A stretch of DNA of 64,000 nucleotides from Vibrio sinaloensis (lineage in GTDB: Bacteria > Pseudomonadota > Gammaproteobacteria > Enterobacterales > Vibrionaceae): the NCBI RefSeq assembly GCF_023195835.1, contig NZ_CP096200.1, forward strand, positions 248,001 through 312,000. The letters run 5' to 3'. The notes below the pieces were generated by a model that searched no databases, was not told where the DNA came from, and worked only from the letters and a program-made list of their open reading frames with translations. Within the stretch, counting starts at the first letter, position 1, and every line of letters begins with the position of its first letter. Made by a program: the position numbers and the translations under genes. Positions 1 to 64,000 of the stretch are shown here, piece after piece.

Positions 1-10
1 TAGGTTACCG

Positions 11-35
11 ATGGGCAGCTTGCGCCGCCCATTTT
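11..35 (+). terminator. Rho-independent terminator of a gene outside the window
   Basis: The 6-bp arms ATGGGC and GCCCAT enclose a GC-rich loop and are followed by TTTT on the plus strand. The T-run suits a plus-strand gene ending left of the window, convergent with the gluconokinase, rather than the gluconokinase itself. Confidence 0.4.
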
Positions 36-38
36 CTG

Positions 39-521
39 TCAAATCCTAGACAGGATGTCTTGAGTTATTTCTGCTGGTGTCTGTTTTATATCGACGTGCA
101 TGGCTTCGCTTTCTGAAGGCTCGACCAAGGTTTCAAACTGGCTCTCTAGCATAGCAACACCTTTGAAATAGTGCCCTTGCCGCGCTTTGTGTCTTGACCA
201 AATGGTCTCGAAGTCGCCTTTCAAATACAAAAAACGCAGTTCTTCACAGCCAGAGCGTAAAATGTCTCGATATTCGGGTTTCAGCGCAGAGCACGCCACC
301 ACCAGCTCGTCTTCTGTCTTTAACAGCTCATTAAGCCGCAACAACCAAGACTCACGATCCTCGTCCGTTAACGGGATGCCACTTTGCATTTTCTGCACAC
401 TGGTTGGTGAGTGGTAATCATCGCCATCAAAAAACGGAATGTTTAGCGCCTTAGCAAGTGACTCACCGATTGATGACTTCCCGCACCCGGAAACGCCCAT
501 AACGATGTACTTCTTCTTCAT
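39..521 (-). CDS. gntK: Gluconokinase (GntK/IdnK family)
   Basis: This protein phosphorylates D-gluconate with ATP to give 6-phosphogluconate, the entry to the Entner-Doudoroff and pentose phosphate pathways. It has 160 residues, close to the family norm. The P-loop GVSGCGKSS lies near residues 9-17, and the motif FFDGDDYH, typical of gluconokinases, follows near residue 30. It is the last gene of a minus-strand operon behind the TRAP genes, 34 bp after dctM, so the TRAP importer probably brings in gluconate or a related sugar acid. Two GntR-like operators upstream of the operon support this. The family call is firm; the exact substrate is inferred from family and context. Confidence 0.9.
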   Translation of the reverse strand: MKKKYIVMGVSGCGKSSIGESLAKALNIPFFDGDDYHSPTSVQKMQSGIPLTDEDRESWLLRLNELLKTEDELVVACSALKPEYRDILRSGCEELRFLYLKGDFETIWSRHKARQGHYFKGVAMLESQFETLVEPSESEAMHVDIKQTPAEITQDILSRI

Positions 522-555
522 ACTTATTTATCTCTATCAACGCTGTCGGACACAC

Positions 556-1992
556 TTATTTCCACCACAGAGCAAGCTCTGGGAAAATAATCACCAAGGC
601 CAAAACCGAAATTTGTAAACCAATGAATGGAAGTAGCGAGCTAAAGATCTCACCTAAGCTGATATCTTTTGGCGCAACCGACTTCAAATAGAAGGCAGCA
701 GGGCCAAAAGGTGGTGACAAGAAAGCCACTTGCATGTTCAAGCAGAACACCACGCCGAACCAAATTGGGTCCATACCTAAACTGGTAATAATCGGAACGA
801 AGATAGGCATTGTCAGCAATGCGACGCCAACCCAATCAAGGAACATGCCGAGTACAAATAGGATCACCATCATGATCAGCAGGGTTGTCATCGCATTACC
901 GCCACTGAGTGCCAGGATAGTCTGCTCAACAAAATTGATACCGCCCATGAGGTTGTAAACGCCCACCAGTGCCGACGCGCCGATACCAATCCACATGATC
1001 ATGCCGCAAGTGCGCATGGTGGCGATGGCAGACTCTTTAACCATATTCCAGTTGAGCTCACCGCGGATAGCTGCGCTCACTGCGATACCCACAACGCCAA
1101 GTGCTGAAGCTTCAGTGACCGATGCGACGCCGGTGTAAATACTGCCAAGGACAGTTGCAACCGACAGCAACGGAAAGAACAGCGCTTTGAAATAGCTTGG
1201 GTGCTCTTTGGCATCTTCCTCTAGCTCTTCAGCAGACGGCAACGGTGCCAAGCTCGGATTTAACTTACAACGAATCAACACGTAAGCGATGTAAAACAGA
1301 GCCAGAATGAACGCAGGTAAAAACGAAGCTTTGAATAGATCACCGATGGAAACCGATGCAGAAAGGCCGTAAATGATCAGTACGATACTCGGCGGTAACA
1401 TGGTACCGAGCGCGCCCCCCGCACAAGTGGTCCCAATCGCCAATTTGCGGTCATAGCCGAGACGAAGCATTTGCGGTAGCGCCAGAATGCCCAGCAGTAC
1501 TGTTTCTCCACCAATCACTCCCGACATTGAAGCGAGGATGACGGCAACAATCAGAGTTTGCACCGCGACACCACCACGGACTTTACGCCCAACACTCTTC
1601 ATCGCATCGAAGAGATCTCTTGCGATACCAGAACGATCAAGCAATGCTGCCATTAACACAAACATAGGCACGGCAAGGAACACATAGCCGTTAACGAAGC
1701 TATAGATTCGGCTGGTGATCAATGGCAGCGCATCAACCCCGAACCAACCCAGAGTGAATACAAGCGCCACAAGGCCGGTTACGAAAGCGAGCTGCATACC
1801 GGTTAGCAACAAGCCAATCATCAACGCCAGCATCAGTAAGCTTCCGGAAGCGATGCCAATCGAAGAGAGCTCACCGGCGATCACATAGGTGGCTAACCAA
1901 GCTAAAGCGGCTAAGACAACGGCCCCACCAGCAAAAAAGACAATACGTAGACGGTTATCTGATTCGGCTTTAGCAGAAGATAAATTAAGCAT
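556..1992 (-). CDS. dctM: TRAP transporter large permease (DctM family), gluconate-linked
   Basis: This is the large membrane subunit of a tripartite ATP-independent (TRAP) importer, the subunit that carries out Na+-driven solute transport. It has 478 residues and is almost wholly hydrophobic, with about a dozen membrane segments. The family signature region GALGTMLPPSIVLIIYG lies mid-protein and a FLDWVGVALLTMPIF motif lies near the C-terminus. Its start overlaps the end of the small permease by 8 bp, so the two are likely translationally coupled. The substrate is not readable from the permease; the neighbouring gluconokinase and GntR sites point to gluconate. Confidence 0.9.
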   Translation of the reverse strand: MLNLSSAKAESDNRLRIVFFAGGAVVLAALAWLATYVIAGELSSIGIASGSLLMLALMIGLLLTGMQLAFVTGLVALVFTLGWFGVDALPLITSRIYSFVNGYVFLAVPMFVLMAALLDRSGIARDLFDAMKSVGRKVRGGVAVQTLIVAVILASMSGVIGGETVLLGILALPQMLRLGYDRKLAIGTTCAGGALGTMLPPSIVLIIYGLSASVSIGDLFKASFLPAFILALFYIAYVLIRCKLNPSLAPLPSAEELEEDAKEHPSYFKALFFPLLSVATVLGSIYTGVASVTEASALGVVGIAVSAAIRGELNWNMVKESAIATMRTCGMIMWIGIGASALVGVYNLMGGINFVEQTILALSGGNAMTTLLIMMVILFVLGMFLDWVGVALLTMPIFVPIITSLGMDPIWFGVVFCLNMQVAFLSPPFGPAAFYLKSVAPKDISLGEIFSSLLPFIGLQISVLALVIIFPELALWWK

Positions 1993-2530
1993 TATTCTCT
2001 TCCTTTAGTTGTTTGACTTCACTAATCAGATGCAGAACAAACTGAATAAACATCACGCTAACGGTTAGAAGGATTAATCCTTTAAGCAGCGCAGGAAAAG
2101 CCGGATCCCAAGCGGTTCCTGAAGTCTCTAACCTGAGTTCTCCCCACGGCGCAAACCATGAGCTGTTGACCATTTGCCACGCCGCATAGATGAGTAAGCC
2201 ACTAAATAGCAATCCCGCTAAGTGATGAAAAATATTGAGGTAATGTTTGGTTCGCTGCGAAACCGAATCATAGATAAGTACCACTCGTACATGCTTATCG
2301 GTCGCAAGCGCGTACGCACCACCAATCACAAATAATGAGCCGCCGATAAACGAAGCCGTTTCGTGAACCCAGATGGTTGGTGCATCAAAAACGTAGCGGC
2401 TCACAACTTCGTAAAATGAGATAATGACCGTAAAAGCAAACAGTAAGCTAAGTATCTCGCTCACCTTAGCAATGGCTTTGTCTAAGATGTTGTTGGGCAT
2501 TTCAGCCACTTTTGTGTCTGAGTTTTTCAT
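1985..2530 (-). CDS. dctQ: TRAP transporter small permease (DctQ family)
   Basis: This is the four-helix small membrane subunit of the TRAP importer, which pairs with DctM and helps dock the periplasmic binding protein. It has 181 residues, with hydrophobic segments near residues 30-50, 60-80, 100-120 and 145-170. The segment WVHETASFIGGSLFVIGGAYAL is typical of DctQ. The gene lies between dctP and dctM in the usual order. A GC-rich hairpin at 2550-2570 separates it from dctP. Confidence 0.87.
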   Translation of the reverse strand: MKNSDTKVAEMPNNILDKAIAKVSEILSLLFAFTVIISFYEVVSRYVFDAPTIWVHETASFIGGSLFVIGGAYALATDKHVRVVLIYDSVSQRTKHYLNIFHHLAGLLFSGLLIYAAWQMVNSSWFAPWGELRLETSGTAWDPAFPALLKGLILLTVSVMFIQFVLHLISEVKQLKEENNA

Positions 2531-2549
2531 AGTGCTGTTCCAGAATGAA

Positions 2550-2570
2550 GGGAGGCGAGAATCACCTCCC
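2550..2570 (-). other. Intergenic hairpin between dctP and dctQ
   Basis: GGGAGG and CCTCCC form a 6-bp GC stem in the short gap after the binding-protein gene, with no U-run behind it. Hairpins in this position commonly protect the 3' end of the abundant binding-protein mRNA or reduce read-through to the permease genes. Similar hairpins follow both other dctP genes in this window. Confidence 0.4.
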
Positions 2571-2583
2571 TATACGGTGTGGC

Positions 2584-3600
2584 TTATAGCAGACCTGCAC
2601 CTTTTAGATAGGTCGTAATCGAGTCATACACTTTTTGCGCGTTTGGCGAACGCTGAGCGTATTTTTCCCACTCACCCATCGCGATTTGACGGAACTTCTT
2701 ACGCTCTTCTTGCGACCAGTCGTGAATCGTAATGTCTGGGTTTGCCTGCGCCTCTTTCACTGCTGCTTGGTCAGCAATGCGCAATTGTGTGGTGATGTCT
2801 TGCGCAAAATCACGCACTGAGACTGTCATGATCTCTTGCAGATCGGCGGGCAGTTTGTCCCATTTTTTCTGACTCATTGAGATATCAATCGTCGGTAACG
2901 AGTGGAAACCTGGCTGAACCGGGTGCATCGCAATGTCATTCATGCCAGCACTGTGGTTAGTCGAGAAAACCGTGTAGTCAGCCGCATCAATCACACCTTT
3001 GCTCAGGCCAGTGAAAACCTCAGAGCCCGGTAAGTTAACCGGTGTTGCACCAGCGGCAGCAAACACTTGCTGTACTAGACCTTCTGGAGCACGAAGTTTT
3101 AGGCCTTTAAGGTCATCTACACCATTTAGCGGCACCTTAGAAACGAACGACTCAACACCTGTGGTCGAGCCACCGATATACTTGACGCCGTAAGGGGCAT
3201 ACAACTCAGTCATCAGCTCATAGCCGCCGCCGTAGTTGATGTACTCAAGCAGTTGTCGTGTATCAGACCAGGCACCAACCATGTTACCGATTAGACCGAA
3301 CGCTGGATCTTTACCTGAGAAATAGCCAGTCGCAGTAATGTGGCCGTCGAGAACGCCCATTTTGATGGCATCGAGTGTTTCAGTGTGTTTAACCACCGCG
3401 CCCACTGGAAGTAAATCGATTTCAATACGACCGGCAGACATTTTTTCTACAGTCTCCGCCCACTCTTTTTGTACTTGGTAGTTTTTGTCTCCAGATGGGT
3501 CACTCGACTGAAACTTGAAGTTGAAATCAGCCGCAAGTGCAGACGTGGATAGTAGTGTGGTAGCGACAGCGATAGATAGGGTTTTGAGGGTATTGTTCAT
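2584..3600 (-). CDS. dctP: TRAP transporter periplasmic substrate-binding protein (DctP family)
   Basis: This secreted protein captures the substrate for the adjacent DctQM permease. It has 338 residues and a clear Sec signal peptide ending near ALAADF (residues 1-24). The family features LRAPEGLVQQVFAAAGATPV, carrying the conserved Arg that usually binds the substrate carboxylate, and a downstream GLSKGVIDAADYTV segment are present. It is the first gene of the dctP-dctQ-dctM-gntK operon. Two sequences close to the E. coli GntR operator lie 37-73 bp upstream of the start codon, so gluconate-type induction is likely. The carboxylate-binding Arg fits a sugar acid ligand. Confidence 0.88.
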   Translation of the reverse strand: MNNTLKTLSIAVATTLLSTSALAADFNFKFQSSDPSGDKNYQVQKEWAETVEKMSAGRIEIDLLPVGAVVKHTETLDAIKMGVLDGHITATGYFSGKDPAFGLIGNMVGAWSDTRQLLEYINYGGGYELMTELYAPYGVKYIGGSTTGVESFVSKVPLNGVDDLKGLKLRAPEGLVQQVFAAAGATPVNLPGSEVFTGLSKGVIDAADYTVFSTNHSAGMNDIAMHPVQPGFHSLPTIDISMSQKKWDKLPADLQEIMTVSVRDFAQDITTQLRIADQAAVKEAQANPDITIHDWSQEERKKFRQIAMGEWEKYAQRSPNAQKVYDSITTYLKGAGLL

Positions 3601-3636
3601 GAGTAGATCCTTTGCTCTCTTTTATTTTTTAGTCAA

Positions 3637-3673
3637 ATGTTACCGGGAACAATGACAATGTTATCGGTAACAT
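3637..3673 (-). promoter_or_regulatory. Two GntR-type operators upstream of the TRAP-gluconokinase operon
   Basis: ATGTTACCGGGAACAA (3637-3652) and ATGTTATCGGTAACAT (3658-3673) closely match the palindrome ATGTTACCGGTAACAT, known from memory as the E. coli GntR gluconate repressor site. They are spaced 21 bp apart, about two helical turns, upstream of dctP. This supports control by a LacI-type gluconate repressor encoded elsewhere. Confidence 0.75.
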
Positions 3674-3814
3674 TGGGTAACATCTAAGAGACGGATCACA
3701 ATTGAGGGAATCGTGTTGAAACTAAACAGCACACTGTCAAATATAACAAACACGGGCAGTGTAAACGTGTGCTGCTGATAACCAACTAAGCCGAAAAACG
3801 AGGAATCGTTCGCG

Positions 3815-5026
3815 CTACAGAGTGAGCTTGAGCACTAGCGCGGTGCCCATTCCGCCGCCGATACACAAGGATGCCAAGCCCAGTTGTGATTGTGAACGGA
3901 TCATCTCGTAAATTAATGTGGTGACTATTCTCCCTCCCGATGCGCCGATTGGGTGGCCCAGCGCAATCGCACCGCCATTGACGTTGGTTTTATCGTCAAA
4001 CCAACTCACCGGCAATTGGTGTTGCTCAGATAAGCCTTTCATGACACCTATCGCTTGCGCAGCAAACGCTTCGTTGAGCTCTAAACGTTGGATGTCGCTC
4101 AGGGATAAATCTGCACGCTGCAAAGCCTGCTTTACCGCAGGGATCGGTCCTAAGCCCATGACCTCTGGCTCGACACCACCTTGACCCGTGGATACGACTT
4201 CCACCAAAGGAACGAGTCCGTACTGTTCAATCGCTTGCTCACTCGCCACTATGATGGCCACCGCACCATCATTTATCCCCGAAGCGTTACCCGCAGTGAC
4301 GGTGCCGCTGCGATCAAAGGCCGCGCGTAGCCCCGATAACGCTTCGATGGTGGTACCAAATCGAGGGTGCTCATCGGTTGAGATTTCGTTTTCATCTGAG
4401 CGTGATTTAATCGCCACCGGTACTATTTCATCGATAAAACGCCCAGACTTAATCGCCTGCTCCGCTCTAGCCTGGCTGCGCAGTGCAAACGCGTCTTGCT
4501 CCTCACGGCTGATGTCATAGCGTTTGGCAATGTTTTCCGCGGTGATGCCCATGTGGTAGCCCGCAAATGCGTCGGTCAAACCATCTTTGAGCATGGTATC
4601 AATCATGGTCAAGTCACCCATTTTGTTGCCTTGACGACAGCGACCATCAACAACGAATGGCGCATTGCTCATACTCTCCGTTCCGGCGGCTACAACCAGG
4701 TTCGCATCACCACTGCGTACCGCGTTGACCGCATTAAGCAGCGACTTCATGCCACTTCCGCAAATCATGTTCAGGGTATAAGCCGGGGTTGTCACCGGAA
4801 TACCTGCATGAATCGCAGCCTGCCGACCAACACCCTGACCTGCCCCAGCACCTAGCACGTTGCCAACAATCACTTCATCAATCGCATTGGGTACTAACTG
4901 AGCTTGTTCAAGCGCACTTTTGATAGCCAGCGTGGCTAACTCCACCGCGGTTTGTGAACGTAAACCACCTAGAAACGCCCCGATCGGCGTGCGTTTTGCT
5001 GCAACGATATAAACTTTGTTTTGCAT
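3815..5026 (-). CDS. Acetyl-CoA C-acetyltransferase (thiolase)
   Basis: This enzyme cleaves acetoacetyl-CoA with CoA to two acetyl-CoA, or runs in reverse. The start is placed at MQNKVYIVAAKRTPIG (403 aa), just after the stop of the SDR gene, because the longer reading frame adds residues inside that gene. The nucleophilic Cys89 sits in NMICGSGMKS, the catalytic His is in ALGHPIGASGGR and the second Cys in LCIGGGMG, so all active-site residues are present. It is the last gene of a run with an SDR and a CoA-transferase. Together they would take a 3-hydroxy or 3-keto acid to acetyl-CoA. It resembles AtoB and PhaA; the two cannot be separated by eye. Confidence 0.9.
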   Translation of the reverse strand: MQNKVYIVAAKRTPIGAFLGGLRSQTAVELATLAIKSALEQAQLVPNAIDEVIVGNVLGAGAGQGVGRQAAIHAGIPVTTPAYTLNMICGSGMKSLLNAVNAVRSGDANLVVAAGTESMSNAPFVVDGRCRQGNKMGDLTMIDTMLKDGLTDAFAGYHMGITAENIAKRYDISREEQDAFALRSQARAEQAIKSGRFIDEIVPVAIKSRSDENEISTDEHPRFGTTIEALSGLRAAFDRSGTVTAGNASGINDGAVAIIVASEQAIEQYGLVPLVEVVSTGQGGVEPEVMGLGPIPAVKQALQRADLSLSDIQRLELNEAFAAQAIGVMKGLSEQHQLPVSWFDDKTNVNGGAIALGHPIGASGGRIVTTLIYEMIRSQSQLGLASLCIGGGMGTALVLKLTL

Positions 5027-5027
5027 C

Positions 5028-5762
5028 TTACAGTACCAATCCACCATCAATTTTTAACACTTGCCCGGTAATGAAACTCGCTTTATCACTGGCTAAGAAC
5101 TCTACCCCGTTGGTGATGTCTGCGGTGGTCCCCATGCGACCTAAAGGCGTTTTTGCTTTCATCAAATCCAGTACTTTATCCGGCAAATCAGCAGTCATTG
5201 GCGTTTCAATAAACCCTGGCGCCACGCAATTCGCTCTCACTTGAGCACCTTTACGCGCAAACTCTTTTGCCCAGCTTTTGGTCATTGCTATCACCCCACC
5301 CTTAGTGGCTGCGTAGTTGGTTTGGCCAATGTTGCCATCGGTGCCAACCACCGACGACATGGTCACGATAGAACCGTAGTTGTTTTCCATCATCAAGGGG
5401 GCGACAGCTTGGGTGAGGTTAAAGACCCCTTTAAGATTCACGTCCACCACAAAGTCCCACTCTTGTTCGGTCATCTTGTCGATCAGCGCATCGCGGGTTA
5501 CCCCGGCGTTATTGACTAGGATATCGATTCTGGAATACTTCTTGGCAATCGACTCAACGAGCTCGGCAATGGCTTGGCGATCACAGATATTCACCGCCAC
5601 CGCCTCAACGTTATCAATCGCGGAAAACGCCTCGGCTAGCCCATCCGCATTCATATCTAGGGCGTAAACCATTTCGGCTCCGTTTTGTGCAAATCTCTCG
5701 GTGATTGCTCGGCCTATTCCCTGCGCTGCACCTGTTACCAGACAAATTTTGTTGTCAAACAT
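5028..5762 (-). CDS. Short-chain dehydrogenase, acetoacetyl-CoA reductase / 3-hydroxyacyl-CoA dehydrogenase type (FabG/PhaB-like)
   Basis: This 244-residue classical SDR interconverts a 3-hydroxyacyl and a 3-oxoacyl thioester with NAD(P). The TGAAQGIG cofactor motif is near residue 11, NNAG near residue 87, and the catalytic Ser, Tyr and Lys are in MSSVVG and YAATK. It lies between a CoA-transferase and a thiolase, so a plausible job is oxidation of 3-hydroxybutyryl-CoA to acetoacetyl-CoA. FabG of fatty-acid synthesis is a close relative, but there is no acyl-carrier gene nearby. The 119-bp gap to the CoA-transferase shows no clear terminator. Confidence 0.85.
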   Translation of the reverse strand: MFDNKICLVTGAAQGIGRAITERFAQNGAEMVYALDMNADGLAEAFSAIDNVEAVAVNICDRQAIAELVESIAKKYSRIDILVNNAGVTRDALIDKMTEQEWDFVVDVNLKGVFNLTQAVAPLMMENNYGSIVTMSSVVGTDGNIGQTNYAATKGGVIAMTKSWAKEFARKGAQVRANCVAPGFIETPMTADLPDKVLDLMKAKTPLGRMGTTADITNGVEFLASDKASFITGQVLKIDGGLVL

Positions 5763-5881
5763 ATATTGATCCTTATGGGCGAGTTAAAAACTGACGATTG
5801 AAACCCGTTCAAAGCATACGAACCCTACTGCATCTGAGCGGGAGTGCCTTAAACGGACAAATGGCTGAGCGCTTTGTAGCG

Positions 5882-7462
5882 CTACTCATTTTTTCGAAGT
5901 GTTAGCTGAAACTGTTGGTCAAAAATTCCAGAATCCATCATTGTTAATGACGGGCTGACCAAGGGGGCAAACTCCATTTGCTGAATAATATCGCGCTGCA
6001 AATCAATACCCGGCGCAACTTCCACCAGCTCTAACCCATTCTGGGTTAAGCGAAATACCGCCCGCTCGGTGATGTACATGACTTGTGTACCACGCCTGAT
6101 TGCCTGCTCGGCGCTAAACGTAATCTGTTCAACTTGATTGATCAGCTTTTTCTGTCGACCTTCATTAAGGATGGTTAACCTGCCGTCGTTGACTTCAACT
6201 TTCAGACCCTGCGCGGTAAACGTACCGCAAAAATAGACCTTCTTCGCATTCTGGGTAATATTGATAAAACCGCCACAGCCCGCGATTTTGCTGCCAAAGC
6301 GAGAGACGTTGATGTCGCCACACTGGTCACATTGGGCAAGGCCGAGAAAGGCTTGATCCACCCCGCCCCCATCGTAGAAGTCAAACATCTGGTCTTGCGA
6401 GATAATTGCCTGCGGTAAACGAGATGCACCGAAGTCCAAGCCACTTTGCGGCACGCCACCCACAGCGCCGGGTTCGACAGTCAAAGTGAAATGGTCCATG
6501 ACTCCCGCTTGCTTGGCCACCTGCGCAATGTATTCTGGTGCGCCAATCCCGAGGTTAAGAATTGAGTTGGGTTCGAGTTCCATCGCCGCGCGGCGAGCAA
6601 TAATGGTTTTGGCATCGAGACAGCTTGGTTGATTGGCTACCGAATCTTCTCCCCCTTGCTGTGGATCTTTAATTCCCACAAACTCGGGGTTCATCATGGT
6701 CGCGAAGGTTTGCATGTGCTCCGCAGGATTGTCACACACCACGACCGCATCGACGAAAATGCCGGGTATCTTCACGCGATGTGGGTCAAGCGTTCCGGCT
6801 TTGACTATTCGCTTTACTTGTACAATAACCTTACCGCCGTTATTTTTCGCCGCTTGCGCTGCGGCTAAGCTTTCTACAATCAGACATTCATCTTCCATAG
6901 TGATATTGCCGTTTTCGTCAGCCGTGGTGCCTCTTAGGATGGCAACATCCACTGAGAGTTTGCGATAGAACAGCCACTCTTCGCCATCCAGCTCAATCAG
7001 CTCCACCCAATCTTTTTTGGTGACCGTATTGATCTTTCCACCCTCAATGCGCGGGTCAACGAAGGTTCCGAGCCCAACTTTACTGATGGTGCCAGGTTTA
7101 CCCGCGGCGCTGTCACGCAGCAGATGGGAGATAATGCCCTGAGGTAAGTTGTAGCCTTGAATGAGATTGTCGACCGCCAACTGTTGCAATTTAGGCACCA
7201 AGCCCCAGTGTCCACCGATAGCACGCTCGACCAAACCTTGCTGAGCTAGGTGGTTAACTGCACGTCCTTGTCCATCACCCTGTCCCGCCGCAAATAGCAA
7301 AGTGAGATCTCTGGGTTGTCCGGTCGAGGCAAAGCGTTCACCAATGGCACGTTCAATAGCCTCTGGTACTACGCTACCAATAAAGCCCCCTAGGAGCACT
7401 GAGTCATGGTTATTGATCCATTGCGCCGCCTGTTCCGGAGTGAGCTGAGTAACCACATCCAC
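5882..7462 (-). CDS. Acyl-CoA:acetate/3-ketoacid CoA-transferase, fused alpha-beta type
   Basis: This enzyme moves CoA from an acyl-CoA such as acetyl-CoA to a free short-chain acid. At 526 residues it carries both halves of the family in one chain, as in E. coli YdiF and propionate CoA-transferases. The N-terminal half has a glycine-rich LLGGFIGSVVPEAIE segment. The C-terminal half has NLGIGAPEYIA and TVEPGAVGGVP, where the catalytic Glu is expected. A good AAGGAAGG ribosome site precedes the ATG. The gene follows the LysR gene by 94 bp on the same strand and leads the SDR and thiolase, suggesting activation of 3-hydroxybutyrate, acetoacetate or another short acid imported by the divergent TRAP system. 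Confidence 0.87.
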   Translation of the reverse strand: MDVVTQLTPEQAAQWINNHDSVLLGGFIGSVVPEAIERAIGERFASTGQPRDLTLLFAAGQGDGQGRAVNHLAQQGLVERAIGGHWGLVPKLQQLAVDNLIQGYNLPQGIISHLLRDSAAGKPGTISKVGLGTFVDPRIEGGKINTVTKKDWVELIELDGEEWLFYRKLSVDVAILRGTTADENGNITMEDECLIVESLAAAQAAKNNGGKVIVQVKRIVKAGTLDPHRVKIPGIFVDAVVVCDNPAEHMQTFATMMNPEFVGIKDPQQGGEDSVANQPSCLDAKTIIARRAAMELEPNSILNLGIGAPEYIAQVAKQAGVMDHFTLTVEPGAVGGVPQSGLDFGASRLPQAIISQDQMFDFYDGGGVDQAFLGLAQCDQCGDINVSRFGSKIAGCGGFINITQNAKKVYFCGTFTAQGLKVEVNDGRLTILNEGRQKKLINQVEQITFSAEQAIRRGTQVMYITERAVFRLTQNGLELVEVAPGIDLQRDIIQQMEFAPLVSPSLTMMDSGIFDQQFQLTLRKNE

Positions 7463-7556
7463 CTTCCTTGTCTATTTCGTTTCTTGAAGTGCTTACTCAG
7501 CTTAGGGGCTATGCGGCTGTTTGTTAATTGCACAAATAGAAATTGTGAATTGCAGA

Positions 7557-8507
7557 TTAGGAACAATGAGACGTGGTCGACGCTAGTTGCTCTAAACGTT
7601 GGTAGAGGTAATGTTTGAACCCTGCACAACGCTCAGGCATCGGCGTTCTCGGGCGATAAAACAGATCGATGTCGAAGCTTGCGCACTTGAAATCTTGCAT
7701 GATGTGCTGCAGTTCACCTCGAGCTAATTGCGGGCCGACCAATGAGTGAGGCAAATAGGCGATACCCGCGTGTTCCAACGCCAAGTCGAGTAGCATTTCG
7801 CTATTGTCACACTCCAATGTATCTTGAATTGTGGCGATGTCGGTTTTGCCATCGCGTTCAAAACACCACTTGTTACCCCCCACTAAGGTTCGGGCGTACA
7901 GACAGCGATGTTGGCCTAACGCCTGCGGTGACGTAGGCACTCCATGCTTGGCAAGATAATCAGGAGAGGCACAAAGGTACAGTGGCTCACGCAACAAGCG
8001 GCGACGGATTAGCAGCGAGTCTTGCTCGGGCTCACCTTGATAACTGGCACTGGCTCGAAAGGCAAAATCAATCGAGAGTGGATCAAACTCGCCTGCTTCA
8101 ATAAAGATACGAAAGTTCACCTGCGGATGCATTTCAATGTATTCAGCGACAATTTTGGTTAAGTATTGGCGAGCAAATAGAGGGGTTGACGAAATTTTGA
8201 TTTCGCCTCGCTGCTGATCTGCTAGGTTTTGCACCTCTTCACACAAGCTATGAATATCCGGTAACAGTGGAGAAAAACGTTGATACAGTAAGTCACCAGC
8301 TTGGGTCGCGACCAACTGCCGCGTGCTACGTTTAATGAGTTCCACCGACAGTGTTTCCTCAAGCTCTTTCACCCAGCGACTTCCCGCTGCCGGCGAGATG
8401 CCCTGCTCGATAGAAGCTTCGCGAAACGAGCCACAGCGCAGTACTGCACAAAAAAAGACGATTTTATCCAGTATAGGTTGGCGGCTTGACAGTAAATGAC
8501 TACTCAT
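7557..8507 (-). CDS. LysR-family transcriptional regulator
   Basis: This 316-residue regulator has an N-terminal winged helix-turn-helix (about residues 10-70, with GSFREASIEQGISPAAGSRWVKELEE cut across the recognition region) and a C-terminal LysR substrate-binding domain. Its ATG overlaps the stop of the response regulator by 4 bp (ATGA), so it is translationally coupled to a two-component system, an unusual arrangement for a LysR gene. It precedes the CoA-transferase operon, which it probably controls in response to the imported acid or its CoA ester. The ligand is not readable from sequence. Confidence 0.85.
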   Translation of the reverse strand: MSSHLLSSRQPILDKIVFFCAVLRCGSFREASIEQGISPAAGSRWVKELEETLSVELIKRSTRQLVATQAGDLLYQRFSPLLPDIHSLCEEVQNLADQQRGEIKISSTPLFARQYLTKIVAEYIEMHPQVNFRIFIEAGEFDPLSIDFAFRASASYQGEPEQDSLLIRRRLLREPLYLCASPDYLAKHGVPTSPQALGQHRCLYARTLVGGNKWCFERDGKTDIATIQDTLECDNSEMLLDLALEHAGIAYLPHSLVGPQLARGELQHIMQDFKCASFDIDLFYRPRTPMPERCAGFKHYLYQRLEQLASTTSHCS

Positions 8508-9136
8508 TCGCTAACTAGCCCTCTCTGTAGCGCCAACTTAACCAATGCCGCGGTTGAGGTTGCACCCAATTTCTTTTTGATTCTCAAGCGGTGGGTTTCT
8601 ACCGTACGCACGCTAATATGCAGTGAATCAGCGATATCTTTGTTGCACGCGCCATTCACAATCGCCTTGAGCACGTCCGATTCGCGACTGGTTAACGTAT
8701 CGTCTTTAGGTTGTGGCTTATCGTTAATCTGTTCGAGCAAACGATCCGAAGCTTGTGGACACATGTAGGAGCGTCCTTGAGCCACTTGATTGATCGCCAT
8801 CACCAGCTCTTCTGAGCCGACATCTTTGAGCACATATCCTTTGGCTCCTGCTTTGACCGAGCGAACCACATAATCACGGCTATCGTGCATCGACAACATG
8901 ATCACTGCGGTATCGGCTTTACTTTTGTCGAGTTTTTCGAGCACTTCAATGCCGTTAAGCCCTGGCATATTGATGTCGAGTAGTAGCACGTCTGGTTTGA
9001 GCGTGGTGGTGGTTTCCAGTGCATCCAGTCCAGTGCCAACACAGGCGAGAATATCCAAATTGTCTTCGCGCTCAAGCCGCGACTTTAGTCCGTCTTGCAT
9101 TAAACGGTGGTCGTCGGCCAATACCAGTCTGATCAT
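8504..9136 (-). CDS. Response regulator, NarL/LuxR family
   Basis: This is a 210-residue DNA-binding response regulator. The receiver domain (residues 1-120) shows the acidic pair Asp8-Asp9, phosphoacceptor Asp54 in LLLDINMPG and the conserved Lys in VLKDVG. The LuxR-type helix-turn-helix (about residues 145-205) contains TSRESDVLKAIVNG and SVRTVETHRLRIKKKLG. The gene overlaps the sensor kinase upstream and the LysR gene downstream, each by 4 bp. It likely activates the divergent TRAP operon starting at 10733, the CoA-transferase operon, or both. Confidence 0.9.
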   Translation of the reverse strand: MIRLVLADDHRLMQDGLKSRLEREDNLDILACVGTGLDALETTTTLKPDVLLLDINMPGLNGIEVLEKLDKSKADTAVIMLSMHDSRDYVVRSVKAGAKGYVLKDVGSEELVMAINQVAQGRSYMCPQASDRLLEQINDKPQPKDDTLTSRESDVLKAIVNGACNKDIADSLHISVRTVETHRLRIKKKLGATSTAALVKLALQRGLVSE

Positions 9137-10518
9137 ATCAACTCCATGTTTAGGCTTACCCTAACTTCGGTTCCTTGTCCTTGCTCACTAGTCACAGCAA
9201 ATCTGCCACCAATCGCCTGAATCCGTTCTTTCATATTTTGCAATCCCATATGCTCAAGTAGAGGGGGTTGACGTTTACCCGATTTGAGTTCTTTATCCGC
9301 TATCCCAATCCCATCATCGCTTACGGTCAGTACGAGTGTTCTGCCTTCGCGCTGCATGATTACATCAACACCTTGCGCGTTGGCGTGTTTTTCCACGTTA
9401 TGCAGGGCTTCTTGTACAACCCGATACAAAGTCGTTTCAACTTCAGGTAAAAACTCTTCACCGTCGATGTCATGCTCGAACACCAGTTCAAGCTGAGTAC
9501 GTTCACGCAGTTCGTTAATGTACGCTTCAATCCCAGCGACCAGCCCCAAGTCGTCGAGTTGAGGAGGCCGCAAATCACGTGAAATTCGCCTCAACTCAAC
9601 AATCGCCTGCTCCATGGCATTTTTGCTGGCATCAAGTTCTAGCTCTTTCTGCTGCTCATCTTGCTCTTGCGACACATTCTCTAACCGATACTTAGCGGCA
9701 ACCAGTAGCTGGTTTACACCATCATGTAACTCGCGCGAAACGCGACTGCGTTCGTTCTCTTGCGAGTCAATGATTTGTTGATTTAGCACACTCAATTGTT
9801 GATTGGCCAAGCGGCGCATATTGAGATTAAGAGAAGCACCCAGCGCCGCTATCACCGAGACAGCGACAAACACCACCCCAAACAATGCCGAGCTGGTTTT
9901 GCCGACATTTTGGTCAAATCCGTTTTGCATATGCGCCACTTGCCTGTCGATATCGTCGAGATATACCCCTGTTCCTACCATCCACTGCCATTTATCCAGA
10001 GATACCGCATAACTCAATTTGGGTAGTGGCTCTTTACGCGAAGGTTTGTGCCAAAGATAGTCGACAAATCCGCCGCCATTTTTTCCGGCGAGAATCAACG
10101 CTTGCAGTAGTTTTTTACCCTGCACATCTTCGACATCCCACCAGTTTTTACCGATGCGATCACTTTGGTACGGTAAGACCAGCGCATCGCCATCCCAGGT
10201 GTAGGCAAAAAAGTATCCATCGCTGCCATATGTGAGACTGCTCAACTTTTCGGCAACTATTTGCTTGGCTAACTCTTCACTAAGCGCATCGTCGAGGTAG
10301 TAAGGTTCAATGCTTTTGACTGCCATTTCTACGTACTGCTTCAATTCTTGCTTCTTAACCGCCAATACATTGCTACGCGTCAACGTTACTTGTTCTTCAA
10401 CTAATTGTTTTGCCTGACTAAATAAGATGCTAGCCACAATTGCCACCACCAAGATCAGAGGCACTATTGAGAGCAGAATGATGTTCAGCGTAAGTCTTCT
10501 GTTGCTAACAAAGCCCAT
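9133..10518 (-). CDS. Membrane sensor histidine kinase with periplasmic Cache domain (NarL-type)
   Basis: This kinase senses an external small molecule and phosphorylates the adjacent response regulator. The start is set at MGFVSNRRLTLN, with MDDK four codons upstream at 10530 as an alternative; the longer frame would add about 40 unlikely residues. A first membrane helix near residues 12-35 is followed by a single-Cache periplasmic domain (DGYFFAYTWDGDALVLPY and KWQWMVGTGVYLDDID are typical), then a second helix near 210-230. The HisKA_3 phosphoacceptor His is in SRELHDGVNQLL (about residue 265). A C-terminal ATPase domain has DDGIGI. Such Cache domains often bind short carboxylates, which suits the neighbouring TRAP and CoA-transferase genes. 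Confidence 0.88.
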   Translation of the reverse strand: MGFVSNRRLTLNIILLSIVPLILVVAIVASILFSQAKQLVEEQVTLTRSNVLAVKKQELKQYVEMAVKSIEPYYLDDALSEELAKQIVAEKLSSLTYGSDGYFFAYTWDGDALVLPYQSDRIGKNWWDVEDVQGKKLLQALILAGKNGGGFVDYLWHKPSRKEPLPKLSYAVSLDKWQWMVGTGVYLDDIDRQVAHMQNGFDQNVGKTSSALFGVVFVAVSVIAALGASLNLNMRRLANQQLSVLNQQIIDSQENERSRVSRELHDGVNQLLVAAKYRLENVSQEQDEQQKELELDASKNAMEQAIVELRRISRDLRPPQLDDLGLVAGIEAYINELRERTQLELVFEHDIDGEEFLPEVETTLYRVVQEALHNVEKHANAQGVDVIMQREGRTLVLTVSDDGIGIADKELKSGKRQPPLLEHMGLQNMKERIQAIGGRFAVTSEQGQGTEVRVSLNMELI

Positions 10519-10732
10519 TTTGTCGTCCATGCATGTACGTAGTTTTACTGAAACTTTATTCGGAAAATTGCACTTTATACCGACTAAATTTGCGCAATTT
10601 TGCCAATGGAGAGCAAGAAATACCCTCACTACACTAGAGCTCAAATGTAACATTGCATTAACACAAATTACTACGCGATGTTCACATTTCTCGACATTAA
10701 CAAGGAACCTGCTCTACAAGGAGATACCCCCT

Positions 10733-11806
10733 ATGAATCTTAAGAAAGTTGCCTTCGCCACGGCTTTAGCTATTGCCGCATCTGGTCTTTCTGTTAGCGC
10801 GACGGCCGCCGATAAGAAAGTGTTGCTCAAAACCCCTATCGCATTTGGCAGCCATTTGCCCGCTTTAGGTACCCCGATCCAGTGGTACGCCGACCACATT
10901 ACTAAAACTTCGGGTGGCAGCATCAAAATGAAAATCTACGAGCCGGGCAAGCTGGTCAATCCGGCCGAAATTTTAGACGCTGTATCAACAGGCAAAGTCA
11001 ACTCTGGTTACTCTACAGCAGGTTACTGGCAAGGTAAGTTACCGGCTTCAGCGCTGTTTTCTGCGGTTCCTTTTGGTCCTGAGGCGGGTGAGTACATGGC
11101 ATGGCTGTTCTTTGGTAACGGGATGAAACTGTACCAAGAGATGTACGACCAAGGTGGCTTTAACGTCAAAGTTATGCCTTGCGCCATCATCTCTCCTGAA
11201 ACCTCTGGTTGGTTCCGCAAACCAATTGAAAAGCCCGAAGATCTGAAAGGTCTCAACATGCGCTTCTTTGGTTTGGGCGCATCTGTTATGGAAAAACTAG
11301 GCGTGGGTACCGTTCAACTGCCGGGCGGTGAGATCTTCGGCGCACTGGAAAAAGGCGCGATTGACGCATCAGAGTTTTCTCAGCCAGCTATCGACCAGCG
11401 CCTAGGTTTTCATAAAGTGGCAAAATACAACTACTTCCCTGGTTGGCACCAACAATCCACGGTATTTGAGCTGCTGATCAACAAAGACACATGGAACGGT
11501 ATGAGTGAAACTCAACAAGCGGCCGTTGAGACCACCTGTATGGCAACCATGACCTACTCCATCGCCGAAGGTGAAGCGCTGCAGTTCGCAGCGATGGAAA
11601 AAGCCAAACAGAACGGCGTCGAGATTCGCTACTGGAATCAAGAGATGTTGAGTCTGTTTAAGAACACTTGGTTGGAAGTGGTTGAAGAGAAAAAAGCAGC
11701 CGATCCGTTCTTTGACAAAGTATGGGCCGATCTCAGCACCTTCCGTAAGGGATATGCATTATGGGCTGCGAATGGCTTCTTACCGCGTGAAACCCAAAGC
11801 CAATAA
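10733..11806 (+). CDS. dctP: TRAP substrate-binding protein, TakP-like (2-oxo/hydroxy acid type)
   Basis: This is the periplasmic receptor of the second TRAP importer. The start is the ATG at 10733, preceded by AAGGAGAT and beginning a clean signal peptide (MNLKKVAFATALAIAASGL, cut after ATAA); the long upstream frame overlaps the divergent kinase promoter. It has 357 residues. The stretch GEIFGALEKGAIDASEFSQPAIDQRLGFHKVAKYNYFPGWHQQ, read in pieces, resembles TakP, which binds 2-oxo acids. The gene is divergent from the kinase-regulator operon. A 3-hydroxy or 3-keto acid is a reasonable ligand given the CoA-transferase, SDR and thiolase set, but it is not shown. Confidence 0.88.
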   Translation: MNLKKVAFATALAIAASGLSVSATAADKKVLLKTPIAFGSHLPALGTPIQWYADHITKTSGGSIKMKIYEPGKLVNPAEILDAVSTGKVNSGYSTAGYWQGKLPASALFSAVPFGPEAGEYMAWLFFGNGMKLYQEMYDQGGFNVKVMPCAIISPETSGWFRKPIEKPEDLKGLNMRFFGLGASVMEKLGVGTVQLPGGEIFGALEKGAIDASEFSQPAIDQRLGFHKVAKYNYFPGWHQQSTVFELLINKDTWNGMSETQQAAVETTCMATMTYSIAEGEALQFAAMEKAKQNGVEIRYWNQEMLSLFKNTWLEVVEEKKAADPFFDKVWADLSTFRKGYALWAANGFLPRETQSQ

Positions 11807-11835
11807 CAACCCTATGTGATTTGGAGCTATACCTT

Positions 11836-11897
11836 GCACGTTCGGAGTAAGTACTTCAAACGTGCTCGGTAAGCGGCCGACATTAAACACGTCGGCC
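11836..11897 (+). other. Two intergenic hairpins between dctP and dctQ
   Basis: GCACGTT/AACGTGC (11836-11865) and GGCCGAC/GTCGGCC (11875-11897) fold in the 111-bp gap behind the binding-protein gene, without a U-run. They probably cap and stabilise the dctP mRNA and keep permease expression lower. Confidence 0.45.
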
Positions 11898-11917
11898 ATG
11901 GTTTTAAGGAGTAACCA

Positions 11918-12472
11918 ATGAACAAAGTGCTGTATTCCAATCCGGCGATCCCTTTGTATTCCCATATCGAACGATTTATTACCATGGCGAGCAAAGCACT
12001 GGCCTGGACCAATCTCGCTTTGGTGGCCGTTATCATTGTTCAAGTGATACTGCGCAAGGTATTCGCCAATGGTCAAATTTATCTAGAAGAGCTGCAATGG
12101 CACCTATACGCGACAGCTGTGATGTTTGGCACCGCTTACGCGCAAATCTCTAACTTGCATGTACGAGTCGATCTGTTCTACCACAAATTTTCAGAGCGAA
12201 GAAAAGCACTGGTTGACCTGTTCGGCTTAACCTTGCTGGCGATCCCTTTCGTGATAATTGTGATCTTACACTCCTATGACTTCGCCTACGAGTCTTGGCG
12301 CGTCAACGAAAGCTCGGCCTCGCCTTCTGGCTTGCCTTATCGATGGTTGATTAAAAGCGTAATCCCACTCAGTTTCAGTTTGCTGCTGCTGTCCATGCTG
12401 GCCAGAATTCTGCGCAATATAGAGACATTGTTTGCCACCGATACACTACAAGGAGACCGACATGGAAGCTAA
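11918..12472 (+). CDS. dctQ: TRAP transporter small permease (DctQ family)
   Basis: This is the small membrane subunit of the TakP-like TRAP importer. It has 184 residues and four hydrophobic segments. The motif YLEELQWHLYATAVMFG matches the family's conserved E-x2-W region. An AAGGAG ribosome site lies 7 bases before the ATG. Its end overlaps the large permease start (12462) by 11 bp. This type of DctQ is usual for keto-acid and mannitol/haloacid TRAP systems. Confidence 0.87.
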   Translation: MNKVLYSNPAIPLYSHIERFITMASKALAWTNLALVAVIIVQVILRKVFANGQIYLEELQWHLYATAVMFGTAYAQISNLHVRVDLFYHKFSERRKALVDLFGLTLLAIPFVIIVILHSYDFAYESWRVNESSASPSGLPYRWLIKSVIPLSFSLLLLSMLARILRNIETLFATDTLQGDRHGS

Positions 12473-13847
12473 CGAGTGGATTGTCATCGCCATGTTCGGC
12501 TCATTCATTTTGCTGCTGTTTACGGGCATCCCCGTCGCCTATGTTCTCGGCGGGATTGGGGTGTTCTTTGCAGGAGTTGGCTATTTGGCCGATCTCTATT
12601 TAGACACTTTCACCGGATTGGATTACACCAGCCTAGGTTTGGTGGTCAACCGTATCTACAAGATCATGGATAACTGGATCTTGGTCGCACTGCCGATGTT
12701 TATCTTTATGGGTAACATGTTGGATAAATCGGGAATTGCTGAAAAACTGATGGCTTCGATGCAAGCGCTGTTTGGGAAAGTGCACGGCGGACTGGCCATT
12801 ACCGTGATGGCTATCGGCATTATCTTGGCCGCCTCTACGGGGATTATTGGTGCCTCGGTGGTACTGCTGACGGTAATGTCCCTGCCGAGTATGATGCGTC
12901 AAGGCTACCACCTACCTCTCGCCCTCGGCACGGTGGCATCAGCGGGGACGCTTGGCATCTTGCTCCCGCCATCTATCATGCTAGTGATCATGGCTGATCA
13001 GCTTGGTCTCTCCGTGGGCGACCTGTTTATGGGCGCTATCATACCTGGTCTGCTTTTGGGCTGTTTGTACATTCTCTATATTCTGATGGTGGGGAAAATG
13101 AATCCTCACAAAGCGCCAGTGCCTGAGAACGTCGAACCGGTTGACTGGAGCTTAATCCTGCAAGTATTCAAAGACATTACCCCGACAGTAATGCTGATTT
13201 TTTGTGTACTTGGTTCTATTTTCGCTGGGGTGGCAACGCCGACTGAAGCGTCAGGGATTGGCGCATTAGGGGCGACTTTGCTGGCTGCCTACAACAAAAG
13301 ACTCAATCTCAAAGTGCTGAAAGAAGTGCTGCTCGCTTCCTATGGAACCACAGCCTACATCTTTATGATATTCCTAGGAGCCTCATGTTTCGCCTTGGTA
13401 TTGCGCGAGCTTGGCGGCGATGAGCTGATTGAATCTTTCCTCAGTGGTTTACCCTTTGGCCCTTACGGCATCATTGCGTTTATCTTGATGATTGTGTTCC
13501 TGCTCGGCTTCTTCCTTGACTGGATTGAGATCACCTTGATCGCTTTACCGCTACTTGCGCCCGTCATTGCGAGCCTAGGAATAGAGCTAGATGGTCACGG
13601 TGTGGTCGACAACCCAAGCCTAGTTTGGTTCGTGATGTTAGTCGCGATGGCACTACAAACCAGCTTTTTGACTCCTCCGGTTGGCTTTGCTTTATTTTAT
13701 CTGAAAGGCGTATGCCCAGAGGGGGTGGCGCTGAAAGACATCTATCGAGGCGTAATCCCGTTTATCGCCATTCAGTTAGTCGCGCTTGTCTGCTTGGTGG
13801 TATGGCCTCAATTGGTGCTGTGGTTCCCAAGTGTGGCTTATGGGTAA
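12462..13847 (+). CDS. dctM: TRAP transporter large permease (DctM family)
   Basis: This is the Na+-coupled translocating subunit of the second TRAP importer. The start is set at the ATG with AAGGAGA just upstream (MEANEWIVIAMFG); the longer frame would add ten residues inside dctQ. It has 461 residues and about 12-13 membrane helices. The motif SAGTLGILLPPSIMLVIMA is the large-permease signature. The gene ends against a bidirectional terminator shared with convergent yihS. Confidence 0.89.
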   Translation: MEANEWIVIAMFGSFILLLFTGIPVAYVLGGIGVFFAGVGYLADLYLDTFTGLDYTSLGLVVNRIYKIMDNWILVALPMFIFMGNMLDKSGIAEKLMASMQALFGKVHGGLAITVMAIGIILAASTGIIGASVVLLTVMSLPSMMRQGYHLPLALGTVASAGTLGILLPPSIMLVIMADQLGLSVGDLFMGAIIPGLLLGCLYILYILMVGKMNPHKAPVPENVEPVDWSLILQVFKDITPTVMLIFCVLGSIFAGVATPTEASGIGALGATLLAAYNKRLNLKVLKEVLLASYGTTAYIFMIFLGASCFALVLRELGGDELIESFLSGLPFGPYGIIAFILMIVFLLGFFLDWIEITLIALPLLAPVIASLGIELDGHGVVDNPSLVWFVMLVAMALQTSFLTPPVGFALFYLKGVCPEGVALKDIYRGVIPFIAIQLVALVCLVVWPQLVLWFPSVAYG

Positions 13848-13910
13848 ATGATTTAGATTGGCTTTCAACAAAGAGAAGGACTTTCTTTAAACCCTAGACG
13901 CCATTAAAAT

Positions 13911-13936
13911 GCCCGAGCTCATGAGACTCGGGCTTT
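13911..13936. terminator. Bidirectional terminator between dctM and yihS
   Basis: GCCCGAG and CTCGGGC form a 7-bp GC stem with a 9-base loop. T-rich sequence follows on both strands (CTTTAGTCTT on plus, ATTTTAATGG on minus), which suits the convergent genes on either side. Confidence 0.75.
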
Positions 13937-13968
13937 AGTCTTAAAATGTGGTCAAATTTCTTCTTAGT

Positions 13969-15222
13969 CTATGAGGCTAAACTGATATCCAGTTTACCTT
14001 GGGCCAACGCTGGGGCCAGACCCGGAGTCAACGGCAAACGTGGGATCACCAAACAGTGCATTAGGTGGTAGATGTCTTGTTTGCCATCCCAAACAACGCT
14101 GGTGCCCGCTTGGTTGTTAACATCGAGCTCTTGCCACCATGAACAACCTTCGTAATCAATCAGATAAGTGCGACAGTAATCCCACCATGTGCGGTACCAA
14201 TCTTCGTACTTTTTGTCCCCAGTCACCGTGTACAAAGCGTAAGCAGTACCGATAGCTTCTACAGGCGCCCAACGAATACGTTCACGCACTACCGGTTGGC
14301 CTTCCCAATCGACTGAGTAAACAAAGCCCGGCGCACCATCAACATGCCAAGCGTCACGAACCGTCGCATCAAACAGACCAATCGCATCTTCAAGCAGCCA
14401 ATCAGGACAGTGTGCACCAATCTCTTGCAGCGTCGCACGGAGGTGACAAATCAGACGCCCCCACTCGATCCAGTGACCGGGTGTACCACCGTAGGCACGG
14501 AAGTGACTCGCTGGCGTCTCTTTGTTGTAGTCTGGCAGCGGGTTAAAGTCAGAATCAAAGTGCTCGTTAACACGGTAGTTCAGACCTTTCGCCGTTTTAT
14601 TGATCATAAACTCTGTGATGTTGAGAGCGCGATCGAGCCACTTTTGATCTTTGGTTACATCGTAAACAATCAAGAAGGCTTCGACTGAGTGCATCGCCAT
14701 GTTACCACCACGATAGTCCTCCGTTTCGGTCCAAGCTTGATCCCAAGACTCAAAACACATCTGCTTTTCTTCTATCCAGAAGTGATTTTCATAGACGTTA
14801 ATGGCTTCATCTAATAAGGCCTGTGCACGCGGGTGACCCGTGGTTACCGCGCTCGCAGCACCAAGCAACACAAACGCATGTTGGTAGCCTTGCTTGGATG
14901 AATCCATAATCCCTTCGCCTTGGTTGTCGATAGTCGCGAACCAACCACCATGCTCTTTATCTTTTAACGGACCTTCAAGCGCCTTAATGCCGTGCTCAAC
15001 CAGATCGTAAGCCCCTGGACGGCCCATGTGTGCGGCTAAAGCGTAACAGTGAAGCATGCGCGCAGTAATCCACAGGCGCGTGCCCATTTCTTCTCGAACA
15101 TTGCCATTATTGCCAATCCAGCCAAAGCCGTTTTCGACCACAGCGTTGCGGCCAAATTCGAAGATACGATCAGTTTCGGCGTCTAACCATGTAGTGTGAG
15201 AGCGAGTATTAATCCATTTCAT
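13969..15222 (-). CDS. yihS: Sulfoquinovose isomerase (YihS, AGE superfamily)
   Basis: This enzyme converts sulfoquinovose to sulfofructose, the first intracellular step of the sulfo-EMP pathway. At 417 residues it is collinear with E. coli YihS (413). From the opening [20 protein letters not shown] onward there are shared blocks such as [33 protein letters not shown] and [15 protein letters not shown], which carry the Arg and His residues used in isomerisation. It is the last gene of the aldolase-dctQ-dctM-EIIB-yihS run on the minus strand. Family members also act on mannose, but the surrounding yihQ, yihU, yihV and csqR homologues make sulfoquinovose by far the best substrate. Confidence 0.93.
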
Positions 15223-15270
15223 TTCAACGTTACCTTAAAATACTTATTTATAGTCTTATTCGAATTTTGT

Positions 15271-15537
15271 TTAGCATGACGCTTGCTTTCTAAGCTCATC
15301 TGCCAGATTGTGCACATCAAAGAACACCACCTGAATCTGGTTCTCGGGTAATCGGATAAATCCCAGAGCCCCTTGACGGCGCAGGAGCTGCTCATCAACC
15401 GCCCCCATATCTTTCACTTGAATTCTTAAACGGGTCGCGCAATTGTCGATCTTGCCATCTTGGATATTTTTAATACCGCCTAACGCATCTAGGATCTTAT
15501 GCGCTTTTGCTTGTAAGTTGCCTTTGTCATTAATCAT
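15271..15537 (-). CDS. Stand-alone PTS EIIB domain (glucose/sucrose type)
   Basis: This 88-residue protein is a complete glucose-family PTS IIB domain with its phosphoryl-carrier Cys33 in the motif DNCATRLRIQV. No membrane IIC or IIA partner is encoded nearby, and SQ enters this cell by a TRAP system rather than PTS. It lies between dctM and yihS in the same orientation (about 105 bp and 48 bp gaps), so it is probably co-transcribed with them. It could sense phosphorylation state to regulate the island, be a remnant of a lost PTS permease, or pair with a IIC elsewhere. The domain call is firm; the role is unknown. Confidence 0.75.
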   Translation of the reverse strand: MINDKGNLQAKAHKILDALGGIKNIQDGKIDNCATRLRIQVKDMGAVDEQLLRRQGALGFIRLPENQIQVVFFDVHNLADELRKQASC

Positions 15538-15642
15538 CTGCTGTTTTCTCCAGAGATGAGCGGCTTGGCGCTATGCTCATCTCATTGATATTGATTGCTT
15601 GGTCGTTGTGTTATTTAACACATAGGTACTTGGTGGTTATTA

Positions 15643-16932
15643 CTACATGATGCCGACCAATTGAGGTAATCCGATAACCAGTTGAGGGAAGCATGACACG
15701 AGGAAAATCAGTGCAATCTCAACCATCAAGAAAGGCACAATCTTGCGAGAGATTTCTGACACCGGCACTTTAGACACCCCAGACGCCACAAACAGAACCA
15801 ATCCCATGGGAGGTGTCGCCAAGCCAATCGATAGGTTGGCACACATCACCACGCCGAAGTGGACTGGGTCGATGCCTGCACTGATCATGATCGGTGCAAA
15901 GATTGGAGCGAAGATAAGAATCGCAGGGCCGGCATCGAGGAACATACCGATGATGAACAGTAGAACGTTGATAATCGCAAACAGTAAGTATGGGTTATCG
16001 GTTATACCGTTCATGAAGTCAGCGACCATATTCGATACGCCAGACAGACTAATCAATGAAGCAAAACCACTAGCCGCCGCGACAATGATAAGGATCGAGG
16101 CTGCGTTAACTGCTACTTTGGCAAACAGTGCATAAGTCGCTTTGGTGTTGGTTACTTTGATGATAAACAGCGACACTGCAATCGCGTAAGCAACGGCCAC
16201 TGCCGCAGCTTCAGTCGGTGTAAAGATACCACCGTAGATACCCCCGAGGATGATCACTGGAGTCATCAAAGGAAGCAGTGCCAGACGGAAGGCTTGCTTA
16301 CGCTCCATCGCGGGCGCTCGCTCCATTGGCTGAACACTCGGATATTTGCGAATCTGGAATTTGTTCATGATCATCAAGCCAATACAGAAGATGATCCCTG
16401 GAGTGACACCCGCTAAGAACATCGCCGCTACAGACGTATTCATAACGAACGCGTACAACAACATGATACCCGATGGTGGAATAATATTACCTAGCACCGT
16501 TGCGGCTGCAGTTAGTGCCGCTGAATAGCCTGTGTCATATTTATATTTCTTCATTTCAGGGATCAGCATGCCACCAATCGCTGAAGTTGCGGCGACAGCC
16601 GACCCCGTTAGCGCACCGAAAATGGTTGCGGCCAGAATGACAACATGACCTAAACCACCACGTAAGTGCTGTACCATGGTTTGCGCAAACGCGATGATAC
16701 GTGGCGTGATGCCGCCAGCAGTCATACACTCGCCCGCTAACATAAAGAACGGCAATGCCAGTAGTAAGAAACTATCTAAACCCGAATACAGACGCTGATA
16801 CAACATGTTTGCGAACAGCATTTGATCGTTTTGGAACAAAGTAATCATAGGTGATAGGCCCAGTGTGAATAGGACTGGTACACCAATGATTAACAGAATC
16901 ATAAAGTAGAGTAAGAAAATCGGAGAAACCAT
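15643..16932 (-). CDS. dctM: TRAP transporter large permease (DctM family), candidate sulfoquinovose importer
   Basis: This is the large membrane subunit of a TRAP importer lying inside the sulfoquinovose operon. It has 429 residues, the standard length. VLGNIIPPSGIMLLYA and GLATPPMGLVLFVASGV are family signature regions. The ATG follows GAGGGTG and lies 12 bp after dctQ. The matching binding protein is not next door; the only unpaired dctP in the window is at 33693-34742, upstream of the sulfoquinovosidase. In E. coli this job belongs to the MFS carrier YihO, and no YihO homologue is seen here. Transport of DHPS rather than SQ is the main alternative, since DHPS TRAP systems are known. Confidence 0.88.
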   Translation of the reverse strand: MVSPIFLLYFMILLIIGVPVLFTLGLSPMITLFQNDQMLFANMLYQRLYSGLDSFLLLALPFFMLAGECMTAGGITPRIIAFAQTMVQHLRGGLGHVVILAATIFGALTGSAVAATSAIGGMLIPEMKKYKYDTGYSAALTAAATVLGNIIPPSGIMLLYAFVMNTSVAAMFLAGVTPGIIFCIGLMIMNKFQIRKYPSVQPMERAPAMERKQAFRLALLPLMTPVIILGGIYGGIFTPTEAAAVAVAYAIAVSLFIIKVTNTKATYALFAKVAVNAASILIIVAAASGFASLISLSGVSNMVADFMNGITDNPYLLFAIINVLLFIIGMFLDAGPAILIFAPIFAPIMISAGIDPVHFGVVMCANLSIGLATPPMGLVLFVASGVSKVPVSEISRKIVPFLMVEIALIFLVSCFPQLVIGLPQLVGIM

Positions 16933-16944
16933 TATAACACCCTC

Positions 16945-17568
16945 TTAAGCCGCAGTTTCTGATGCCAGTGACTGCGTTTGCTTTGGCTCTTGTTCTGGCG
17001 CCTCTTCCGTGGCGGCAGGAGCTTCAAAAAGTCCAGCTGTCTTAGCTGTCTGTGATACATCTTCAAAATCACCCAACATAGCGCGCATTGCAGCGATGCT
17101 CTTTTGCACAGCATAGAGGATGGTGATTGCCATCATTACAGGTGGGATGATGTACACCACGAACATTGGGATTGGCAGGCTATCCGCCATAACCGAACCT
17201 GTTTCAAAGAAATTCCAGCCAAACTTAATCCAGACAGCGAATACAATGATCGCAGCGATGTGCGCTAATAAAGTGAGAAATGCAAAGAGTCTAGGCGTTT
17301 TCTTTTCAAGAATTTCTGTAACAAAGGTCATCGCTATATTCTTGTCTGTCAGGTAAACAAACGGCAAACATAGATAAGTCATGTAAATCATTAAGAATCT
17401 TGAAGATTCGTCTGTCCAACTAAGTGGAATATTGAGGATATAACGGAACAAAACTTGTGCAACGACGATCAGTGTCATCACTAGCAGTAAAATGCCCGCA
17501 ATATGACGCAACACCCGAGACAGAGGCGTCGTTACCGTGTTCAGTGCTTTTTCGATGGCTCGTAACAT
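16945..17568 (-). CDS. dctQ: TRAP transporter small permease (DctQ family), candidate sulfoquinovose importer
   Basis: This is the small membrane subunit partner of the adjacent DctM. It has 207 residues, longer than most DctQ proteins. Four helices occupy residues 20-160, with PLSWTDESSRFLMIYMTYL as the conserved region. A hydrophilic tail of about 45 residues rich in Ala, Glu, Gln and Thr follows. The tail is low-complexity and its role is unknown. The gene lies between the aldolase and dctM. Confidence 0.86.
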   Translation of the reverse strand: MLRAIEKALNTVTTPLSRVLRHIAGILLLVMTLIVVAQVLFRYILNIPLSWTDESSRFLMIYMTYLCLPFVYLTDKNIAMTFVTEILEKKTPRLFAFLTLLAHIAAIIVFAVWIKFGWNFFETGSVMADSLPIPMFVVYIIPPVMMAITILYAVQKSIAAMRAMLGDFEDVSQTAKTAGLFEAPAATEEAPEQEPKQTQSLASETAA

Positions 17569-17645
17569 TGAATCACCATTATTGGATTAGAAAATTAACG
17601 GGCGCCTTTCATTCAGCACCCTAGCTATGAGCTATTTGGTGATTA

Positions 17646-18509
17646 TTATTTTGCTTTGCCGTTAGAACCAAATAGACGAATTTTGTGTTGAACCACTTCT
17701 TTCATTGAAGCAATACCGCTGTTCATCACATCGGCCAGAATGTAGTCGGTTTCATTCTCGCGCCAATGAGCTTGTACTCCATGAATGAAGCCTTGACGAA
17801 GCTCAGTATCGACGTTGATTTTCGCCACGCCGCGTTTAACCGCTTCCATAACTTGATCATCAGGAACACCCGAACCACCGTGCAGAACGATCGGCTTCTT
17901 CACTGCTTCTTTAATTTCTGACAACCGATCAAATTTTAGCTCTGGGGTAGTTTTGTAAACGCCGTGCGCCGTACCGATAGACACTGCGAGATAGTCAACG
18001 CCAGTACGTTCTGAGAAGTCCAATGCTTCTTCGACTGTCGTGATCATGGCATCTTTTTCATCCACAGTGATGTCATCTTCTGTGCCGCCAATTTTACCAA
18101 TTTCACCTTCAGCACCTAAACCGAGCGCGTTGGCTACATCAACTACCGCTTTAGTAATACGGATATTGTCTTCGAACGGCAGTGCCGAACCATCAAACAT
18201 CAGCGATTGGAAATCACGAGTTGCCGCTTCCATACACTGTTCAAACTTGCGGCTGTGGTCGAGGTGTATACAGATTGGAACCGTAGTTTGATGGTGCTGA
18301 ATTAATGAGTCAACAGCATCGCGTAGTGGCTTCATGCCCATTTCGTTAATGGCTTTTTGACCAATCTGAATCATGATCGGCGATTTTTCTTCTTCTGCTG
18401 CTAAAAGTACTGCTTTAATTGTTTCTAGGTTGTGAGCCGTGAAAGCACCGATTGCGTAACCGTTATTCCACGCTTCTTGAATCATCGTTTTACCAGATAC
18501 GTAAGGCAT
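17646..18509 (-). CDS. Class II (Zn-dependent) aldolase, predicted sulfofructose-1-phosphate aldolase
   Basis: In this context the enzyme should split 6-deoxy-6-sulfofructose-1-phosphate into DHAP and sulfolactaldehyde. The start is set at MPYVSGKTMIQEAW (287 aa) with AAGGGAAT upstream; the longer frame runs into the promoter. Class II marks are clear: HLDHS for the catalytic Asp and a zinc-ligand His, GAEGEIGKIGG, the zinc His in GTAHGVYK and in VLHGGSGV, and NVDTELR for the phosphate. E. coli uses the unrelated class I aldolase YihT, so this is a non-orthologous replacement. From memory, class II aldolases have been reported in a sulfo-EMP variant of Arthrobacter. Ordinary fructose-bisphosphate or tagatose-bisphosphate aldolase is the alternative; position as first gene of the yihS operon argues for the sulfosugar role. 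Confidence 0.82.
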   Translation of the reverse strand: MPYVSGKTMIQEAWNNGYAIGAFTAHNLETIKAVLLAAEEEKSPIMIQIGQKAINEMGMKPLRDAVDSLIQHHQTTVPICIHLDHSRKFEQCMEAATRDFQSLMFDGSALPFEDNIRITKAVVDVANALGLGAEGEIGKIGGTEDDITVDEKDAMITTVEEALDFSERTGVDYLAVSIGTAHGVYKTTPELKFDRLSEIKEAVKKPIVLHGGSGVPDDQVMEAVKRGVAKINVDTELRQGFIHGVQAHWRENETDYILADVMNSGIASMKEVVQHKIRLFGSNGKAK

Positions 18510-18581
18510 TGTGTTTATTCCCTTATATTGAATTTGTTTTGAAGAGCGTTGTTTCGTTAGCAATAAAGTAGCAGTCTTGAT

Positions 18582-18620
18582 TGTCCATTTCTGTTATCTA
18601 GATAACATTTAATGTCCATT
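18582..18620 (-). promoter_or_regulatory. Candidate CsqR operator array at the aldolase-yihS operon
   Basis: A perfect 16-bp palindrome, TGTTATCTAGATAACA (18592-18607), is flanked by two direct copies of TGTCCATT (18582-18589 and 18613-18620). TGTCCATT or a one-base variant recurs in the yihU/yihV gap and in front of the glycyl radical operon, so it is a plausible box for the DeoR-type regulator encoded at 21043. Read on the minus strand the copies give AATGGACA, which may also serve in the promoter. Confidence 0.6.
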
Positions 18621-18885
18621 AAGTGACAATAATTACCACAAATGTACACCTAGTCACAAAACACATGAATAATTGGCTTTTATGCATGGCCTCTGGGACA
18701 TGCCAAGTTTGGATTGTTACTTATGCGCAAAAAAACGCGTTGACCCAAAACAAGATTTGTTCAGTAATGAAGAAGAGAGAATATCAGCAGCGCTTTACCC
18801 ATAAGGGAAACAAGTGAATCTATCAAGCTGATTTAGCGATAAAAAATGATGAAGCCAGCCTAACTCGTGCTGAATAAATCTCGCA

Positions 18886-18923
18886 TAAAAAAGGCCTTGA
18901 ACGACAAACGTCGATACAAGGCC
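18886..18923 (-). terminator. Rho-independent terminator of yihU
   Basis: On the minus strand GGCCTTG pairs with CAAGGCC around an inner CGAC/GTCG stem, followed by a run of seven T (the forward AAAAAAA at 18887-18892 region). It lies about 120 bp past the yihU stop. Confidence 0.7.
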
Positions 18924-19040
18924 AAACAAACATTGGTGACTCAGGCTGCCTGCAAATAACTCAGGCAATCACTGCCTGTTGAGAAAAGTTGTCCGTTATT
19001 GTTGATTTCTGTCTTTAAAATACAATTTGTCTCAAGCAGG

Positions 19041-19934
19041 CTATTGAATTTTTGGCTCTAACCCAGAAGTGACACGTAGATGCTCTAACACTGCGGTCCA
19101 ATCTTGGCGACCACGTCCTGCCGCACGCGTCATACTATATAGTTCACGAGAGGCCGCTCCACATGGCATCGGCACGTTTACTTGGTTTGCTAGATCAAGG
19201 GCAATACCCAAATCTTTATGCGCAAGGTCAACCATAAATACTGGCGAGAGATCCCCAGCCAATACCTTACCCGGCCATGTGGTGGTAAAGTGCCCTTTAC
19301 CTGCTGGGGTACCACTCATCACTTTCATTGCCGTTTCCCACTCTAGGCCAATGGCTTCAGTGAGCGTCGCCGCTTCTGCAGAAAGGGCGTTGAGCGCAAT
19401 ACTCATGTAGTTGTTGATGATTTTGACTCGAATACCTTTACCGACGCCGCCACAATCTACCGTCTCACTCCCCATACAATCAAACAGTGGTTGAGCACGT
19501 TCAATCTGCTCTTTTGTCCCACCTGCCATGATCAGAAGCTCACCTTTAACGGCATGCTCAGAAGTACGACCCACTGGCGCTTCCATCATAGAGAAACCTT
19601 TGGCGGTCATTTCTTTCGCTAGCGAGTCTGTTTCTAGCGGGTGAATAGTCGACATATCAATCAGAAGAGCATTTTTATCCAACGTAGAAGCCACCCCGTT
19701 TTCACCAAAGATAACGTTCTTCACCAACGTGCCATTGGGGAGCATGGTTACCACAAACTCAGAATCTATCGCTGCGTCGGCAGGAGATGAAGCGGCAGCC
19801 GCTCCTTGCGCAACTAAGTGTTGAACCGCTTCTTCATTGATATCAAATACTTTTAGTGTGTGGCCACCTTTGATTAAGTTGAGTGCCATTGGGGAGCCCA
19901 TCTGGCCCAGCCCAATAAATCCAATCGTCGACAT
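19041..19934 (-). CDS. yihU: Sulfolactaldehyde reductase (YihU, 3-hydroxyisobutyrate dehydrogenase family)
   Basis: This enzyme reduces 3-sulfolactaldehyde with NADH to 2,3-dihydroxypropane-1-sulfonate (DHPS). It has 297 residues, as in E. coli (298). [15 protein letters not shown] is the dinucleotide fold at residues 5-20. PVGRTS and the catalytic Lys region [19 protein letters not shown] match E. coli YihU nearly residue for residue, as do [10 protein letters not shown] and [10 protein letters not shown]. An AAGGAA site precedes the ATG. It is transcribed alone, divergent from the sulfofructose kinase, and shares their operator region. Here DHPS is probably not only a waste product, since a radical lyase and a sulfite exporter lie in the same locus. 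Confidence 0.93.
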
Positions 19935-20017
19935 GTTTAAATTCCTTCACATTAGCGGATAAGTTGCATTCAATATAAACGTTAATCCGCTCTTTGACCG
20001 CAATGAATGTCACATTT

Positions 20018-20057
20018 TGTCCGTTAATGTCCATTTTGGTTGTTTTGTGATTATACT
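20018..20057 (+). promoter_or_regulatory. Candidate CsqR operators and yihV promoter
   Basis: TGTCCGTT (20018-20025) and TGTCCATT (20028-20035) lie ten bases apart. The second overlaps the expected -35 position for a TATACT -10 at 20052-20057, which would suit repression of yihV-csqR. A TATATT at 19972-19977 on the minus strand is a possible -10 for yihU. Confidence 0.5.
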
Positions 20058-20136
20058 CCCAGTGAAATTCTCAGATTTCGATATACTGAGATGACAGCTA
20101 AATAGCCCAATAACTTAGAGAGCAAAGAGAACAACT

Positions 20137-21024
20137 ATGACAATTGCATGTGTAGGTATTACCGTATTAGACCGAATTCAGCGTGTCGCTAATTTGCCAA
20201 CCACTGGTGGCAAGTATGTCGCTAAAGATTATTTTGAAGTTGGTGGAGGCCCTGCAGCCACTGCAGCTGTTGCGGTAGCTAAGCTCGGTCACCCTGTCGA
20301 CTTTATTGGCCGTGTTGGCCAAGATGGTGTAGCCGATACTATGTTGACTGAACTTGCCAGTTACGGCGTTGGTATAGACAAAGCCGTACACATCAATGGC
20401 GCCTCTTCTGCATTCTCAGCGGTCTTAGTTGATGATGAAGGTGAAAGAATGATCATTAATTACCAAGATCCATCATTGAGTCGTGACCCGAAAGCGTTAG
20501 AGAGTGTTGATTTCTCTCAGTACCAAACCGTACTGACCGATGTTCGTTGGCCCGAGGGCGCTAAGTTCGCTCTAGAACAAGCCAAAAGATATAGTATCCC
20601 CTCAGTACTCGATGCTGACGTCGCCCCAGATCCGATCGAAGATCTGGTTAAACTGGCTGACCATGTGGCATTTTCTGAGCCGGGTCTAGAGAAATTTACT
20701 GGCTGCAACGACCCTATTGAAGGTCTGAAACTTGCTCAGAAACAAACAGATGGCAAAGTTTATGTTACTGTAGGCTCCAAAGGTTGTTACTGGCTAGAGA
20801 ATGGTCAAGTGTGCCATGAGCCTGTCATTAAGGTAGACGTTGTCGATACAACCGGCGCGGGCGATGTTTTTCATGGCGCTTTGGCGGTTGCCGTCGCAGA
20901 ATCTAAACAAAGTCGTGAAAGTATTGTTTTCTCTAATACCGTTGCAGCGCTAAAATGCACCAAGAGAGGTGGTCGAGAAGGAATCCCGACTAGAACCGAA
21001 GTGGACCAAAAATTACAAAAATAG
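20137..21024 (+). CDS. yihV: 6-deoxy-6-sulfofructose kinase (YihV, PfkB family)
   Basis: This kinase phosphorylates sulfofructose at C1 with ATP, preparing it for aldol cleavage. It has 295 residues. CVGITVLDRI at the N-terminus, VGGGPAATAAVAVAKLG (residues 35-52), DFIGRVGQDG, HVAFSEPGLEKFTG and the PfkB signature DTTGAGDVFHGALA (catalytic Asp near residue 245) all follow E. coli YihV closely. It is divergent from yihU and 18 bp before the DeoR regulator, with which it forms an operon. In E. coli the kinase and the regulator are also adjacent. Confidence 0.94.
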   Translation: MTIACVGITVLDRIQRVANLPTTGGKYVAKDYFEVGGGPAATAAVAVAKLGHPVDFIGRVGQDGVADTMLTELASYGVGIDKAVHINGASSAFSAVLVDDEGERMIINYQDPSLSRDPKALESVDFSQYQTVLTDVRWPEGAKFALEQAKRYSIPSVLDADVAPDPIEDLVKLADHVAFSEPGLEKFTGCNDPIEGLKLAQKQTDGKVYVTVGSKGCYWLENGQVCHEPVIKVDVVDTTGAGDVFHGALAVAVAESKQSRESIVFSNTVAALKCTKRGGREGIPTRTEVDQKLQK

Positions 21025-21042
21025 ACAAAGCGAAGGATTGAT

Positions 21043-21798
21043 GTGACTAATCCCAGACAAGATAAGTTAATTCAGCTCGTAAATGATAAAGGTTATTACA
21101 GCGTGGAAGAGCTGGCGGAAATGTTGGACGTTTCCACCCAGACAATTCGTCGTGACATTAAGAAGCTCAGCAATGAGCGCTTGGTGATTCGTCACCATGG
21201 TGGGGCTAGCTCACCTGCGACCAAGAATAACCTAGATTACGAAGTCCGTAAGGTTTCTGATACCGAACAAAAGCACGCGATAGGTAAAGCCATTGCTGAC
21301 TTGATTCCTGACAACTCAACCGTATTCATTACCATTGGAACCACCGCAGAAGTCATCGCAAGTCACCTAGCCAGCAAAAACAACTTGCAAGTGATCACCA
21401 ATAGCCTTCGCGTCGCCAATGTTTTGCATACCAACAAATCGATTGATGTGTTGATCCCCAGTGGGAAAGTGAAAGCATTTAACGGCGGCATTGTCGGAAC
21501 CGAAGCGATGGATTTTATTTCGAACTTCCGATTTGACTATTTGGTCACCAGTGCTGCGTCGATCGACGTGGATGGCACTTTACTTGAGTATGATCTCAAC
21601 GAGACCATGATTACTCAGACCGTGATGAAATCAGCGCGACACGTAATGGTCGCGATGGACTCAAGCAAGTTCATCCCTAAAGGCTCGATTACTCTTGCCA
21701 ATATCAAAGACGTGAGTTGCTTCTTTACTGACAAACAACCAAGTCCATCTATTGAGGCAGCCGCAAAGCAAGGTGACACCGAATTAGTGATTTGCTAA
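21043..21798 (+). CDS. csqR: DeoR-family repressor, CsqR (YihW)-like
   Basis: This protein is the probable sulfoquinovose-responsive repressor of the island. It has 251 residues and a GTG start with AAGGA nine bases upstream. The DeoR helix-turn-helix lies at residues 20-45 (SVEELAEMLDVSTQTIRRDIKKL), followed by the conserved RHHGGA hinge and a ribose-isomerase-like sensor domain with FITIGTTAEVIASHL. The sequence follows E. coli CsqR, which responds to SQ and its derivatives. TGTCCATT boxes at the aldolase, yihU/yihV and glycyl-radical promoters are candidate targets. A strong bidirectional terminator follows. Confidence 0.88.
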   Translation: MTNPRQDKLIQLVNDKGYYSVEELAEMLDVSTQTIRRDIKKLSNERLVIRHHGGASSPATKNNLDYEVRKVSDTEQKHAIGKAIADLIPDNSTVFITIGTTAEVIASHLASKNNLQVITNSLRVANVLHTNKSIDVLIPSGKVKAFNGGIVGTEAMDFISNFRFDYLVTSAASIDVDGTLLEYDLNETMITQTVMKSARHVMVAMDSSKFIPKGSITLANIKDVSCFFTDKQPSPSIEAAAKQGDTELVIC

Positions 21799-21821
21799 GC
21801 GCTACCCCTGGTTAATGCTAA

Positions 21822-21853
21822 AACAAAACGGCTTCCTCAGAAGCCGTTTTGTT
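21822..21853. terminator. Bidirectional terminator between csqR and the aldose epimerase
   Basis: A perfect 14-bp stem (AACAAAACGGCTTC with its complement) closes a 4-base CTCA loop, with T-rich arms on both strands. It serves both convergent genes. Confidence 0.9.
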
Positions 21854-21912
21854 ATTTCTATCTCAAGCAAATGCGCACTTTCGATGCCCAAAGTGCGTAG
21901 TCATTCTCTTGA

Positions 21913-22974
21913 TTACCCTAGCGAGAAACGGTGAATGGTTTTTTCTTCAAACACTTGCCCTGGGTTGAGTCGCGTTGATGGAAAATGCGCTTTATTGGGG
22001 CTGTCGGGGAAGTGCTGCGTTTCTAAACACAAGCCATGGCAAGCTTCATAACGTTTACCATGTCGACCCACCCAATGTTTATTCGATAACTTAAAACCAT
22101 TATAGAACTGCACCCCTGGTTGGGTGGTGAGCACCGTCATCATACGGCCACTGATTGGTTCATATAGCTCAGCCGCACGCTTATATTCCCCTTCGCTCTT
22201 TGCTCCATCAAGGACAAAGTTATGGTCGAACCCGTCACCACTGAGCATCTCAGCGTTTTCAGCGATGCGCGTTCTTTCGCTGAAATCTAAACCCGTCCCT
22301 GTTACCGAGCGAATCTCTCCAGTTGGAATCGAAGTGTCGGATACGGGAGTATAAAACTGAGCATGTAGTTTAAGTTCATGGCCGTTCACGCTGCCAGAGT
22401 CATGACCTGCGAGATTGTAGTAACTGTGGTTGCACAAGTTCACCACTGTGGGCCTGTCCGTTGTGGCTTTAAAGTTATAGTGAACTTGATTGCTCTCATC
22501 CAGACCAACACTGTGTGTGACCTGCAAATTTCCCCCATATCCAGATTCGCCATCAGGCGACATTCGGCTAAAGTGAACGAAAATAGCGTCTTGTTGAGCT
22601 TCAATCGCAAAATCCCACACGTATTTATCGAAACCTTTGCTACCGCCATGTAAGTGTTGGCCAGTAGGCAATTCATTATTCTCCAAAACAAACTGCTCAC
22701 CATCTAATGAATAACGACCATTTTCTATACGGTTGGCATAGCGCCCCGCTACAGCGCCAAAAAAGGGATGTCCCCCCAAGTACTTTTCTAGATTTTCATA
22801 ACCGAGCACCACATCGGCGAGTGCACCGTTGCGATCCGGTGCTTCAATAGAAGTTACAATACAACCATAGTTGGTCACTTTAAGCTTCATTCCGTGACCG
22901 TTCTCTAGGGTAAACAACTTCACGGGTATTGCATGGCCTTCGACCATGCCCCAGTTTTCTTGGTTAAATTTCAC
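21913..22974 (-). CDS. Aldose 1-epimerase (GalM type), probable sulfoquinovose mutarotase
   Basis: This enzyme interconverts alpha and beta anomers of an aldose. The start is set at a GTG (22974) with AAGAGG eight bases upstream, giving 353 residues; the longest frame starts inside the activase gene. Catalytic residues are seen: His in GQHLHGGSKGFDK, His in NLCNHSYYNLAG and Glu in LCLETQHFPDSPN. It resembles GalM more than the shorter E. coli YihR, but in this locus a mutarotase would speed supply of the anomer used by YihS after YihQ releases alpha-SQ. It is the third gene of the glycyl radical enzyme operon, 41 bp after the activase. Confidence 0.85.
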   Translation of the reverse strand: MKFNQENWGMVEGHAIPVKLFTLENGHGMKLKVTNYGCIVTSIEAPDRNGALADVVLGYENLEKYLGGHPFFGAVAGRYANRIENGRYSLDGEQFVLENNELPTGQHLHGGSKGFDKYVWDFAIEAQQDAIFVHFSRMSPDGESGYGGNLQVTHSVGLDESNQVHYNFKATTDRPTVVNLCNHSYYNLAGHDSGSVNGHELKLHAQFYTPVSDTSIPTGEIRSVTGTGLDFSERTRIAENAEMLSGDGFDHNFVLDGAKSEGEYKRAAELYEPISGRMMTVLTTQPGVQFYNGFKLSNKHWVGRHGKRYEACHGLCLETQHFPDSPNKAHFPSTRLNPGQVFEEKTIHRFSLG

Positions 22975-23015
22975 GTTATTGCCTCTTATTTTTCCTTTTC
23001 TATTTGAGTGCTTTT

Positions 23016-23972
23016 TTACTTCGCATCTTGTTGTTTGGTTCCTACCGTGCATTCAATCCCTCTTCGATTGAAGTACTCGGCAAATTTTTGGACCCGCTGC
23101 TGAAACATGTGTCTATCAAAGCTCAGATCATTCATCTTGTACTTAAGTCCTAAAGATCGGTATTTCTCCTCTCCTAGACGCATAAAACTAAGCAGTTGAA
23201 GCGTCTTCACTCGTCCTTTTAACTCTGATTCAATAAAGTCAGCGGTCGCTCGAATATTCTCATCACTGTCGTTCACCGTTGGGATTACCGGGATTCTTAA
23301 AATGAGCTCGTGACCGGATTCAGCAAGTGAGACTAAATTGCGCAATATCTTACGGTTATCAACACCGGTATGGATTTTATGCGCGTAGCTGTCCATCAAC
23401 TTGATATCCGAGATAAACAGATCGGTATAGGGAATCAGCTTCTCAATACGATTCCAGTTGGCATAAAAACTCGACTCTAAGCAAGTGTGAATACCTTCAT
23501 TTTTACACGCCTTAAGAAGCTCTAGCACAAAGCCACTTTGCAGTAATGGTTCCCCACCGGAAATCGTCACTCCGCCACCGGAACGATCATAGAATCCCTT
23601 GTCTTTGACAATTTGCTCCATGCACTGATACACGGACATCGTTTGCCCCCACTGCTTGATCGCTTCCGAGGGACACTCTTCCACGCAGCTTAGGCAACTT
23701 GTGCACTGATGGCTGTCGATTTTTGCCAGCTTTGAATCGGAGTAAATCAGCATCTTGTTGTCGGGGCAGGTCTCTTGGCACGAACCACAATGCTCTGTCG
23801 AAATACATTTATTGTGATACACCCCCACCTCAACCCGACGCTTGAAGCTCTCTGGGTTCCCACACCAATCACAGCGAAGTGGGCACCCTTTGAGAAAAAT
23901 CTCGGTGCGAATTCCCGGCCCATCATGAAGCGTGAATCGTTGGATATTTAACACCGTTGCTAGGTCAGACAC
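23016..23972 (-). CDS. Glycyl radical enzyme activase (radical SAM), partner of the DHPS lyase candidate
   Basis: This radical-SAM enzyme abstracts a hydrogen from the conserved Gly of the adjacent glycyl radical enzyme. It has 318 residues from a GTG start. An ATG two bases upstream is out of frame, and GAGG lies six bases before the GTG. The SAM cluster motif CPLRCDWC (CxxxCxxC) is near residue 30. A ferredoxin-like insert with two more Cys-rich groups (CGSCQETC and CTSCLSCVEECP) follows. GGGVTISGGEPLLQ is the SAM-binding region. The pairing and operon order (enzyme, activase) are typical of HpsG/HpsH-type and IslA/IslB-type systems. It works only without oxygen. Confidence 0.9.
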   Translation of the reverse strand: MSDLATVLNIQRFTLHDGPGIRTEIFLKGCPLRCDWCGNPESFKRRVEVGVYHNKCISTEHCGSCQETCPDNKMLIYSDSKLAKIDSHQCTSCLSCVEECPSEAIKQWGQTMSVYQCMEQIVKDKGFYDRSGGGVTISGGEPLLQSGFVLELLKACKNEGIHTCLESSFYANWNRIEKLIPYTDLFISDIKLMDSYAHKIHTGVDNRKILRNLVSLAESGHELILRIPVIPTVNDSDENIRATADFIESELKGRVKTLQLLSFMRLGEEKYRSLGLKYKMNDLSFDRHMFQQRVQKFAEYFNRRGIECTVGTKQQDAK

Positions 23973-24056
23973 ATTAAACCTCGCTCCTTATGGATGCACT
24001 GATACCCAAGCACGTAACCGATATGCTCGGTCAGCCTTGGGTATTGTGTGAGTGTG

Positions 24057-26588
24057 TTAGAACCTAAGTTCGGTGCGTTGAATCAAATCGTCTTGCAGCG
24101 GTTTACCTAGCTCGACGAAGTAAGCGCTATAACCTGCCACACGGACCAGCATATCTCTGTATAGCTCTGGGTTCTTTTGCGCAGCTCGCATCTTCTCGGA
24201 ACTCATAATATTAAATTGAACATGCATACCCTGCTTGTTGATGTATTCTTCGACAAAGCTCACCAAGATGTCGCGCCCCTCCACGCCCGAAACGGCGTCT
24301 TCAGGAAAGCGAAGGTTAAGTAGGGTTCCGTTGGTTGCTAAGCTGTGATCAACTTTGGTTACCGAGTTGATGATCGCCGTTGGACCATGAATATCATGTG
24401 AGCCACCAGCGGTATGCACCGGGCCCATATTGTCTGAGATCGGCTCCCCGTTCTTACGGCCATCGAGTGAGGCGTTGGTATATAAACCCATGCCCACATT
24501 GGCATTCACCGTATAAACACCCGGGCTAAACTTACCACCACGCGGATTTTCACGCCCTTTAATATGACGGCAGTAACACTCAAACATAAACGTGAACAGT
24601 TCATCAGCCTCGTCGATGTCGTTACCATAATGCGGAATTTTGGAACTGTTGACTAAGGCGTAGAGCATTTGATGCCCTTCCCAGTTGTCTTTCACCGCGT
24701 CCAGCAACTGTTTGCCAGTGTACTTCTTGTCATCAAATACCAATTTCTTAATCGTCGCTAACGAGTCTGCGCAAGTGGCAATGCCTGCGGCTTGAGGGGC
24801 AGTGCCATTATACTTAGCGCCGCCGTAAGTCATGTCTTTGCCCGACTCAATACACCCTTCAAAGAAAGCTGAAATATAAGGGGTGGGCTTAACCAATCGA
24901 TGCATTTTATCGGTCACGTTCAGGCAACTGCACAATTGGCCACACCAATAAGCAAACTGCTTGTCCACGCTCTCCAATACCTCCTCGAACGATTGATATG
25001 TTTCTAAACTGCCAGTATCAGGCCCGAGCTGCATACCTGCATTTGGTCCAGAAAGGAGACGGCCGCCGTTAATCACCATCTCCATCATTTTGGCCGTGTT
25101 TACGTAACCGGCATCAAGCCAACCATGTTCTTTACCTGGGATCGTCGGTTCGACACAACCTACTACAGCATAGTCGCGTGCCTCTTCTAACGTAACGCCT
25201 TTACTCAGCATCGCTTTGATTGCCGGACCATCATTGAACAGCTTCGGGTGACCATAACCTGCTCGGACACACTCTATGCTCTTAATTTTTAGTTCGTAAG
25301 GGGTCTTTTCATGCATTCGCAAACAGACCCACGGATTCATCATTCGCGTATGCACCGATGCTTCGAGCATCAGCATGGTCAGGTCATTGGTCGCGTCATT
25401 GCCGTGTTGGTCCACGCCGCCAATGGTGAGACTTTCACCACCAAACCCGCGACCATTGCGCACCTTCACCGTGCCTTTGTCTTTGAGTTTGGTTGGGTTG
25501 TTCATCTTAACGTAGAGGACTTCAAGCACTTCCAGCACAAACTCTTTAGATACGCCGTTGTCACTAACATCTTTGGTATAGAAAGGCAGCAACCACTGGT
25601 CCATGCGCCCATAGGAGATAGAGTGGCCATTGCCCTCTATTTGCGTCAGAGTGACCGCAAAGTTAAACAGTTGCGCCGCTTGCCAGAAAGTTTGCGGCAC
25701 ACCGCCTGCAATCTGAAAGCAGTTCACCGACATCTGTTGCAGCTCTTGTTTGCGCGTAACATCGGTTTCACTCAATGCCATCTCTTCAGCAAGCAACGCA
25801 TAGCGAGTGATGTATTTGATTGCCGCCTCTAGGGTAATGATGGTCGCTTTATAGTAATCGCGCTTCTCGCTGTAGTCGGGGTCTTGTTTGGACAGTTGCG
25901 ACTGCGCCTCAAAAACTTGTTCCAACACACCGTTGTAACCCAGCGTCATCAGCTTTTTAAAGTCCATCGCAAAGTGGCCAATGCCGGCAAAATGATAATT
26001 GTTGGTTTGGAACACTTTCTCGCCCATGTGTGACCCTTTCTTTTGGTCTTCATCTAGATGGGCGCTAATAAACTCGTTAGCAGTTTTGCCTTTCCAGTAC
26101 TGACACAGTTGCAAAATCAAGGCGCGGTCTTGCTCGTTACGAATATAGAATTGGTCGTTCTCGCGCTCTTCAAAAGGAGAATGTAAGATCTCATCAATGA
26201 TCCAATCGACAGAAAACTCCGGATAGATGGGAGATGCCTTAGCGGGCGCGGCGATTTCGCCAAGGATTAAGTCATCTGGATAGATGTGCAACGTACTGTT
26301 GAGGAGGATGTTTTCAAATGCATAAGCACACTGAAGTATTCGCGGCGCCGCTTCGTTGTTTTGATACGCCTCTGTGACCAGTCTTAGTCTTTCCACGTCA
26401 ATGTCATACGACCTATCAAGAAACACTTGACGCAATTTGTTGACGCGCGGAAATGGGGACCAATCTGCATGCCCGACTTCGTATCCAAGGCCATACACCT
26501 TATCGAAGGCCTCTACGCCCCTGGCATTGGTGTGGGAACTCGCAGATAAATCAAACAAGTTCTGTGTCTCTGCTTGGAAGTTCTCCAT
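24057..26588 (-). CDS. Eliminating-type glycyl radical enzyme, candidate DHPS sulfite-lyase (HpsG-like)
   Basis: This oxygen-sensitive enzyme probably cleaves the C-S bond of DHPS, releasing sulfite and hydroxyacetone. The start is the ATG at 26588 with GAGG just upstream (843 aa); the longest frame begins at a TTG inside a leader hairpin. Cys478 and Glu480 sit in GCVEPTIPGKEHG, the Cys-x-Glu arrangement of eliminating enzymes such as CutC, IslA, HpsG and glycerol dehydratase, not the Cys-Cys of pyruvate formate-lyase. The radical Gly819 is in RVAGYSAYF. The adjacent TauE exporter, YihU making DHPS, and GldA favour HpsG. Isethionate lyase, or an HpfG-type DHPS dehydratase that keeps the sulfonate, remain possible. 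Confidence 0.75.
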   Translation of the reverse strand: MENFQAETQNLFDLSASSHTNARGVEAFDKVYGLGYEVGHADWSPFPRVNKLRQVFLDRSYDIDVERLRLVTEAYQNNEAAPRILQCAYAFENILLNSTLHIYPDDLILGEIAAPAKASPIYPEFSVDWIIDEILHSPFEERENDQFYIRNEQDRALILQLCQYWKGKTANEFISAHLDEDQKKGSHMGEKVFQTNNYHFAGIGHFAMDFKKLMTLGYNGVLEQVFEAQSQLSKQDPDYSEKRDYYKATIITLEAAIKYITRYALLAEEMALSETDVTRKQELQQMSVNCFQIAGGVPQTFWQAAQLFNFAVTLTQIEGNGHSISYGRMDQWLLPFYTKDVSDNGVSKEFVLEVLEVLYVKMNNPTKLKDKGTVKVRNGRGFGGESLTIGGVDQHGNDATNDLTMLMLEASVHTRMMNPWVCLRMHEKTPYELKIKSIECVRAGYGHPKLFNDGPAIKAMLSKGVTLEEARDYAVVGCVEPTIPGKEHGWLDAGYVNTAKMMEMVINGGRLLSGPNAGMQLGPDTGSLETYQSFEEVLESVDKQFAYWCGQLCSCLNVTDKMHRLVKPTPYISAFFEGCIESGKDMTYGGAKYNGTAPQAAGIATCADSLATIKKLVFDDKKYTGKQLLDAVKDNWEGHQMLYALVNSSKIPHYGNDIDEADELFTFMFECYCRHIKGRENPRGGKFSPGVYTVNANVGMGLYTNASLDGRKNGEPISDNMGPVHTAGGSHDIHGPTAIINSVTKVDHSLATNGTLLNLRFPEDAVSGVEGRDILVSFVEEYINKQGMHVQFNIMSSEKMRAAQKNPELYRDMLVRVAGYSAYFVELGKPLQDDLIQRTELRF

Positions 26589-26615
26589 AGCTAACCTCAT
26601 CAAAAAATAAATAAT

Positions 26616-26659
26616 CAAAATGCCAATGCTCGATCAGGTGTTCAAACATTGGCATTTTG
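26616..26659 (-). promoter_or_regulatory. Long inverted repeat in the leader of the glycyl radical operon
   Basis: CAAAATGCCAATG (26616-26628) and its exact complement (26647-26659) can form a 13-bp stem with an 18-base loop, only about 30 bases before the start codon. On the minus strand the stem is followed by a T-rich tract reaching the ribosome site. It could act as an attenuator, a translation switch or a regulator-binding palindrome. Confidence 0.55.
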
Positions 26660-26691
26660 ACCAAAAAAGCCGATGGAATGAGTGAAGTTTC

Positions 26692-26752
26692 ATTATACGA
26701 GCGCCAACAGACGCATCTGAGATGAGGGTCACAAAGCGAAACTAAATGGACA
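26692..26752 (-). promoter_or_regulatory. Predicted promoter and CsqR-like box of the glycyl radical operon
   Basis: A perfect TATAAT (forward ATTATA, 26692-26697) has only a poor -35 (TCAGAT at 17 bp), suggesting activator help. AATGGACA, the complement of the TGTCCATT box, lies at 26745-26752. Sequence next to it shares GTCACATTTTGT with the yihU/yihV intergenic region. Confidence 0.45.
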
Positions 26753-26841
26753 CAAAACAACAAAATGTGACAAAATTAGTGGTAATTAATCTCAATGATT
26801 TTATAGTTGTACGACATTCATTCACCTCAAACTTTGCTCAT

Positions 26842-27582
26842 ATGGACACCACCATCATATTTATTTCATTAATCATCGCTTTAGCGGGATTTACCCAAGG
26901 CCTGACGGGATTTGGCTCTGCGCTCGTCTCCGTCCCACTCCTTTCACTCATTGTCGGTGCCCAAACAGCCGTACCCATCGCAGGTATTTTTGGTTGGTTA
27001 GTGACCTTGCCTGTCGTGTGGAAAATGCGACACTCTATACAACGCCAAACCGGATTGATCTTATTTGCTGGCTCGGTTCCAGCGTCCTTCGTTGGTGCAA
27101 AGCTACTGGCAACCATGCCCTCTCACTACATCCTGCTGACCATGGGTATTGTTCTGGTTGTTTCTAGCGTTCATTCCATGATCTCCACTAAGCCATTGTT
27201 TAAAAAGACCTCTGTGCCAATTACCGTTGGCGCGGGTTTTACCTCTGGAGTCCTTGGCGCAAGTGTGGGTGAGTCTGGTCCTCCGGTTATTGCCTACACA
27301 TCAATGCAGCCATGGACTGCCGACCAAACTAAATCCACGCTTGCGTTCTTTTTTATGTTGCAGATGATTGGGGCCAACATCAGTTTCTGGAATGAGGGGT
27401 TGATTACCGAAGCGGTGGTATCACATGTCATTTCAGCTCTGCCTGCATTCGCGGTAGGCTTAACTGGCGGCATGATTGGCTACCACTACTTGCAAAAATA
27501 CAACATTGACTACCACAAAATTGTTCATGGTTTCTTGTTGGTGATTGGCTGTATGCTGGTATTCAAGAATGTCAGTTTTTAG
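26842..27582 (+). CDS. TauE/SafE-family sulfite/organosulfonate exporter
   Basis: This membrane permease probably exports sulfite released by the radical lyase. The start is set at MDTTIIFISLIIALAGF, giving 246 residues, the normal family length; the longer frame adds 32 polar residues. About eight membrane helices are visible. The repeated family motif shows in FTQGLTGFGSALVSVPLLSLI near the N-terminus and in GAGFTSGVLGASVGESGPPVIAY in the second half. It is divergent from the glycyl radical operon, separated by their shared regulatory region, which ties its job to C-S cleavage. TauE-type proteins also move sulfoacetate or other anions, so the substrate is inferred. Confidence 0.82.
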   Translation: MDTTIIFISLIIALAGFTQGLTGFGSALVSVPLLSLIVGAQTAVPIAGIFGWLVTLPVVWKMRHSIQRQTGLILFAGSVPASFVGAKLLATMPSHYILLTMGIVLVVSSVHSMISTKPLFKKTSVPITVGAGFTSGVLGASVGESGPPVIAYTSMQPWTADQTKSTLAFFFMLQMIGANISFWNEGLITEAVVSHVISALPAFAVGLTGGMIGYHYLQKYNIDYHKIVHGFLLVIGCMLVFKNVSF

Positions 27583-27605
27583 ACATTTTATAACTCCCTA
27601 ATTTG

Positions 27606-27635
27606 GCAGTACGCGTCTCGTGGTACTGCTTTTTT
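27606..27635 (+). terminator. Rho-independent terminator after the TauE gene
   Basis: GCAGTAC and GTACTGC form a 7-bp stem followed by TTTTTT, 24 bp past the stop. Confidence 0.85.
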
Positions 27636-27754
27636 GGTTTTCGCAAAACCTCTTTTCCTACTTATCAATCATCTTGCCTCAATAAGTTCTTATCTGTACA
27701 TTTCTACCATTAATCCATTTCACATAAACTATTGATAAATTGGACAATTAAGGT

Positions 27755-28531
27755 ATGAAAATCGATCAGGTTGACCCCAAAGAAATATCGATGCTATTCA
27801 ATCGCTATAAGAAAAAAGCGGCGATAATTGACCGCTACTGGAACATGAAAACCGTCAAGTTTTGGAACTCAAGCGTAGGGAAGTTTATTGGTTTTATACC
27901 TATTCTTTGTTTTCTAGGACTACTTGGCATCAATATAAAGCGATTGGTCGTAGGCAATGAAGCCATGGTTATCACCTGGTCTCTATCGTTTATATCTTTA
28001 CTAGTCGCTTTGAAATTAAAAAAGGTCACAGGATTTATCCTAAAACGATCAACCTTCAAGGGTAAGATTAAAAAGCTCATCATTGATTACGCTATTCAAC
28101 AGCTTCCCAAAGAACAGCAATCAACGACCAACCTGGCGGCTAAAAAGCACTCAAAATACAAGCGGTTCGTCGGTGCTATTTGGTTAACTTCGGCACTGGG
28201 AGCGACTTTCTTCTTGTTGTTCGATGTCCTAATTAATACAGACCCGAACGCTGCCATCCGAGAGTGTTTTTCACTGTCACTTGTACTCAACCTACTCGCA
28301 ACCTTGTATCTCTTTTTTTTCGATGAGATAACCTTTTCTCTCGTTCTAGGGGATTACTCTGTTGAAGCATCCAGAGATCAAGACAGATCTACAATTCAAT
28401 TAAAAGGTAGCGACAGGAGTGTTAATATTTCGACGAGTGAATCAGAGACCTCAGGGTCGTTGACAAAAAGCGATGGGAGCGAAATCAAAATCACTGCTGA
28501 TTCAGACACAGTCAACGTTGAGACTAAATAG
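27755..28531 (+). CDS. Unrecognised membrane protein with a Ser/Thr/Asp-rich tail
   Basis: This 258-residue protein was not recognised. It has a basic N-terminal stretch of about 40 residues, two hydrophobic segments near residues 48-90, a Lys-rich loop, and two more near 145-200. A hydrophilic C-terminal tail of about 55 residues follows, rich in Ser, Thr, Asp and Lys with repeating S-x-S-x patterns. Base composition is visibly more AT-rich than the neighbours. It sits between the sulfite exporter and gldA but has its own ATG and a terminator on each side, so it is probably a separate transcript. No sulfoglycolysis role is evident. Confidence 0.6.
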   Translation: MKIDQVDPKEISMLFNRYKKKAAIIDRYWNMKTVKFWNSSVGKFIGFIPILCFLGLLGINIKRLVVGNEAMVITWSLSFISLLVALKLKKVTGFILKRSTFKGKIKKLIIDYAIQQLPKEQQSTTNLAAKKHSKYKRFVGAIWLTSALGATFFLLFDVLINTDPNAAIRECFSLSLVLNLLATLYLFFFDEITFSLVLGDYSVEASRDQDRSTIQLKGSDRSVNISTSESETSGSLTKSDGSEIKITADSDTVNVETK

Positions 28532-28542
28532 CATAATACACA

Positions 28543-28571
28543 AAGCCCTACACGGTGGTAGGGCTTGTTTC
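28543..28571. terminator. Terminator between the unknown membrane protein and gldA
   Basis: AAGCCCTAC and GTAGGGCTT form a 9-bp stem with a 6-base loop, followed on plus by TTGTTTCTA and on minus by TTGTGTATTATG. It lies between convergent genes and may serve both. Confidence 0.75.
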
Positions 28572-28594
28572 TATCTTGGACTAGGCGACTTCCA

Positions 28595-29680
28595 CTATTC
28601 TAAACCAAGCTTATGCGCAGTCAGGAGCGCGGCATAAACCGACTTAGCCGTCACCGGGAACGGCATGTTATGAATGGTCTCACCTTCTGCACAAGATGCT
28701 TCGGCCACTTCCATCAGCTTGTCGTTATTTAGCTCTTTTACTCCCATTTGGTGCAAGTTTGTTGGCAGGCCAACCGCACGACAGAAGTTGAGTACTTCTT
28801 CGATCTCAGCTTGTGGTGCATTCTCTAGAACAAGCTGGGTAAGTGTACCAAATGCCACTTTCTCGCCGTGCAACAGGTGGTGACACTCTTCGAGTTTAGT
28901 CAGGCCATTGTGAATAGCGTGCGCAGCTGCAAGACCCGAGCTTTCAAATCCAATACCCGATAGGTATGTGTTCGCTTCAATGATGTTTTCCACCGCTTTG
29001 GTCGACACACCATTTTCTACCGCCGCTTTGGCTTTTACCCCATCGGCAATTAGCGTTTCATAACACAATTTTGCCAAAGCTTGCGCAGAGCGGGTCGGCG
29101 CTCCACCCGCCATGGTCGCCTTGCCAGACAAACCATTGGCACGCGCTTCAAAGTAAGTGGATAGCGCATCACCCATACCTGCAACCAGTGTACGAACTGG
29201 CGCTGCTGCAATAATGCCAGTGTCCATGATCACCATGTTAGGGTTAGAAGGGAACAGTAGATACTCACTAAACTCACCTTCAGGAGTGTAGATTACCGCT
29301 AGTGCAGACGTTGGCGCATCCGTCGATGCAATGGTCGGTACAATAACAACCGGAACTTTAGAGTAGTACGCCACCGCTTTTGCCGTATCAAGTGTTTTGC
29401 CGCCACCGATACCAATGATCACGTCGTTACCTTGTTGCATGCTCACTTCGATTAAGCGATCAATCTCGACGCGCGAGCACTCTCCGGCAAATGTATCGAA
29501 GTATGCTTGAAGACCTTCACCAACAATGCTGGTTTCAGCGCGGTCACGAACCAAACCCATAACGAAATCATCCGCAATCGCCAGTGGCTTCTTGCCAAAC
29601 ACCGAGACGTATTTACCGATGTTATCCAGTGCGCCTTCACCTTGGATGTATTTACTTGGAGATATGATAATGTTGTCCAT
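28595..29680 (-). CDS. gldA: Glycerol dehydrogenase / hydroxyacetone reductase (GldA)
   Basis: This NAD-dependent, Zn-containing alcohol dehydrogenase oxidises glycerol to dihydroxyacetone and readily reduces hydroxyacetone to 1,2-propanediol. It has 361 residues. The NAD-binding GIGGGKTLDTAKAVA is near residue 95, the metal-site His residues are in GLAAAHAIHNGL and HHLLHGEKVAFG, and the Asp in VAGMGDALSTYFEARA. It is the last gene of the dctP-yihQ-dhaK-gldA operon, 73 bp after dhaK. Two roles fit: using glycerol freed from sulfoquinovosyl glycerol, and disposing of hydroxyacetone from the radical enzymes while regenerating NAD. Confidence 0.92.
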   Translation of the reverse strand: MDNIIISPSKYIQGEGALDNIGKYVSVFGKKPLAIADDFVMGLVRDRAETSIVGEGLQAYFDTFAGECSRVEIDRLIEVSMQQGNDVIIGIGGGKTLDTAKAVAYYSKVPVVIVPTIASTDAPTSALAVIYTPEGEFSEYLLFPSNPNMVIMDTGIIAAAPVRTLVAGMGDALSTYFEARANGLSGKATMAGGAPTRSAQALAKLCYETLIADGVKAKAAVENGVSTKAVENIIEANTYLSGIGFESSGLAAAHAIHNGLTKLEECHHLLHGEKVAFGTLTQLVLENAPQAEIEEVLNFCRAVGLPTNLHQMGVKELNNDKLMEVAEASCAEGETIHNMPFPVTAKSVYAALLTAHKLGLE

Positions 29681-29753
29681 GATGGAATCCTTTTATTAAT
29701 TCTGTTTCACGTAATAGATTGAGTCGCCTAGCTAGGCGACCCGTTTAAACTGG

Positions 29754-31376
29754 TTAGAACTGACTAAAGACAGTTTCAACAGCAAATGCACCGGGATCTT
29801 TGGTGCCCGAAAGGCTGTCGCTATTAAGGTATGAAGAACGGCCAGCTTTGGCATTGGTCATAGCCACAGTGGCTTCTGCGCCTGATTTTGCCGCTTCAAT
29901 TGCTCCTACAAACCCATTTGCGACCCATGCCTCTAGCGCAGGATGAAGTGCATCAACCATAGTTCGGTCACCCGGTTTTGCGCCGCCGTAAGCCATCATT
30001 TGAGCTAACCCCTCTTGTAGCGCTCTCGGCAAAGATTGGTTGTGTTCGTAGTCTCGACCAGCAGCGGTAAACATAATAGAAAGCAGCACACCAGAAGAGC
30101 CTCCCATCACTGAGGTTAGGCAATCCGCTACTATGGTCAGCAGCTTAGCTTTATCTTGCAGAGGTAGCTGTTTAGCTTCCAGTTGCGCGAGGACTTTACG
30201 GGCACCTGCTGCGAAGGTAGAGCCTGTATCCCCATCACCGACAATCGAATCTAAGCGGTTGAGCTCTGCTTCTATATCAATGATCGACTGACAAACTTTA
30301 GACACAACGAGCGCAGTTTCTTCATCGTGAGACGGCATAAATGCCTGCTTGGTGATGTAGTTGGTACACTTGGTTACCGGCACTTCACGGCAAGCCACCA
30401 CACCTGGCCAAGCCGCGGTTTCAACGTCAGCGCTTAGTGCGTCACTGATTTCCTCAGTGAGCTGAATAGTCGAGATTGAGAAGCCTTTCATATCAATCGC
30501 GGTCATCAGCGCGCCACTGACAATAAACTTCGCTTGTTGACCCAGTTCAGACTCCATCAACTCTTTAGCAACGATGTTCATTTCAATTGGAGATAAGCCG
30601 CCTAAATTATTAAGCAACAAGGCGTTCTCGGTGGTTGGTTTGGCCGCGAGCAGCTTACTTACCATGGTGGTCACCAGCTGTTTCGCTTGTGGCAGATCGA
30701 TGGTTTCGATGCCTGGCTCACCATGAATGCCTAATCCTAGCTCGGCTTTTCCTTGAGCAATGCGATCGTTGCTTTCACCTGGCAGTGAACAGCTGGTTAG
30801 CGCTACGCCGATAGAGGCTGTTTTCTCATGCGCGTCTATGGCTGCCTGTTTCACTTCCTCTAGTGAAGCGCCACATTCTGCCACGTAACCCGCGACTTTT
30901 TGCACGAACAAGGTACCAGCAATACCACGCGGTTGAGGGTTATCTGGAATTGAGATGTCGTCACCAACCACTATCAAGTCGACATTGCGTCCCATTTCTT
31001 TGGCCTTTTCGACAGCCAAGCCAAAATTCAAACGATCGCCCGTGTAGTTCTTAATGATGACCAAACAGCCCGCTTCCCCTGTCACGTGTAGAATCGCATT
31101 CAACACAGCATCAACGCTTGGCGCGGCGAACAAATTGCCACAGACCGCCGCTGTGAGCATGCCTTTACCGACAAAGCCCGCATGCGCAGGTTCGTGACCA
31201 GAGCCACCCCCACAAATCACCGCGACTTTGTCTTTGTTCCAGTCGCTGCGCGCCACTACTTTGATATCGTTATCAAAGTCCAAGAAAGTAAGGTTTTCGC
31301 GGGCACTGGTGTAGAGAGTGCCTTCGATAGAGTCCATCACGAACGACTCTTTGTTGTTTAAGATTAGATCAGACAT
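29754..31376 (-). CDS. dhaK: ATP-dependent dihydroxyacetone kinase, fused DhaK-DhaL
   Basis: This enzyme phosphorylates dihydroxyacetone to DHAP. It has 540 residues, with both domains in one chain as in the Citrobacter-type ATP-dependent enzyme rather than the PTS-dependent E. coli set. The N-terminal DhaK domain carries GGGSGHEPAHAGFVGKGML, IIKNYTGDRLNFG and the substrate-binding His in GLGIHGEPG. The C-terminal DhaL domain carries GDGDTGSTFAAGA and MGGSSGVLLS for ATP. It is co-oriented with yihQ upstream (106-bp gap) and gldA downstream. With GldA it would channel glycerol into glycolysis anaerobically. Confidence 0.92.
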   Translation of the reverse strand: MSDLILNNKESFVMDSIEGTLYTSARENLTFLDFDNDIKVVARSDWNKDKVAVICGGGSGHEPAHAGFVGKGMLTAAVCGNLFAAPSVDAVLNAILHVTGEAGCLVIIKNYTGDRLNFGLAVEKAKEMGRNVDLIVVGDDISIPDNPQPRGIAGTLFVQKVAGYVAECGASLEEVKQAAIDAHEKTASIGVALTSCSLPGESNDRIAQGKAELGLGIHGEPGIETIDLPQAKQLVTTMVSKLLAAKPTTENALLLNNLGGLSPIEMNIVAKELMESELGQQAKFIVSGALMTAIDMKGFSISTIQLTEEISDALSADVETAAWPGVVACREVPVTKCTNYITKQAFMPSHDEETALVVSKVCQSIIDIEAELNRLDSIVGDGDTGSTFAAGARKVLAQLEAKQLPLQDKAKLLTIVADCLTSVMGGSSGVLLSIMFTAAGRDYEHNQSLPRALQEGLAQMMAYGGAKPGDRTMVDALHPALEAWVANGFVGAIEAAKSGAEATVAMTNAKAGRSSYLNSDSLSGTKDPGAFAVETVFSQF

Positions 31377-31482
31377 AGTTGTTCCAGATATTGTTCAAAC
31401 GAATTGGGTCAGTACCTCCATTTCTGGAGGCACTAAGCTATGGTTTTAATAATGAATTTGTTTTGTTGGCTAAGTGGTTTAG

Positions 31483-33489
31483 CTAGATATTTTTGATGGC
31501 ATCAAACAACTGCGCATCTTGAGATTGCTTGCGGTAGAACACCGGCGGTTGACCGATGGGTGCATCGACTTTAACCCAACCACCAGTAAAGGTTTCACCA
31601 CTCCATACGTGCACCCACTCATCTTCCGGTAGGTACAACTCCTTAACCGTCTCGCCTTGGTTGTAGACCGGAGCCACCAGCACATCACGACCAAATAGAT
31701 ACTGATACTGAATCTGGTACGCCTCTGAATCTTGCTCATAGTGCATGAACAATGGACGTTGTACTGGCATACCTTTGCTTGCGTTCTCTTCAACCGCAGC
31801 TTTTAGGTACGGCTTAAGGTGCTTGTAAATCTTGGTCATGCGGGCCAGGTGCGCTAGCGTCTCTGCGTCAGTATCGAACTGGTGGTTGTCACCAGGTCGG
31901 TTACCTTCATGGCTGCGCATAATCGGGGTAAACGCCGCCATTTCAGCCCAGCGCTGGAAGAGCTCTTTCGAGCGCGTATTGCCGTGTAAAGTAGTGTATC
32001 CACCAATATCGCTGTGGCTAATACCATTACCCATTAAGCCAGCAGAAAGCGCCGCTGGGATCACCGAGGCCAGACCATCATCTTTCTCCCAAATAACCGA
32101 TTGGTCACCAGCCCAGAGTGCATGGCAATAGCCTTGCATGCCCGTTGCACCTGCACGCATGAAGAACAGAATATCGTCGATTTTTCCTGCTTCTTCAATC
32201 GCTTCATGTTGCACTTTAGCCCAGCGGTACGGCCATTTGTTGTGCTCAATTTCGGCGCTCACACCATTGTGCAGTGAGCAATCTGTTGGTAGGTATTCAC
32301 CGAAGTCTCCCATCCAACCATCAAGACCTAAATCAATCATGTTTTTCTGAATAACGCCTTTGTACCATTCACAGGCTGCTGGGTTGGTAAAGTCAACCAC
32401 ACCGCAGAAGAACTCACCAAAGTCGACCACATATTTTGAGCCATCTTCTTTCGTCGCTAGGTAACCTTTTTCCAATGCTTCATCATACAATGGGAAGTTT
32501 TCTAGAACGTACGGGTTGATGTAGCCCAAGAAACGGATGCCATCTTCCTTCAACTGATGGATTTTGCTGTCTAGCTCTGGATAGAGTTCTTCGTTCCAAT
32601 GCCAGTCCCATTGCAGACGCTTACCAAACGAAGTCATCTTGATACCCTGCCAATCTTGGCACCAAGCCCCAGCGACCTCTACGCCAGCTTCACGGGCAGC
32701 AGCAAGCTTATCTAAGGTAATCTGCGTGCCACCTTGAATACCTAAGATCACTCCGTTGTAAACCCATTCAGGGAGTGCAGGTTGACGACCAAAAACGTCG
32801 GTAATGTTGGTCATCAGCTCTGGGAACGACTCTTCAGCATCTAGCAACAAGTATTGTGGAATATTCCAGCACTGAAGCTCATGGTATTGAGGGTGACTAA
32901 AGTCAAAGTCCGCATAGGCCGTGGTTTCTAGGTGACAGAAATACTTTTTGTCAGAAACAAACGTTGGTTGTGGATAGTTGGTTGTGTAGTAGTCGCCACC
33001 CGCCTTGTCTTTAACGTCTGCTTGCCAAGTGGTGTAAGTGTTTTTGTTACGACCGACGCCTGGCTCCGAGCTCCAGAGCGGGAAGTTTTTACCGCGCAGA
33101 TTTAGGTAACTTAATTGCTCACCGCAGCCGTAGACCGACTCCTCTTCCGTCGCGGATACACGTACCCAGAAGCGATTGTATCTCTGCTCTAGGGCAGTAA
33201 ATTCTGCTTTTAGGCGCGTCTCAGCTGTTTCAAAAATACGCACTTCTAGCGCGGGAGTCGCATCCAATAAAAAGGTTACAGCGATGCCATCTGAGTTTTC
33301 AGCAATCGAGAATTTTCTCAACGGTAAGCGCTCTGAAACATAATCAGAGATGTCAAAGTTACCCCGGTACATATCGAATGTTCCTTCGCCAATACCAAGA
33401 TAGAATGCAGGGCTTAATTCGGAGTGTTCGAAAACAACGTTATTTTTGTGGCTGATCGTAAAGCCATTTGGGGTTTGAATCAGTTTCAT
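31483..33489 (-). CDS. yihQ: Sulfoquinovosidase (YihQ, GH31)
   Basis: This glycoside hydrolase releases sulfoquinovose from sulfoquinovosyl glycerol and related sulfolipid fragments. The start is the ATG at 33489 (668 aa) with GGAAG upstream, rather than a TTG five codons earlier. The residues that define sulfonate recognition in E. coli YihQ are present at a constant offset of -10: Gln252, Gln278, Arg291, Trp294 and Tyr498, with nucleophile Asp395 (WMGDFGEYLP) and acid/base Asp462 (WAGDQ). This separates it from ordinary GH31 alpha-glucosidases. No signal peptide is seen, so it acts in the cytoplasm and the glycoside must be imported whole. It lies between a TRAP binding protein gene and dhaK-gldA. 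Confidence 0.95.
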   Translation of the reverse strand: MKLIQTPNGFTISHKNNVVFEHSELSPAFYLGIGEGTFDMYRGNFDISDYVSERLPLRKFSIAENSDGIAVTFLLDATPALEVRIFETAETRLKAEFTALEQRYNRFWVRVSATEEESVYGCGEQLSYLNLRGKNFPLWSSEPGVGRNKNTYTTWQADVKDKAGGDYYTTNYPQPTFVSDKKYFCHLETTAYADFDFSHPQYHELQCWNIPQYLLLDAEESFPELMTNITDVFGRQPALPEWVYNGVILGIQGGTQITLDKLAAAREAGVEVAGAWCQDWQGIKMTSFGKRLQWDWHWNEELYPELDSKIHQLKEDGIRFLGYINPYVLENFPLYDEALEKGYLATKEDGSKYVVDFGEFFCGVVDFTNPAACEWYKGVIQKNMIDLGLDGWMGDFGEYLPTDCSLHNGVSAEIEHNKWPYRWAKVQHEAIEEAGKIDDILFFMRAGATGMQGYCHALWAGDQSVIWEKDDGLASVIPAALSAGLMGNGISHSDIGGYTTLHGNTRSKELFQRWAEMAAFTPIMRSHEGNRPGDNHQFDTDAETLAHLARMTKIYKHLKPYLKAAVEENASKGMPVQRPLFMHYEQDSEAYQIQYQYLFGRDVLVAPVYNQGETVKELYLPEDEWVHVWSGETFTGGWVKVDAPIGQPPVFYRKQSQDAQLFDAIKNI

Positions 33490-33596
33490 TGAGGCGGCTT
33501 CCAAAATTTGGGTAAAAGGGTACCAATCACATTGATGCTAGAGGTCAAAATGCGAGTTAAATTACCGATAACGGTTTGGTTTTATTTGCTTTTAGG

Positions 33597-33625
33597 CCTT
33601 ACCGCTCCGCGATGGAGCGGTAAGG
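33597..33625 (-). other. Strong hairpin between dctP and yihQ
   Basis: CCTTACCGCTCC and its exact complement form a 12-bp stem with a 5-base loop in the 203-bp gap. No U-run follows on the transcribed strand, so it is more likely an mRNA stabiliser or partial attenuator than a full terminator, letting the binding protein be made in excess over YihQ. Confidence 0.6.
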
Positions 33626-33692
33626 TAATTGGTGTGGCGCACGTTAGGGAAATGCGCCGTATTTTACGTGTTTACTGAGTGCTAATACTCAA

Positions 33693-34742
33693 TTAGTTAA
33701 ACTGAATGTTGTAGTCAGCTTGAATCTTGGCTTCACATGTTTTGATTTCACTTTCAAAACGCTCTAGCCATTTTTGACCTTCTGCTCCCGCAGATTGCAA
33801 GAATGACGCTTTCACTGGTGCAGATGCCACCTTGAAGGCCTCTTTCTCTGCTGCGCTTGGGTTGTAGATCACACCAGCTGCTTTCTTAAACTCTTCATAC
33901 GCTGTGTATTCTTTGTGTTTTGGATATGAACGTAGATATTGATTCTGTGCAGCGATACCGTCGATCACGACTCTCTTCAAATCATCTGGGAATGATTTAA
34001 ACTTCTTGTCGTTGAATACCCATGCGCCGCCCATGTAACCGTGACCATCAAGGATCATATAACCAAGGCTTTCATGGAACTTGTTCATGATGATATCAAC
34101 AATACCATTCTTAGTGCCGTCAACCATGCCGGTCGATAACGCAGTATAAACTTCAGGCCACGCGATTGGGGTTGGTGCACCACCAAGCTCTTTCACTAGC
34201 TCTTGTTGAACTTTCGCAGGAACCGTACGCAGCTTAAGACCTTTCACATCGTCAGGGCTCTTAACTTGCTTTTTGGTTGTTGCGATATTACGCCAACCAC
34301 CTGAGTTAGATACCGCCATCAAACGCACGTTTGGTGCTCTCTTAAGCAGCTCAGAACGTACATCACCAAGGAACTGTTCGTTGTCGTAGACACACTCTGC
34401 AACACGGTCATTTGGTAGCATGTATGGAAGGTCAAACGCGCCTACTGGCTGCCAGAAGTTACCTAGCTCAGGAATGGTCGTTTGGAAGTAATCAAACATG
34501 CCCGCTTGAACGCCAGCAATACATTCTTTTGCGTTCGAGCACAGCTGTCCTGATGGATAAATATCTACCTCAATTTGACCATTTGAACGTGATTCGACAA
34601 AGTTCTTGAACACAAGCAACGACTGATGGTTATAACCATCAGTAGACGTTACGTGTGGGACAGTTAGCTTATAATCCGCAGCGTTTACCGCTCCAGCGGC
34701 AAGAATAGACGCGGCAGCTAGGCTCATAAGTGTTTTTTTCAT
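33693..34742 (-). CDS. dctP: TRAP substrate-binding protein, candidate sulfoquinovose or sulfoquinovosyl-glycerol receptor
   Basis: This is a periplasmic DctP-type receptor. The start is set at MKKTLMSLAAASILAAG with AAGGAAA upstream, giving 349 residues and a normal signal peptide cut after VNAA; the long frame adds 34 unlikely residues. The family Arg region GLKLRTVPAKVQQELVKELGGAPTPI and the ALSTGMVDGTKNGIVDI segment are present. No permease gene is beside it; unpaired dctQ and dctM lie at 15643-17568 in the same island. It heads the operon with yihQ, so the natural ligand is probably sulfoquinovose or its glyceryl glycoside. It is divergent from a LysR gene. Confidence 0.85.
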   Translation of the reverse strand: MKKTLMSLAAASILAAGAVNAADYKLTVPHVTSTDGYNHQSLLVFKNFVESRSNGQIEVDIYPSGQLCSNAKECIAGVQAGMFDYFQTTIPELGNFWQPVGAFDLPYMLPNDRVAECVYDNEQFLGDVRSELLKRAPNVRLMAVSNSGGWRNIATTKKQVKSPDDVKGLKLRTVPAKVQQELVKELGGAPTPIAWPEVYTALSTGMVDGTKNGIVDIIMNKFHESLGYMILDGHGYMGGAWVFNDKKFKSFPDDLKRVVIDGIAAQNQYLRSYPKHKEYTAYEEFKKAAGVIYNPSAAEKEAFKVASAPVKASFLQSAGAEGQKWLERFESEIKTCEAKIQADYNIQFN

Positions 34743-34948
34743 GGTATTTCCTTCCACATTATTGGTCCAAACTCTTCTTATAGATGTTTTATTAAAGGGG
34801 AAGAGTTGGTCGTTAAGTTCAGATAATCCTCGGCGGATTAACATGTTTGAATCTACTTTTTTAGCTGTTCCCTTTCACGCAACTGACTATAAAAGAGCCT
34901 TTTGATTAGTTATAATGAAACAAATTCAACTTTTAATTCCAAACTGGA

Positions 34949-35818
34949 ATGGATACAAATTTACTTCGCACTTTTTGCCAGCTAGCAGAAGACAAAAACT
35001 ACCGTGTCGCCTCTGAACACCTTTACATTACTCAGTCTGCGCTAACAAAGAAGATTAAACGCCTGGAAGAGCAACTGAATGTTGAATTATTTGACCGAGG
35101 TCGACATGGCGCAGAGTTAACCCAAATGGGCAAGATTTTGTTGCCTGAAGCCAAACGCTTGTTAAAAGCATTTGATTCGTTTAAGACTCTATCCACATTT
35201 GTCGCTGAAGGCACATCCGGACACTTAAACATTGGATTTGGCATCTCTTCGTTTCATGAGGCACCAAATTACATTGCTCAGTTCAAGCAAGAGCACCCCA
35301 ATGTGCATGTCAGCCTGCACGACTACCCGTCTCATATGTTGGTTGAGGAGCTGTTGGTGGGTAACTTGCAATTGGGGTTTGATCGGCTTCCAGCCAAACC
35401 GCCTTTGACCGCCATCCCACTGTTCACCGATCGACTCGCCATTGCGATACATGAGAGTGAAATTATCGATGAAGCGAATTTGTGGGCCTCACTCAGTCAT
35501 CACAACTACTTAGCATTAAGTCGAGGCAGAAACCCGACTATGAATAAGCATATTAGTGCGTATTTGTGGGAAGCTCAGCAACGACCTGTGATCGTGGAAG
35601 AAGCGGATGACCTTATCACGGTACTCGCGCTTGTGTCTGCGCGTTTAGGCTACACCATCATTCCTGCCAGTGTTTCCCGTATTAGCCAGCCACAAATCCG
35701 CTTTATCCCATTACCTGGAGAAGATGCAGAATGGTCAGTGGGATTACTCTGGAACTCGGAATTTTCCGACCCAGCTCGTCAGGCCTTTATTCAAAAGGTA
35801 ATATCTGCACTGCCTTAG
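34949..35818 (+). CDS. LysR-family regulator divergent from dctP-yihQ
   Basis: This 289-residue LysR regulator has its N-terminal helix-turn-helix in residues 1-60 (RTFCQLAEDKNYRVASEHLY, ITQSALTKKIKRLEEQL, FDRGRHGAELTQMG) and a co-inducer domain from about residue 90. It is divergent from dctP with a 206-bp gap, the classic LysR arrangement, so it likely activates the dctP-yihQ-dhaK-gldA operon. The island thus has separate LysR and DeoR inputs, perhaps one for the glycoside or glycerol and one for the sulfosugar. The ligand cannot be read from sequence. Confidence 0.85.
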   Translation: MDTNLLRTFCQLAEDKNYRVASEHLYITQSALTKKIKRLEEQLNVELFDRGRHGAELTQMGKILLPEAKRLLKAFDSFKTLSTFVAEGTSGHLNIGFGISSFHEAPNYIAQFKQEHPNVHVSLHDYPSHMLVEELLVGNLQLGFDRLPAKPPLTAIPLFTDRLAIAIHESEIIDEANLWASLSHHNYLALSRGRNPTMNKHISAYLWEAQQRPVIVEEADDLITVLALVSARLGYTIIPASVSRISQPQIRFIPLPGEDAEWSVGLLWNSEFSDPARQAFIQKVISALP

Positions 35819-35889
35819 CGTGGTTGTACGTTTGGTGTATCAGGTGCAACAACCTGAATCAACAGCTCCCCCTCAACCATGCCTCGCGG

Positions 35890-36630
35890 CTAACCAACCA
35901 CCACCTCTACACCTTGTTGGCGTAGGAAGTCTAGGGCCTTGCTGTCAGCTTTATTATCGGTGAGCACTAGCGAAATTTGTTGAGTGCTGCCAATTGTCGA
36001 GGGGAAAATCTGGCCAAACTTACTTGAATCGGTCAGCACAATGTTGCGGCGGTTTTTGGCGAGGATGGTGGAGGCAATTTCCGCGCGCATCATATCACGG
36101 CTGGTGAAACCGGTATCTTGGTGAAAGCCATCCACGCCCAAGAATGCGGTGCTGAAATGGATATTTTCAATACAAAGTTTGGTTAAGGGGCCAACTAAGC
36201 TCTCCCCCTGGTGCTGATAAACCCCTCCAAGCAAGATGATATTGGCTGAAGTGTTACGAATTAAATGCGCAATATAGGCAGAAGGCGTAATGATGGTGAC
36301 ATCTCCTCGTTCAGCTAACACTCGCGCCAACAGTGCATTGGCACTTCCACCTTCAATCAAAACCGTTTCATTAGCCGCCACTAGGTCAGCAGCTTTATTG
36401 GCTAGCGACTGCTTAATGTCAAAGCGAACTTCTAAGCGGGTATCTAAATCATCACTTTGTAGCGCCGCCGCTGCGCCATGGACTCTTTTTAGATAACCTT
36501 GTTTTTCTAAGTAATTGAGATCTTGACGAATAGTGACGCCAGAAACACCAATGATGTCGACCAATTCAGTCACCTGAATACGCTTTCGATCGTTTACCAG
36601 TTGCAATATTTCGTTCTGTCTTGGGTTCAT
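35890..36630 (-). CDS. DeoR-family regulator, YciT-like
   Basis: This 246-residue repressor-type protein has a DeoR helix-turn-helix (residues 1-55, VTELVDIIGVSGVTIRQDLNYLEKQGYLKR) and a phosphosugar-sensing domain with VLIEGGSANALLARVLAE and LTDSSKFGQ. The start is set at MNPRQNEILQ (36630); the longer frame crosses the promoter. It resembles E. coli YciT. It follows the ybiW-like gene on the same strand but has its own predicted promoter, overlapped by a TTTC-type palindrome that recurs in the ybiY/fsa control region, suggesting control of itself and that module. A sugar phosphate is the probable effector. Confidence 0.85.
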   Translation of the reverse strand: MNPRQNEILQLVNDRKRIQVTELVDIIGVSGVTIRQDLNYLEKQGYLKRVHGAAAALQSDDLDTRLEVRFDIKQSLANKAADLVAANETVLIEGGSANALLARVLAERGDVTIITPSAYIAHLIRNTSANIILLGGVYQHQGESLVGPLTKLCIENIHFSTAFLGVDGFHQDTGFTSRDMMRAEIASTILAKNRRNIVLTDSSKFGQIFPSTIGSTQQISLVLTDNKADSKALDFLRQQGVEVVVG

Positions 36631-36663
36631 TGTGTTAATTCCAGCGTTATGAAACGGAAAACA

Positions 36664-36688
36664 AAGAGGCACCATTATAGTGCCTCTT
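36664..36688 (-). terminator. Possible terminator after the ybiW-like gene
   Basis: AAGAGGCAC and GTGCCTCTT form a 9-bp stem followed on the minus strand by TGTTTTCC, 32 bp past the gene. The loop also contains the predicted -10 of the downstream regulator, so the hairpin may instead be regulatory. Confidence 0.4.
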
Positions 36689-36713
36689 ATTTTCATTTGA
36701 AACTTAAATGAAA
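36674..36713 (-). promoter_or_regulatory. Promoter of the YciT-like regulator with overlapping TTTC palindrome
   Basis: On the minus strand TTTCAA (forward 36697-36702) and TATAAT (forward 36674-36679) are spaced exactly 17 bp. An inverted repeat whose arms are TTTCATTT and AAATGAAA (36691-36713) covers the -35. TTTC-containing repeats are typical DeoR-family sites, so autorepression is likely. Confidence 0.6.
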
Positions 36714-36719
36714 TCGAAT

Positions 36720-39143
36720 TTATAACTCATGCTCGGTACGTGCAATGATGTCGTCCTGAGCATCGGGAGATAACGCAGTAAAGAACGCTGAGTAACCCGC
36801 AACCCGCACGACAAGATCACGGTATTGCTCTGGATTCTCTTTCGCCGCTAAGAGGGTGTCTCGAGACACAATGTTGTACTGTACGTGCCAACCTTTGTGG
36901 TAGTTAAAGAAGGTACGAATCAACATCGACAGCTTAAGCATATCTCCCTCAGACGCGACCGCAGCCGGGCTCAATTTTTGGTTGAGTAGCACGCCACCTA
37001 AAATTTTGTTGGCCTGAATCTTACCCACCGAGTTGTAAACCGCTGTTGGGCCCAAACGGTCAGAGCCTGATGATGGGCTAGCGCCTTCTGCTAGCGGTGT
37101 GGTTGCCTTACGACCATCTGGGGTTGCCATTGTGGATGCGCCAAATGGTACGTTGGCTGAGATCGATGATGTTCCTGCGTAATAGCCACCACCAATTGGA
37201 CCACGGCCATGGCGCGTGTTGACGTAGTGGTCTAGCTCTTCAATGTACACTTGGTAAGCTTCGGCCAACAGCGAATCAACGGCATCATCATCGTTACCAT
37301 ACTTAGGGGCAAAGTTTAAAATACGCTGGCGAAGCTGCTCTTGCTGGGCTGATTCAAAGTTATCAGCCAACGCCTTAGCGAGTGCTGGCTGAGAGATTTG
37401 CGCATCATCAAATACCATGTGCTTGATCGCTGCAAGACTGTTACCAAGGTTTGCGATACCTACCTGAAGGCCAGAAACCCAGTCATACTTAGCGCCGCCC
37501 TCTTTGACTGTTTTACCCCGTTCTAAGCAGCTATCAACCAATGAAGAACAAAAGATATCCTGAGCTTGCTGCTCTAGTACCGTATCAACCACAGTATCAA
37601 TTTCGATAGATTTGCGCGTGTAAAAGCGAATTTGATCGGCCCAAGACTCCATCACTTCTTCGAAGCTATTGAAGCTCGCCTCCGCCAGTGACTTTTCATG
37701 CGCGAGGAACGTCTTACCCGACGTTGCATCTTGTCCTTTGTTCAGTGCAGCCAGAAGAATACGAGCGAAGTTAATAAAGCTCATACCGGTGCAGCGGTAA
37801 CCCCATTTCCCCGGAACCGCCGTTTCGATACAGCCGATTGATGCGTAATTGTAGGCGTCCTCTTTCTCCACACCTAACTTGATAAATTCTGGAATAACGA
37901 TTTCATCGTTGTTAAATGCAGGCATGCCAAAGCCACACTTGATAACATCAATACAACCCATAAGGAACTCTTGGTTCAAGCCTTCATGGTAGCGAACACT
38001 TAAGTTTGGTTGAGTTGAACGTAACTGCCCACATGACTCTAGGATTGCCCAAGACAGAGGGTTAACCGCATCCTCTGGCTCGCCTTTTGCGTTTAGCTTT
38101 TGTCCACCAATACAGACGTTTTGATAAAGCGGTGAACCTGCAGACGCTTTTGAGTGCGCGCCGGAGCGGATCTTGTTAACTTCGAGTAGCTTTAGCCAAC
38201 AGCTTTGTAGTAGCTCAAGTGCGAACTCTTTTTCGAGCACACCACTTTCAACATCGGCCACATAGAAATCATTTAAGAACTGATCCATACGCCCAAAGGA
38301 GACTGAGTGACCGTTGGATTCAATTTGCAGCATCAATTGAACAAAGTAGCTTAACTGCAGTGCTTGCCAGAAATTCTCTGGGGCGTGATAAGCAACGTGA
38401 CGACAGTTTTGTGCAATTATTTTGAGTTCGGCTTGGCGCTCGGCGCGAGTTTCTGTCGCTGCCATCTCGTCGGCCAGGGTTGCAAAGCTTGCCATGTGGG
38501 CTTGAATCGCCAGCAGAACAATCTCAGTCGCTTTGTAGAACTGCTCTTTCTTGAGGCCTTCATAAGTCGCAACATCATTGGCGGCGCGAAACTCTCGGAC
38601 TTCCGCAAGCAGACCGTTCATACCCAGCGCTAGGATCTTTTCGTTGTCCACCGCAAGATGGGCATCGCCCGAGGTCATATTGCCCTCTGCTTTGATGATA
38701 GTACTCGACAGGATTTCGGTTTGTTCGTCAGTAAATAGACCGTAGCAGCGATCTTGTACGGTTTTACCACGCCAGTACGGCGTTAACTTGTGAATGTTCT
38801 CTTTATCTTGTGCCGTTACATCAAAGCCTGCGCCCGGACGGTCGGCTAGATCATCGATCTCTGCCTCAATCCAACGCACCGTATATTCAGGAAAGATTGG
38901 AGCAGCGCGAAGTTTGCTCGCTTGGTTGCCAACGATCAGTTCGTCATTTTTAATCCAGATGGTACGAGTTTCAAGGTGCTCTTTCAGAGCTAGCGCACGT
39001 TGAATGATCACTGGCTTGTCTTCGTTTAGTTGGTAAGCCTTAGTGTATGCCTGTGCACGCTCAGTACAAATCGGCGGCGTAACAATGTTAACTAGCTGGT
39101 TTTTGTGCGCTTTAATACGCTCGGGTAGGAAATTTAAGTCCAT
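36720..39143 (-). CDS. ybiW: Glycyl radical enzyme, YbiW (PflF)-like
   Basis: This 807-residue radical enzyme follows E. coli YbiW almost block by block, for example RIKAHKNQLVNIVTPPICTE near the start, SKASAGSPLYQNV and ISANVPFGASTMATPDGRKA. Cys438 and Glu440 lie in GCIETAVPGKWGYR and the radical Gly783 in RVAGYSAFF. Although often labelled formate acetyltransferase, it lacks the Cys-Cys pair of pyruvate formate-lyase. From memory, YbiW was reported in 2024 to open 1,5-anhydroglucitol-6-phosphate to 1-deoxyfructose-6-phosphate, which fructose-6-phosphate aldolase then splits. The adjacent aldolase gene fits this. The start lies 2 bp after the activase stop. A role in the sulfosugar pathway cannot be excluded. 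Confidence 0.88.
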   Translation of the reverse strand: MDLNFLPERIKAHKNQLVNIVTPPICTERAQAYTKAYQLNEDKPVIIQRALALKEHLETRTIWIKNDELIVGNQASKLRAAPIFPEYTVRWIEAEIDDLADRPGAGFDVTAQDKENIHKLTPYWRGKTVQDRCYGLFTDEQTEILSSTIIKAEGNMTSGDAHLAVDNEKILALGMNGLLAEVREFRAANDVATYEGLKKEQFYKATEIVLLAIQAHMASFATLADEMAATETRAERQAELKIIAQNCRHVAYHAPENFWQALQLSYFVQLMLQIESNGHSVSFGRMDQFLNDFYVADVESGVLEKEFALELLQSCWLKLLEVNKIRSGAHSKASAGSPLYQNVCIGGQKLNAKGEPEDAVNPLSWAILESCGQLRSTQPNLSVRYHEGLNQEFLMGCIDVIKCGFGMPAFNNDEIVIPEFIKLGVEKEDAYNYASIGCIETAVPGKWGYRCTGMSFINFARILLAALNKGQDATSGKTFLAHEKSLAEASFNSFEEVMESWADQIRFYTRKSIEIDTVVDTVLEQQAQDIFCSSLVDSCLERGKTVKEGGAKYDWVSGLQVGIANLGNSLAAIKHMVFDDAQISQPALAKALADNFESAQQEQLRQRILNFAPKYGNDDDAVDSLLAEAYQVYIEELDHYVNTRHGRGPIGGGYYAGTSSISANVPFGASTMATPDGRKATTPLAEGASPSSGSDRLGPTAVYNSVGKIQANKILGGVLLNQKLSPAAVASEGDMLKLSMLIRTFFNYHKGWHVQYNIVSRDTLLAAKENPEQYRDLVVRVAGYSAFFTALSPDAQDDIIARTEHEL

Positions 39144-39145
39144 GA

Positions 39146-40051
39146 TTAACCTCGTACAGTCACGTTGAGTTCGGTGTGTTTGCTTGCATACTGTTGCGCG
39201 CGTTCTAATAGCTCAGGGTTGTTTAGGGGTTGGTCCGAGCATAGGTACGGCATATCAAGTAAACGATATTTGTTGATGCCTAATGTGTGATAAGGCAGTA
39301 GGTGGAGCTCTCTACAGCTATCAAGTGAAGCGGCAAAGTCGATGATCTGTTCCAGTTCGTTATCGGTATCGTTGAAGCCAGGCACAACGGGCACACGGAT
39401 GACGATACGTTTAGCGATAGGGGCAAGCTTGAGAAAGTTCTGCTTGATGCGCTTGAGTGAACCCTTCGCCCACTGTAAAAATTTCTCTTCATCGATATGT
39501 TTTAAGTCTGCTAACCAACAGTCAATGTACGGCGCGACTTCCTCGACATTTTTCCATGGCACATGCATGCAACTTTCAATCGCGGTTGAAACACCATTTT
39601 GTTGCAGCTTTTTAGCGATATCGGCGACAAGCTTTGGCTGCATTAGTGGTTCCCCACCAGAGAAGGTCACCCCGCCCTGACTTTGGTCGTAGTAAGGCTT
39701 GTCCTTCATCAGCGTATCGAACAACGCTTCGACTTGTGCATCCTCACCCACCACACTCAATGCTTGAGTGGGGCATACCTCCTTGAGCGCAACGATCTGA
39801 GCATCTGAGATCACTTTGCGGTTTACGATAATCTTGTTACTAGTTCCGTCACGAGTGATGCCTGCACAGGCGTCGCTACATAGTTGGCACTGTTCAAGGC
39901 AGCTCCGCTGATCAAATAAAAGAGAATGCTTTTCGCTGCGACTCTCAGGATTTTGACACCAAGGACAGGCCAAGCTGCAACCCTTAAGAAAAAGGATAGA
40001 GCGAATGCCGTCGCCATCATGGGTTGAGAATCGTTGAATGTTGAAATACAT
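39146..40051 (-). CDS. ybiY: Glycyl radical enzyme activase, YbiY (PflE)-like
   Basis: This radical-SAM activase installs the glycyl radical on the YbiW-like enzyme. It has 301 residues. CSLACPWC (CxxxCxxC) near residue 30 binds the SAM cluster, and a ferredoxin-type insert follows with CLEQCQLCSDAC and a later VCPTQAL. SQGGVTFSGGEPLMQPK is the SAM-binding region. It is the first gene of the operon, ahead of ybiW by 2 bp. Its promoter contains a consensus FNR box at -41.5 from a predicted start, matching the oxygen sensitivity of both enzymes. Confidence 0.9.
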   Translation of the reverse strand: MYFNIQRFSTHDGDGIRSILFLKGCSLACPWCQNPESRSEKHSLLFDQRSCLEQCQLCSDACAGITRDGTSNKIIVNRKVISDAQIVALKEVCPTQALSVVGEDAQVEALFDTLMKDKPYYDQSQGGVTFSGGEPLMQPKLVADIAKKLQQNGVSTAIESCMHVPWKNVEEVAPYIDCWLADLKHIDEEKFLQWAKGSLKRIKQNFLKLAPIAKRIVIRVPVVPGFNDTDNELEQIIDFAASLDSCRELHLLPYHTLGINKYRLLDMPYLCSDQPLNNPELLERAQQYASKHTELNVTVRG

Positions 40052-40097
40052 ACCGCTTACCTATGTCCGCCTTTTAACAGCCGCCGGTGATTTAAAC

Positions 40098-40155
40098 TTT
40101 CATTTAAAACCAGATTAACTTTCGTTAAATGAAATTATGTTAGTTTCAATTGAAA
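40098..40155. promoter_or_regulatory. TTTC-type palindromes in the ybiY/fsa control region
   Basis: TTTCATTTAA (40098-40107), the imperfect palindrome TTTCGTTAAATGAAA (40120-40134), the perfect 12-bp palindrome TTTCAATTGAAA (40144-40155) and TTTCAATTGA (40156-40165) crowd this region. They resemble the site over the regulator promoter at 36691-36713 and are likely DeoR-family operators placed around both promoters. Confidence 0.55.
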
Positions 40156-40203
40156 TTTCAATTGATCTAAATCAACAACTATTCAGGTAGCGAGATCTAT
40201 AGT
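40134..40203. promoter_or_regulatory. Shared FNR box with divergent -10 elements (ybiY and fsa)
   Basis: TTGATCTAAATCAA (40162-40175) is an exact FNR consensus (TTGAT-N4-ATCAA). CATAAT on the minus strand (forward 40134-40139) predicts a ybiY start at 40127, and TATAGT on plus (40198-40203) predicts an fsa start at 40210. The box centre, 40168.5, is 41.5 bp from each, the class II activator position. Confidence 0.75.
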
Positions 40204-40273
40204 GTTCTCAACATTACTTAACTCACAAAATCTAACTGAGGTCTCGTGATTAGCACGAGTGAGAGAGAATCAA

Positions 40274-40948
40274 ATGATTGAACTTTACCTAGACACCGCA
40301 GACGTAACAGAAACAAAGCGCTTCGCGCAATGCCTTCCACTGAAAGGGGTTACAACCAACCCAACTATTCTTGCGAAATCGAAACAGGGCTTAAACGAAA
40401 CACTTAAAGAGATGCAGCAAGCTTTGGGTGGTACGCCTCGCTTTCATGCGCAAGTCGTTAGTGCAACGGTTGAAGGAATGGTCCAAGAAGCTCGTCAACT
40501 CAACGAGCTGCCATACGATATGGTGGTAAAGGTACCCGCGACTGAAACAGGTCTGGCCGCTATTAAGTTAATGAAAGCAGAAGGTATTCAAGTTTTAGCG
40601 ACAGCTATTTACTCAGCCCAGCAAGGTTTTCTGGCCGCTTTATGTGGCGCTGATTACTTAGCGCCTTATGTAAACCGGATTGACGCAATGAACGGCAACG
40701 GTATTGAGGTCGTCGCAGATCTGCAGCTACTGCTAGACCAAAACCAACTACCATCAAAGATTCTAGCGGCGAGCTTTAAGAACACTCAGCAAGCTATGGA
40801 GGTAATGAAGCTTGGGATCAAAGCCATCACCCTACCGACCGACGTTGCCGCAGCGATGTTTGCTCACCCTGCTGTGGCACCTGCAGTGGCACAGTTCGAT
40901 TTAGATTGGAAAGAGACGTTTGGCGACAAACTTTCATTCGAAAGCTAA
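40274..40948 (+). CDS. fsaA: Fructose-6-phosphate aldolase (FSA, transaldolase-like)
   Basis: This class I aldolase makes or breaks bonds using dihydroxyacetone or hydroxyacetone as donor and an aldehyde such as glyceraldehyde-3-phosphate as acceptor. The start is the ATG at 40274 with GAGAGAGA upstream (224 aa, near the 220 of E. coli FsaA), not the GTG five codons earlier. Schiff-base Lys86 is in VVKVPAT, KGVTTNPTILAK lies near residue 25, and FHAQVVSAT carries Gln60. It is divergent from ybiY-ybiW, as in the E. coli fsaA neighbourhood. Best role: splitting 1-deoxyfructose-6-phosphate to hydroxyacetone and glyceraldehyde-3-phosphate. Sulfofructose transaldolase is less likely because a sulfofructose kinase is present. 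Confidence 0.9.
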   Translation: MIELYLDTADVTETKRFAQCLPLKGVTTNPTILAKSKQGLNETLKEMQQALGGTPRFHAQVVSATVEGMVQEARQLNELPYDMVVKVPATETGLAAIKLMKAEGIQVLATAIYSAQQGFLAALCGADYLAPYVNRIDAMNGNGIEVVADLQLLLDQNQLPSKILAASFKNTQQAMEVMKLGIKAITLPTDVAAAMFAHPAVAPAVAQFDLDWKETFGDKLSFES

Positions 40949-40976
40949 AGGGTTGTCATTTCTCTACTCTCAAACA

Positions 40977-40999
40977 AAGGGCTCACCGTGGCCCTTTTT
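40977..40999 (+). terminator. Rho-independent terminator of fsaA
   Basis: AAGGGC and GCCCTT form the stem, followed by TTTTTA, about 30 bp after the stop. Confidence 0.8.
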
Positions 41000-41353
41000 A
41001 GGCGAGTTTGATAATGCTAGAGACTAACGACTACCCAACTATTGGTGTAGTAACTACTGGCTTTAGCCTTAACCGTGGGCAAAAAAACTCCACCAGCAAA
41101 TAGACGTGCTAGTAATTTGTAACCAGTTATTGCTTTTTGGTTGTACATAGCCTTACAGGTCGCCGGCGTATTCGTGATTCAGATCACATAAAACCATATA
41201 ATTAATCAGGTTAATTTCACTCTATTCACGCAACCATCACCAAACAGCATAAAAGTGCATTTTTGCACCACATTGGTGAAAACTTATTCATAGCTTATCC
41301 ACTCATGTGGTACTAGACTCAAGTTATTGAGACAAAAATGAGGCCCATATCGC
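41000..41353. other. Gene-poor gap with one CRP-like site
   Basis: About 350 bp without a convincing gene. CGTGATTCAGATCACA (41173-41188) is a near-consensus CRP site (TGTGA-N6-TCACA). It lies about 165 bp ahead of the small ORF at 41354 and could control it. Nothing else is recognised. Confidence 0.45.
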
Positions 41354-41545
41354 ATGAAAAAACTATTTTCATCCGCGCTAAAAATACAGCAACGGACAAA
41401 AGTCACCAGCTTGTTTGCCCGCAACGGGTACAAAATCGCCAGAACGGATTTTGATGAAATGGTGTTTGAGAAATCTGGTACTTTAGTTAATGTTCACTTT
41501 GACCGAGCATCAAATGCCGACTCAATTTCTGTTAAGGAGAACTAA
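41354..41545 (+). CDS. Small basic protein of unknown function (63 aa)
   Basis: This small ORF was not recognised. It has an ATG start with GAGG about 11 bases upstream and a sequence that looks like a folded domain: a basic N-terminal third (KKLFSSALKIQQRTKVTSLFARNGYKI) and an alternating hydrophobic stretch (FDEMVFEKSGTLVNVHFDRAS) suggestive of a small beta sheet. There is no membrane segment or signal peptide. An upstream CRP-like site supports expression. No homologue comes to mind; it could also be a chance frame. Confidence 0.4.
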   Translation: MKKLFSSALKIQQRTKVTSLFARNGYKIARTDFDEMVFEKSGTLVNVHFDRASNADSISVKEN

Positions 41546-41994
41546 CTAAAACCCACCGAAAAGGAACATCGGATGAACACCGCAACGAGCTGACATACTA
41601 GCCATTACCTTGTCAGCTTACCTTTCCCTTGATTGCTTTGGATAATGAACCCCAGCTCGAAATAACCGGCAAAATCACAGCGAGTAGTACCAACCGCGGC
41701 ATCCATGCACTGCTTATAACACCTTACTGAGTGTGCTCTCCGTAATAACGCGAGGTTCCCTCAGCATAGAGAATTGATCTCGATCCGAAACCAAAATTGA
41801 TTGCGCGGTGAATCTACATTCAACATTTAGAAAATGTTTGATCAGTGTTCTCACCAGCGACTTGTATCATCACTATTGAGAGTCGTCGTGTTTGAGCTAA
41901 CATCCAAGCTTTTTACCAAGTGCTAGACACAACAATAAACGCACTCAAGCGTTCGATATTTATCAAATAAGGGAATGATTTGTTGGGTAAGAAT
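41546..41994. other. Non-coding stretch between the small ORF and tRNA-Gly
   Basis: About 450 bp in which no gene, strong terminator, RNA family or mobile-element end could be recognised. A short inverted repeat GAGCTGACA...TTGTCAGCTTA-type pairing near 41597-41630 is visible (CTGACA with TGTCAG). The T-rich sequence just left of the tRNA may help end its transcript. Confidence 0.35.
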
Positions 41995-42069
<75 letters not shown>

Positions 42070-42204
42070 TTTGCGTCGAAGACATGATTAATATGCCACA
42101 TCTGACTGAAAAAAAAAGTCTTTTATGGTGATTTTGGTTCGACTGCTGAAGTTATCGCCACTTTTGCTGTTGGAGCGCTGAAATTGTGTTCAAAGCCATG
42201 ACAC

Positions 42205-43560
42205 TTAGAGAATTTGTTTCGCGGTAACGCAGTCTTTTCCTGCCAATTTCGATTGATACATCAGCTTGTCTGCATCGGAAAGGGAGATGGAGGTCTCTAC
42301 GTTGGAATAGTAGGCACAGCCTAGGCTGACGGTGACTTCTCGAGTGTGGTCTTCGCGCAAACCTACGGTGCGAACCTGAGCACATATCATCTCTGCCAGT
42401 TCTGCCACATCATGATAATTCTCATTGTTCACTATCACCGCAAACTCTTCACCGCCAATTCGACCAATAAGATGCGGTTCGGATAATACACTCTTTGCGG
42501 CTCGTGCAACATCGCGAATGACTCGGTCCCCTGCTTGGTGTCCGTGAGTGTCGTTGATAGATTTGAAGTCGTCGATATCAAAAATCATCACGGCGATTGA
42601 GCCTTTGCTCTTTAGACGACGTTCTAACTGTTCGACAAAATGCCTTCGGTTGCTCAGTCCGGTTAGCTGATCGGTCTCTGATAGAGTTTTGAGTTCTTGG
42701 TTAGCACGCTGTAGCTCTCTCGTTCTTGCTTTTACAGTTAAGTTCAGCATTACGATGTAGCCAACCACAACAATAGCAATTGCCAATGCAGACAAAGGTA
42801 CTAAGTAGACTGGATACACAGTGTTGACGTACATCCAGCGATTTAGGATCTGTTGTTTTTCTTCTAGCCCTAATGCCTCCATGCCTTGAATAATATCCTG
42901 CTGAAGTTGTTTGTTGCCTTCGGCTACCGCTGGACGAAGCTCACCAGAATAGAGATGACGCACGCCGACGAAACGCTGAATATCATCGCGCTCACTGATG
43001 AGGTAAAAGTTAGCGACTTGCAGATCGGCAACAAAGGCTTCGAGCTCGCCGTCATAGGCGGCTTCAATCATACTTTGGTTATTGGGGAAGCTAACTAAGG
43101 ATAAGTTGGGGAAATGCAGACGGGTGAATGACTCCTCATACCCTCCTGCAACAACACCGACTTGGTAGTCGTGCTCGCCCAACAAAAATCGGTCAAGATT
43201 AGTGCCGATGAGATCTTGGCTAATATACAGCTGCGTATCAATGTTCATAAACGCAGGGCCGTAGTCGAGATAAGTATCACGCTGCTCTGACCACAATAGA
43301 CCAGCGTGGATATCCGCTTTGCCTTCCTTCACCGCGTCGAGTGAGGCTTGCCAATCGGTGAGGAGAAACTCGACTTTAATGTGATGCTTTTTGCCGTATG
43401 CTTTCCAATAGTCGATAAGTATGCCGTCAGGCTCACCTTGACTATTGATGAATGAAAATGGCTTCCACGCTTTCGAGTTTGCGACCGTCAACGTACCCGT
43501 CTCGTGAGACTGCACGCTAAACGCTAACAAACAAACCATAATCAGCAATAACCGAAACAC
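42205..43560 (-). CDS. Diguanylate cyclase with periplasmic SBP_bac_3 sensor domain
   Basis: This is a membrane protein that makes cyclic di-GMP in response to a periplasmic ligand. It has an N-terminal signal/anchor, then a solute-binding domain of about 220 residues of the amino-acid-binding type (ILIDYWKAYGKKHHIKVEF, ADIHAGLLWSEQR). A membrane helix near residue 255-275 follows, then a short coiled linker and a GGDEF domain. The active-site signature is GGEEF near residue 367, in RIGGEEFAVIV, so the cyclase should be active. The start is uncertain: the longest frame begins with TTG at 43572, and the GTG at 43560 gives a better signal peptide. The likely ligand is an amino acid or small polar solute. 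Confidence 0.85.
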   Translation of the reverse strand: MFRLLLIMVCLLAFSVQSHETGTLTVANSKAWKPFSFINSQGEPDGILIDYWKAYGKKHHIKVEFLLTDWQASLDAVKEGKADIHAGLLWSEQRDTYLDYGPAFMNIDTQLYISQDLIGTNLDRFLLGEHDYQVGVVAGGYEESFTRLHFPNLSLVSFPNNQSMIEAAYDGELEAFVADLQVANFYLISERDDIQRFVGVRHLYSGELRPAVAEGNKQLQQDIIQGMEALGLEEKQQILNRWMYVNTVYPVYLVPLSALAIAIVVVGYIVMLNLTVKARTRELQRANQELKTLSETDQLTGLSNRRHFVEQLERRLKSKGSIAVMIFDIDDFKSINDTHGHQAGDRVIRDVARAAKSVLSEPHLIGRIGGEEFAVIVNNENYHDVAELAEMICAQVRTVGLREDHTREVTVSLGCAYYSNVETSISLSDADKLMYQSKLAGKDCVTAKQIL

Positions 43561-43706
43561 ACAATCACCCAACCTTTGCTTCAGGTGCGATGCTCCCGAA
43601 CCAATTTTTCAATCATCTACAATAGTTATAGATGATACTTTCTTCGCTATATGAAACAGGTATCCAATTGTGAGACTCAGGTCAATAACCATTGTGTTAA
43701 AGACCA

Positions 43707-45707
43707 TCACTGCGTCTTAAACTGTTTCATATCTCCATTTAATTCACCAACTTGGGATTGAACCTGGCTCGAAATCTGCGCCGACGACGCTGACATATTC
43801 GCCACATCTTCAACCGAATTGATCACCTGCTCCATCAAAACCTGAATTTCGTCGGTTGCGTTAGATTGCTGCCTTGCTGAGTTAAGCAAATCTTGCATTT
43901 GTCGGTTGAGGTGTTCGATTTGACTGGTGGTTGCACTCAATGTGCCATGCGCTTGCAGGGTGTGGTCCGCGCCCTCTTTCGCCAGTGCTTGGCTCTTATC
44001 GATTTCGTTAACCACGGCTTGGGTCGATGACTGAATAGCGTTAACGATATGATTGATTTCAGTGGTGGATTCTGTAGTTCGGGTTGCCAGTAGTCGCACC
44101 TCGTCAGCGACCACAGCAAAACCGCGACCATACTCACCAGCTCGCGCAGCCTCGATTGCGGCATTGAGCGCCAGCAGATTTGTCTGCTCGGCGAGATTTT
44201 CAATCACTTCGGTCACTCTGCCGATGGCTTCGCTCTCTTTACTTAGCTCGGTCACTTGTTCGCTGGCTTTTTCGATTGTGGCATGGAGTGAATCTACGGT
44301 GGTTTTGTTTAGGTCGAGCGCTTGAGACCCTCGCTCGATTTGCGCTTTAGACTCCGCAAGAGTCGCGACTGACTGCTCCGCTTGAAGCGCGTTTTCGCTC
44401 GCGGCGTGACTGACCTCTGCAACCTGCTGACCAACTAAACCAATGGTCGCTTTTTGGGTTTCAACCTGAGACACCGTTTTGTCACTTGCTTGTTGCAACG
44501 AGGCCATACTGGCACCAACATTGTGTGCTTTTTCACTTACCCCTTTCACTATGTTCGCCAGTGCATCGTTCATTTTGTTGATTGAACGAGTCAAGCTCGC
44601 CAACTCATCTTTCCCGCCTAGTTCTAAACTCGGTTGCGAAATATCGCCGTTGGCAATGGATTCAGCGCGCTTTGAGATGATCGCCACTCGAGAACCAATA
44701 TTTTTGCCCATAAAATGCGCAACAGTGAACGAAACCGCCACCACTACCGCGATCGAAACAATCAGCACAGTTAACACGGAAGTGACGGCACTAAAAATGC
44801 CCTGACCACTTTGGTCTGCACGCTGTTGCTGTTGGTTAATCACCGCTTCAAGTTGAGCATTTAACGAGTCAACCGCAGGGATCAACTGATTGGCCATTTT
44901 TTGGTTGGCAATGTTCCAATCGCTAGAAAAGCGCAGCGTCACCACTTGCTGCGCCAAAGGGAAATAGAGCTGCTGCATCTCTTTAAATAGCGACCACAAT
45001 CCTTGGTCACTGTCCGACATTAAATCCACTTTTGACTCGATTTCCTTGACCGATTTATTGTGTGACTGCAAAAAGTCTTGGTACTTATCGAGGTAGTCTT
45101 GTTTTCCATATAAAAGGAAGTCGCGCATTGAAGAGAGCGCATTGGCGAGAGAGGTATAACTATCAGCGTATAGGCGAAACAGTCGCTTACGTTCGCCCCC
45201 CTGTTTATTACTCGCTTCGTCATTAATCAGACCTTGCAGTTGATCGAGCGCGACTTCGGCAATTGGCGCCGCTTCATTGATAAATAGCGAATGCGCTGGC
45301 AAGTTCTCGTCACTATGACTGAGTTCAGCGATCTCACTAATAGAAGAAGTTACCCTCGCCCACTCACTCAATACTTGCTGATATTGCTCGGCGTCAATTA
45401 ATGCTTCTAAAGGCGGTAGTGATGCTTCTACCCGCTCAATGGCTTGTTGCAGATGGGCGGTGTGTACCGCCGCACTTTGTTCATCCCCGCCGAGCAGCAT
45501 GTAGGCTCGAAGTGAAGAGACTGTGGCGTGAACCGATTGTTGAATAGTGCGCGAAGCGTCTACTGTCGGTAAGTCTTGACTGAGCAGCGACTGGGTATGG
45601 GTTTCAACGCTGCTCACACTGCGGTAAATAAAAAATGCGGATGCGATAAAAAGTACTGCAAGCGACAGAAAACTCAACTGTAACTTCCCTGATATCGTGA
45701 GTTTCAT
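43707..45707 (-). CDS. Methyl-accepting chemotaxis protein
   Basis: This is a 666-residue chemoreceptor. An N-terminal helix (residues 10-30) is followed by a long helical periplasmic domain of about 270 residues, with a second helix near 310-330. A HAMP linker ([32 protein letters not shown]) follows, then the cytoplasmic signalling domain. The hairpin tip contains the conserved segment around [23 protein letters not shown] and [12 protein letters not shown] (about residues 500-535), which contacts CheW and CheA. The periplasmic domain is of the extended helical-bundle kind and its ligand is unknown. It is monocistronic. Confidence 0.9.
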
Positions 45708-46266
45708 CCTTTAACTCCTGTAATGTTATCTGTCGATACTATAGCCGCTTGTAACGCATTGTTAAATATATGTATGTCAATTAACTAAACTTTAGTCTTA
45801 GAGTTAACAAACAAAAAACTCTTCGCTAAACGAGAATCCTATCTAATTCGAACTGGCCCTTTGCATTGGGCCGTAGTCGATTTTTTTGAAACAACAAGAT
45901 ATATACCCACTACAAGTGCATAGCATTTCATTAATCGCTAAAAAACGCGGCAAATCCAACGCGTCACACTGCTCATTATCTAATCAGATAGTTTTATCTA
46001 CAGCGCCAAACCCCAATATATCCGACCAAATTAGTCAAGATTGGCCTGACACATATTCCGATATAACGCCAGTAACCAGTCAATAAGTTCAAATATGCAG
46101 TAAAAAGTTAGTAAAAATTAGAATTGTTTGCTGGATCAAAATTTCGGTCAAAGATGTTGCGCATATATTAATAAAATGAATAATAGCAAACGTTACAAGA
46201 ATGTAACAAAACACAACATCATATAAATAATATTCATATAAACACCTATTCACAGGCAGGAAAAGC
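45708..46266. other. AT-rich intergenic region upstream of the AgcS-type symporter
   Basis: This 559-bp region separates the divergent chemoreceptor and symporter genes. It is AT-rich and contains short palindromic fragments but no recognised RNA. It was checked for a glycine riboswitch, which precedes such symporters in Vibrio, and none of the conserved core was found. A ribosome site AGGAAAAG lies before 46267. Confidence 0.5.
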
Positions 46267-47820
46267 ATGACAAAGCGTATATCGCTTGCCCTTTTGGCGA
46301 GTTTATTTGCAGGTAGCGCTGCAGCATCCAACTTGGATGAAAAAATCAACGAAGTCGTTGCACCTATCGTTAACCCTTTTGTAGGAATGATCTTCTCGAC
46401 TATTCCGTTCCCTTTTACAGACGTACAGGTGCCGTGGATTGTTCTTTGGTTAGTGGTTGCCGCCTCTTTCTTTACAGTCTACCTAGGCTTTATCAACTTC
46501 CGCGGTTTTAAACACGCGATTCAGCTCGTTGCGGGTAAGTTCTCTGATCCAAAAGCGAAAGAAGATGGTGAGGTTTCTCACTTCCAAGCATTGACGACTG
46601 CGCTCTCGGGCACGGTTGGCCTTGGTAATATTGCAGGTGTTGCTGTCGCCGTCTCTATCGGTGGTGCGGGTGCAACCTTCTGGATGATCCTTGCTGGCTT
46701 ACTCGGTATGTCTAGCAAGTTCGTCGAGTGTGCGCTTGGTGTTAAATACCGTAACACTAACCCAGACGGTACAGTCTCGGGCGGTCCAATGTACTACTTG
46801 AGCAAAGGTTTAGAAAAACGCGGCAACGCGGCATTGGGTCGTACTCTAGCGGTTCTATTCTCAGTGTTTGCTATCGGTGGTTCACTAGGTGGCGGTAACA
46901 TGTTCCAAGCGAACCAAGCGTTCAAACAGGTTGTTGGTGTTACCGGTGGTGACGCTTCATTCTTCGCTGATAAAGGTTGGCTATTTGGACTTATCCTAGC
47001 GGTGATCGTCGGTATCGTTATCATTGGTGGTATTAAGTCAATCGCCAAAGTGACTGAAAAAGTCGTACCATTCATGGCAACCATCTACGTTGGTGCAGCG
47101 CTGGTTATTCTGGCTATCAACTTCGATAGAATCGACGACGCATTCTACGCTATCTTCCACGGTGCATTCACTGGCGAAGGTATTGCTGGTGGTGTGATCG
47201 GCGTGCTTATCCAAGGCTTCAAACGTGCGGCGTTCTCGAACGAAGCGGGTGTGGGTTCTGCAGCAATTGCACACTCAGCGGTTAAAACCAAAGAGCCAAT
47301 GTCTGAAGGTTTCGTTTCACTACTAGAACCGTTCATCGATACTGTTGTTATCTGTACGATGACAGCGCTAGTCATCATCATTACAGGCTACTTAGACACA
47401 GATACAGGCCTTGCCGGTGTTGAACTGACGTCAGCAGCATTTGGTAGCGCAATTAGCTGGTTCCCATATGTCCTAGCTGTCGCTGTGGTACTGTTCGCGT
47501 TCTCGACGATGATCTCTTGGTCATACTACGGTCTAAAAGCTTGGACTTACCTATTCGGTGAGAGCAAGACAGCGGAAATTATCTTCAAAGTTAAGTTCTG
47601 TATCTTCGTAGTCATCGGTGCAGCAATGAACCTTGGTCCGGTTATCGACTTCTCTGATGCGATGATCTTCGCAATGGCGCTAGTGAACATTGTTGGTCTC
47701 TACATCCTAGTTCCAGAAGTGAAACGCGACCTAGCTGATTACCTAGAGCGTTTCAACGCAGGTAAAGTGTACAAGGTACAACAACAAAAAGAGCCAAAAC
47801 TGGCTGAACAACCAGAGTAA
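46267..47820 (+). CDS. Alanine/glycine:cation symporter (AgcS family)
   Basis: This is a Na+-driven importer of alanine and/or glycine. It has 517 residues and about 11 membrane helices after an N-terminal signal-like segment ending at SAAASN. Family blocks include [55 protein letters not shown] and [21 protein letters not shown]. It is monocistronic with a strong terminator. Codon use is visibly more biased to preferred codons than in the neighbours, suggesting high expression. Confidence 0.93.
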
Positions 47821-48308
47821 ACCTAAACACTCGGTTAGATGATTGAAGACAGCAGGTTCAGGCCTGCTGTTTTTTTTGGTTAAAAGGTAACAATTTGTAC
47901 TTAGTTGAACCCGCTACTTTCGGTCGTTCGTTTTAGTTTTTCTAGCTGATAAAGTATTTCATTCTTCTTTACAACACCTCGCACTCAACTTTCTGGCACA
48001 TTCATCGGCCATTCGACAACCTGTATACCTCACTTTACTCCATCACTCTGCCTCACTTTAGGCATAATTTAACAATTTGATTACACTTTAGGTTATGGGT
48101 GAACAACCACACACTACTCTGTGGTTTGGCTATTTTGCAGCAAAATGGTATGAGTTGTGATGATTTGATAGCGGCTTGTGTTTGTTTCACTCAACCTAGG
48201 TATGAATAACAATATCTATCCTGACTCAGGCGATCGTAACATGATCTACGAGTCATTGTTGGCTGGCCAGATGTGCGATCCACATAGGCTGGCGATGAGG
48301 AGAGAGCA
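47821..48308. other. Intergenic region between the symporter and the 2-oxoacid dehydrogenase operon
   Basis: This 488-bp gap holds the symporter terminator, a small AACCACA/TGTGGTT hairpin (48105-48126) and the leader of the dehydrogenase operon. No gene or known RNA family is recognised. Confidence 0.45.
47850..47878 (+). terminator. Rho-independent terminator of the symporter gene
   Basis: CAGCAGG and CCTGCTG form a 7-bp stem followed by eight or more T, 30 bp past the stop. Confidence 0.92.
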
Positions 48309-49415
48309 ATGAATGTTCAGACGCTTCCCATGCTTCGATTTATCGACCACAACGGCGTGTCGGTAAATCAGCTTCCTGCTTGGGCAGACATCCCAACCCT
48401 TATCACCTTCTACAAAGATATGGTGCTGACCCGAACCTACGACCACAAAGCCGTCGCTTTGCAGCGCACAGGGAAACTCGGTACCTACCCCTCCCACTTA
48501 GGTGCCGAAGCGTTTGGCATTGCTATTGGCCATGCGATGCATCCAAGAGATGTGTTTGTCCCTTACTATCGCGATATGCCGGCAATGTGGGTTCGTGGGA
48601 TAGAGATGGAGAAAAATCTTCAGTACTGGGGAGGCGATGAACGAGGCAGTGACTTCCATATCAAGCCCACTGATGGCGGCCAAGCAGAGCATTGCCGCGA
48701 TCTCCCTTTTTGTGTACCGATCGCCACTCAGTGTACCCACGCAGTTGGTGTTGCTGCTGCGCTGAAAATTGAGGGCCACCACCATGCAGCACTTGTCACG
48801 TGTGGAGATGGCGCTACCTCTAAAGGCGATTTTTTAGAAAGCATTAATTGCGCCGGCGCTTGGAATCTCCCCTTGGTGTTTGCAGTCAACAATAACCAAT
48901 GGGCGATCTCTGTACCGAGAGCTCTGCAATGTGCGGCGGATTTCTTATCCGAAAAAGCACAAGGTGCAGGAATCAAAGGAGTCACGGTGGATGGCAATGA
49001 TGTCGTGGCGATGCACGATTGTGTGCTCGCTGCGCTTGATAGAGCCCGAAAAGGTAAAGGTCCGACTTTGATTGAAGCCATCAGTTACAGACTCAGCGAT
49101 CACACCACAGCCGATGACGCGAGCCGTTACCGCAGCGACGATGAACTCAACCAAGCTTGGCAATATGAGCCGATTCAGCGTCTTAAACTGTACTTACAAG
49201 CGCAAAACGCGTGGGATGATGCAGCGGAACAAGCTTGGCTTGGCGAATGTAAACAGCGGGTTGAACGTGCGGTAGAGCGCTATATGAATCTGACACCGCA
49301 AGCCCCTGAGTCCGCGTTCGATTACCTCTATGAACGAGCGCCTGCTGAACTGAATCCGCAAAGAGACCAACTCATTCACAAAGCGATGCGTATGCAGGGA
49401 GGTAAACATGGCTGA
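48309..49415 (+). CDS. 2-oxoacid dehydrogenase E1 component, alpha subunit
   Basis: This is the thiamine-diphosphate-binding half of the E1 decarboxylase of a pyruvate/branched-chain 2-oxoacid dehydrogenase complex. It has 368 residues with a strong GAGGAGAG ribosome site. The ThDP motif runs from GDGATSKGDFLES to VFAVNNNQWAIS (about residues 165-200). PSHLGAEAFGIAIGHAM and YRLSDHTTADDASRYR, the phosphorylation-loop equivalent, are also present. The E1-beta gene overlaps its end by 8 bp and an E2 gene follows; no E3 gene is present, so the complex must borrow lipoamide dehydrogenase. Branched-chain 2-oxoacids are a good guess given nearby ETF genes, but acetoin or pyruvate cannot be excluded. 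Confidence 0.88.
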   Translation: MNVQTLPMLRFIDHNGVSVNQLPAWADIPTLITFYKDMVLTRTYDHKAVALQRTGKLGTYPSHLGAEAFGIAIGHAMHPRDVFVPYYRDMPAMWVRGIEMEKNLQYWGGDERGSDFHIKPTDGGQAEHCRDLPFCVPIATQCTHAVGVAAALKIEGHHHAALVTCGDGATSKGDFLESINCAGAWNLPLVFAVNNNQWAISVPRALQCAADFLSEKAQGAGIKGVTVDGNDVVAMHDCVLAALDRARKGKGPTLIEAISYRLSDHTTADDASRYRSDDELNQAWQYEPIQRLKLYLQAQNAWDDAAEQAWLGECKQRVERAVERYMNLTPQAPESAFDYLYERAPAELNPQRDQLIHKAMRMQGGKHG

Positions 49416-50391
49416 ATTGACCTTAGTCGAAGCAGTGAATCTTGCTCTGCACCACGAGATGCAGCGTGATGAGAATGTCATCGTTCTTGGTGAGGATGTC
49501 GGTGACAACGGCGGGGTATTTCGCGCTACCGTGGGGTTAAAGCAGAAATTTGGTCTGCGCCGAGTCATTGACTCTCCCTTGGCCGAAGCTCTGATTGGCG
49601 GCGTGGCCGTTGGTATGGCCAGCCAAGGGTTGCGCCCGGTGGCTGAGTTTCAGTTTCAGGGTTTTGTTTTTCCGGCAATGGAGCATTTGATCTGCCATGC
49701 GGCGCGAATGCGCAACCGCACCCGAGGCCGCTTAACTTGCCCGGCGGTATTTCGCGCGCCATTTGGTGGCGGTATTCACGCCCCAGAGCACCATTCTGAA
49801 AGCGTTGAGGCACTGTTTGCCCACACGCCCGGTTTCAAGGTGGTGATTCCCTCTTCCCCACAACGCGCCTATGGGCTGTTGTTGGCCTCGATTCGCAGCA
49901 ACGATCCTGTGATGTTTTTTGAACCCAAGCGCATCTATCGCACCGTCAAATCTGAGGTGGTCGACAGTGGAGAAGCTCTACCACTTGATAGCTGTTTTAC
50001 CCTACGCAAAGGGCGCGACATCACGTTAGTAACATGGGGGGCGTGCGTGGTGGAATCACTGCAAGCCGCGCAGAGCTTATCTACCCAGGGAATTGAGGTG
50101 GAAGTGATCGATCTGGCCTCCATCAAACCGATTGATATGGACACCATACTGCGCTCACTTGAGCGTACCGGGCGACTCCTGGTGGTGCACGAAGCCAGTC
50201 GCACTTGTGGTGTGGGTGCAGAGCTGCTGGCTCGCGTCGCCGAGACCGCGATGTGCTTGTTAAAAGCGCCGCCCAAACGGGTGACGGGGATGGATACCAT
50301 CATGCCGTACTACCGTAACGAAGATTACTTCATGATTGATGAGCAAGACATAGTGCAAGCCGCACGTGAGCTCGTGGAGGGCTGGAAATGA
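49408..50391 (+). CDS. 2-oxoacid dehydrogenase E1 component, beta subunit
   Basis: This is the second half of the E1 heterotetramer. It has 327 residues. VIVLGEDVGDNGGVFRAT near residue 27 carries the conserved Glu that activates ThDP. RVIDSPLAEALIGGVAVGMA and the potassium/ThDP-side loop PFGGGIHAPEHHSESVEALF, with its paired His residues, are present. The C-terminal domain includes VEVIDLASIKPIDMDTI. Its start overlaps E1-alpha and its end overlaps E2 by 4 bp (ATGA), so the three subunits are translationally coupled. Confidence 0.9.
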   Translation: MAELTLVEAVNLALHHEMQRDENVIVLGEDVGDNGGVFRATVGLKQKFGLRRVIDSPLAEALIGGVAVGMASQGLRPVAEFQFQGFVFPAMEHLICHAARMRNRTRGRLTCPAVFRAPFGGGIHAPEHHSESVEALFAHTPGFKVVIPSSPQRAYGLLLASIRSNDPVMFFEPKRIYRTVKSEVVDSGEALPLDSCFTLRKGRDITLVTWGACVVESLQAAQSLSTQGIEVEVIDLASIKPIDMDTILRSLERTGRLLVVHEASRTCGVGAELLARVAETAMCLLKAPPKRVTGMDTIMPYYRNEDYFMIDEQDIVQAARELVEGWK

Positions 50392-51536
50392 AAACCTTTC
50401 TGTTACCCGACCTCGGTGAAGGTTTAGCCGAGTCAGAAATCGTCGAATGGCATATTAATGTCGGCGATCACGTGGAAGTTGACCAAGTAGTACTGACAGT
50501 CGAGACAGCCAAAGCGGTGGTCGAAGTCCCAGCACCTTATCCTGGCGTGGTGGTTAGCCGCCACGGTGAAGAGGGCGATGTGATCAATATTGGCGCCTTG
50601 TTACTCGAGATTGAAGAGCACCCCGAACTTGTCGGGACCGCGCCAAAACAGCAAGCTGAAAAGACCGATGCCGCCACTGTCGTAGGTAATGTCTCTCAGA
50701 GTACCCATCAGGTCAATGTCGATGATTTTTGGATTGGCAGTACACACAGTTCCTCTTGTGAACAAAGAGTCACCGCCCTGCCCTCAGCGCGACTGCTGGC
50801 GAAAAAGCTCGGCGTCGACATCGACCAAGTGCACGGCAGCGGCGCCAATGGCATGGTCATAGACGAAGATATCTACGCGCAAGCGCGAAAACAAAGCCCA
50901 GGAACCGAGGTATTAAAAGGCGCACGCCGCACCATGGTTTCGACCATGTCTGAATCTCACCAACATGTCGCTGCGGTGACCATTACCGAAGAGGCGAGTT
51001 TAGGTGCTTGGGGTGACAATGAAGACATCTCCGCACGATTAATTCAAGCGGTGGTGCATGCCTGTAAGCAAGAGCCAGCGATGAATGCCTGGTTTGATGC
51101 AGAAACCATGACCCGATGCGTACACAGCAAGGTGAATATTGGTATTGCGGTCGACAGTCGCCATGGGTTGTACGTCCCGGTGCTCAAAAACGCTGACCAA
51201 TATCAGGGCGAGCAGATACGCGCTTGGTTGGACGAGACTGTCGATGGCATTCGGAGTCGACGTATTGGTCGCGACAGCTTACAAAACGCCACGATTACTC
51301 TATCGAATTTTGGTGCGATTGCCGGCATTTTTGCAACGCCAGTGGTCTCTCCACCTCAAGTCGCGATTGTTGGCGCTGGGCGAATCATTGAACGTGTACA
51401 AATGCAACAAGGGCAAGCGACAGCAGTCAAAGTGATGCCGCTGTCGATAACCTTTGACCACCGCGCTTGTACTGGTGGCGAAGCAGCACGCTTCACCAAG
51501 TTACTCGTGCAGCATTTGCAACAAGCTTATAGCTAG
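50388..51536 (+). CDS. 2-oxoacid dehydrogenase E2 component (dihydrolipoamide acyltransferase) with atypical active site
   Basis: This is the core acyltransferase of the complex. It has 382 residues: one lipoyl domain (1-80, lipoyl Lys in VETAKAVVEV), a linker, an E3/E1-binding domain (ALPSARLLAKKLGVDIDQVHGSGANG) and a catalytic domain from about residue 180. The usual catalytic HRxxDG is here HRACTG: the His is kept but the Asp is Thr. The codons around it are clean (CAC CGC GCT TGT ACT GGT GGC), so no frameshift is involved. The catalytic domain is also somewhat short. It may have altered activity or rely on another group. A bidirectional terminator follows. Confidence 0.87.
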   Translation: MKTFLLPDLGEGLAESEIVEWHINVGDHVEVDQVVLTVETAKAVVEVPAPYPGVVVSRHGEEGDVINIGALLLEIEEHPELVGTAPKQQAEKTDAATVVGNVSQSTHQVNVDDFWIGSTHSSSCEQRVTALPSARLLAKKLGVDIDQVHGSGANGMVIDEDIYAQARKQSPGTEVLKGARRTMVSTMSESHQHVAAVTITEEASLGAWGDNEDISARLIQAVVHACKQEPAMNAWFDAETMTRCVHSKVNIGIAVDSRHGLYVPVLKNADQYQGEQIRAWLDETVDGIRSRRIGRDSLQNATITLSNFGAIAGIFATPVVSPPQVAIVGAGRIIERVQMQQGQATAVKVMPLSITFDHRACTGGEAARFTKLLVQHLQQAYS

Positions 51537-51549
51537 AATACTGAACGCA

Positions 51550-51581
51550 GTAAAAACGCACCGTGATGGGTGCGTTTTTAC
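51550..51581. terminator. Bidirectional terminator between the E2 gene and etfA
   Basis: GTAAAAACGCACC and GGTGCGTTTTTAC form a 13-bp stem with a 6-base loop, and T-rich arms occur on both strands between convergent genes. Confidence 0.9.
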
Positions 51582-51593
51582 TTTTCTCGAGAC

Positions 51594-52547
51594 TTAAATC
51601 TTTTCGATTAGCTCCGGGAGTAGCTCAAACAGATCGCCCACCAAGCCATAATCCGCGACATCAAAGATAGGGGCATCAGGGTCGCTGTTAATGGCCACGA
51701 TCACCTGTGAATCTTTCATACCGGCAACATGTTGGATTGCCCCTGAAATACCAATGGCAATGTAAAGACGCGGGGCCACGATTTTGCCTGTTTGCCCGAC
51801 TTGCATATCATTGCTGACAAAACCTGCATCGACCGCTGCTCGTGAAGCGCCTATTGCGCCGCCCAATTTATCTGCCAACGCAGTCACCATAGCAAAGTTC
51901 TCTTTACTGCCTAGCCCACGACCACCTGAGATCACCACCTCTGCTTGAGTGAGATCTGGGCGCTCTAACTGTTGCTGCTCACGACTCATCCACTTGGTGC
52001 TACGCGCTGAGTGCTCTAAATCAAGCGATACACAAGGCGCTGAACCGTCTGATGTAGGCATACTTTTGTCAAACGCGGTCGCACGTATGGTCATCACCAC
52101 CAGCGAATCATGGGTTTGTACACGTGCAAGTGCATTACCCGCGTAGATAGGACGAATCACGGTATCGGGCGTTTCAATCGCCACCACATCCGATAACATG
52201 TCGACATCGGCCATGGCGGCAAACCTTGGCATGACATCTTTGCCGTAACTGGTCGCGGCAGTCAAAACGTGACTATACTGACCGGACAGCGCCATTAACA
52301 CTTCCGCATGGTTTTCCGCTAGTCCATCTCGGTAGAGTGGATGACTGACCACCAGCACTCGCTCGATATCTGGGCAGCCGCGCAGGGTTTGGGCCATTGA
52401 ATCGCATTCTTCTCCGATCAATAACAGGTCGATATTTGCCCCTTTTTGCTGCTTAAGCTCAAAAGCCGCGGTTAAAGCGCTATAGGTCTGAGCAAGGATC
52501 TGCTCGCCATCGTGCTGCGCCAGCAGCAGTATGTTCAACTGGGTCAT
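51594..52547 (-). CDS. etfA: Electron transfer flavoprotein alpha subunit
   Basis: This is the FAD-binding subunit of ETF, which carries electrons from acyl-CoA dehydrogenases to ETF:ubiquinone oxidoreductase. The start is set at [14 protein letters not shown] with GAGGTG just upstream (317 aa); the longer frame starts at TTG inside etfB. The C-terminal FAD-binding signature is intact: [48 protein letters not shown] and [22 protein letters not shown]. It follows etfB by 10 bp on the minus strand. Confidence 0.93.
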
Positions 52548-52557
52548 CTTACGCACC

Positions 52558-53310
52558 TCACTCAATCACTTTGGCTTCGTTTTTGAGCTTATCAATCAGC
52601 TCGGCGACACTCGCGACTCGCACACCGCGACTTCTCGGCTCTGGAGCGAACACACTCAACACCTGCTGGCGTGACTCGACGTCTGCCACCAGCGTGTCGG
52701 CGGCGACCACTTCTAAAGGCTTGCGTTTTGCTTTCATAATATTGGGTAGCGAGGCGTAACGCGGCTCGTTAAGACGCAGGTCGGTACTGACGACAGCAGG
52801 CAATCTTAGCTCTAGGGTTTCAAGTCCAGCGTCGATTTCTCGAGTGACAGTCACTGAGTCCTCTTCTACGACTAGGCTGGAGGCAAAGGTCGCTTGTGGC
52901 CAACTCATCAAACCGGCCAACATTTGTGGTACTTGGTTGTTATCGTTATCGATTGACTGCTTCCCCAGTAGCACCAGTTGTGGCTGCTCTTGTTTAATGA
53001 TCGCCGCGAGCAGTTTAGCCGTGCCCAGAGGCGTTCTCGGTTGACAGTGGTCAACATGAATTGCGCGATCCGCGCCGAGTGCGAGGGCATTGCGCAGTTG
53101 CTCCTGACAATTGGCAGCGCCAATCGACACCACCACCACTTCTTGACAACGGCCTGCCTCTTTAAGCCGTACGGCCTCTTCTACTGCAATTTCACAAAAC
53201 GGGTTAATGACCATTTTCGCGTTGTCTTGTTCGACGCCGCTGCCATCAGACTTGACCCGAACTTTGCTGTAAGGGTCAATCACTCGTTTGATCGCAACCA
53301 AAATCTTCAT
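52558..53310 (-). CDS. etfB: Electron transfer flavoprotein beta subunit
   Basis: This is the AMP-binding partner of ETF-alpha. The start is set at MKILVAIKRVIDPYSKVRVK, the normal beginning of the family, with GAGGAA nine bases upstream (250 aa); the longest frame adds 33 unlikely residues. NPFCEIAVEEAVRLKEAG and LLGKQSIDNDNNQVPQMLAGLM are typical of the family. It is divergent from the ETF-ubiquinone oxidoreductase gene across a gap of about 110 bp, so the pair is probably co-regulated as one electron-transfer module. Confidence 0.93.
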   Translation of the reverse strand: MKILVAIKRVIDPYSKVRVKSDGSGVEQDNAKMVINPFCEIAVEEAVRLKEAGRCQEVVVVSIGAANCQEQLRNALALGADRAIHVDHCQPRTPLGTAKLLAAIIKQEQPQLVLLGKQSIDNDNNQVPQMLAGLMSWPQATFASSLVVEEDSVTVTREIDAGLETLELRLPAVVSTDLRLNEPRYASLPNIMKAKRKPLEVVAADTLVADVESRQQVLSVFAPEPRSRGVRVASVAELIDKLKNEAKVIE

Positions 53311-53420
53311 TGCCTGTTCCTCGCCAGTCGTTGATATTTTCAGCTTAGTAAAGTTTACGTTTACGTCAACTGTAACTATAGTTATCAAAATGGTGCTGAG
53401 ATCATTCAAAGGTGACCGGA

Positions 53421-55079
53421 ATGGAACGAGAAAGCATGGATTTCGATGTCGTCATCGTCGGAGCTGGACCAGCAGGCTTAAGCGCCGCTTGCCGCTTAGC
53501 GCAACTCAGCCAAGAGCGTGAACAAGAGGTGTCGATTTGCGTGGTCGAGAAGGCCCCCGAAATCGGTGCGCACTCGCTGTCTGGTGCGGTATTTGAGACA
53601 AGAGCCCTGGATGAACTCTTCCCCAGTTGGCGACAACAGGGAGCGCCAGTCACCACTCAAGTCAGCCAAGACAAACTGCTCTACCTGACCAGTGCAGAGC
53701 GGCACATTAAGGTACCGGAGTTTCTTACCCCACTTGCACTACGCAATAACCATGAGCAATACATCGTTAGCCTAAGCCAGCTGTGCCGCTGGTTGGCAAA
53801 ACAAGCCGAAGCGCTGGGTGTGGAGGTATTTGCGGGCTTTCCTGCGCGGGAGATTTATTTTGACAGCAACGGCTCGGTGTGTGGGATTATCACTGCGGAT
53901 ATGGGGCTGGATAAACACGGCGATAAAAAAGGCAACTTTCAACCTGGTGTGCAACTTAACGCCAAGCAAACGCTGTTCGCTGAGGGGGCTCGGGGTCACT
54001 TGGGTAAGCAGCTCATCGCTAAGTACAATCTCGACGCCGATTGCCATGCCCAGCATTACGCACTCGGAATCAAAGAAATCTGGCAACTGCCAAAAGGGGA
54101 TGCTCGATTTGAACCCGGATTGGTGCTGCATGCGACCGGCTGGCCATTGACAGAATCAGCGACCACAGGCGGAAGCTTTCTCTATCATTTTGACGATCAT
54201 CTGGTCGCGGTTGGCCTGATCACTGATCTTAATTACAGCAACCCATATTTAAGCCCATTCGACGAGTTTCAACGCCTCAAACATCACCCTCAATTTAGCC
54301 GTTATTTACAAGGCGCCGAACGCATTGAATATGGGGCAAGGGCACTGGCGAAAGGCGGGCTGTTTTCACTGCCCAAGCAGCAGTTCCCCGGTGGGCTGCT
54401 TATCGGCTGCGATGCTGGCACGCTGAATGCGGCCAAAATCAAAGGCTGCCACTGCGCTATGAAATCAGGGTTACTCGCTGCCGAGGCAACGTTTAACGCA
54501 CTATTAAACAGCAAGCCGGAAGCGAACTACCATCCACTGTTCATAAACTCTTGGCTATATCAAGAGCTGGCCCAGCACCGAAATTTCTCCGGCGCGATTC
54601 ATCAATATGGCTCAGTGTTAGGCGGTGCTATCAGTCTATTTGAACAAAATGTGTGGCAACGCTTAACCCGAACCCAGTCACGTTGGAACATCATCAACTC
54701 ACAACCGGACTATGCAGCACTCCATGAGTTGTCTCGCTGCACGCCGATTGACTACCCTAAGCCCGATGGGGTGTTGAGCTTCGACAAAGCGTCATCGCTC
54801 TATCTTTCAGGCACCTTTCATGAAGAGAACCAGCCCTGCCACTTGCAAGTTGCCAACCAGCGCATTGCACTCACCCACCATATGACTATGTTCAATGAAC
54901 CTAGCCAGCGATACTGCCCTGCTGGGGTGTATGAAGTTATCGAGGTGGACGGTCAGCGCAAACTGCAAATCAATGCACCCAACTGTTTACATTGCAAAGC
55001 GTGCGATATCAAAGACCCTTCGCAAAACATAACTTGGTTGCCACCAGAGGGCGGCGGCCCAAATTATTCATCAATGTAA
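53421..55079 (+). CDS. Electron-transfer flavoprotein:ubiquinone oxidoreductase
   Basis: This is a peripheral inner-membrane flavoprotein that takes electrons from reduced ETF and passes them to ubiquinone. It has 552 residues from the ATG at 53421, with AAAGGTGA upstream; a GTG three codons earlier is the alternative. DFDVVIVGAGPAGLSAACRLA is the N-terminal FAD fold, GAHSLSGAVFE and GGLLIGCDAGTLNAAKIKG are family blocks, and the C-terminal 4Fe-4S ligands lie in YCPAGVYE and NCLHCKACDIKDP. Its last 16 bases overlap the convergent sensor gene. With ETF it implies oxidation of acyl-CoA or similar substrates, though no acyl-CoA dehydrogenase is in the window. Confidence 0.94.
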   Translation: MERESMDFDVVIVGAGPAGLSAACRLAQLSQEREQEVSICVVEKAPEIGAHSLSGAVFETRALDELFPSWRQQGAPVTTQVSQDKLLYLTSAERHIKVPEFLTPLALRNNHEQYIVSLSQLCRWLAKQAEALGVEVFAGFPAREIYFDSNGSVCGIITADMGLDKHGDKKGNFQPGVQLNAKQTLFAEGARGHLGKQLIAKYNLDADCHAQHYALGIKEIWQLPKGDARFEPGLVLHATGWPLTESATTGGSFLYHFDDHLVAVGLITDLNYSNPYLSPFDEFQRLKHHPQFSRYLQGAERIEYGARALAKGGLFSLPKQQFPGGLLIGCDAGTLNAAKIKGCHCAMKSGLLAAEATFNALLNSKPEANYHPLFINSWLYQELAQHRNFSGAIHQYGSVLGGAISLFEQNVWQRLTRTQSRWNIINSQPDYAALHELSRCTPIDYPKPDGVLSFDKASSLYLSGTFHEENQPCHLQVANQRIALTHHMTMFNEPSQRYCPAGVYEVIEVDGQRKLQINAPNCLHCKACDIKDPSQNITWLPPEGGGPNYSSM

Positions 55080-57661
55080 TCTTCGCTGATCCGAACCGGC
55101 CGTGATAAAAAATCTTGCGCGACCTTGCGTTGACAAAGGGTCATCCGCTTTAACACATTGGTCAAGTTTTGCTGCTCTAACAAGGTGAGGTCGGCAATCG
55201 CGAGCAGATCGTTCACTTTACGTAGATCGGTATACTCAATAACTTGATTCATAAAGCGCAAATGCCAAATGTGATCGAAAATATACACCAGCTCTCGGTA
55301 TTGACGAGAATCGAGTTCATTGTGCTCTCGCATCGCCTGCAATCGGGCCATGGTGTTGCTGTGACGAACGTCGAGTTTGAGCGCATACAGTCGACAGAAA
55401 ATCTCCATCGGCCGCAAGCACTCTTTAAGATTCAGTGAGGCCCGGCCGTCGATACGGTCGGTATCGAGCTGCTTTTCATCGGTAAGCGGCACCGAATACG
55501 TCAAACAGTGCTCGGCATAGGTGGTCAAAAACTCCGGGTTGGCTTGTAAAACCTGTTGAATGTGGGCCTGGATATTGTCGACTAGGTTAGCCGCGCCATA
55601 GGTCGAGCGGATATCGAAAAACACATTCAGCTCCAAGATCGAATCTGGCGTCGCCTGTTGAATCCAGTGGCTAAAATTGTCGCACCACTCTTTCTCACTC
55701 AAGCACCACTGATGGTTGGAGGCCATGATTAAGCCTTCACAATAGCTGTAACCGGCTTGGTTGAGCTGCTTACATACTCGCTCGGCGAGGTGCAAAAAGT
55801 AACGACGAATCGACTTTAGATCTTGCTCATCCGGGGTTTCAAATACAATCGCATTGTCTTGATCAGAAAACAGAGTCATATCGTGACGCGCATTGCTACC
55901 AAACGACACAAATGAGAAGGGTACTGGCGGTGGACCAATTTCTTCTATCGTCAGTTCAATGAAACGACAAATTGCCGCATCGTACGTACTGCCGATTAAT
56001 CGGCGCAAATAATCGGGTTTGGTTCCGGCACTGATCATCTCGCGAATCAAGTCGGTCAAGCGATTCAGTGACTCGACCACATGGCTTAGGCTCTCCCCTT
56101 GCTGAATATCGGCGACGATACTGGTACCACTTTTTTGGTAATCAAATGTCGGGTTGACCGAGCCGCCACCCCCACTGTATATCTTGCGCACAATCGGGCG
56201 AAATGAGATCACATGACCAAGTTTTTCCGACAAGAAAATTCTCGAGGTGCTCAGGATAATATCTATCGGGCGGCCACTTTTGGTGACGATTTGTGCTTCA
56301 AATTCAGCCGGCTCTGTTTGATGCATAAACAGCTGCAACAAGTGCTGCAAAACTGGATTATTGCTCGGTAAGTCCGAAAAGAGCTGCTGCCAAATCGAGC
56401 CAGATTTGAGTTCGGTGTCGGTATATCCGAGCAACTGGTGTAAGCGGCTGTTGGAAAACACCACTTTTCCATCTGCCTCGAGAATGTAGCCTTCATTGGA
56501 CGACTCAACCAAGGCACGATAGCGGTTTTTCGCTTCATGCAGCGCCATTTCCGCGCGCTTTTTGCGCTGATCTATCGCTCTCGATTGCACCAACACGTAC
56601 AGCATGACAGCGGTTAAACCTAAGGTAATCCCGACAAAAACACGAAATAGCACCGCTTCGAGCTTATCCACTTCCCTTTGCACATCATCGATATAGACGC
56701 CGGTCCCGACAATCCACTGCCATTCATCGACCCCTTCCACATAGGTTAGCTTGGGCGCGGTAATGTTGGTATCGTCTTTCCACTGCCATTGATACTCAAG
56801 GTAACCTTGCTGCGATGCTTTAACCAAATTGACGATTTCGACAAACATCGGAAACCCAGTACTGTTTTCACTGTCGACGAAATCGGTTAAGTCTTGGTTG
56901 GTTAGATCTTGACGATAAGGGTGCATGATCATTTTCGGCTGCATGTCGGTGATAAAGAAATAGTCTTTATTCTCCGCACCATAGCGCATTGCTTTCACTT
57001 CCATCGCCGCTTTTTGCTGCGCCGCTTCGAGACTCATCACACCGCGCTGCTCTAAGGCAACATAGCTGTCGACAATACTGACCGCGGTCGAGGTGAGCTC
57101 TTTGAGCATCTGTCTTTTTTGCCCCAACATCGACTGCTCAACCAGCGGCAATATCAGATAAATAATGGTGGTGACAAATAGAATGATGGCCATCACCGTA
57201 GGCACAACTAAGCGCCAGCTAAACTGACTGAAAGAGGAACTTGACTCATCGGGAGCGGAACGTAAACCAGCAAAGTAGTCGTGCAACTCATTGGCATCGA
57301 GAACCTCGCTTAAGTCTTGTTGATGATTGGCATCGTGATATTTGGCGGTAAAACTGCCGTTTTCGAAATCGGCTCGCGTTGGGAGGTAGCCGTGGTAATC
57401 ATCACGCACATGCGTTTCAAACACATTTTTGATTTGCTGACTGGTGTATTTGTCGCCGAACTCTTTGATCGCCTCGGCGAGTGCTTCTTTGCAATGACGA
57501 AATCGGCGATGGTCGTATGGGTCATACTCCACACTGCTCTTCATGGTCTGCGCGTGATCTTGGCCTTGATAGTCAAAAAAGCCGTCAATCCAACGATGGA
57601 TCTCTTCGGCGCGAATCCCATACAGCTGCTGAGTGCGTTGTGCGTGCTCTGATATTTTCAT
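55064..57661 (-). CDS. Membrane sensor with Cache, PAS and DUF294 nucleotidyltransferase-like domains
   Basis: This large 865-residue signalling protein has a rare domain order. Residues 1-135 are a soluble helical domain not recognised. A membrane helix lies near 150-170, a periplasmic single-Cache domain at about 180-320 (NKDYFFITDMQPKMIMHPY, WQWIVGTGVYIDDVQ), and a second helix near 335-355. A PAS domain follows at about 370-490 (NEGYILEADGKVVFSNSRLHQLLGY). The C-terminal half is a GlnD/DUF294-type domain with FGSNARHDMTLFSDQDNAIVF, where the Gly-Ser and Asp-x-Asp of nucleotidyltransferases are present. It may modify a protein partner or make a nucleotide in response to a periplasmic ligand. 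No partner gene is adjacent. Confidence 0.8.
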   Translation of the reverse strand: MKISEHAQRTQQLYGIRAEEIHRWIDGFFDYQGQDHAQTMKSSVEYDPYDHRRFRHCKEALAEAIKEFGDKYTSQQIKNVFETHVRDDYHGYLPTRADFENGSFTAKYHDANHQQDLSEVLDANELHDYFAGLRSAPDESSSSFSQFSWRLVVPTVMAIILFVTTIIYLILPLVEQSMLGQKRQMLKELTSTAVSIVDSYVALEQRGVMSLEAAQQKAAMEVKAMRYGAENKDYFFITDMQPKMIMHPYRQDLTNQDLTDFVDSENSTGFPMFVEIVNLVKASQQGYLEYQWQWKDDTNITAPKLTYVEGVDEWQWIVGTGVYIDDVQREVDKLEAVLFRVFVGITLGLTAVMLYVLVQSRAIDQRKKRAEMALHEAKNRYRALVESSNEGYILEADGKVVFSNSRLHQLLGYTDTELKSGSIWQQLFSDLPSNNPVLQHLLQLFMHQTEPAEFEAQIVTKSGRPIDIILSTSRIFLSEKLGHVISFRPIVRKIYSGGGGSVNPTFDYQKSGTSIVADIQQGESLSHVVESLNRLTDLIREMISAGTKPDYLRRLIGSTYDAAICRFIELTIEEIGPPPVPFSFVSFGSNARHDMTLFSDQDNAIVFETPDEQDLKSIRRYFLHLAERVCKQLNQAGYSYCEGLIMASNHQWCLSEKEWCDNFSHWIQQATPDSILELNVFFDIRSTYGAANLVDNIQAHIQQVLQANPEFLTTYAEHCLTYSVPLTDEKQLDTDRIDGRASLNLKECLRPMEIFCRLYALKLDVRHSNTMARLQAMREHNELDSRQYRELVYIFDHIWHLRFMNQVIEYTDLRKVNDLLAIADLTLLEQQNLTNVLKRMTLCQRKVAQDFLSRPVRISEDYIDE

Positions 57662-57885
57662 TCAGTTTTAGTCAATCCAGTCTCATATTGATACTTCACT
57701 CAAAAATGTGCAGTGCGTTGCAATTTTGCTAAAACGCAATCAGCTTGGCTATCGCATCGGCGCGTTCATTAATTCAAGTCAATATTTGCTCACGAGTGCT
57801 TTTCTAGTATGTCGCCAATGTTATTGCTTTGAATTTCAACACATGTGCTGCAATGCACCTGTGTTTTCATCAACGGAGTAAACCC

Positions 57886-58020
57886 ATGTTTTCCTTCTTT
57901 ATCAGTACGATAAAGTGGTTTGGTAACGTCTGGGATGTCGTCTCGTATTGGCTGAAGGTCAGTATACCAAGCGTAATTGGAACACTCATTGACATGGTTC
58001 AACTTCGCTACACAACATAG
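57886..58020 (+). CDS. Tiny single-helix membrane protein upstream of the DUF3360 transporter
   Basis: This is a 44-residue ORF beginning MFSFFISTIKWFGNVWDV. It has an ATG with a good GGAGT ribosome site eight bases upstream. It contains one amphipathic to hydrophobic stretch rich in Trp and Phe and a second short hydrophobic run (SIPSVIGTLIDMV). It ends 9 bp before the DUF3360 transporter start, so the two would be co-translated. It could be a small accessory subunit of that transporter or a leader peptide. It is not a family recognised here; conservation across relatives would settle it. Confidence 0.5.
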   Translation: MFSFFISTIKWFGNVWDVVSYWLKVSIPSVIGTLIDMVQLRYTT

Positions 58021-58029
58021 GACGATTAG

Positions 58030-59490
58030 ATGTCTAATAAAAGTAAAACCTTTTACAGGGACATGCGCCGTAAAGCGCATGAATTTGAGAGCCGAGAAGA
58101 GTTTCTTAACCACGACTTAAAGATCATGAGTTTTCGCCGCTGGGGGATTCATTTACCTTCGCGCGACTACAGTGTCGAACTTGAAGACTTAGTGCCTGCA
58201 TTGGCCGCAACCATAGGTAAAGTGGTGATGGTAACCGCCATGGTCGCGGTGTTTGCGGCGCAGTTTGGCTTGTCGCCAGAGTTTGTTGCAGAGAACGTTC
58301 GCTATGAACTGCTGATCGCAGGTGCGCTGTTTGTTATCCTTTTTTCTGCGATTTTAAATCCAAACTCCAACTTGGCCGGTACGCATGGCCCGATGATCCC
58401 GCTTATCCCGCTGATTGCCGCCGCAGGTGGACACCCACTGGCACTCGGCATCATGGTGTGTATGTTCGGTTTTCTGCTCGCGTACACTAAAGGGGGCTCC
58501 AAACTGATGACGCTCACCGGTGTTGGCGTGCGCGGAGGTTTGCTGATCTACCTTGGTGCGGTTGGTTTGATTAGCCAAATCAACAAAACCGAAGCTTGGG
58601 CTGCCAGTACCGATCAAGGCTATATCTCATTTGCGGTCATTGGTGTCACCGTCGCTGTGTATGCCTACCTGGCTAAAATCAATAAACGTTGGCTGGCGAT
58701 TCCACTTTGCTCACTGATTGCAGGTGTTGTCGCGTATGTCATGGGTGCTGAGTTCGCCTTTACCACTGAGCCCGGCCTACCTCATTTCAGCCCATTCTAC
58801 TGGTGGGGAGAAGACACAGGTTGGCAACTTGGCTGGCCAAATCTAGAGCACTTTATCGCAGTGACACCGTTCGCGTTACTTGCGGTCGCCATGTGGTCGC
58901 CAGACTACCTTGGTCACCGTGTGTTCCAAGAGTTGAACTACCCGAAAGAAGCCAAAGGCGTTCTGATGGACGTGGATGACACCATGATGGTGGCCTCGAT
59001 TCGTCAGGGTATCGGCTCATTCCTTGGCGGTGGTAACCTTGCTTCTTCTTGGGGGACCTATATGATCCCTGCGGCGATTGCAAAACGCCCTATTCCGGGT
59101 GGCGCGTTGCTCACTGGTATTATGTGTATTGCCGCTGCGGTCATTGGTTATCCGATGGACTTAGCGATGTGGGAACCGGTACTGCGCGTGGCGTTGATTG
59201 TCGGTGTGTTCTTGCCGCTACTTGAAGCCGGTATGCAGATGATCCACAAGCATAAGGACTCTCTCAGTGCGGGCATCTGTATCTTCGCCTGTGCGTTTGT
59301 CAACCCAGTATTCGGCTGGGCGACCACTATGCTGCTCGATAACATGGGCCTAATTGGCGACCACGAACGCGCTAAAGAGCTCTCAGCGAAAGACAAATAC
59401 CTGATCCCAGGTTTGGCATTCGTCATTTGTGTAGGCTCACTCGCATTGGTGGGTCAATTGCCGGGCATTCCCGCACTGATCGGCCACTAA
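58030..59490 (+). CDS. DUF3360-family membrane transporter
   Basis: This 486-residue polytopic protein has about 12 hydrophobic segments after a soluble N-terminus of roughly 55 residues with a charged, Arg-rich stretch. The mid-region NPNSNLAGTHGPMIPLIPLIAAAGGHPLAL and the later GSFLGGGNLASSWGTYMIPAAIAKRPIPGG resemble nucleobase/sulfate-type carrier folds (the UraA-SulP group), and the whole matches what is remembered of DUF3360 proteins common in Vibrio. The substrate is unknown. A tiny membrane ORF lies directly upstream and a terminator follows. Confidence 0.8.
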   Translation: MSNKSKTFYRDMRRKAHEFESREEFLNHDLKIMSFRRWGIHLPSRDYSVELEDLVPALAATIGKVVMVTAMVAVFAAQFGLSPEFVAENVRYELLIAGALFVILFSAILNPNSNLAGTHGPMIPLIPLIAAAGGHPLALGIMVCMFGFLLAYTKGGSKLMTLTGVGVRGGLLIYLGAVGLISQINKTEAWAASTDQGYISFAVIGVTVAVYAYLAKINKRWLAIPLCSLIAGVVAYVMGAEFAFTTEPGLPHFSPFYWWGEDTGWQLGWPNLEHFIAVTPFALLAVAMWSPDYLGHRVFQELNYPKEAKGVLMDVDDTMMVASIRQGIGSFLGGGNLASSWGTYMIPAAIAKRPIPGGALLTGIMCIAAAVIGYPMDLAMWEPVLRVALIVGVFLPLLEAGMQMIHKHKDSLSAGICIFACAFVNPVFGWATTMLLDNMGLIGDHERAKELSAKDKYLIPGLAFVICVGSLALVGQLPGIPALIGH

Positions 59491-59802
59491 TCTCTATTTG
59501 GGCGCAGCGCAAGGCTGTGCCCTTCCCCCTCTTTATTGTTTATTTTTCGTTCGAAACCACCCTATTTGTCTCATCCATTTTCTTCACCTGCTCTCCCAGC
59601 TAATCGATAACCCACACCTATTCCAGCAACAAGCTATTAACATCGATTCAATTAGTTTCAATTAAGTTGAAAAAGAGATTCCAATCACATTTTATTCGGT
59701 TATAATTCGCGCCCATTGCGCTTAATGTTGATAAACGCAAACTAAATTTGATGAAATCGCCAGTTAACCTATCCTCGCCAGCGGGGAAAAACGAGAAGAA
59801 CA
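59491..59802. other. Intergenic region upstream of the OFA transporter
   Basis: This 312-bp gap begins with the terminator of the DUF3360 gene and then has an AT-rich stretch. TATAAT at 59701-59706 with TTCCAA 16 bp upstream is the likely promoter of the MFS gene at 59803. No further element is recognised. Confidence 0.5.
59500..59530 (+). terminator. Rho-independent terminator of the DUF3360 gene
   Basis: GGGCGCAGC pairs with GCTGTGCCC (9 bp including one G-U), followed by a pyrimidine-rich tract. Confidence 0.7.
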
Positions 59803-61035
59803 ATGAGCAAGATTGATAAAGCAATGCGCATCCTGCTAGCAGGATTTTGTATCAACCTTTGTCTTGGCATCCTGTATGCTTGGAGTGTGTTTAACAAAGC
59901 ATTAGTCACCGAGTCTGGCTGGAGCGCTGCTGAAGCGTCTGCGCCATATGCGACTGCAACTATTACTTTCTCTATCTGTCTTCTGGTTGCCGGTATCCTC
60001 CAAGACCGCATGGGCCCACGCCTAATCCTTATCTTGGGTACAGTGCTAACTGGCCTAGGGATGATTGCTTCTGGTTTTGTCAACTCGCCACTAATGCTAA
60101 ACATTACCTTTGGTGTGATCACTGGTGCAGGTATTGGTTTTGGATACGCCTGTCTTTCGCCTTCGGCGATGAAATGGTTCCACGCCTCGAAAAAAGGCAT
60201 GGTTAACGGCATTATCGCAGCAGGTTTTGGTCTAGCCGCGATTTACTTAGCTCCTGTGACTTCTGCACTGATCGACAGCATGGGCATCCAAACCAGCTTC
60301 CTAGTGCTTGGTGTTGCTATTCTTGCTATCGCTGTTCCTCTGGCAGCAACCATCAGCAACCCGCCTGCGGGTTACACGCCAGCTGAACCTAAAGTAAAAC
60401 AAGGTCAAGCACCGAAGGTTGTAAAGAAGTCTGACGACCTCACTTGGAAAGCGATGCTTAAAACGCCACAGTTCTACTCTCTATGGATCATGTACGCGTT
60501 CGCCGCTTCTGTTGGTCTTATGATCATCGGTAACATCACCACTATCGCCAGCGTTCAAGCGAACCTACCAAACGCGGTTTATCTAGCGTCTATCCTCGCG
60601 GTATTTAACTCTGGTGGCCGTGTTGCTGCGGGTATGCTTGCAGACAAGATCGGTGGCGTACGTACTCTTCTTCTGGCGTTCGTTCTACAGGGCATCAACA
60701 TGGTGCTGTTCGCAACGTTTAAGACTGAATTCACGCTGATTATTGGTACAGCAATCGCAGCGGTAGGTTACGGCACATTGCTCGCGGTATTCCCAACCTT
60801 AACCGCTGAGTTCTACGGTTTGAAAAACTACGGCACCAACTACGGCGTGCTGTACACAGCATGGGGTATCGGTGGTGCAATTGGTGCGGCGGTTGTTGGC
60901 TACTCAATGACTAACGGCGAAGGCTACACGCTGGCTTACACTATCTCTGCGGCGATGATGGCGGTTTGTATTGTTCTTGCTTTCATCACCAAACCGATGA
61001 CAGAAGCGAAGATTGCTCAGCTAAAGCATGCTTAA
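59803..61035 (+). CDS. MFS transporter, oxalate/formate antiporter (OFA) family
   Basis: This major-facilitator carrier has 410 residues and 12 membrane helices in two bundles, with a central soluble loop near residues 190-215. Family features include FCINLCLGILYAWSVFNKAL, LLVAGILQDRMGPRLILILG between helices 2 and 3, and GIGFGYACLSPSAMKWFHASKKGMVNGI. It resembles E. coli YhjX, a member linked to pyruvate, and the OxlT group, so a small carboxylate antiport is likely. It is monocistronic and its codon use is highly biased, suggesting strong expression. Confidence 0.87.
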   Translation: MSKIDKAMRILLAGFCINLCLGILYAWSVFNKALVTESGWSAAEASAPYATATITFSICLLVAGILQDRMGPRLILILGTVLTGLGMIASGFVNSPLMLNITFGVITGAGIGFGYACLSPSAMKWFHASKKGMVNGIIAAGFGLAAIYLAPVTSALIDSMGIQTSFLVLGVAILAIAVPLAATISNPPAGYTPAEPKVKQGQAPKVVKKSDDLTWKAMLKTPQFYSLWIMYAFAASVGLMIIGNITTIASVQANLPNAVYLASILAVFNSGGRVAAGMLADKIGGVRTLLLAFVLQGINMVLFATFKTEFTLIIGTAIAAVGYGTLLAVFPTLTAEFYGLKNYGTNYGVLYTAWGIGGAIGAAVVGYSMTNGEGYTLAYTISAAMMAVCIVLAFITKPMTEAKIAQLKHA

Positions 61036-61055
61036 TCTGTTGATTTAATGCTATA

Positions 61056-61085
61056 AAGGCTTAACCTTAAGGTTAGGCCTTTTTT
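61056..61085 (+). terminator. Rho-independent terminator of the OFA transporter gene
   Basis: AAGGCTTAACC pairs with GGTTAGGCCTT (11 bp with one G-U) around a TTAA loop, followed by T6. Confidence 0.88.
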
Positions 61086-61098
61086 GTATCTAGTGACT

Positions 61099-62709
61099 AT
61101 GTCTGAGCCAATCGAACTCGCCGCCGACTACTATCTAAACAACTTTAAAAAGCTCACCAACCACGCCGAAGAATGGTACTCCGATCTGCTCTCTAGCGAC
61201 GAGCAAGATTGGCTAGAGCGTTTTAATGGACTCAATCACGCCGCCCAATGCTTGTTGGTACGTTTGCTTTCGCGCAAAGGTCACTGGTTTCGCTCCGACA
61301 AACTTGAGTATAAAGAAATCCCTCAACTAGCAGCGGCGCTGGAACAGCTAGAGCAGGAGGGGATGGTCACCCTTAACCCGACGATCAGCACGCTCCTGCT
61401 GGCACAGCAGCTTTTGACCAAACCAGAGTTGCTGACACTGTTTGAACTTAGCCATAAGTCGTGGCGCAAAGATCAACTCATCGAACAGTTACCAGACACC
61501 GCTTTTGCTGACTTCGACCGACTGCCGTTTGATGTGATAGAGCTGCTCCACCCGCATGTCATCAAGCTGCTGCTGGCACTGTTTTTCGCCAATACTCATC
61601 AAGACCTCAGCCAGTTTGTGTTAGACGAACTTGGATTGCATCAATTTGAGCGATACCAACTCAGTCAGGCTCGGCGCTTCTTTGCTGATCGAGAGCAGGT
61701 CAATCAGCTGTTACAGCTGTCTGAACTGCAAAGCTTGTACCTAGAGAGTGACCGTAAAGATGCTCAGTCGCTCTATACTCTGCTCGCCCAAATGCCTGCT
61801 GCGGTTGAGCACCCGTATGTCGAGCGAAAGCGACAACACTTGATCAACGATATGGCCCGCGATCTCGAGCGATTGAAGTGCTATGAACAAAGTTTGCATT
61901 GGTTTAAACAGACAAGGCTTCCGCCTTCGCGTGAACGCCAGGCGCGCATTTACGATGCACTTGATCAGTTGGAGCTAATGAGTGACGTTGTCACCAACAT
62001 GACAACTCAGCCACATGACCTCGCCGAGCAAGAAGTCGCTGCCAAGCTTGATCAGCGTCTGCGGCGTAAGCAAGGTATTCGCGTACCCAGAGTGCAGAAA
62101 CCACAAGTTGTGACACAGCACCTGGAGCTGGATTTAACTCAACAGCGGGTTGAAATGGCGGTGAAAAGCCACTTTGAATCACTCGGTTATCAGGTCTACT
62201 ATCTAGAAAATCTATTACTCAATGGGCTGTTTGGCCTTGCCTATTGGCAGGCAATTTTCGCCCCTGTCGAAGGCGCTTTCCTTAATCGATATCAATATCG
62301 CCCGCTCGACCTCTATCATGCGGACTTTTGCTCTAAGCGCCAACCACTGCTGGAGCAAATCGAAACCCACCTTGCTCGACATGGCTATGCACAACTCAAA
62401 CAAACCTATAGCGAAAAGCAAGGCATCAACAATCCTTTCATCCATTGGGGATTGATTGAACTTGATCTACTCGAACAATGTGAGCAACACATACCGATAA
62501 GCGACCTCCTCGCCCTATTTAAAGTATTACTAAGCGACATCAAACTGTTTCGTAGCGGAATGCCAGACCTGATATTGTTCCAAGATGGCCACTATCGCTG
62601 GCTGGAAGTAAAAGGCCCTGGCGATAAGGTTCAGGATAACCAGTGGCGCTGGTTTGCGCAGTTCAAACAGCTCAACATCCCTTTTTCTGTCGCCTACGTC
62701 AATCATTAG
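61099..62709 (+). CDS. VRR-NUC domain nuclease (bacterial FAN1-like)
   Basis: This is a probable structure-specific DNA nuclease. The start is set at MSEPIELAADYYLNNFKKL (536 aa); a TTG five codons earlier lies in the preceding terminator. The N-terminal 90 residues hold a helical domain with RLLSRKGHWFRSDKLEYKEI, as in FAN1 relatives. The middle is helical repeat. The C-terminal VRR-NUC nuclease domain carries FRSGMPDLILFQDGHYRWLEVKGPGD, giving the PD-(D/E)xK-type catalytic Asp, Glu and Lys. Human FAN1 repairs DNA crosslinks; bacterial members are less studied. There is no operon partner. Confidence 0.85.
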   Translation: MSEPIELAADYYLNNFKKLTNHAEEWYSDLLSSDEQDWLERFNGLNHAAQCLLVRLLSRKGHWFRSDKLEYKEIPQLAAALEQLEQEGMVTLNPTISTLLLAQQLLTKPELLTLFELSHKSWRKDQLIEQLPDTAFADFDRLPFDVIELLHPHVIKLLLALFFANTHQDLSQFVLDELGLHQFERYQLSQARRFFADREQVNQLLQLSELQSLYLESDRKDAQSLYTLLAQMPAAVEHPYVERKRQHLINDMARDLERLKCYEQSLHWFKQTRLPPSRERQARIYDALDQLELMSDVVTNMTTQPHDLAEQEVAAKLDQRLRRKQGIRVPRVQKPQVVTQHLELDLTQQRVEMAVKSHFESLGYQVYYLENLLLNGLFGLAYWQAIFAPVEGAFLNRYQYRPLDLYHADFCSKRQPLLEQIETHLARHGYAQLKQTYSEKQGINNPFIHWGLIELDLLEQCEQHIPISDLLALFKVLLSDIKLFRSGMPDLILFQDGHYRWLEVKGPGDKVQDNQWRWFAQFKQLNIPFSVAYVNH

Positions 62710-62827
62710 CATCAGAGTAAACGACAGCCAATGGACAAGGCTTTCTTCTTTTTAACAAGGTTTTATTTGATCATCTTCGCACCTTCTGCTGCAATTAGCC
62801 CATTGTGTGCAGAATGAAACTAGGCGT

Positions 62828-64000
62828 ATGAATTTTAGAACCTTTTTGATGTTGGCTTTAGTCACGACTTTCGCCGGTTGTGCGACTTATGCAGGATTGA
62901 ACTACGACCAGTTGTTTGGCGTCGCTGCGGTCCAGCAGCGTGACAGTGAGCCTGCAAGCTATGACAGCGACTTTTTCCTCGACCAAGTAAAGCCGATTAT
63001 TGATAACCGCTGTGTGGTTTGTCACGCCTGTTACGACGCGCCTTGTCAGCTTAAGCTTTCATCAACCCAAGGCATCGACCGAGGCGCCAGCAAAGAACTG
63101 GTTTACGAGGGAACACGCCTGATTGCTGCTACACCTCACCGTCTTTTCGAGGATGCGCAAACCACTCAGCAGTGGCGTGACTTTAACTTTCATCCCGTCC
63201 TCAATGAGCGTGCACAAAATCCAACCGCCAACCTAGAAGCTGGCTTAATCGCTCGTATGTTGCAGCAAAAAGAAGCACACCCGCTACCCGAGCAAACACA
63301 ATTAGAGGGCTTCGACTTTGCCATCGACCGCAGCCAAGTGTGTCCAACAATTGAAGAGTACGATCAGTACCTAAAAGATTACCCCACCTGGGGCATGCCT
63401 TATGGTATGCCAAACCTCTCAAGCAACGAGTATTCAACGTTAATAACTTGGCTTAAAAACGGTGCTAAGATGAACCAGCCTATCGCGCTTACGGCTGAAC
63501 AAGCAGAGCTGGTTTATCAATACGAAACCTTGCTCAATAAAAGCCCGCGCAAAGTGCAGTTAACCGCGCGCTATATCTATGAGCACCTATTTTTGTCCCA
63601 TCTGTACTTTTCAGACCTCAACGAAGTCACACCGCGATTCTTCCGTTTGGTGCGCTCAGCCACCCCGCCAGGCCAACCTGTGCAACGTATTGCTACGCGT
63701 CGCCCCTATGATGACCCGGGTGTAGAGCGCGTCTACTATCGATTGATTCCAATCCAATCCACCATCGTGGATAAGACTCATATGCCGTTCGCCCTCAATC
63801 AAGAGCGAATCACTAACTGGAAAAACTGGTTTATCGACGCCGACTACACGGTCGAAACGCTACCGAGTTACCAGCCAGATATCGCCGCCAATCCGATGAC
63901 CGCTTTCATCGATTTGCCGGTGAAAGCGCGTTTCAAATTTATGCTCGATAACGCTCAAAATACCATTAATGCCTATATCAAAGGTCCGGTCTGTCGCGGT
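62828..64000 (+). CDS. cti: Fatty acid cis/trans isomerase (Cti), truncated by the window edge
   Basis: This is a periplasmic haem enzyme that converts cis to trans unsaturated fatty acids in membrane lipids under solvent or heat stress. The visible 391 residues start at MNFRTFLMLALVTTFAGC, with a lipoprotein-like cleavage site at Cys18. The cytochrome-c haem motif CVVCH is at residues 62-66, within RCVVCHACYDAPCQL. YIYEHLFLSHLYF and TRRPYDDPGVERVYYRL match the family. The reading frame stays open to the last base, so about half the usual 750-residue protein lies outside. Confidence 0.9.
   Translation, partial: MNFRTFLMLALVTTFAGCATYAGLNYDQLFGVAAVQQRDSEPASYDSDFFLDQVKPIIDNRCVVCHACYDAPCQLKLSSTQGIDRGASKELVYEGTRLIAATPHRLFEDAQTTQQWRDFNFHPVLNERAQNPTANLEAGLIARMLQQKEAHPLPEQTQLEGFDFAIDRSQVCPTIEEYDQYLKDYPTWGMPYGMPNLSSNEYSTLITWLKNGAKMNQPIALTAEQAELVYQYETLLNKSPRKVQLTARYIYEHLFLSHLYFSDLNEVTPRFFRLVRSATPPGQPVQRIATRRPYDDPGVERVYYRLIPIQSTIVDKTHMPFALNQERITNWKNWFIDADYTVETLPSYQPDIAANPMTAFIDLPVKARFKFMLDNAQNTINAYIKGPVCRG

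Follow-up and report, generated by a model that had tools for sequence, protein, structure and literature searches.

A hybrid sulfo-EMP island of Vibrio sinaloensis that probably ferments sulfoquinovosyl glycerol to 3-hydroxypropanesulfonate

A gene island in Vibrio sinaloensis, located in a 64-kb window (the whole stretch of DNA analysed), most likely encodes an extended hybrid sulfo-EMP pathway that ferments sulfoquinovosyl glycerol (SQ-glycerol) to 3-hydroxypropanesulfonate (3-HPS). In the proposed scheme, SQ or SQ-glycerol would be imported by a TRAP transporter, SQ-glycerol would be split by YihQ, and SQ would be converted by YihS, YihV and a class II aldolase to DHAP and sulfolactaldehyde, the latter yielding DHPS through the action of YihU. 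HpfG, activated by HpfH, would then convert DHPS without oxygen to 3-sulfopropionaldehyde (3-SPA), which an NADH-dependent reductase (YihU being favoured, or else GldA) would reduce to 3-HPS with the C-S bond intact; this reduction would form a second NADH sink. The glycerol half would be brought to DHAP by GldA and DhaK. The gene identities, the HpfG match, the co-occurrence, a shared promoter element and the lack of an HpfD orthologue at the thresholds used are read from the sequences; we infer the substrates, the product, which enzyme serves as the reductase, and that the element is bound by CsqR.

The genes listed in the original prediction are all present where it placed them (Table 1). 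The sulfo-EMP set of YihS, YihV, YihU, YihQ and CsqR is complete, with identities of 44-68% to the E. coli K-12 proteins (BLAST), and the predicted glycyl radical enzyme, activase and exporter are likewise found, as PFL-like/Gly_radical, radical-SAM and TauE/SafE (PF01925) proteins. The class II aldolase, the aldose-1-epimerase, the TRAP DctQM and DctP proteins, GldA, DhaK and an 88-aa ORF lie beyond that list. By its gene content, the island is a hybrid with sulfo-EMP2, carrying a class II aldolase rather than the class I YihT of classical sulfo-EMP; E. coli YihT had no BLAST match among the island proteins at 1e-5, and at the same threshold E. coli YihR had none to the aldose-1-epimerase family protein. 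A literature search found no TRAP transporter tied to sulfo-EMP.

Table 1. Features of the island and its borders (positions in the window).
Feature	Position	Strand	Basis or remark
YihS-type sulfoquinovose isomerase	13969..15222	-	67% to E. coli YihS; PF07221
88-aa ORF	15271..15537	-	lone PTS EIIB domain in our own reading
TRAP DctM	15643..16932	-	PF06808; probable SQ/SQ-glycerol uptake, putative substrate
TRAP DctQ	16945..17568	-	PF04290; as for DctM
Class II aldolase, putative SqiA-type role in place of YihT	17646..18510	-	PF01116; ATG read at 18510
YihU sulfolactaldehyde reductase, candidate 3-SPA reductase	19041..19934	-	NF012005 499.6 bits (cut-off 348); 68% to E. coli YihU
Operator-like element, yihU/yihV divergent promoter	20008..20050	+
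YihV sulfofructose kinase	20137..21024	+	58% to E. coli YihV
CsqR, DeoR-family regulator	21043..21798	+	44% to E. coli CsqR
Aldose-1-epimerase family, SQ mutarotase candidate	21913..23052	-	PF01263
HpfH glycyl radical activase	23016..23972	-	NF048008 562 bits (cut-off 500)
HpfG, (S)-DHPS dehydratase (glycyl radical enzyme)	24057..26588	-	NF048009 and NF048011 scores; tree
Operator-like element, hpfG/tauE divergent promoter	26729..26772	-
TauE/SafE-family exporter	26746..27582	+	PF01925 82.6 bits
GldA-type glycerol dehydrogenase	28595..29680	-	NF006941 556 bits (cut-off 336)
One-chain ATP-type dihydroxyacetone kinase (DhaK)	29754..31376	-	Dak1 + Dak2; TIGR02361 524 bits, below its cut-off of 575
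YihQ sulfoquinovosidase	31483..33490	-	NF007746 1002 bits (cut-off 553); 55% to E. coli YihQ
TRAP solute-binding protein DctP	33693..34742	-	PF03480
LysR regulator, divergent from dctP	34949..35818	+	PF03466/PF00126

The radical enzyme is, on family models and phylogeny, an HpfG, i.e., a DHPS dehydratase, and not an HpsG. It scores 1607 bits against the curated HpfG equivalog model NF048009 (cut-off 1000) and 476 bits against the HpsG sulfolyase model NF048011, below the cut-off of 1000; in this class assignment, the NCBIfam models stand in for HpsG and IslA sequences. In a tree built from 49 of the 92 distinct HpfG rows together with 10 further GREs, with no HpsG or IslA row, the HpfGs of the lineage to which the window belongs (the window lineage) are nested among HpfGs, many of which have HpfD in their loci. 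Examination of 11 alignment positions in 104 HpfG rows (92 distinct) showed that eight of them, those aligned with active-site residues of glycerol dehydratase, are invariant throughout. At the thresholds used, a single internal residue, A597 for G, distinguishes the window-lineage enzymes from other HpfGs. The isethionate sulfite-lyase IslA/IseG has the sulfonate-binding residues Arg189, Gln193 and Arg678 (IslA numbers); of the 104 HpfG rows, 93 have Ala and 11 have Gly in the column presumed to correspond to Arg189, and all 104 have His in that presumed to correspond to Gln193. As described in the published accounts, HpfG converts DHPS to 3-SPA, which is then reduced to 3-HPS with no C-S cleavage, and the enzyme is oxygen-sensitive (PMC9594981, PMC11489063).

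The original prediction was that DHPS is cleaved at its C-S bond to sulfite and hydroxyacetone, with GldA forming 1,2-propanediol and TauE exporting the sulfite. We consider this highly improbable, as the HpsG score stays below its cut-off, the eight dehydratase positions do not vary, and the enzyme shows one internal difference from, and is nested among, HpfGs of which many adjoin HpfD; on the family models and the invariant residues, C-S cleavage was dropped as the main reading. Its attraction lies in the chemistry of hydroxyacetone, which would suit both GldA and DhaK, in the name of TauE/SafE as a sulfite-exporter family, and in the combination of a missing HpfD orthologue with a different TauE beside hpfG, by which the downstream chemistry could differ. 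An HpfG-type enzyme gives no support to hydroxyacetone or 1,2-propanediol as products, and GldA-DhaK have a simpler role in glycerol. Pfam PF01925 is also the family of the hpfG-adjacent transporters in Klebsiella and Hungatella, i.e., in canonical hpf loci, and membership of TauE/SafE is therefore no pointer to sulfite. Cleavage by the island enzyme is thus unlikely: the C-S bond is probably retained, and the end product is probably something other than sulfite. The island TauE shares 23-25% identity with the TauE proteins that adjoin hpfG in Hungatella and Klebsiella; it does not qualify as an orthologue of that neighbour (HpfE), and probably exports the sulfonate end product, here 3-HPS.

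That sulfoglycolysis and the radical enzyme operate in series is strongly supported by their distribution and by the shared promoter element, which together point to one pathway. Among 296 Vibrionaceae genomes (related genomes being counted as independent, and several loci being near-identical), 24 encode HpfG, 19 of the window lineage and five of another lineage. YihU and YihQ accompany HpfG in all 19 genomes of the former and in none of the five of the latter. YihU itself occurs in 29 of the 296 genomes, 19 of which carry the window-lineage HpfG; the radical enzyme of one genome, G150, falls below the cut-off at 933 bits, and that genome was entered as HpfG-negative.

Shared TGTCCATT boxes had been described in three island promoters, and four of the five copies in the 64 kb do lie there. 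The count is weak, however (a mean of 2.47 is expected by chance, and 8 of 100 shuffles gave at least five), and the box is poorly conserved, appearing upstream of hpfG in 2 of 22 regions in relatives. The 8-mer was consequently dropped as the operator, and a longer element was taken instead. The boxes at 20028 and 26745 fall within this longer conserved element; the two at the aldolase promoter lie outside it, though close to a match to the longer pattern that has one mismatch (18654-18700). The element is an inverted repeat of 43-45 bp, common to the yihU/yihV and hpfG/tauE promoters, and often common to both promoters even where hpfG is unlinked. Allowing at most one mismatch, it is found upstream of yihU in 19 of 19 cases (0.2 expected) and upstream of hpfG in 16 of the 22 window-lineage loci (0.35 expected; the copy at L129 looks like chance), and is absent upstream of hpfG in the other six; the shuffles behind the expected element counts kept single-base composition only. 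Outside the window lineage, hpfH is the first hpf gene, and the element lies upstream of it in 1 of 18 loci (0.3 expected; 19 loci were queried, one without hpfH). Upstream of hpfG, it occurs there in none of nine loci (0.68 expected), a control that is badly placed because hpfH precedes hpfG. The strict pattern occurs three times in the genome, two of these being the island copies, and its reversed control also three times; with this pattern, no unlinked reductase was seen under the same element in the whole genome. CsqR, as the presumed binder, is probably the repressor of the yih and hpf promoters alike, acting at a common operator. The first in-frame ATG of tauE lies inside the element, and the true start is therefore probably downstream.

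It is rather improbable, in our estimate, that DHPS remains the end product of SQ, with HpfG silent or serving only DHPS from outside. The shared element and the 19/19 co-occurrence with YihU argue against it. In its favor, V. mediterranei AbY-1905 is reported to release stoichiometric DHPS in shaken culture (PMC13372026); since HpfG is oxygen-sensitive, by the published description, such cultures are no test of its role. There is also the precedent of Enterocloster clostridioformis, which carries HpfGHD and made DHPS, with no 3-HPS observed, so that the genes need not mean flux.

If 3-HPS is indeed formed, the reductase of 3-SPA has to be accounted for. No HpfD orthologue was found in the window genome (best match 38-39%) or in any of the 19 window-lineage HpfG genomes, whereas all five HpfG genomes of the other Vibrionaceae lineage have one. 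With no HpfD orthologue found in the lineage, the reduction must fall to YihU or GldA, with YihU the favoured, if unproven, candidate; the title of a paper in a reference list describes YihU as a hydroxybutyrate dehydrogenase for succinic semialdehyde. GldA was rejected as an HpfD orthologue at 23-25% identity and is kept as a possible functional stand-in. That GldA is the 3-SPA reductase is a version of the preferred explanation, its odds overlapping with the latter, and we regard it as possible but doubtful. GldA is present at no less than 74% identity in all 19 window-lineage HpfG genomes, an association as perfect as that of YihU, as against 5 of the 10 YihU-positive, HpfG-negative genomes and 38 of 148 in a genus sample (27 of these at 74% or more). 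In G210 (L139), gldA precedes hpfG in the same orientation, some 0.15 kb upstream; in G250 (L164), it is the neighbour of csqR where the sulfo-EMP cluster ends. Set against this are the low identity to HpfD and the grouping of the window gldA with dhaK and yihQ in one unit, as would suit glycerol; in addition, three HpfG-negative genomes (G151, G168 and G207) have gldA some 4 kb away from yihU.

GldA-DhaK probably salvage the glycerol of SQ-glycerol, which in Faecalicatena is proposed to enter glycolysis by way of GldA-DhaK (PMC11659671). A joint reading, which we offer tentatively and as somewhat short of an even prospect, is that the HpfG lineage shed the reductase and the usual exporter and joined the CsqR regulon; YihU would perform both NADH reductions (sulfolactaldehyde to DHPS and 3-SPA to 3-HPS) and GldA-DhaK would oxidise the glycerol arm, so that the fermentation of SQ-glycerol would come close to balancing its own redox, by analogy with that of glycerol.

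The pairing of sulfo-EMP with HpfG in one Vibrio is already known: a 2022 review gives it for V. scophthalmi (PMC9594981), and an extended sulfo-EMP of 'marine Vibrio' also appears in PMC11489063, with 3-sulfopropanol (3-HPS) as the predicted product. By the review's description, V. scophthalmi has HpfD, whereas the sole Fe-ADH of the island is GldA; the V. scophthalmi gene so labelled (PF00465) may be a GldA. The HpfGHD(E) loci examined from Klebsiella and other enterobacteria, Enterococcus and Hungatella encode HpfG and HpfH proteins 71-74% and 57-63% identical, respectively, to those of the island, and DHPS fermentation of this type is described for Klebsiella oxytoca, Hungatella hathewayi and Enterococcus gilvus, the last of which oxidises 3-SPA by HpfX/HpfYZ. 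Unlike these loci, the window-lineage loci have no HpfD orthologue, a different TauE and no match to LuxR. The HpsG sulfolyase of Bilophila and Desulfovibrio shares superfamily and substrate with HpfG, but the island enzyme falls below its cut-off and C-S cleavage is not expected. Faecalicatena likewise combines GldA-DhaK with a sulfoquinovosidase, but is described as using a bifurcated transketolase/transaldolase route (PMC11659671). Like the island, the hybrid sulfo-EMP/EMP2 system of V. mediterranei AbY-1905 has Yih enzymes and an SqiA-type aldolase instead of YihT; 'glycyl radical' is absent from the main text of that report (PMC13372026). V. mediterranei is one species of the window HpfG lineage, AbY-1905 being another strain. 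What appears to be new in the island is thus the lack of an HpfD orthologue in this HpfG lineage and a TauE only distantly related to the canonical hpfG neighbour.

Sulfoquinovose, a plant and algal sulfosugar, is produced in gigaton amounts; its degradation by marine vibrios was recently reported, with DHPS as the end product (PMC13372026). If the operator and the co-occurrence signify what they appear to, 3-HPS, not DHPS, would be released without oxygen by many of the sulfo-EMP vibrios (in the sample, 19 of the 29 YihU-bearing Vibrionaceae genomes). According to published work, Bilophila does not use 3-HPS as an electron acceptor; the consumers of the vibrio waste would change, and with them whether hydrogen sulfide is formed afterwards. 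The gap left by the missing reductase can be tested directly.

Counterparts of the 88-aa ORF are 78-85% identical in L144/L046 (one genome), L143, L012, L133 and L020, and 44-45% identical in L160/L161, with a 28-aa piece (75%) at the edge of L142.

The window covers bases 248001-312000 of the smaller of two contigs in a genome of 4.17 Mb, which the names attached to the nearest proteins of its HpfG place among Vibrionaceae. It contains an island (see the table) in which family searches identified YihS, the TRAP components DctM and DctQ, a class II aldolase, YihU, YihV, a CsqR-like DeoR regulator, an aldose-1-epimerase family protein, HpfH, HpfG, a TauE/SafE protein, GldA, a one-chain dihydroxyacetone kinase, YihQ and a LysR regulator. 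Together with the identities to E. coli K-12 (YihS 67%, YihU 68%, YihV 58%, YihQ 55% and CsqR 44%), these matches confirm the gene content of the original prediction. The DctP of the transporter lies 16 kb from DctM/DctQ. None of the window proteins tested matched E. coli K-12 YihT; hybrid clusters with a SqiA-type class II aldolase in its place are already known (PMC9594981), and V. mediterranei has the same arrangement (PMC13372026).

Positions, within the window, of the island and neighbouring features
Feature	Position	Strand	Remarks
Island	~13969-35818
Sensor kinase	9133-10653		MctS-related, score below the MctS model cut-off; near second TRAP permease
Second TRAP large permease	12432-13847		just outside the island; 27% identity to island DctM
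88-aa ORF	15271-15537		between yihS and TRAP genes; resembles stand-alone PTS EIIB domain
Element, first copy	20008-20050		yihU/yihV promoters
CsqR	21043-21798		DeoR family
HpfH	23016-23972	-	activase
HpfG	24057-26588	-	glycyl radical enzyme
Element, second copy	26729-26772		hpfG/tauE promoters
258-aa protein	27755-28531		between tauE and gldA; membrane stretches by eye
Second radical enzyme trio	35890-40051		adjoins the island; own activase and DeoR-family regulator

The EIIB-like ORF is 78-85% conserved in the sulfo-EMP loci of several relatives; no island protein matched EIIA or EIIC in the family searches. The 258-aa protein had no Pfam or NCBIfam match, and among the relatives' loci it was matched in one genome only (L046/L144, partly L151; 50-52%).

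With the NCBIfam model of Klebsiella-type HpfG the radical enzyme gives 1607 bits, and with that of Desulfovibrio-type HpsG 476 bits, below the cut-off (1000 for both). This division rests on the gene names of the models and on the literature, because NCBI describes both as "dehydratase". The activase likewise matches the HpfH model (562 bits, cut-off 500). According to the published accounts, HpfG dehydrates DHPS to 3-sulfopropionaldehyde (3-SPA), whereas HpsG splits DHPS into sulfite and hydroxyacetone (PMC12890257, PMC11489063, PMC9594981). The complete desulfonation originally predicted, with C-S cleavage to sulfite, is thus not supported. The best PDB sequence match of HpfG is the B12-independent glycerol dehydratase (620 bits). 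The active-site residues of the latter, which we take to be His164, His281, Ser282, Cys433, Glu435, Asp447, Tyr640 and Gly763, align with H205, H322, S323, C478, E480, D492, Y692 and G819 of HpfG, and all eight are invariant in 104 of 104 HpfG rows (92 distinct). At thresholds of 95% in the window lineage (the HpfGs of the window's type; 32 rows, 23 distinct) and 90% elsewhere (72 rows, 69 distinct), the only internal position that sets the lineage apart is A597 (elsewhere Gly in 68 and Ala in 4 of the 72), in addition to ragged N-terminal columns. A tree built by a quick method sampled 49 of the 92 distinct HpfG proteins plus 10 further radical enzymes, with HpsG and IslA rows absent and several outgroups on long branches. 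In it the window protein falls within HpfG; its neighbours are a second group from Vibrionaceae and, next, a sequence from Fusobacteria. Support for the window-lineage group is 93 (not starred).

HpfG above the cut-off was found in 24 of the 296 Vibrionaceae genomes searched, including the window's own. Five of the genomes (G247, G093, G059, G200 and G125) share the order hpfH-hpfG-tauE-Fe-ADH, and their Fe-ADH and TauE are 74-75% and 69-74% identical, respectively, to the hpfG neighbours of Hungatella hathewayi, a source of characterised HpfD (PMC12890257); from their position we take them as HpfD and the 3-hydroxypropanesulfonate exporter HpfE. Searches of these five genomes returned neither YihU (E <= 1e-70) nor YihQ (E <= 1e-100). 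Both proteins occur in all 19 window-lineage genomes, the window's included. No HpfD orthologue was detected in these: hits that pass 1e-60 reach at most 41% identity (39% for the window's genome), and eight of the genomes gave no such hit. The island TauE shares just 23-25% identity with the TauE neighbours of hpfG in Hungatella and Klebsiella. At E <= 1e-100, YihU occurs in 29 of the 296 genomes, 19 with window-lineage HpfG and 10 without HpfG above the cut-off (p ~5e-23 with genomes treated as independent, an overstatement because they are related). The original suggestion that sulfoglycolysis and the radical enzyme act in series is well supported. The radical enzyme of L120 (G150) scores 933 bits against the HpfG model, slightly below the cut-off, and is 44% identical to the window HpfG (activase 42%); its substrate is possibly different. 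Chakrabartyella piscis (L057) has two HpfG-like genes, each with an adjoining TauE, and a GldA-like (46%) dehydrogenase at a place often taken by HpfD.

The yihU/yihV and hpfG/tauE promoters share an operator-like inverted repeat, TGTCACA-N(24-38)-TGTGA, present twice in the window (0.25 expected; two copies reached by 3 of 100 shuffles). Of the TGTCCATT boxes noted originally, two fall inside this element and two, at the aldolase promoter, outside it. With one mismatch allowed, the element precedes hpfG in 16 of the 22 loci of the window lineage (0.35 expected; absent in L130, L138, L139, L145, L148 and L016) and yihU in 19 of 19 loci examined (0.2 expected; a twentieth held no yihU), as well as in all seven HpfG-negative genomes examined, out of 10 (0.07 expected). 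Fifteen of the 16 hpfG elements share 35-41 of 44 positions with the copy in the window; that of L129 (22 of 44) is probably due to chance. Beyond the lineage hpfH is the leading gene, and the element precedes it in one of 18 loci (0.3 expected). The element is retained where hpfG and the yih genes lie far apart, either on separate contigs (G253, G132 and the two-contig genome G237) or at ~38-61 kb (G143, G289 and G182). By eye, the E. coli yihU-yihV gap contains TGTCACTTTTTGT, one base from the same element half. We infer that CsqR binds the element.

In the published pathways consulted, HpfD reduces 3-SPA; E. gilvus has an oxidising branch as well, HpfX/HpfYZ. In the window lineage the candidate reductases are YihU and GldA, neither of which we found proposed for this role in the literature seen on 3-sulfopropionaldehyde. 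YihU is tentatively favoured: its promoter bears the element, and it already reduces a sulfo-aldehyde one hydroxyl away from 3-SPA, the carboxylate counterpart of which is succinic semialdehyde. E. coli YihU is described as a hydroxybutyrate dehydrogenase acting on the latter (Saito et al. 2009, by its title as cited in PMC4197876). GldA is found in all 19 window-lineage genomes with an identity of 74% or more. In a genus sample of 148, HpfG carriers included, 38 have it, 27 of them at that level; it also occurs in five of the 10 YihU-positive, HpfG-negative genomes and, at similar identity, in two of the five other-lineage genomes (43% in a third). In G210 gldA is directly upstream of hpfG, but in the window and five relatives it stands behind the one-chain dhaK and yihQ, and in three HpfG-negative genomes ~4 kb from yihU, a placement that fits the use of glycerol from SQ-glycerol, as proposed for GldA-DhaK in Faecalicatena (PMC11659671).

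A sulfo-EMP cluster with HpfG and HpfD, and 3-sulfopropanol as its predicted product, has been described for Vibrio scophthalmi (PMC9594981), and PMC11489063 likewise cites "marine Vibrio". Unlike that cluster, reported to include HpfD, the window lineage has yielded no HpfD orthologue, and the island apparently represents a published pathway in a form that lacks HpfD. In shaken flasks, V. mediterranei AbY-1905 released DHPS stoichiometrically from SQ, and the hybrid pathway was counted in 81 Vibrio genomes (PMC13372026); the main text of that article does not contain the term "glycyl radical". V. mediterranei isolate 50 (L017) carries hpfG with the element, its HpfG being the same as that of G289 (L146).

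The second radical enzyme, beside the island, has 807 aa, matches TIGR01774 (1116 bits, cut-off 678), is 34% identical to HpfG and is presumably YbiW-like. Vibrio hannami (L015) has a comparable trio close to its hpfG.
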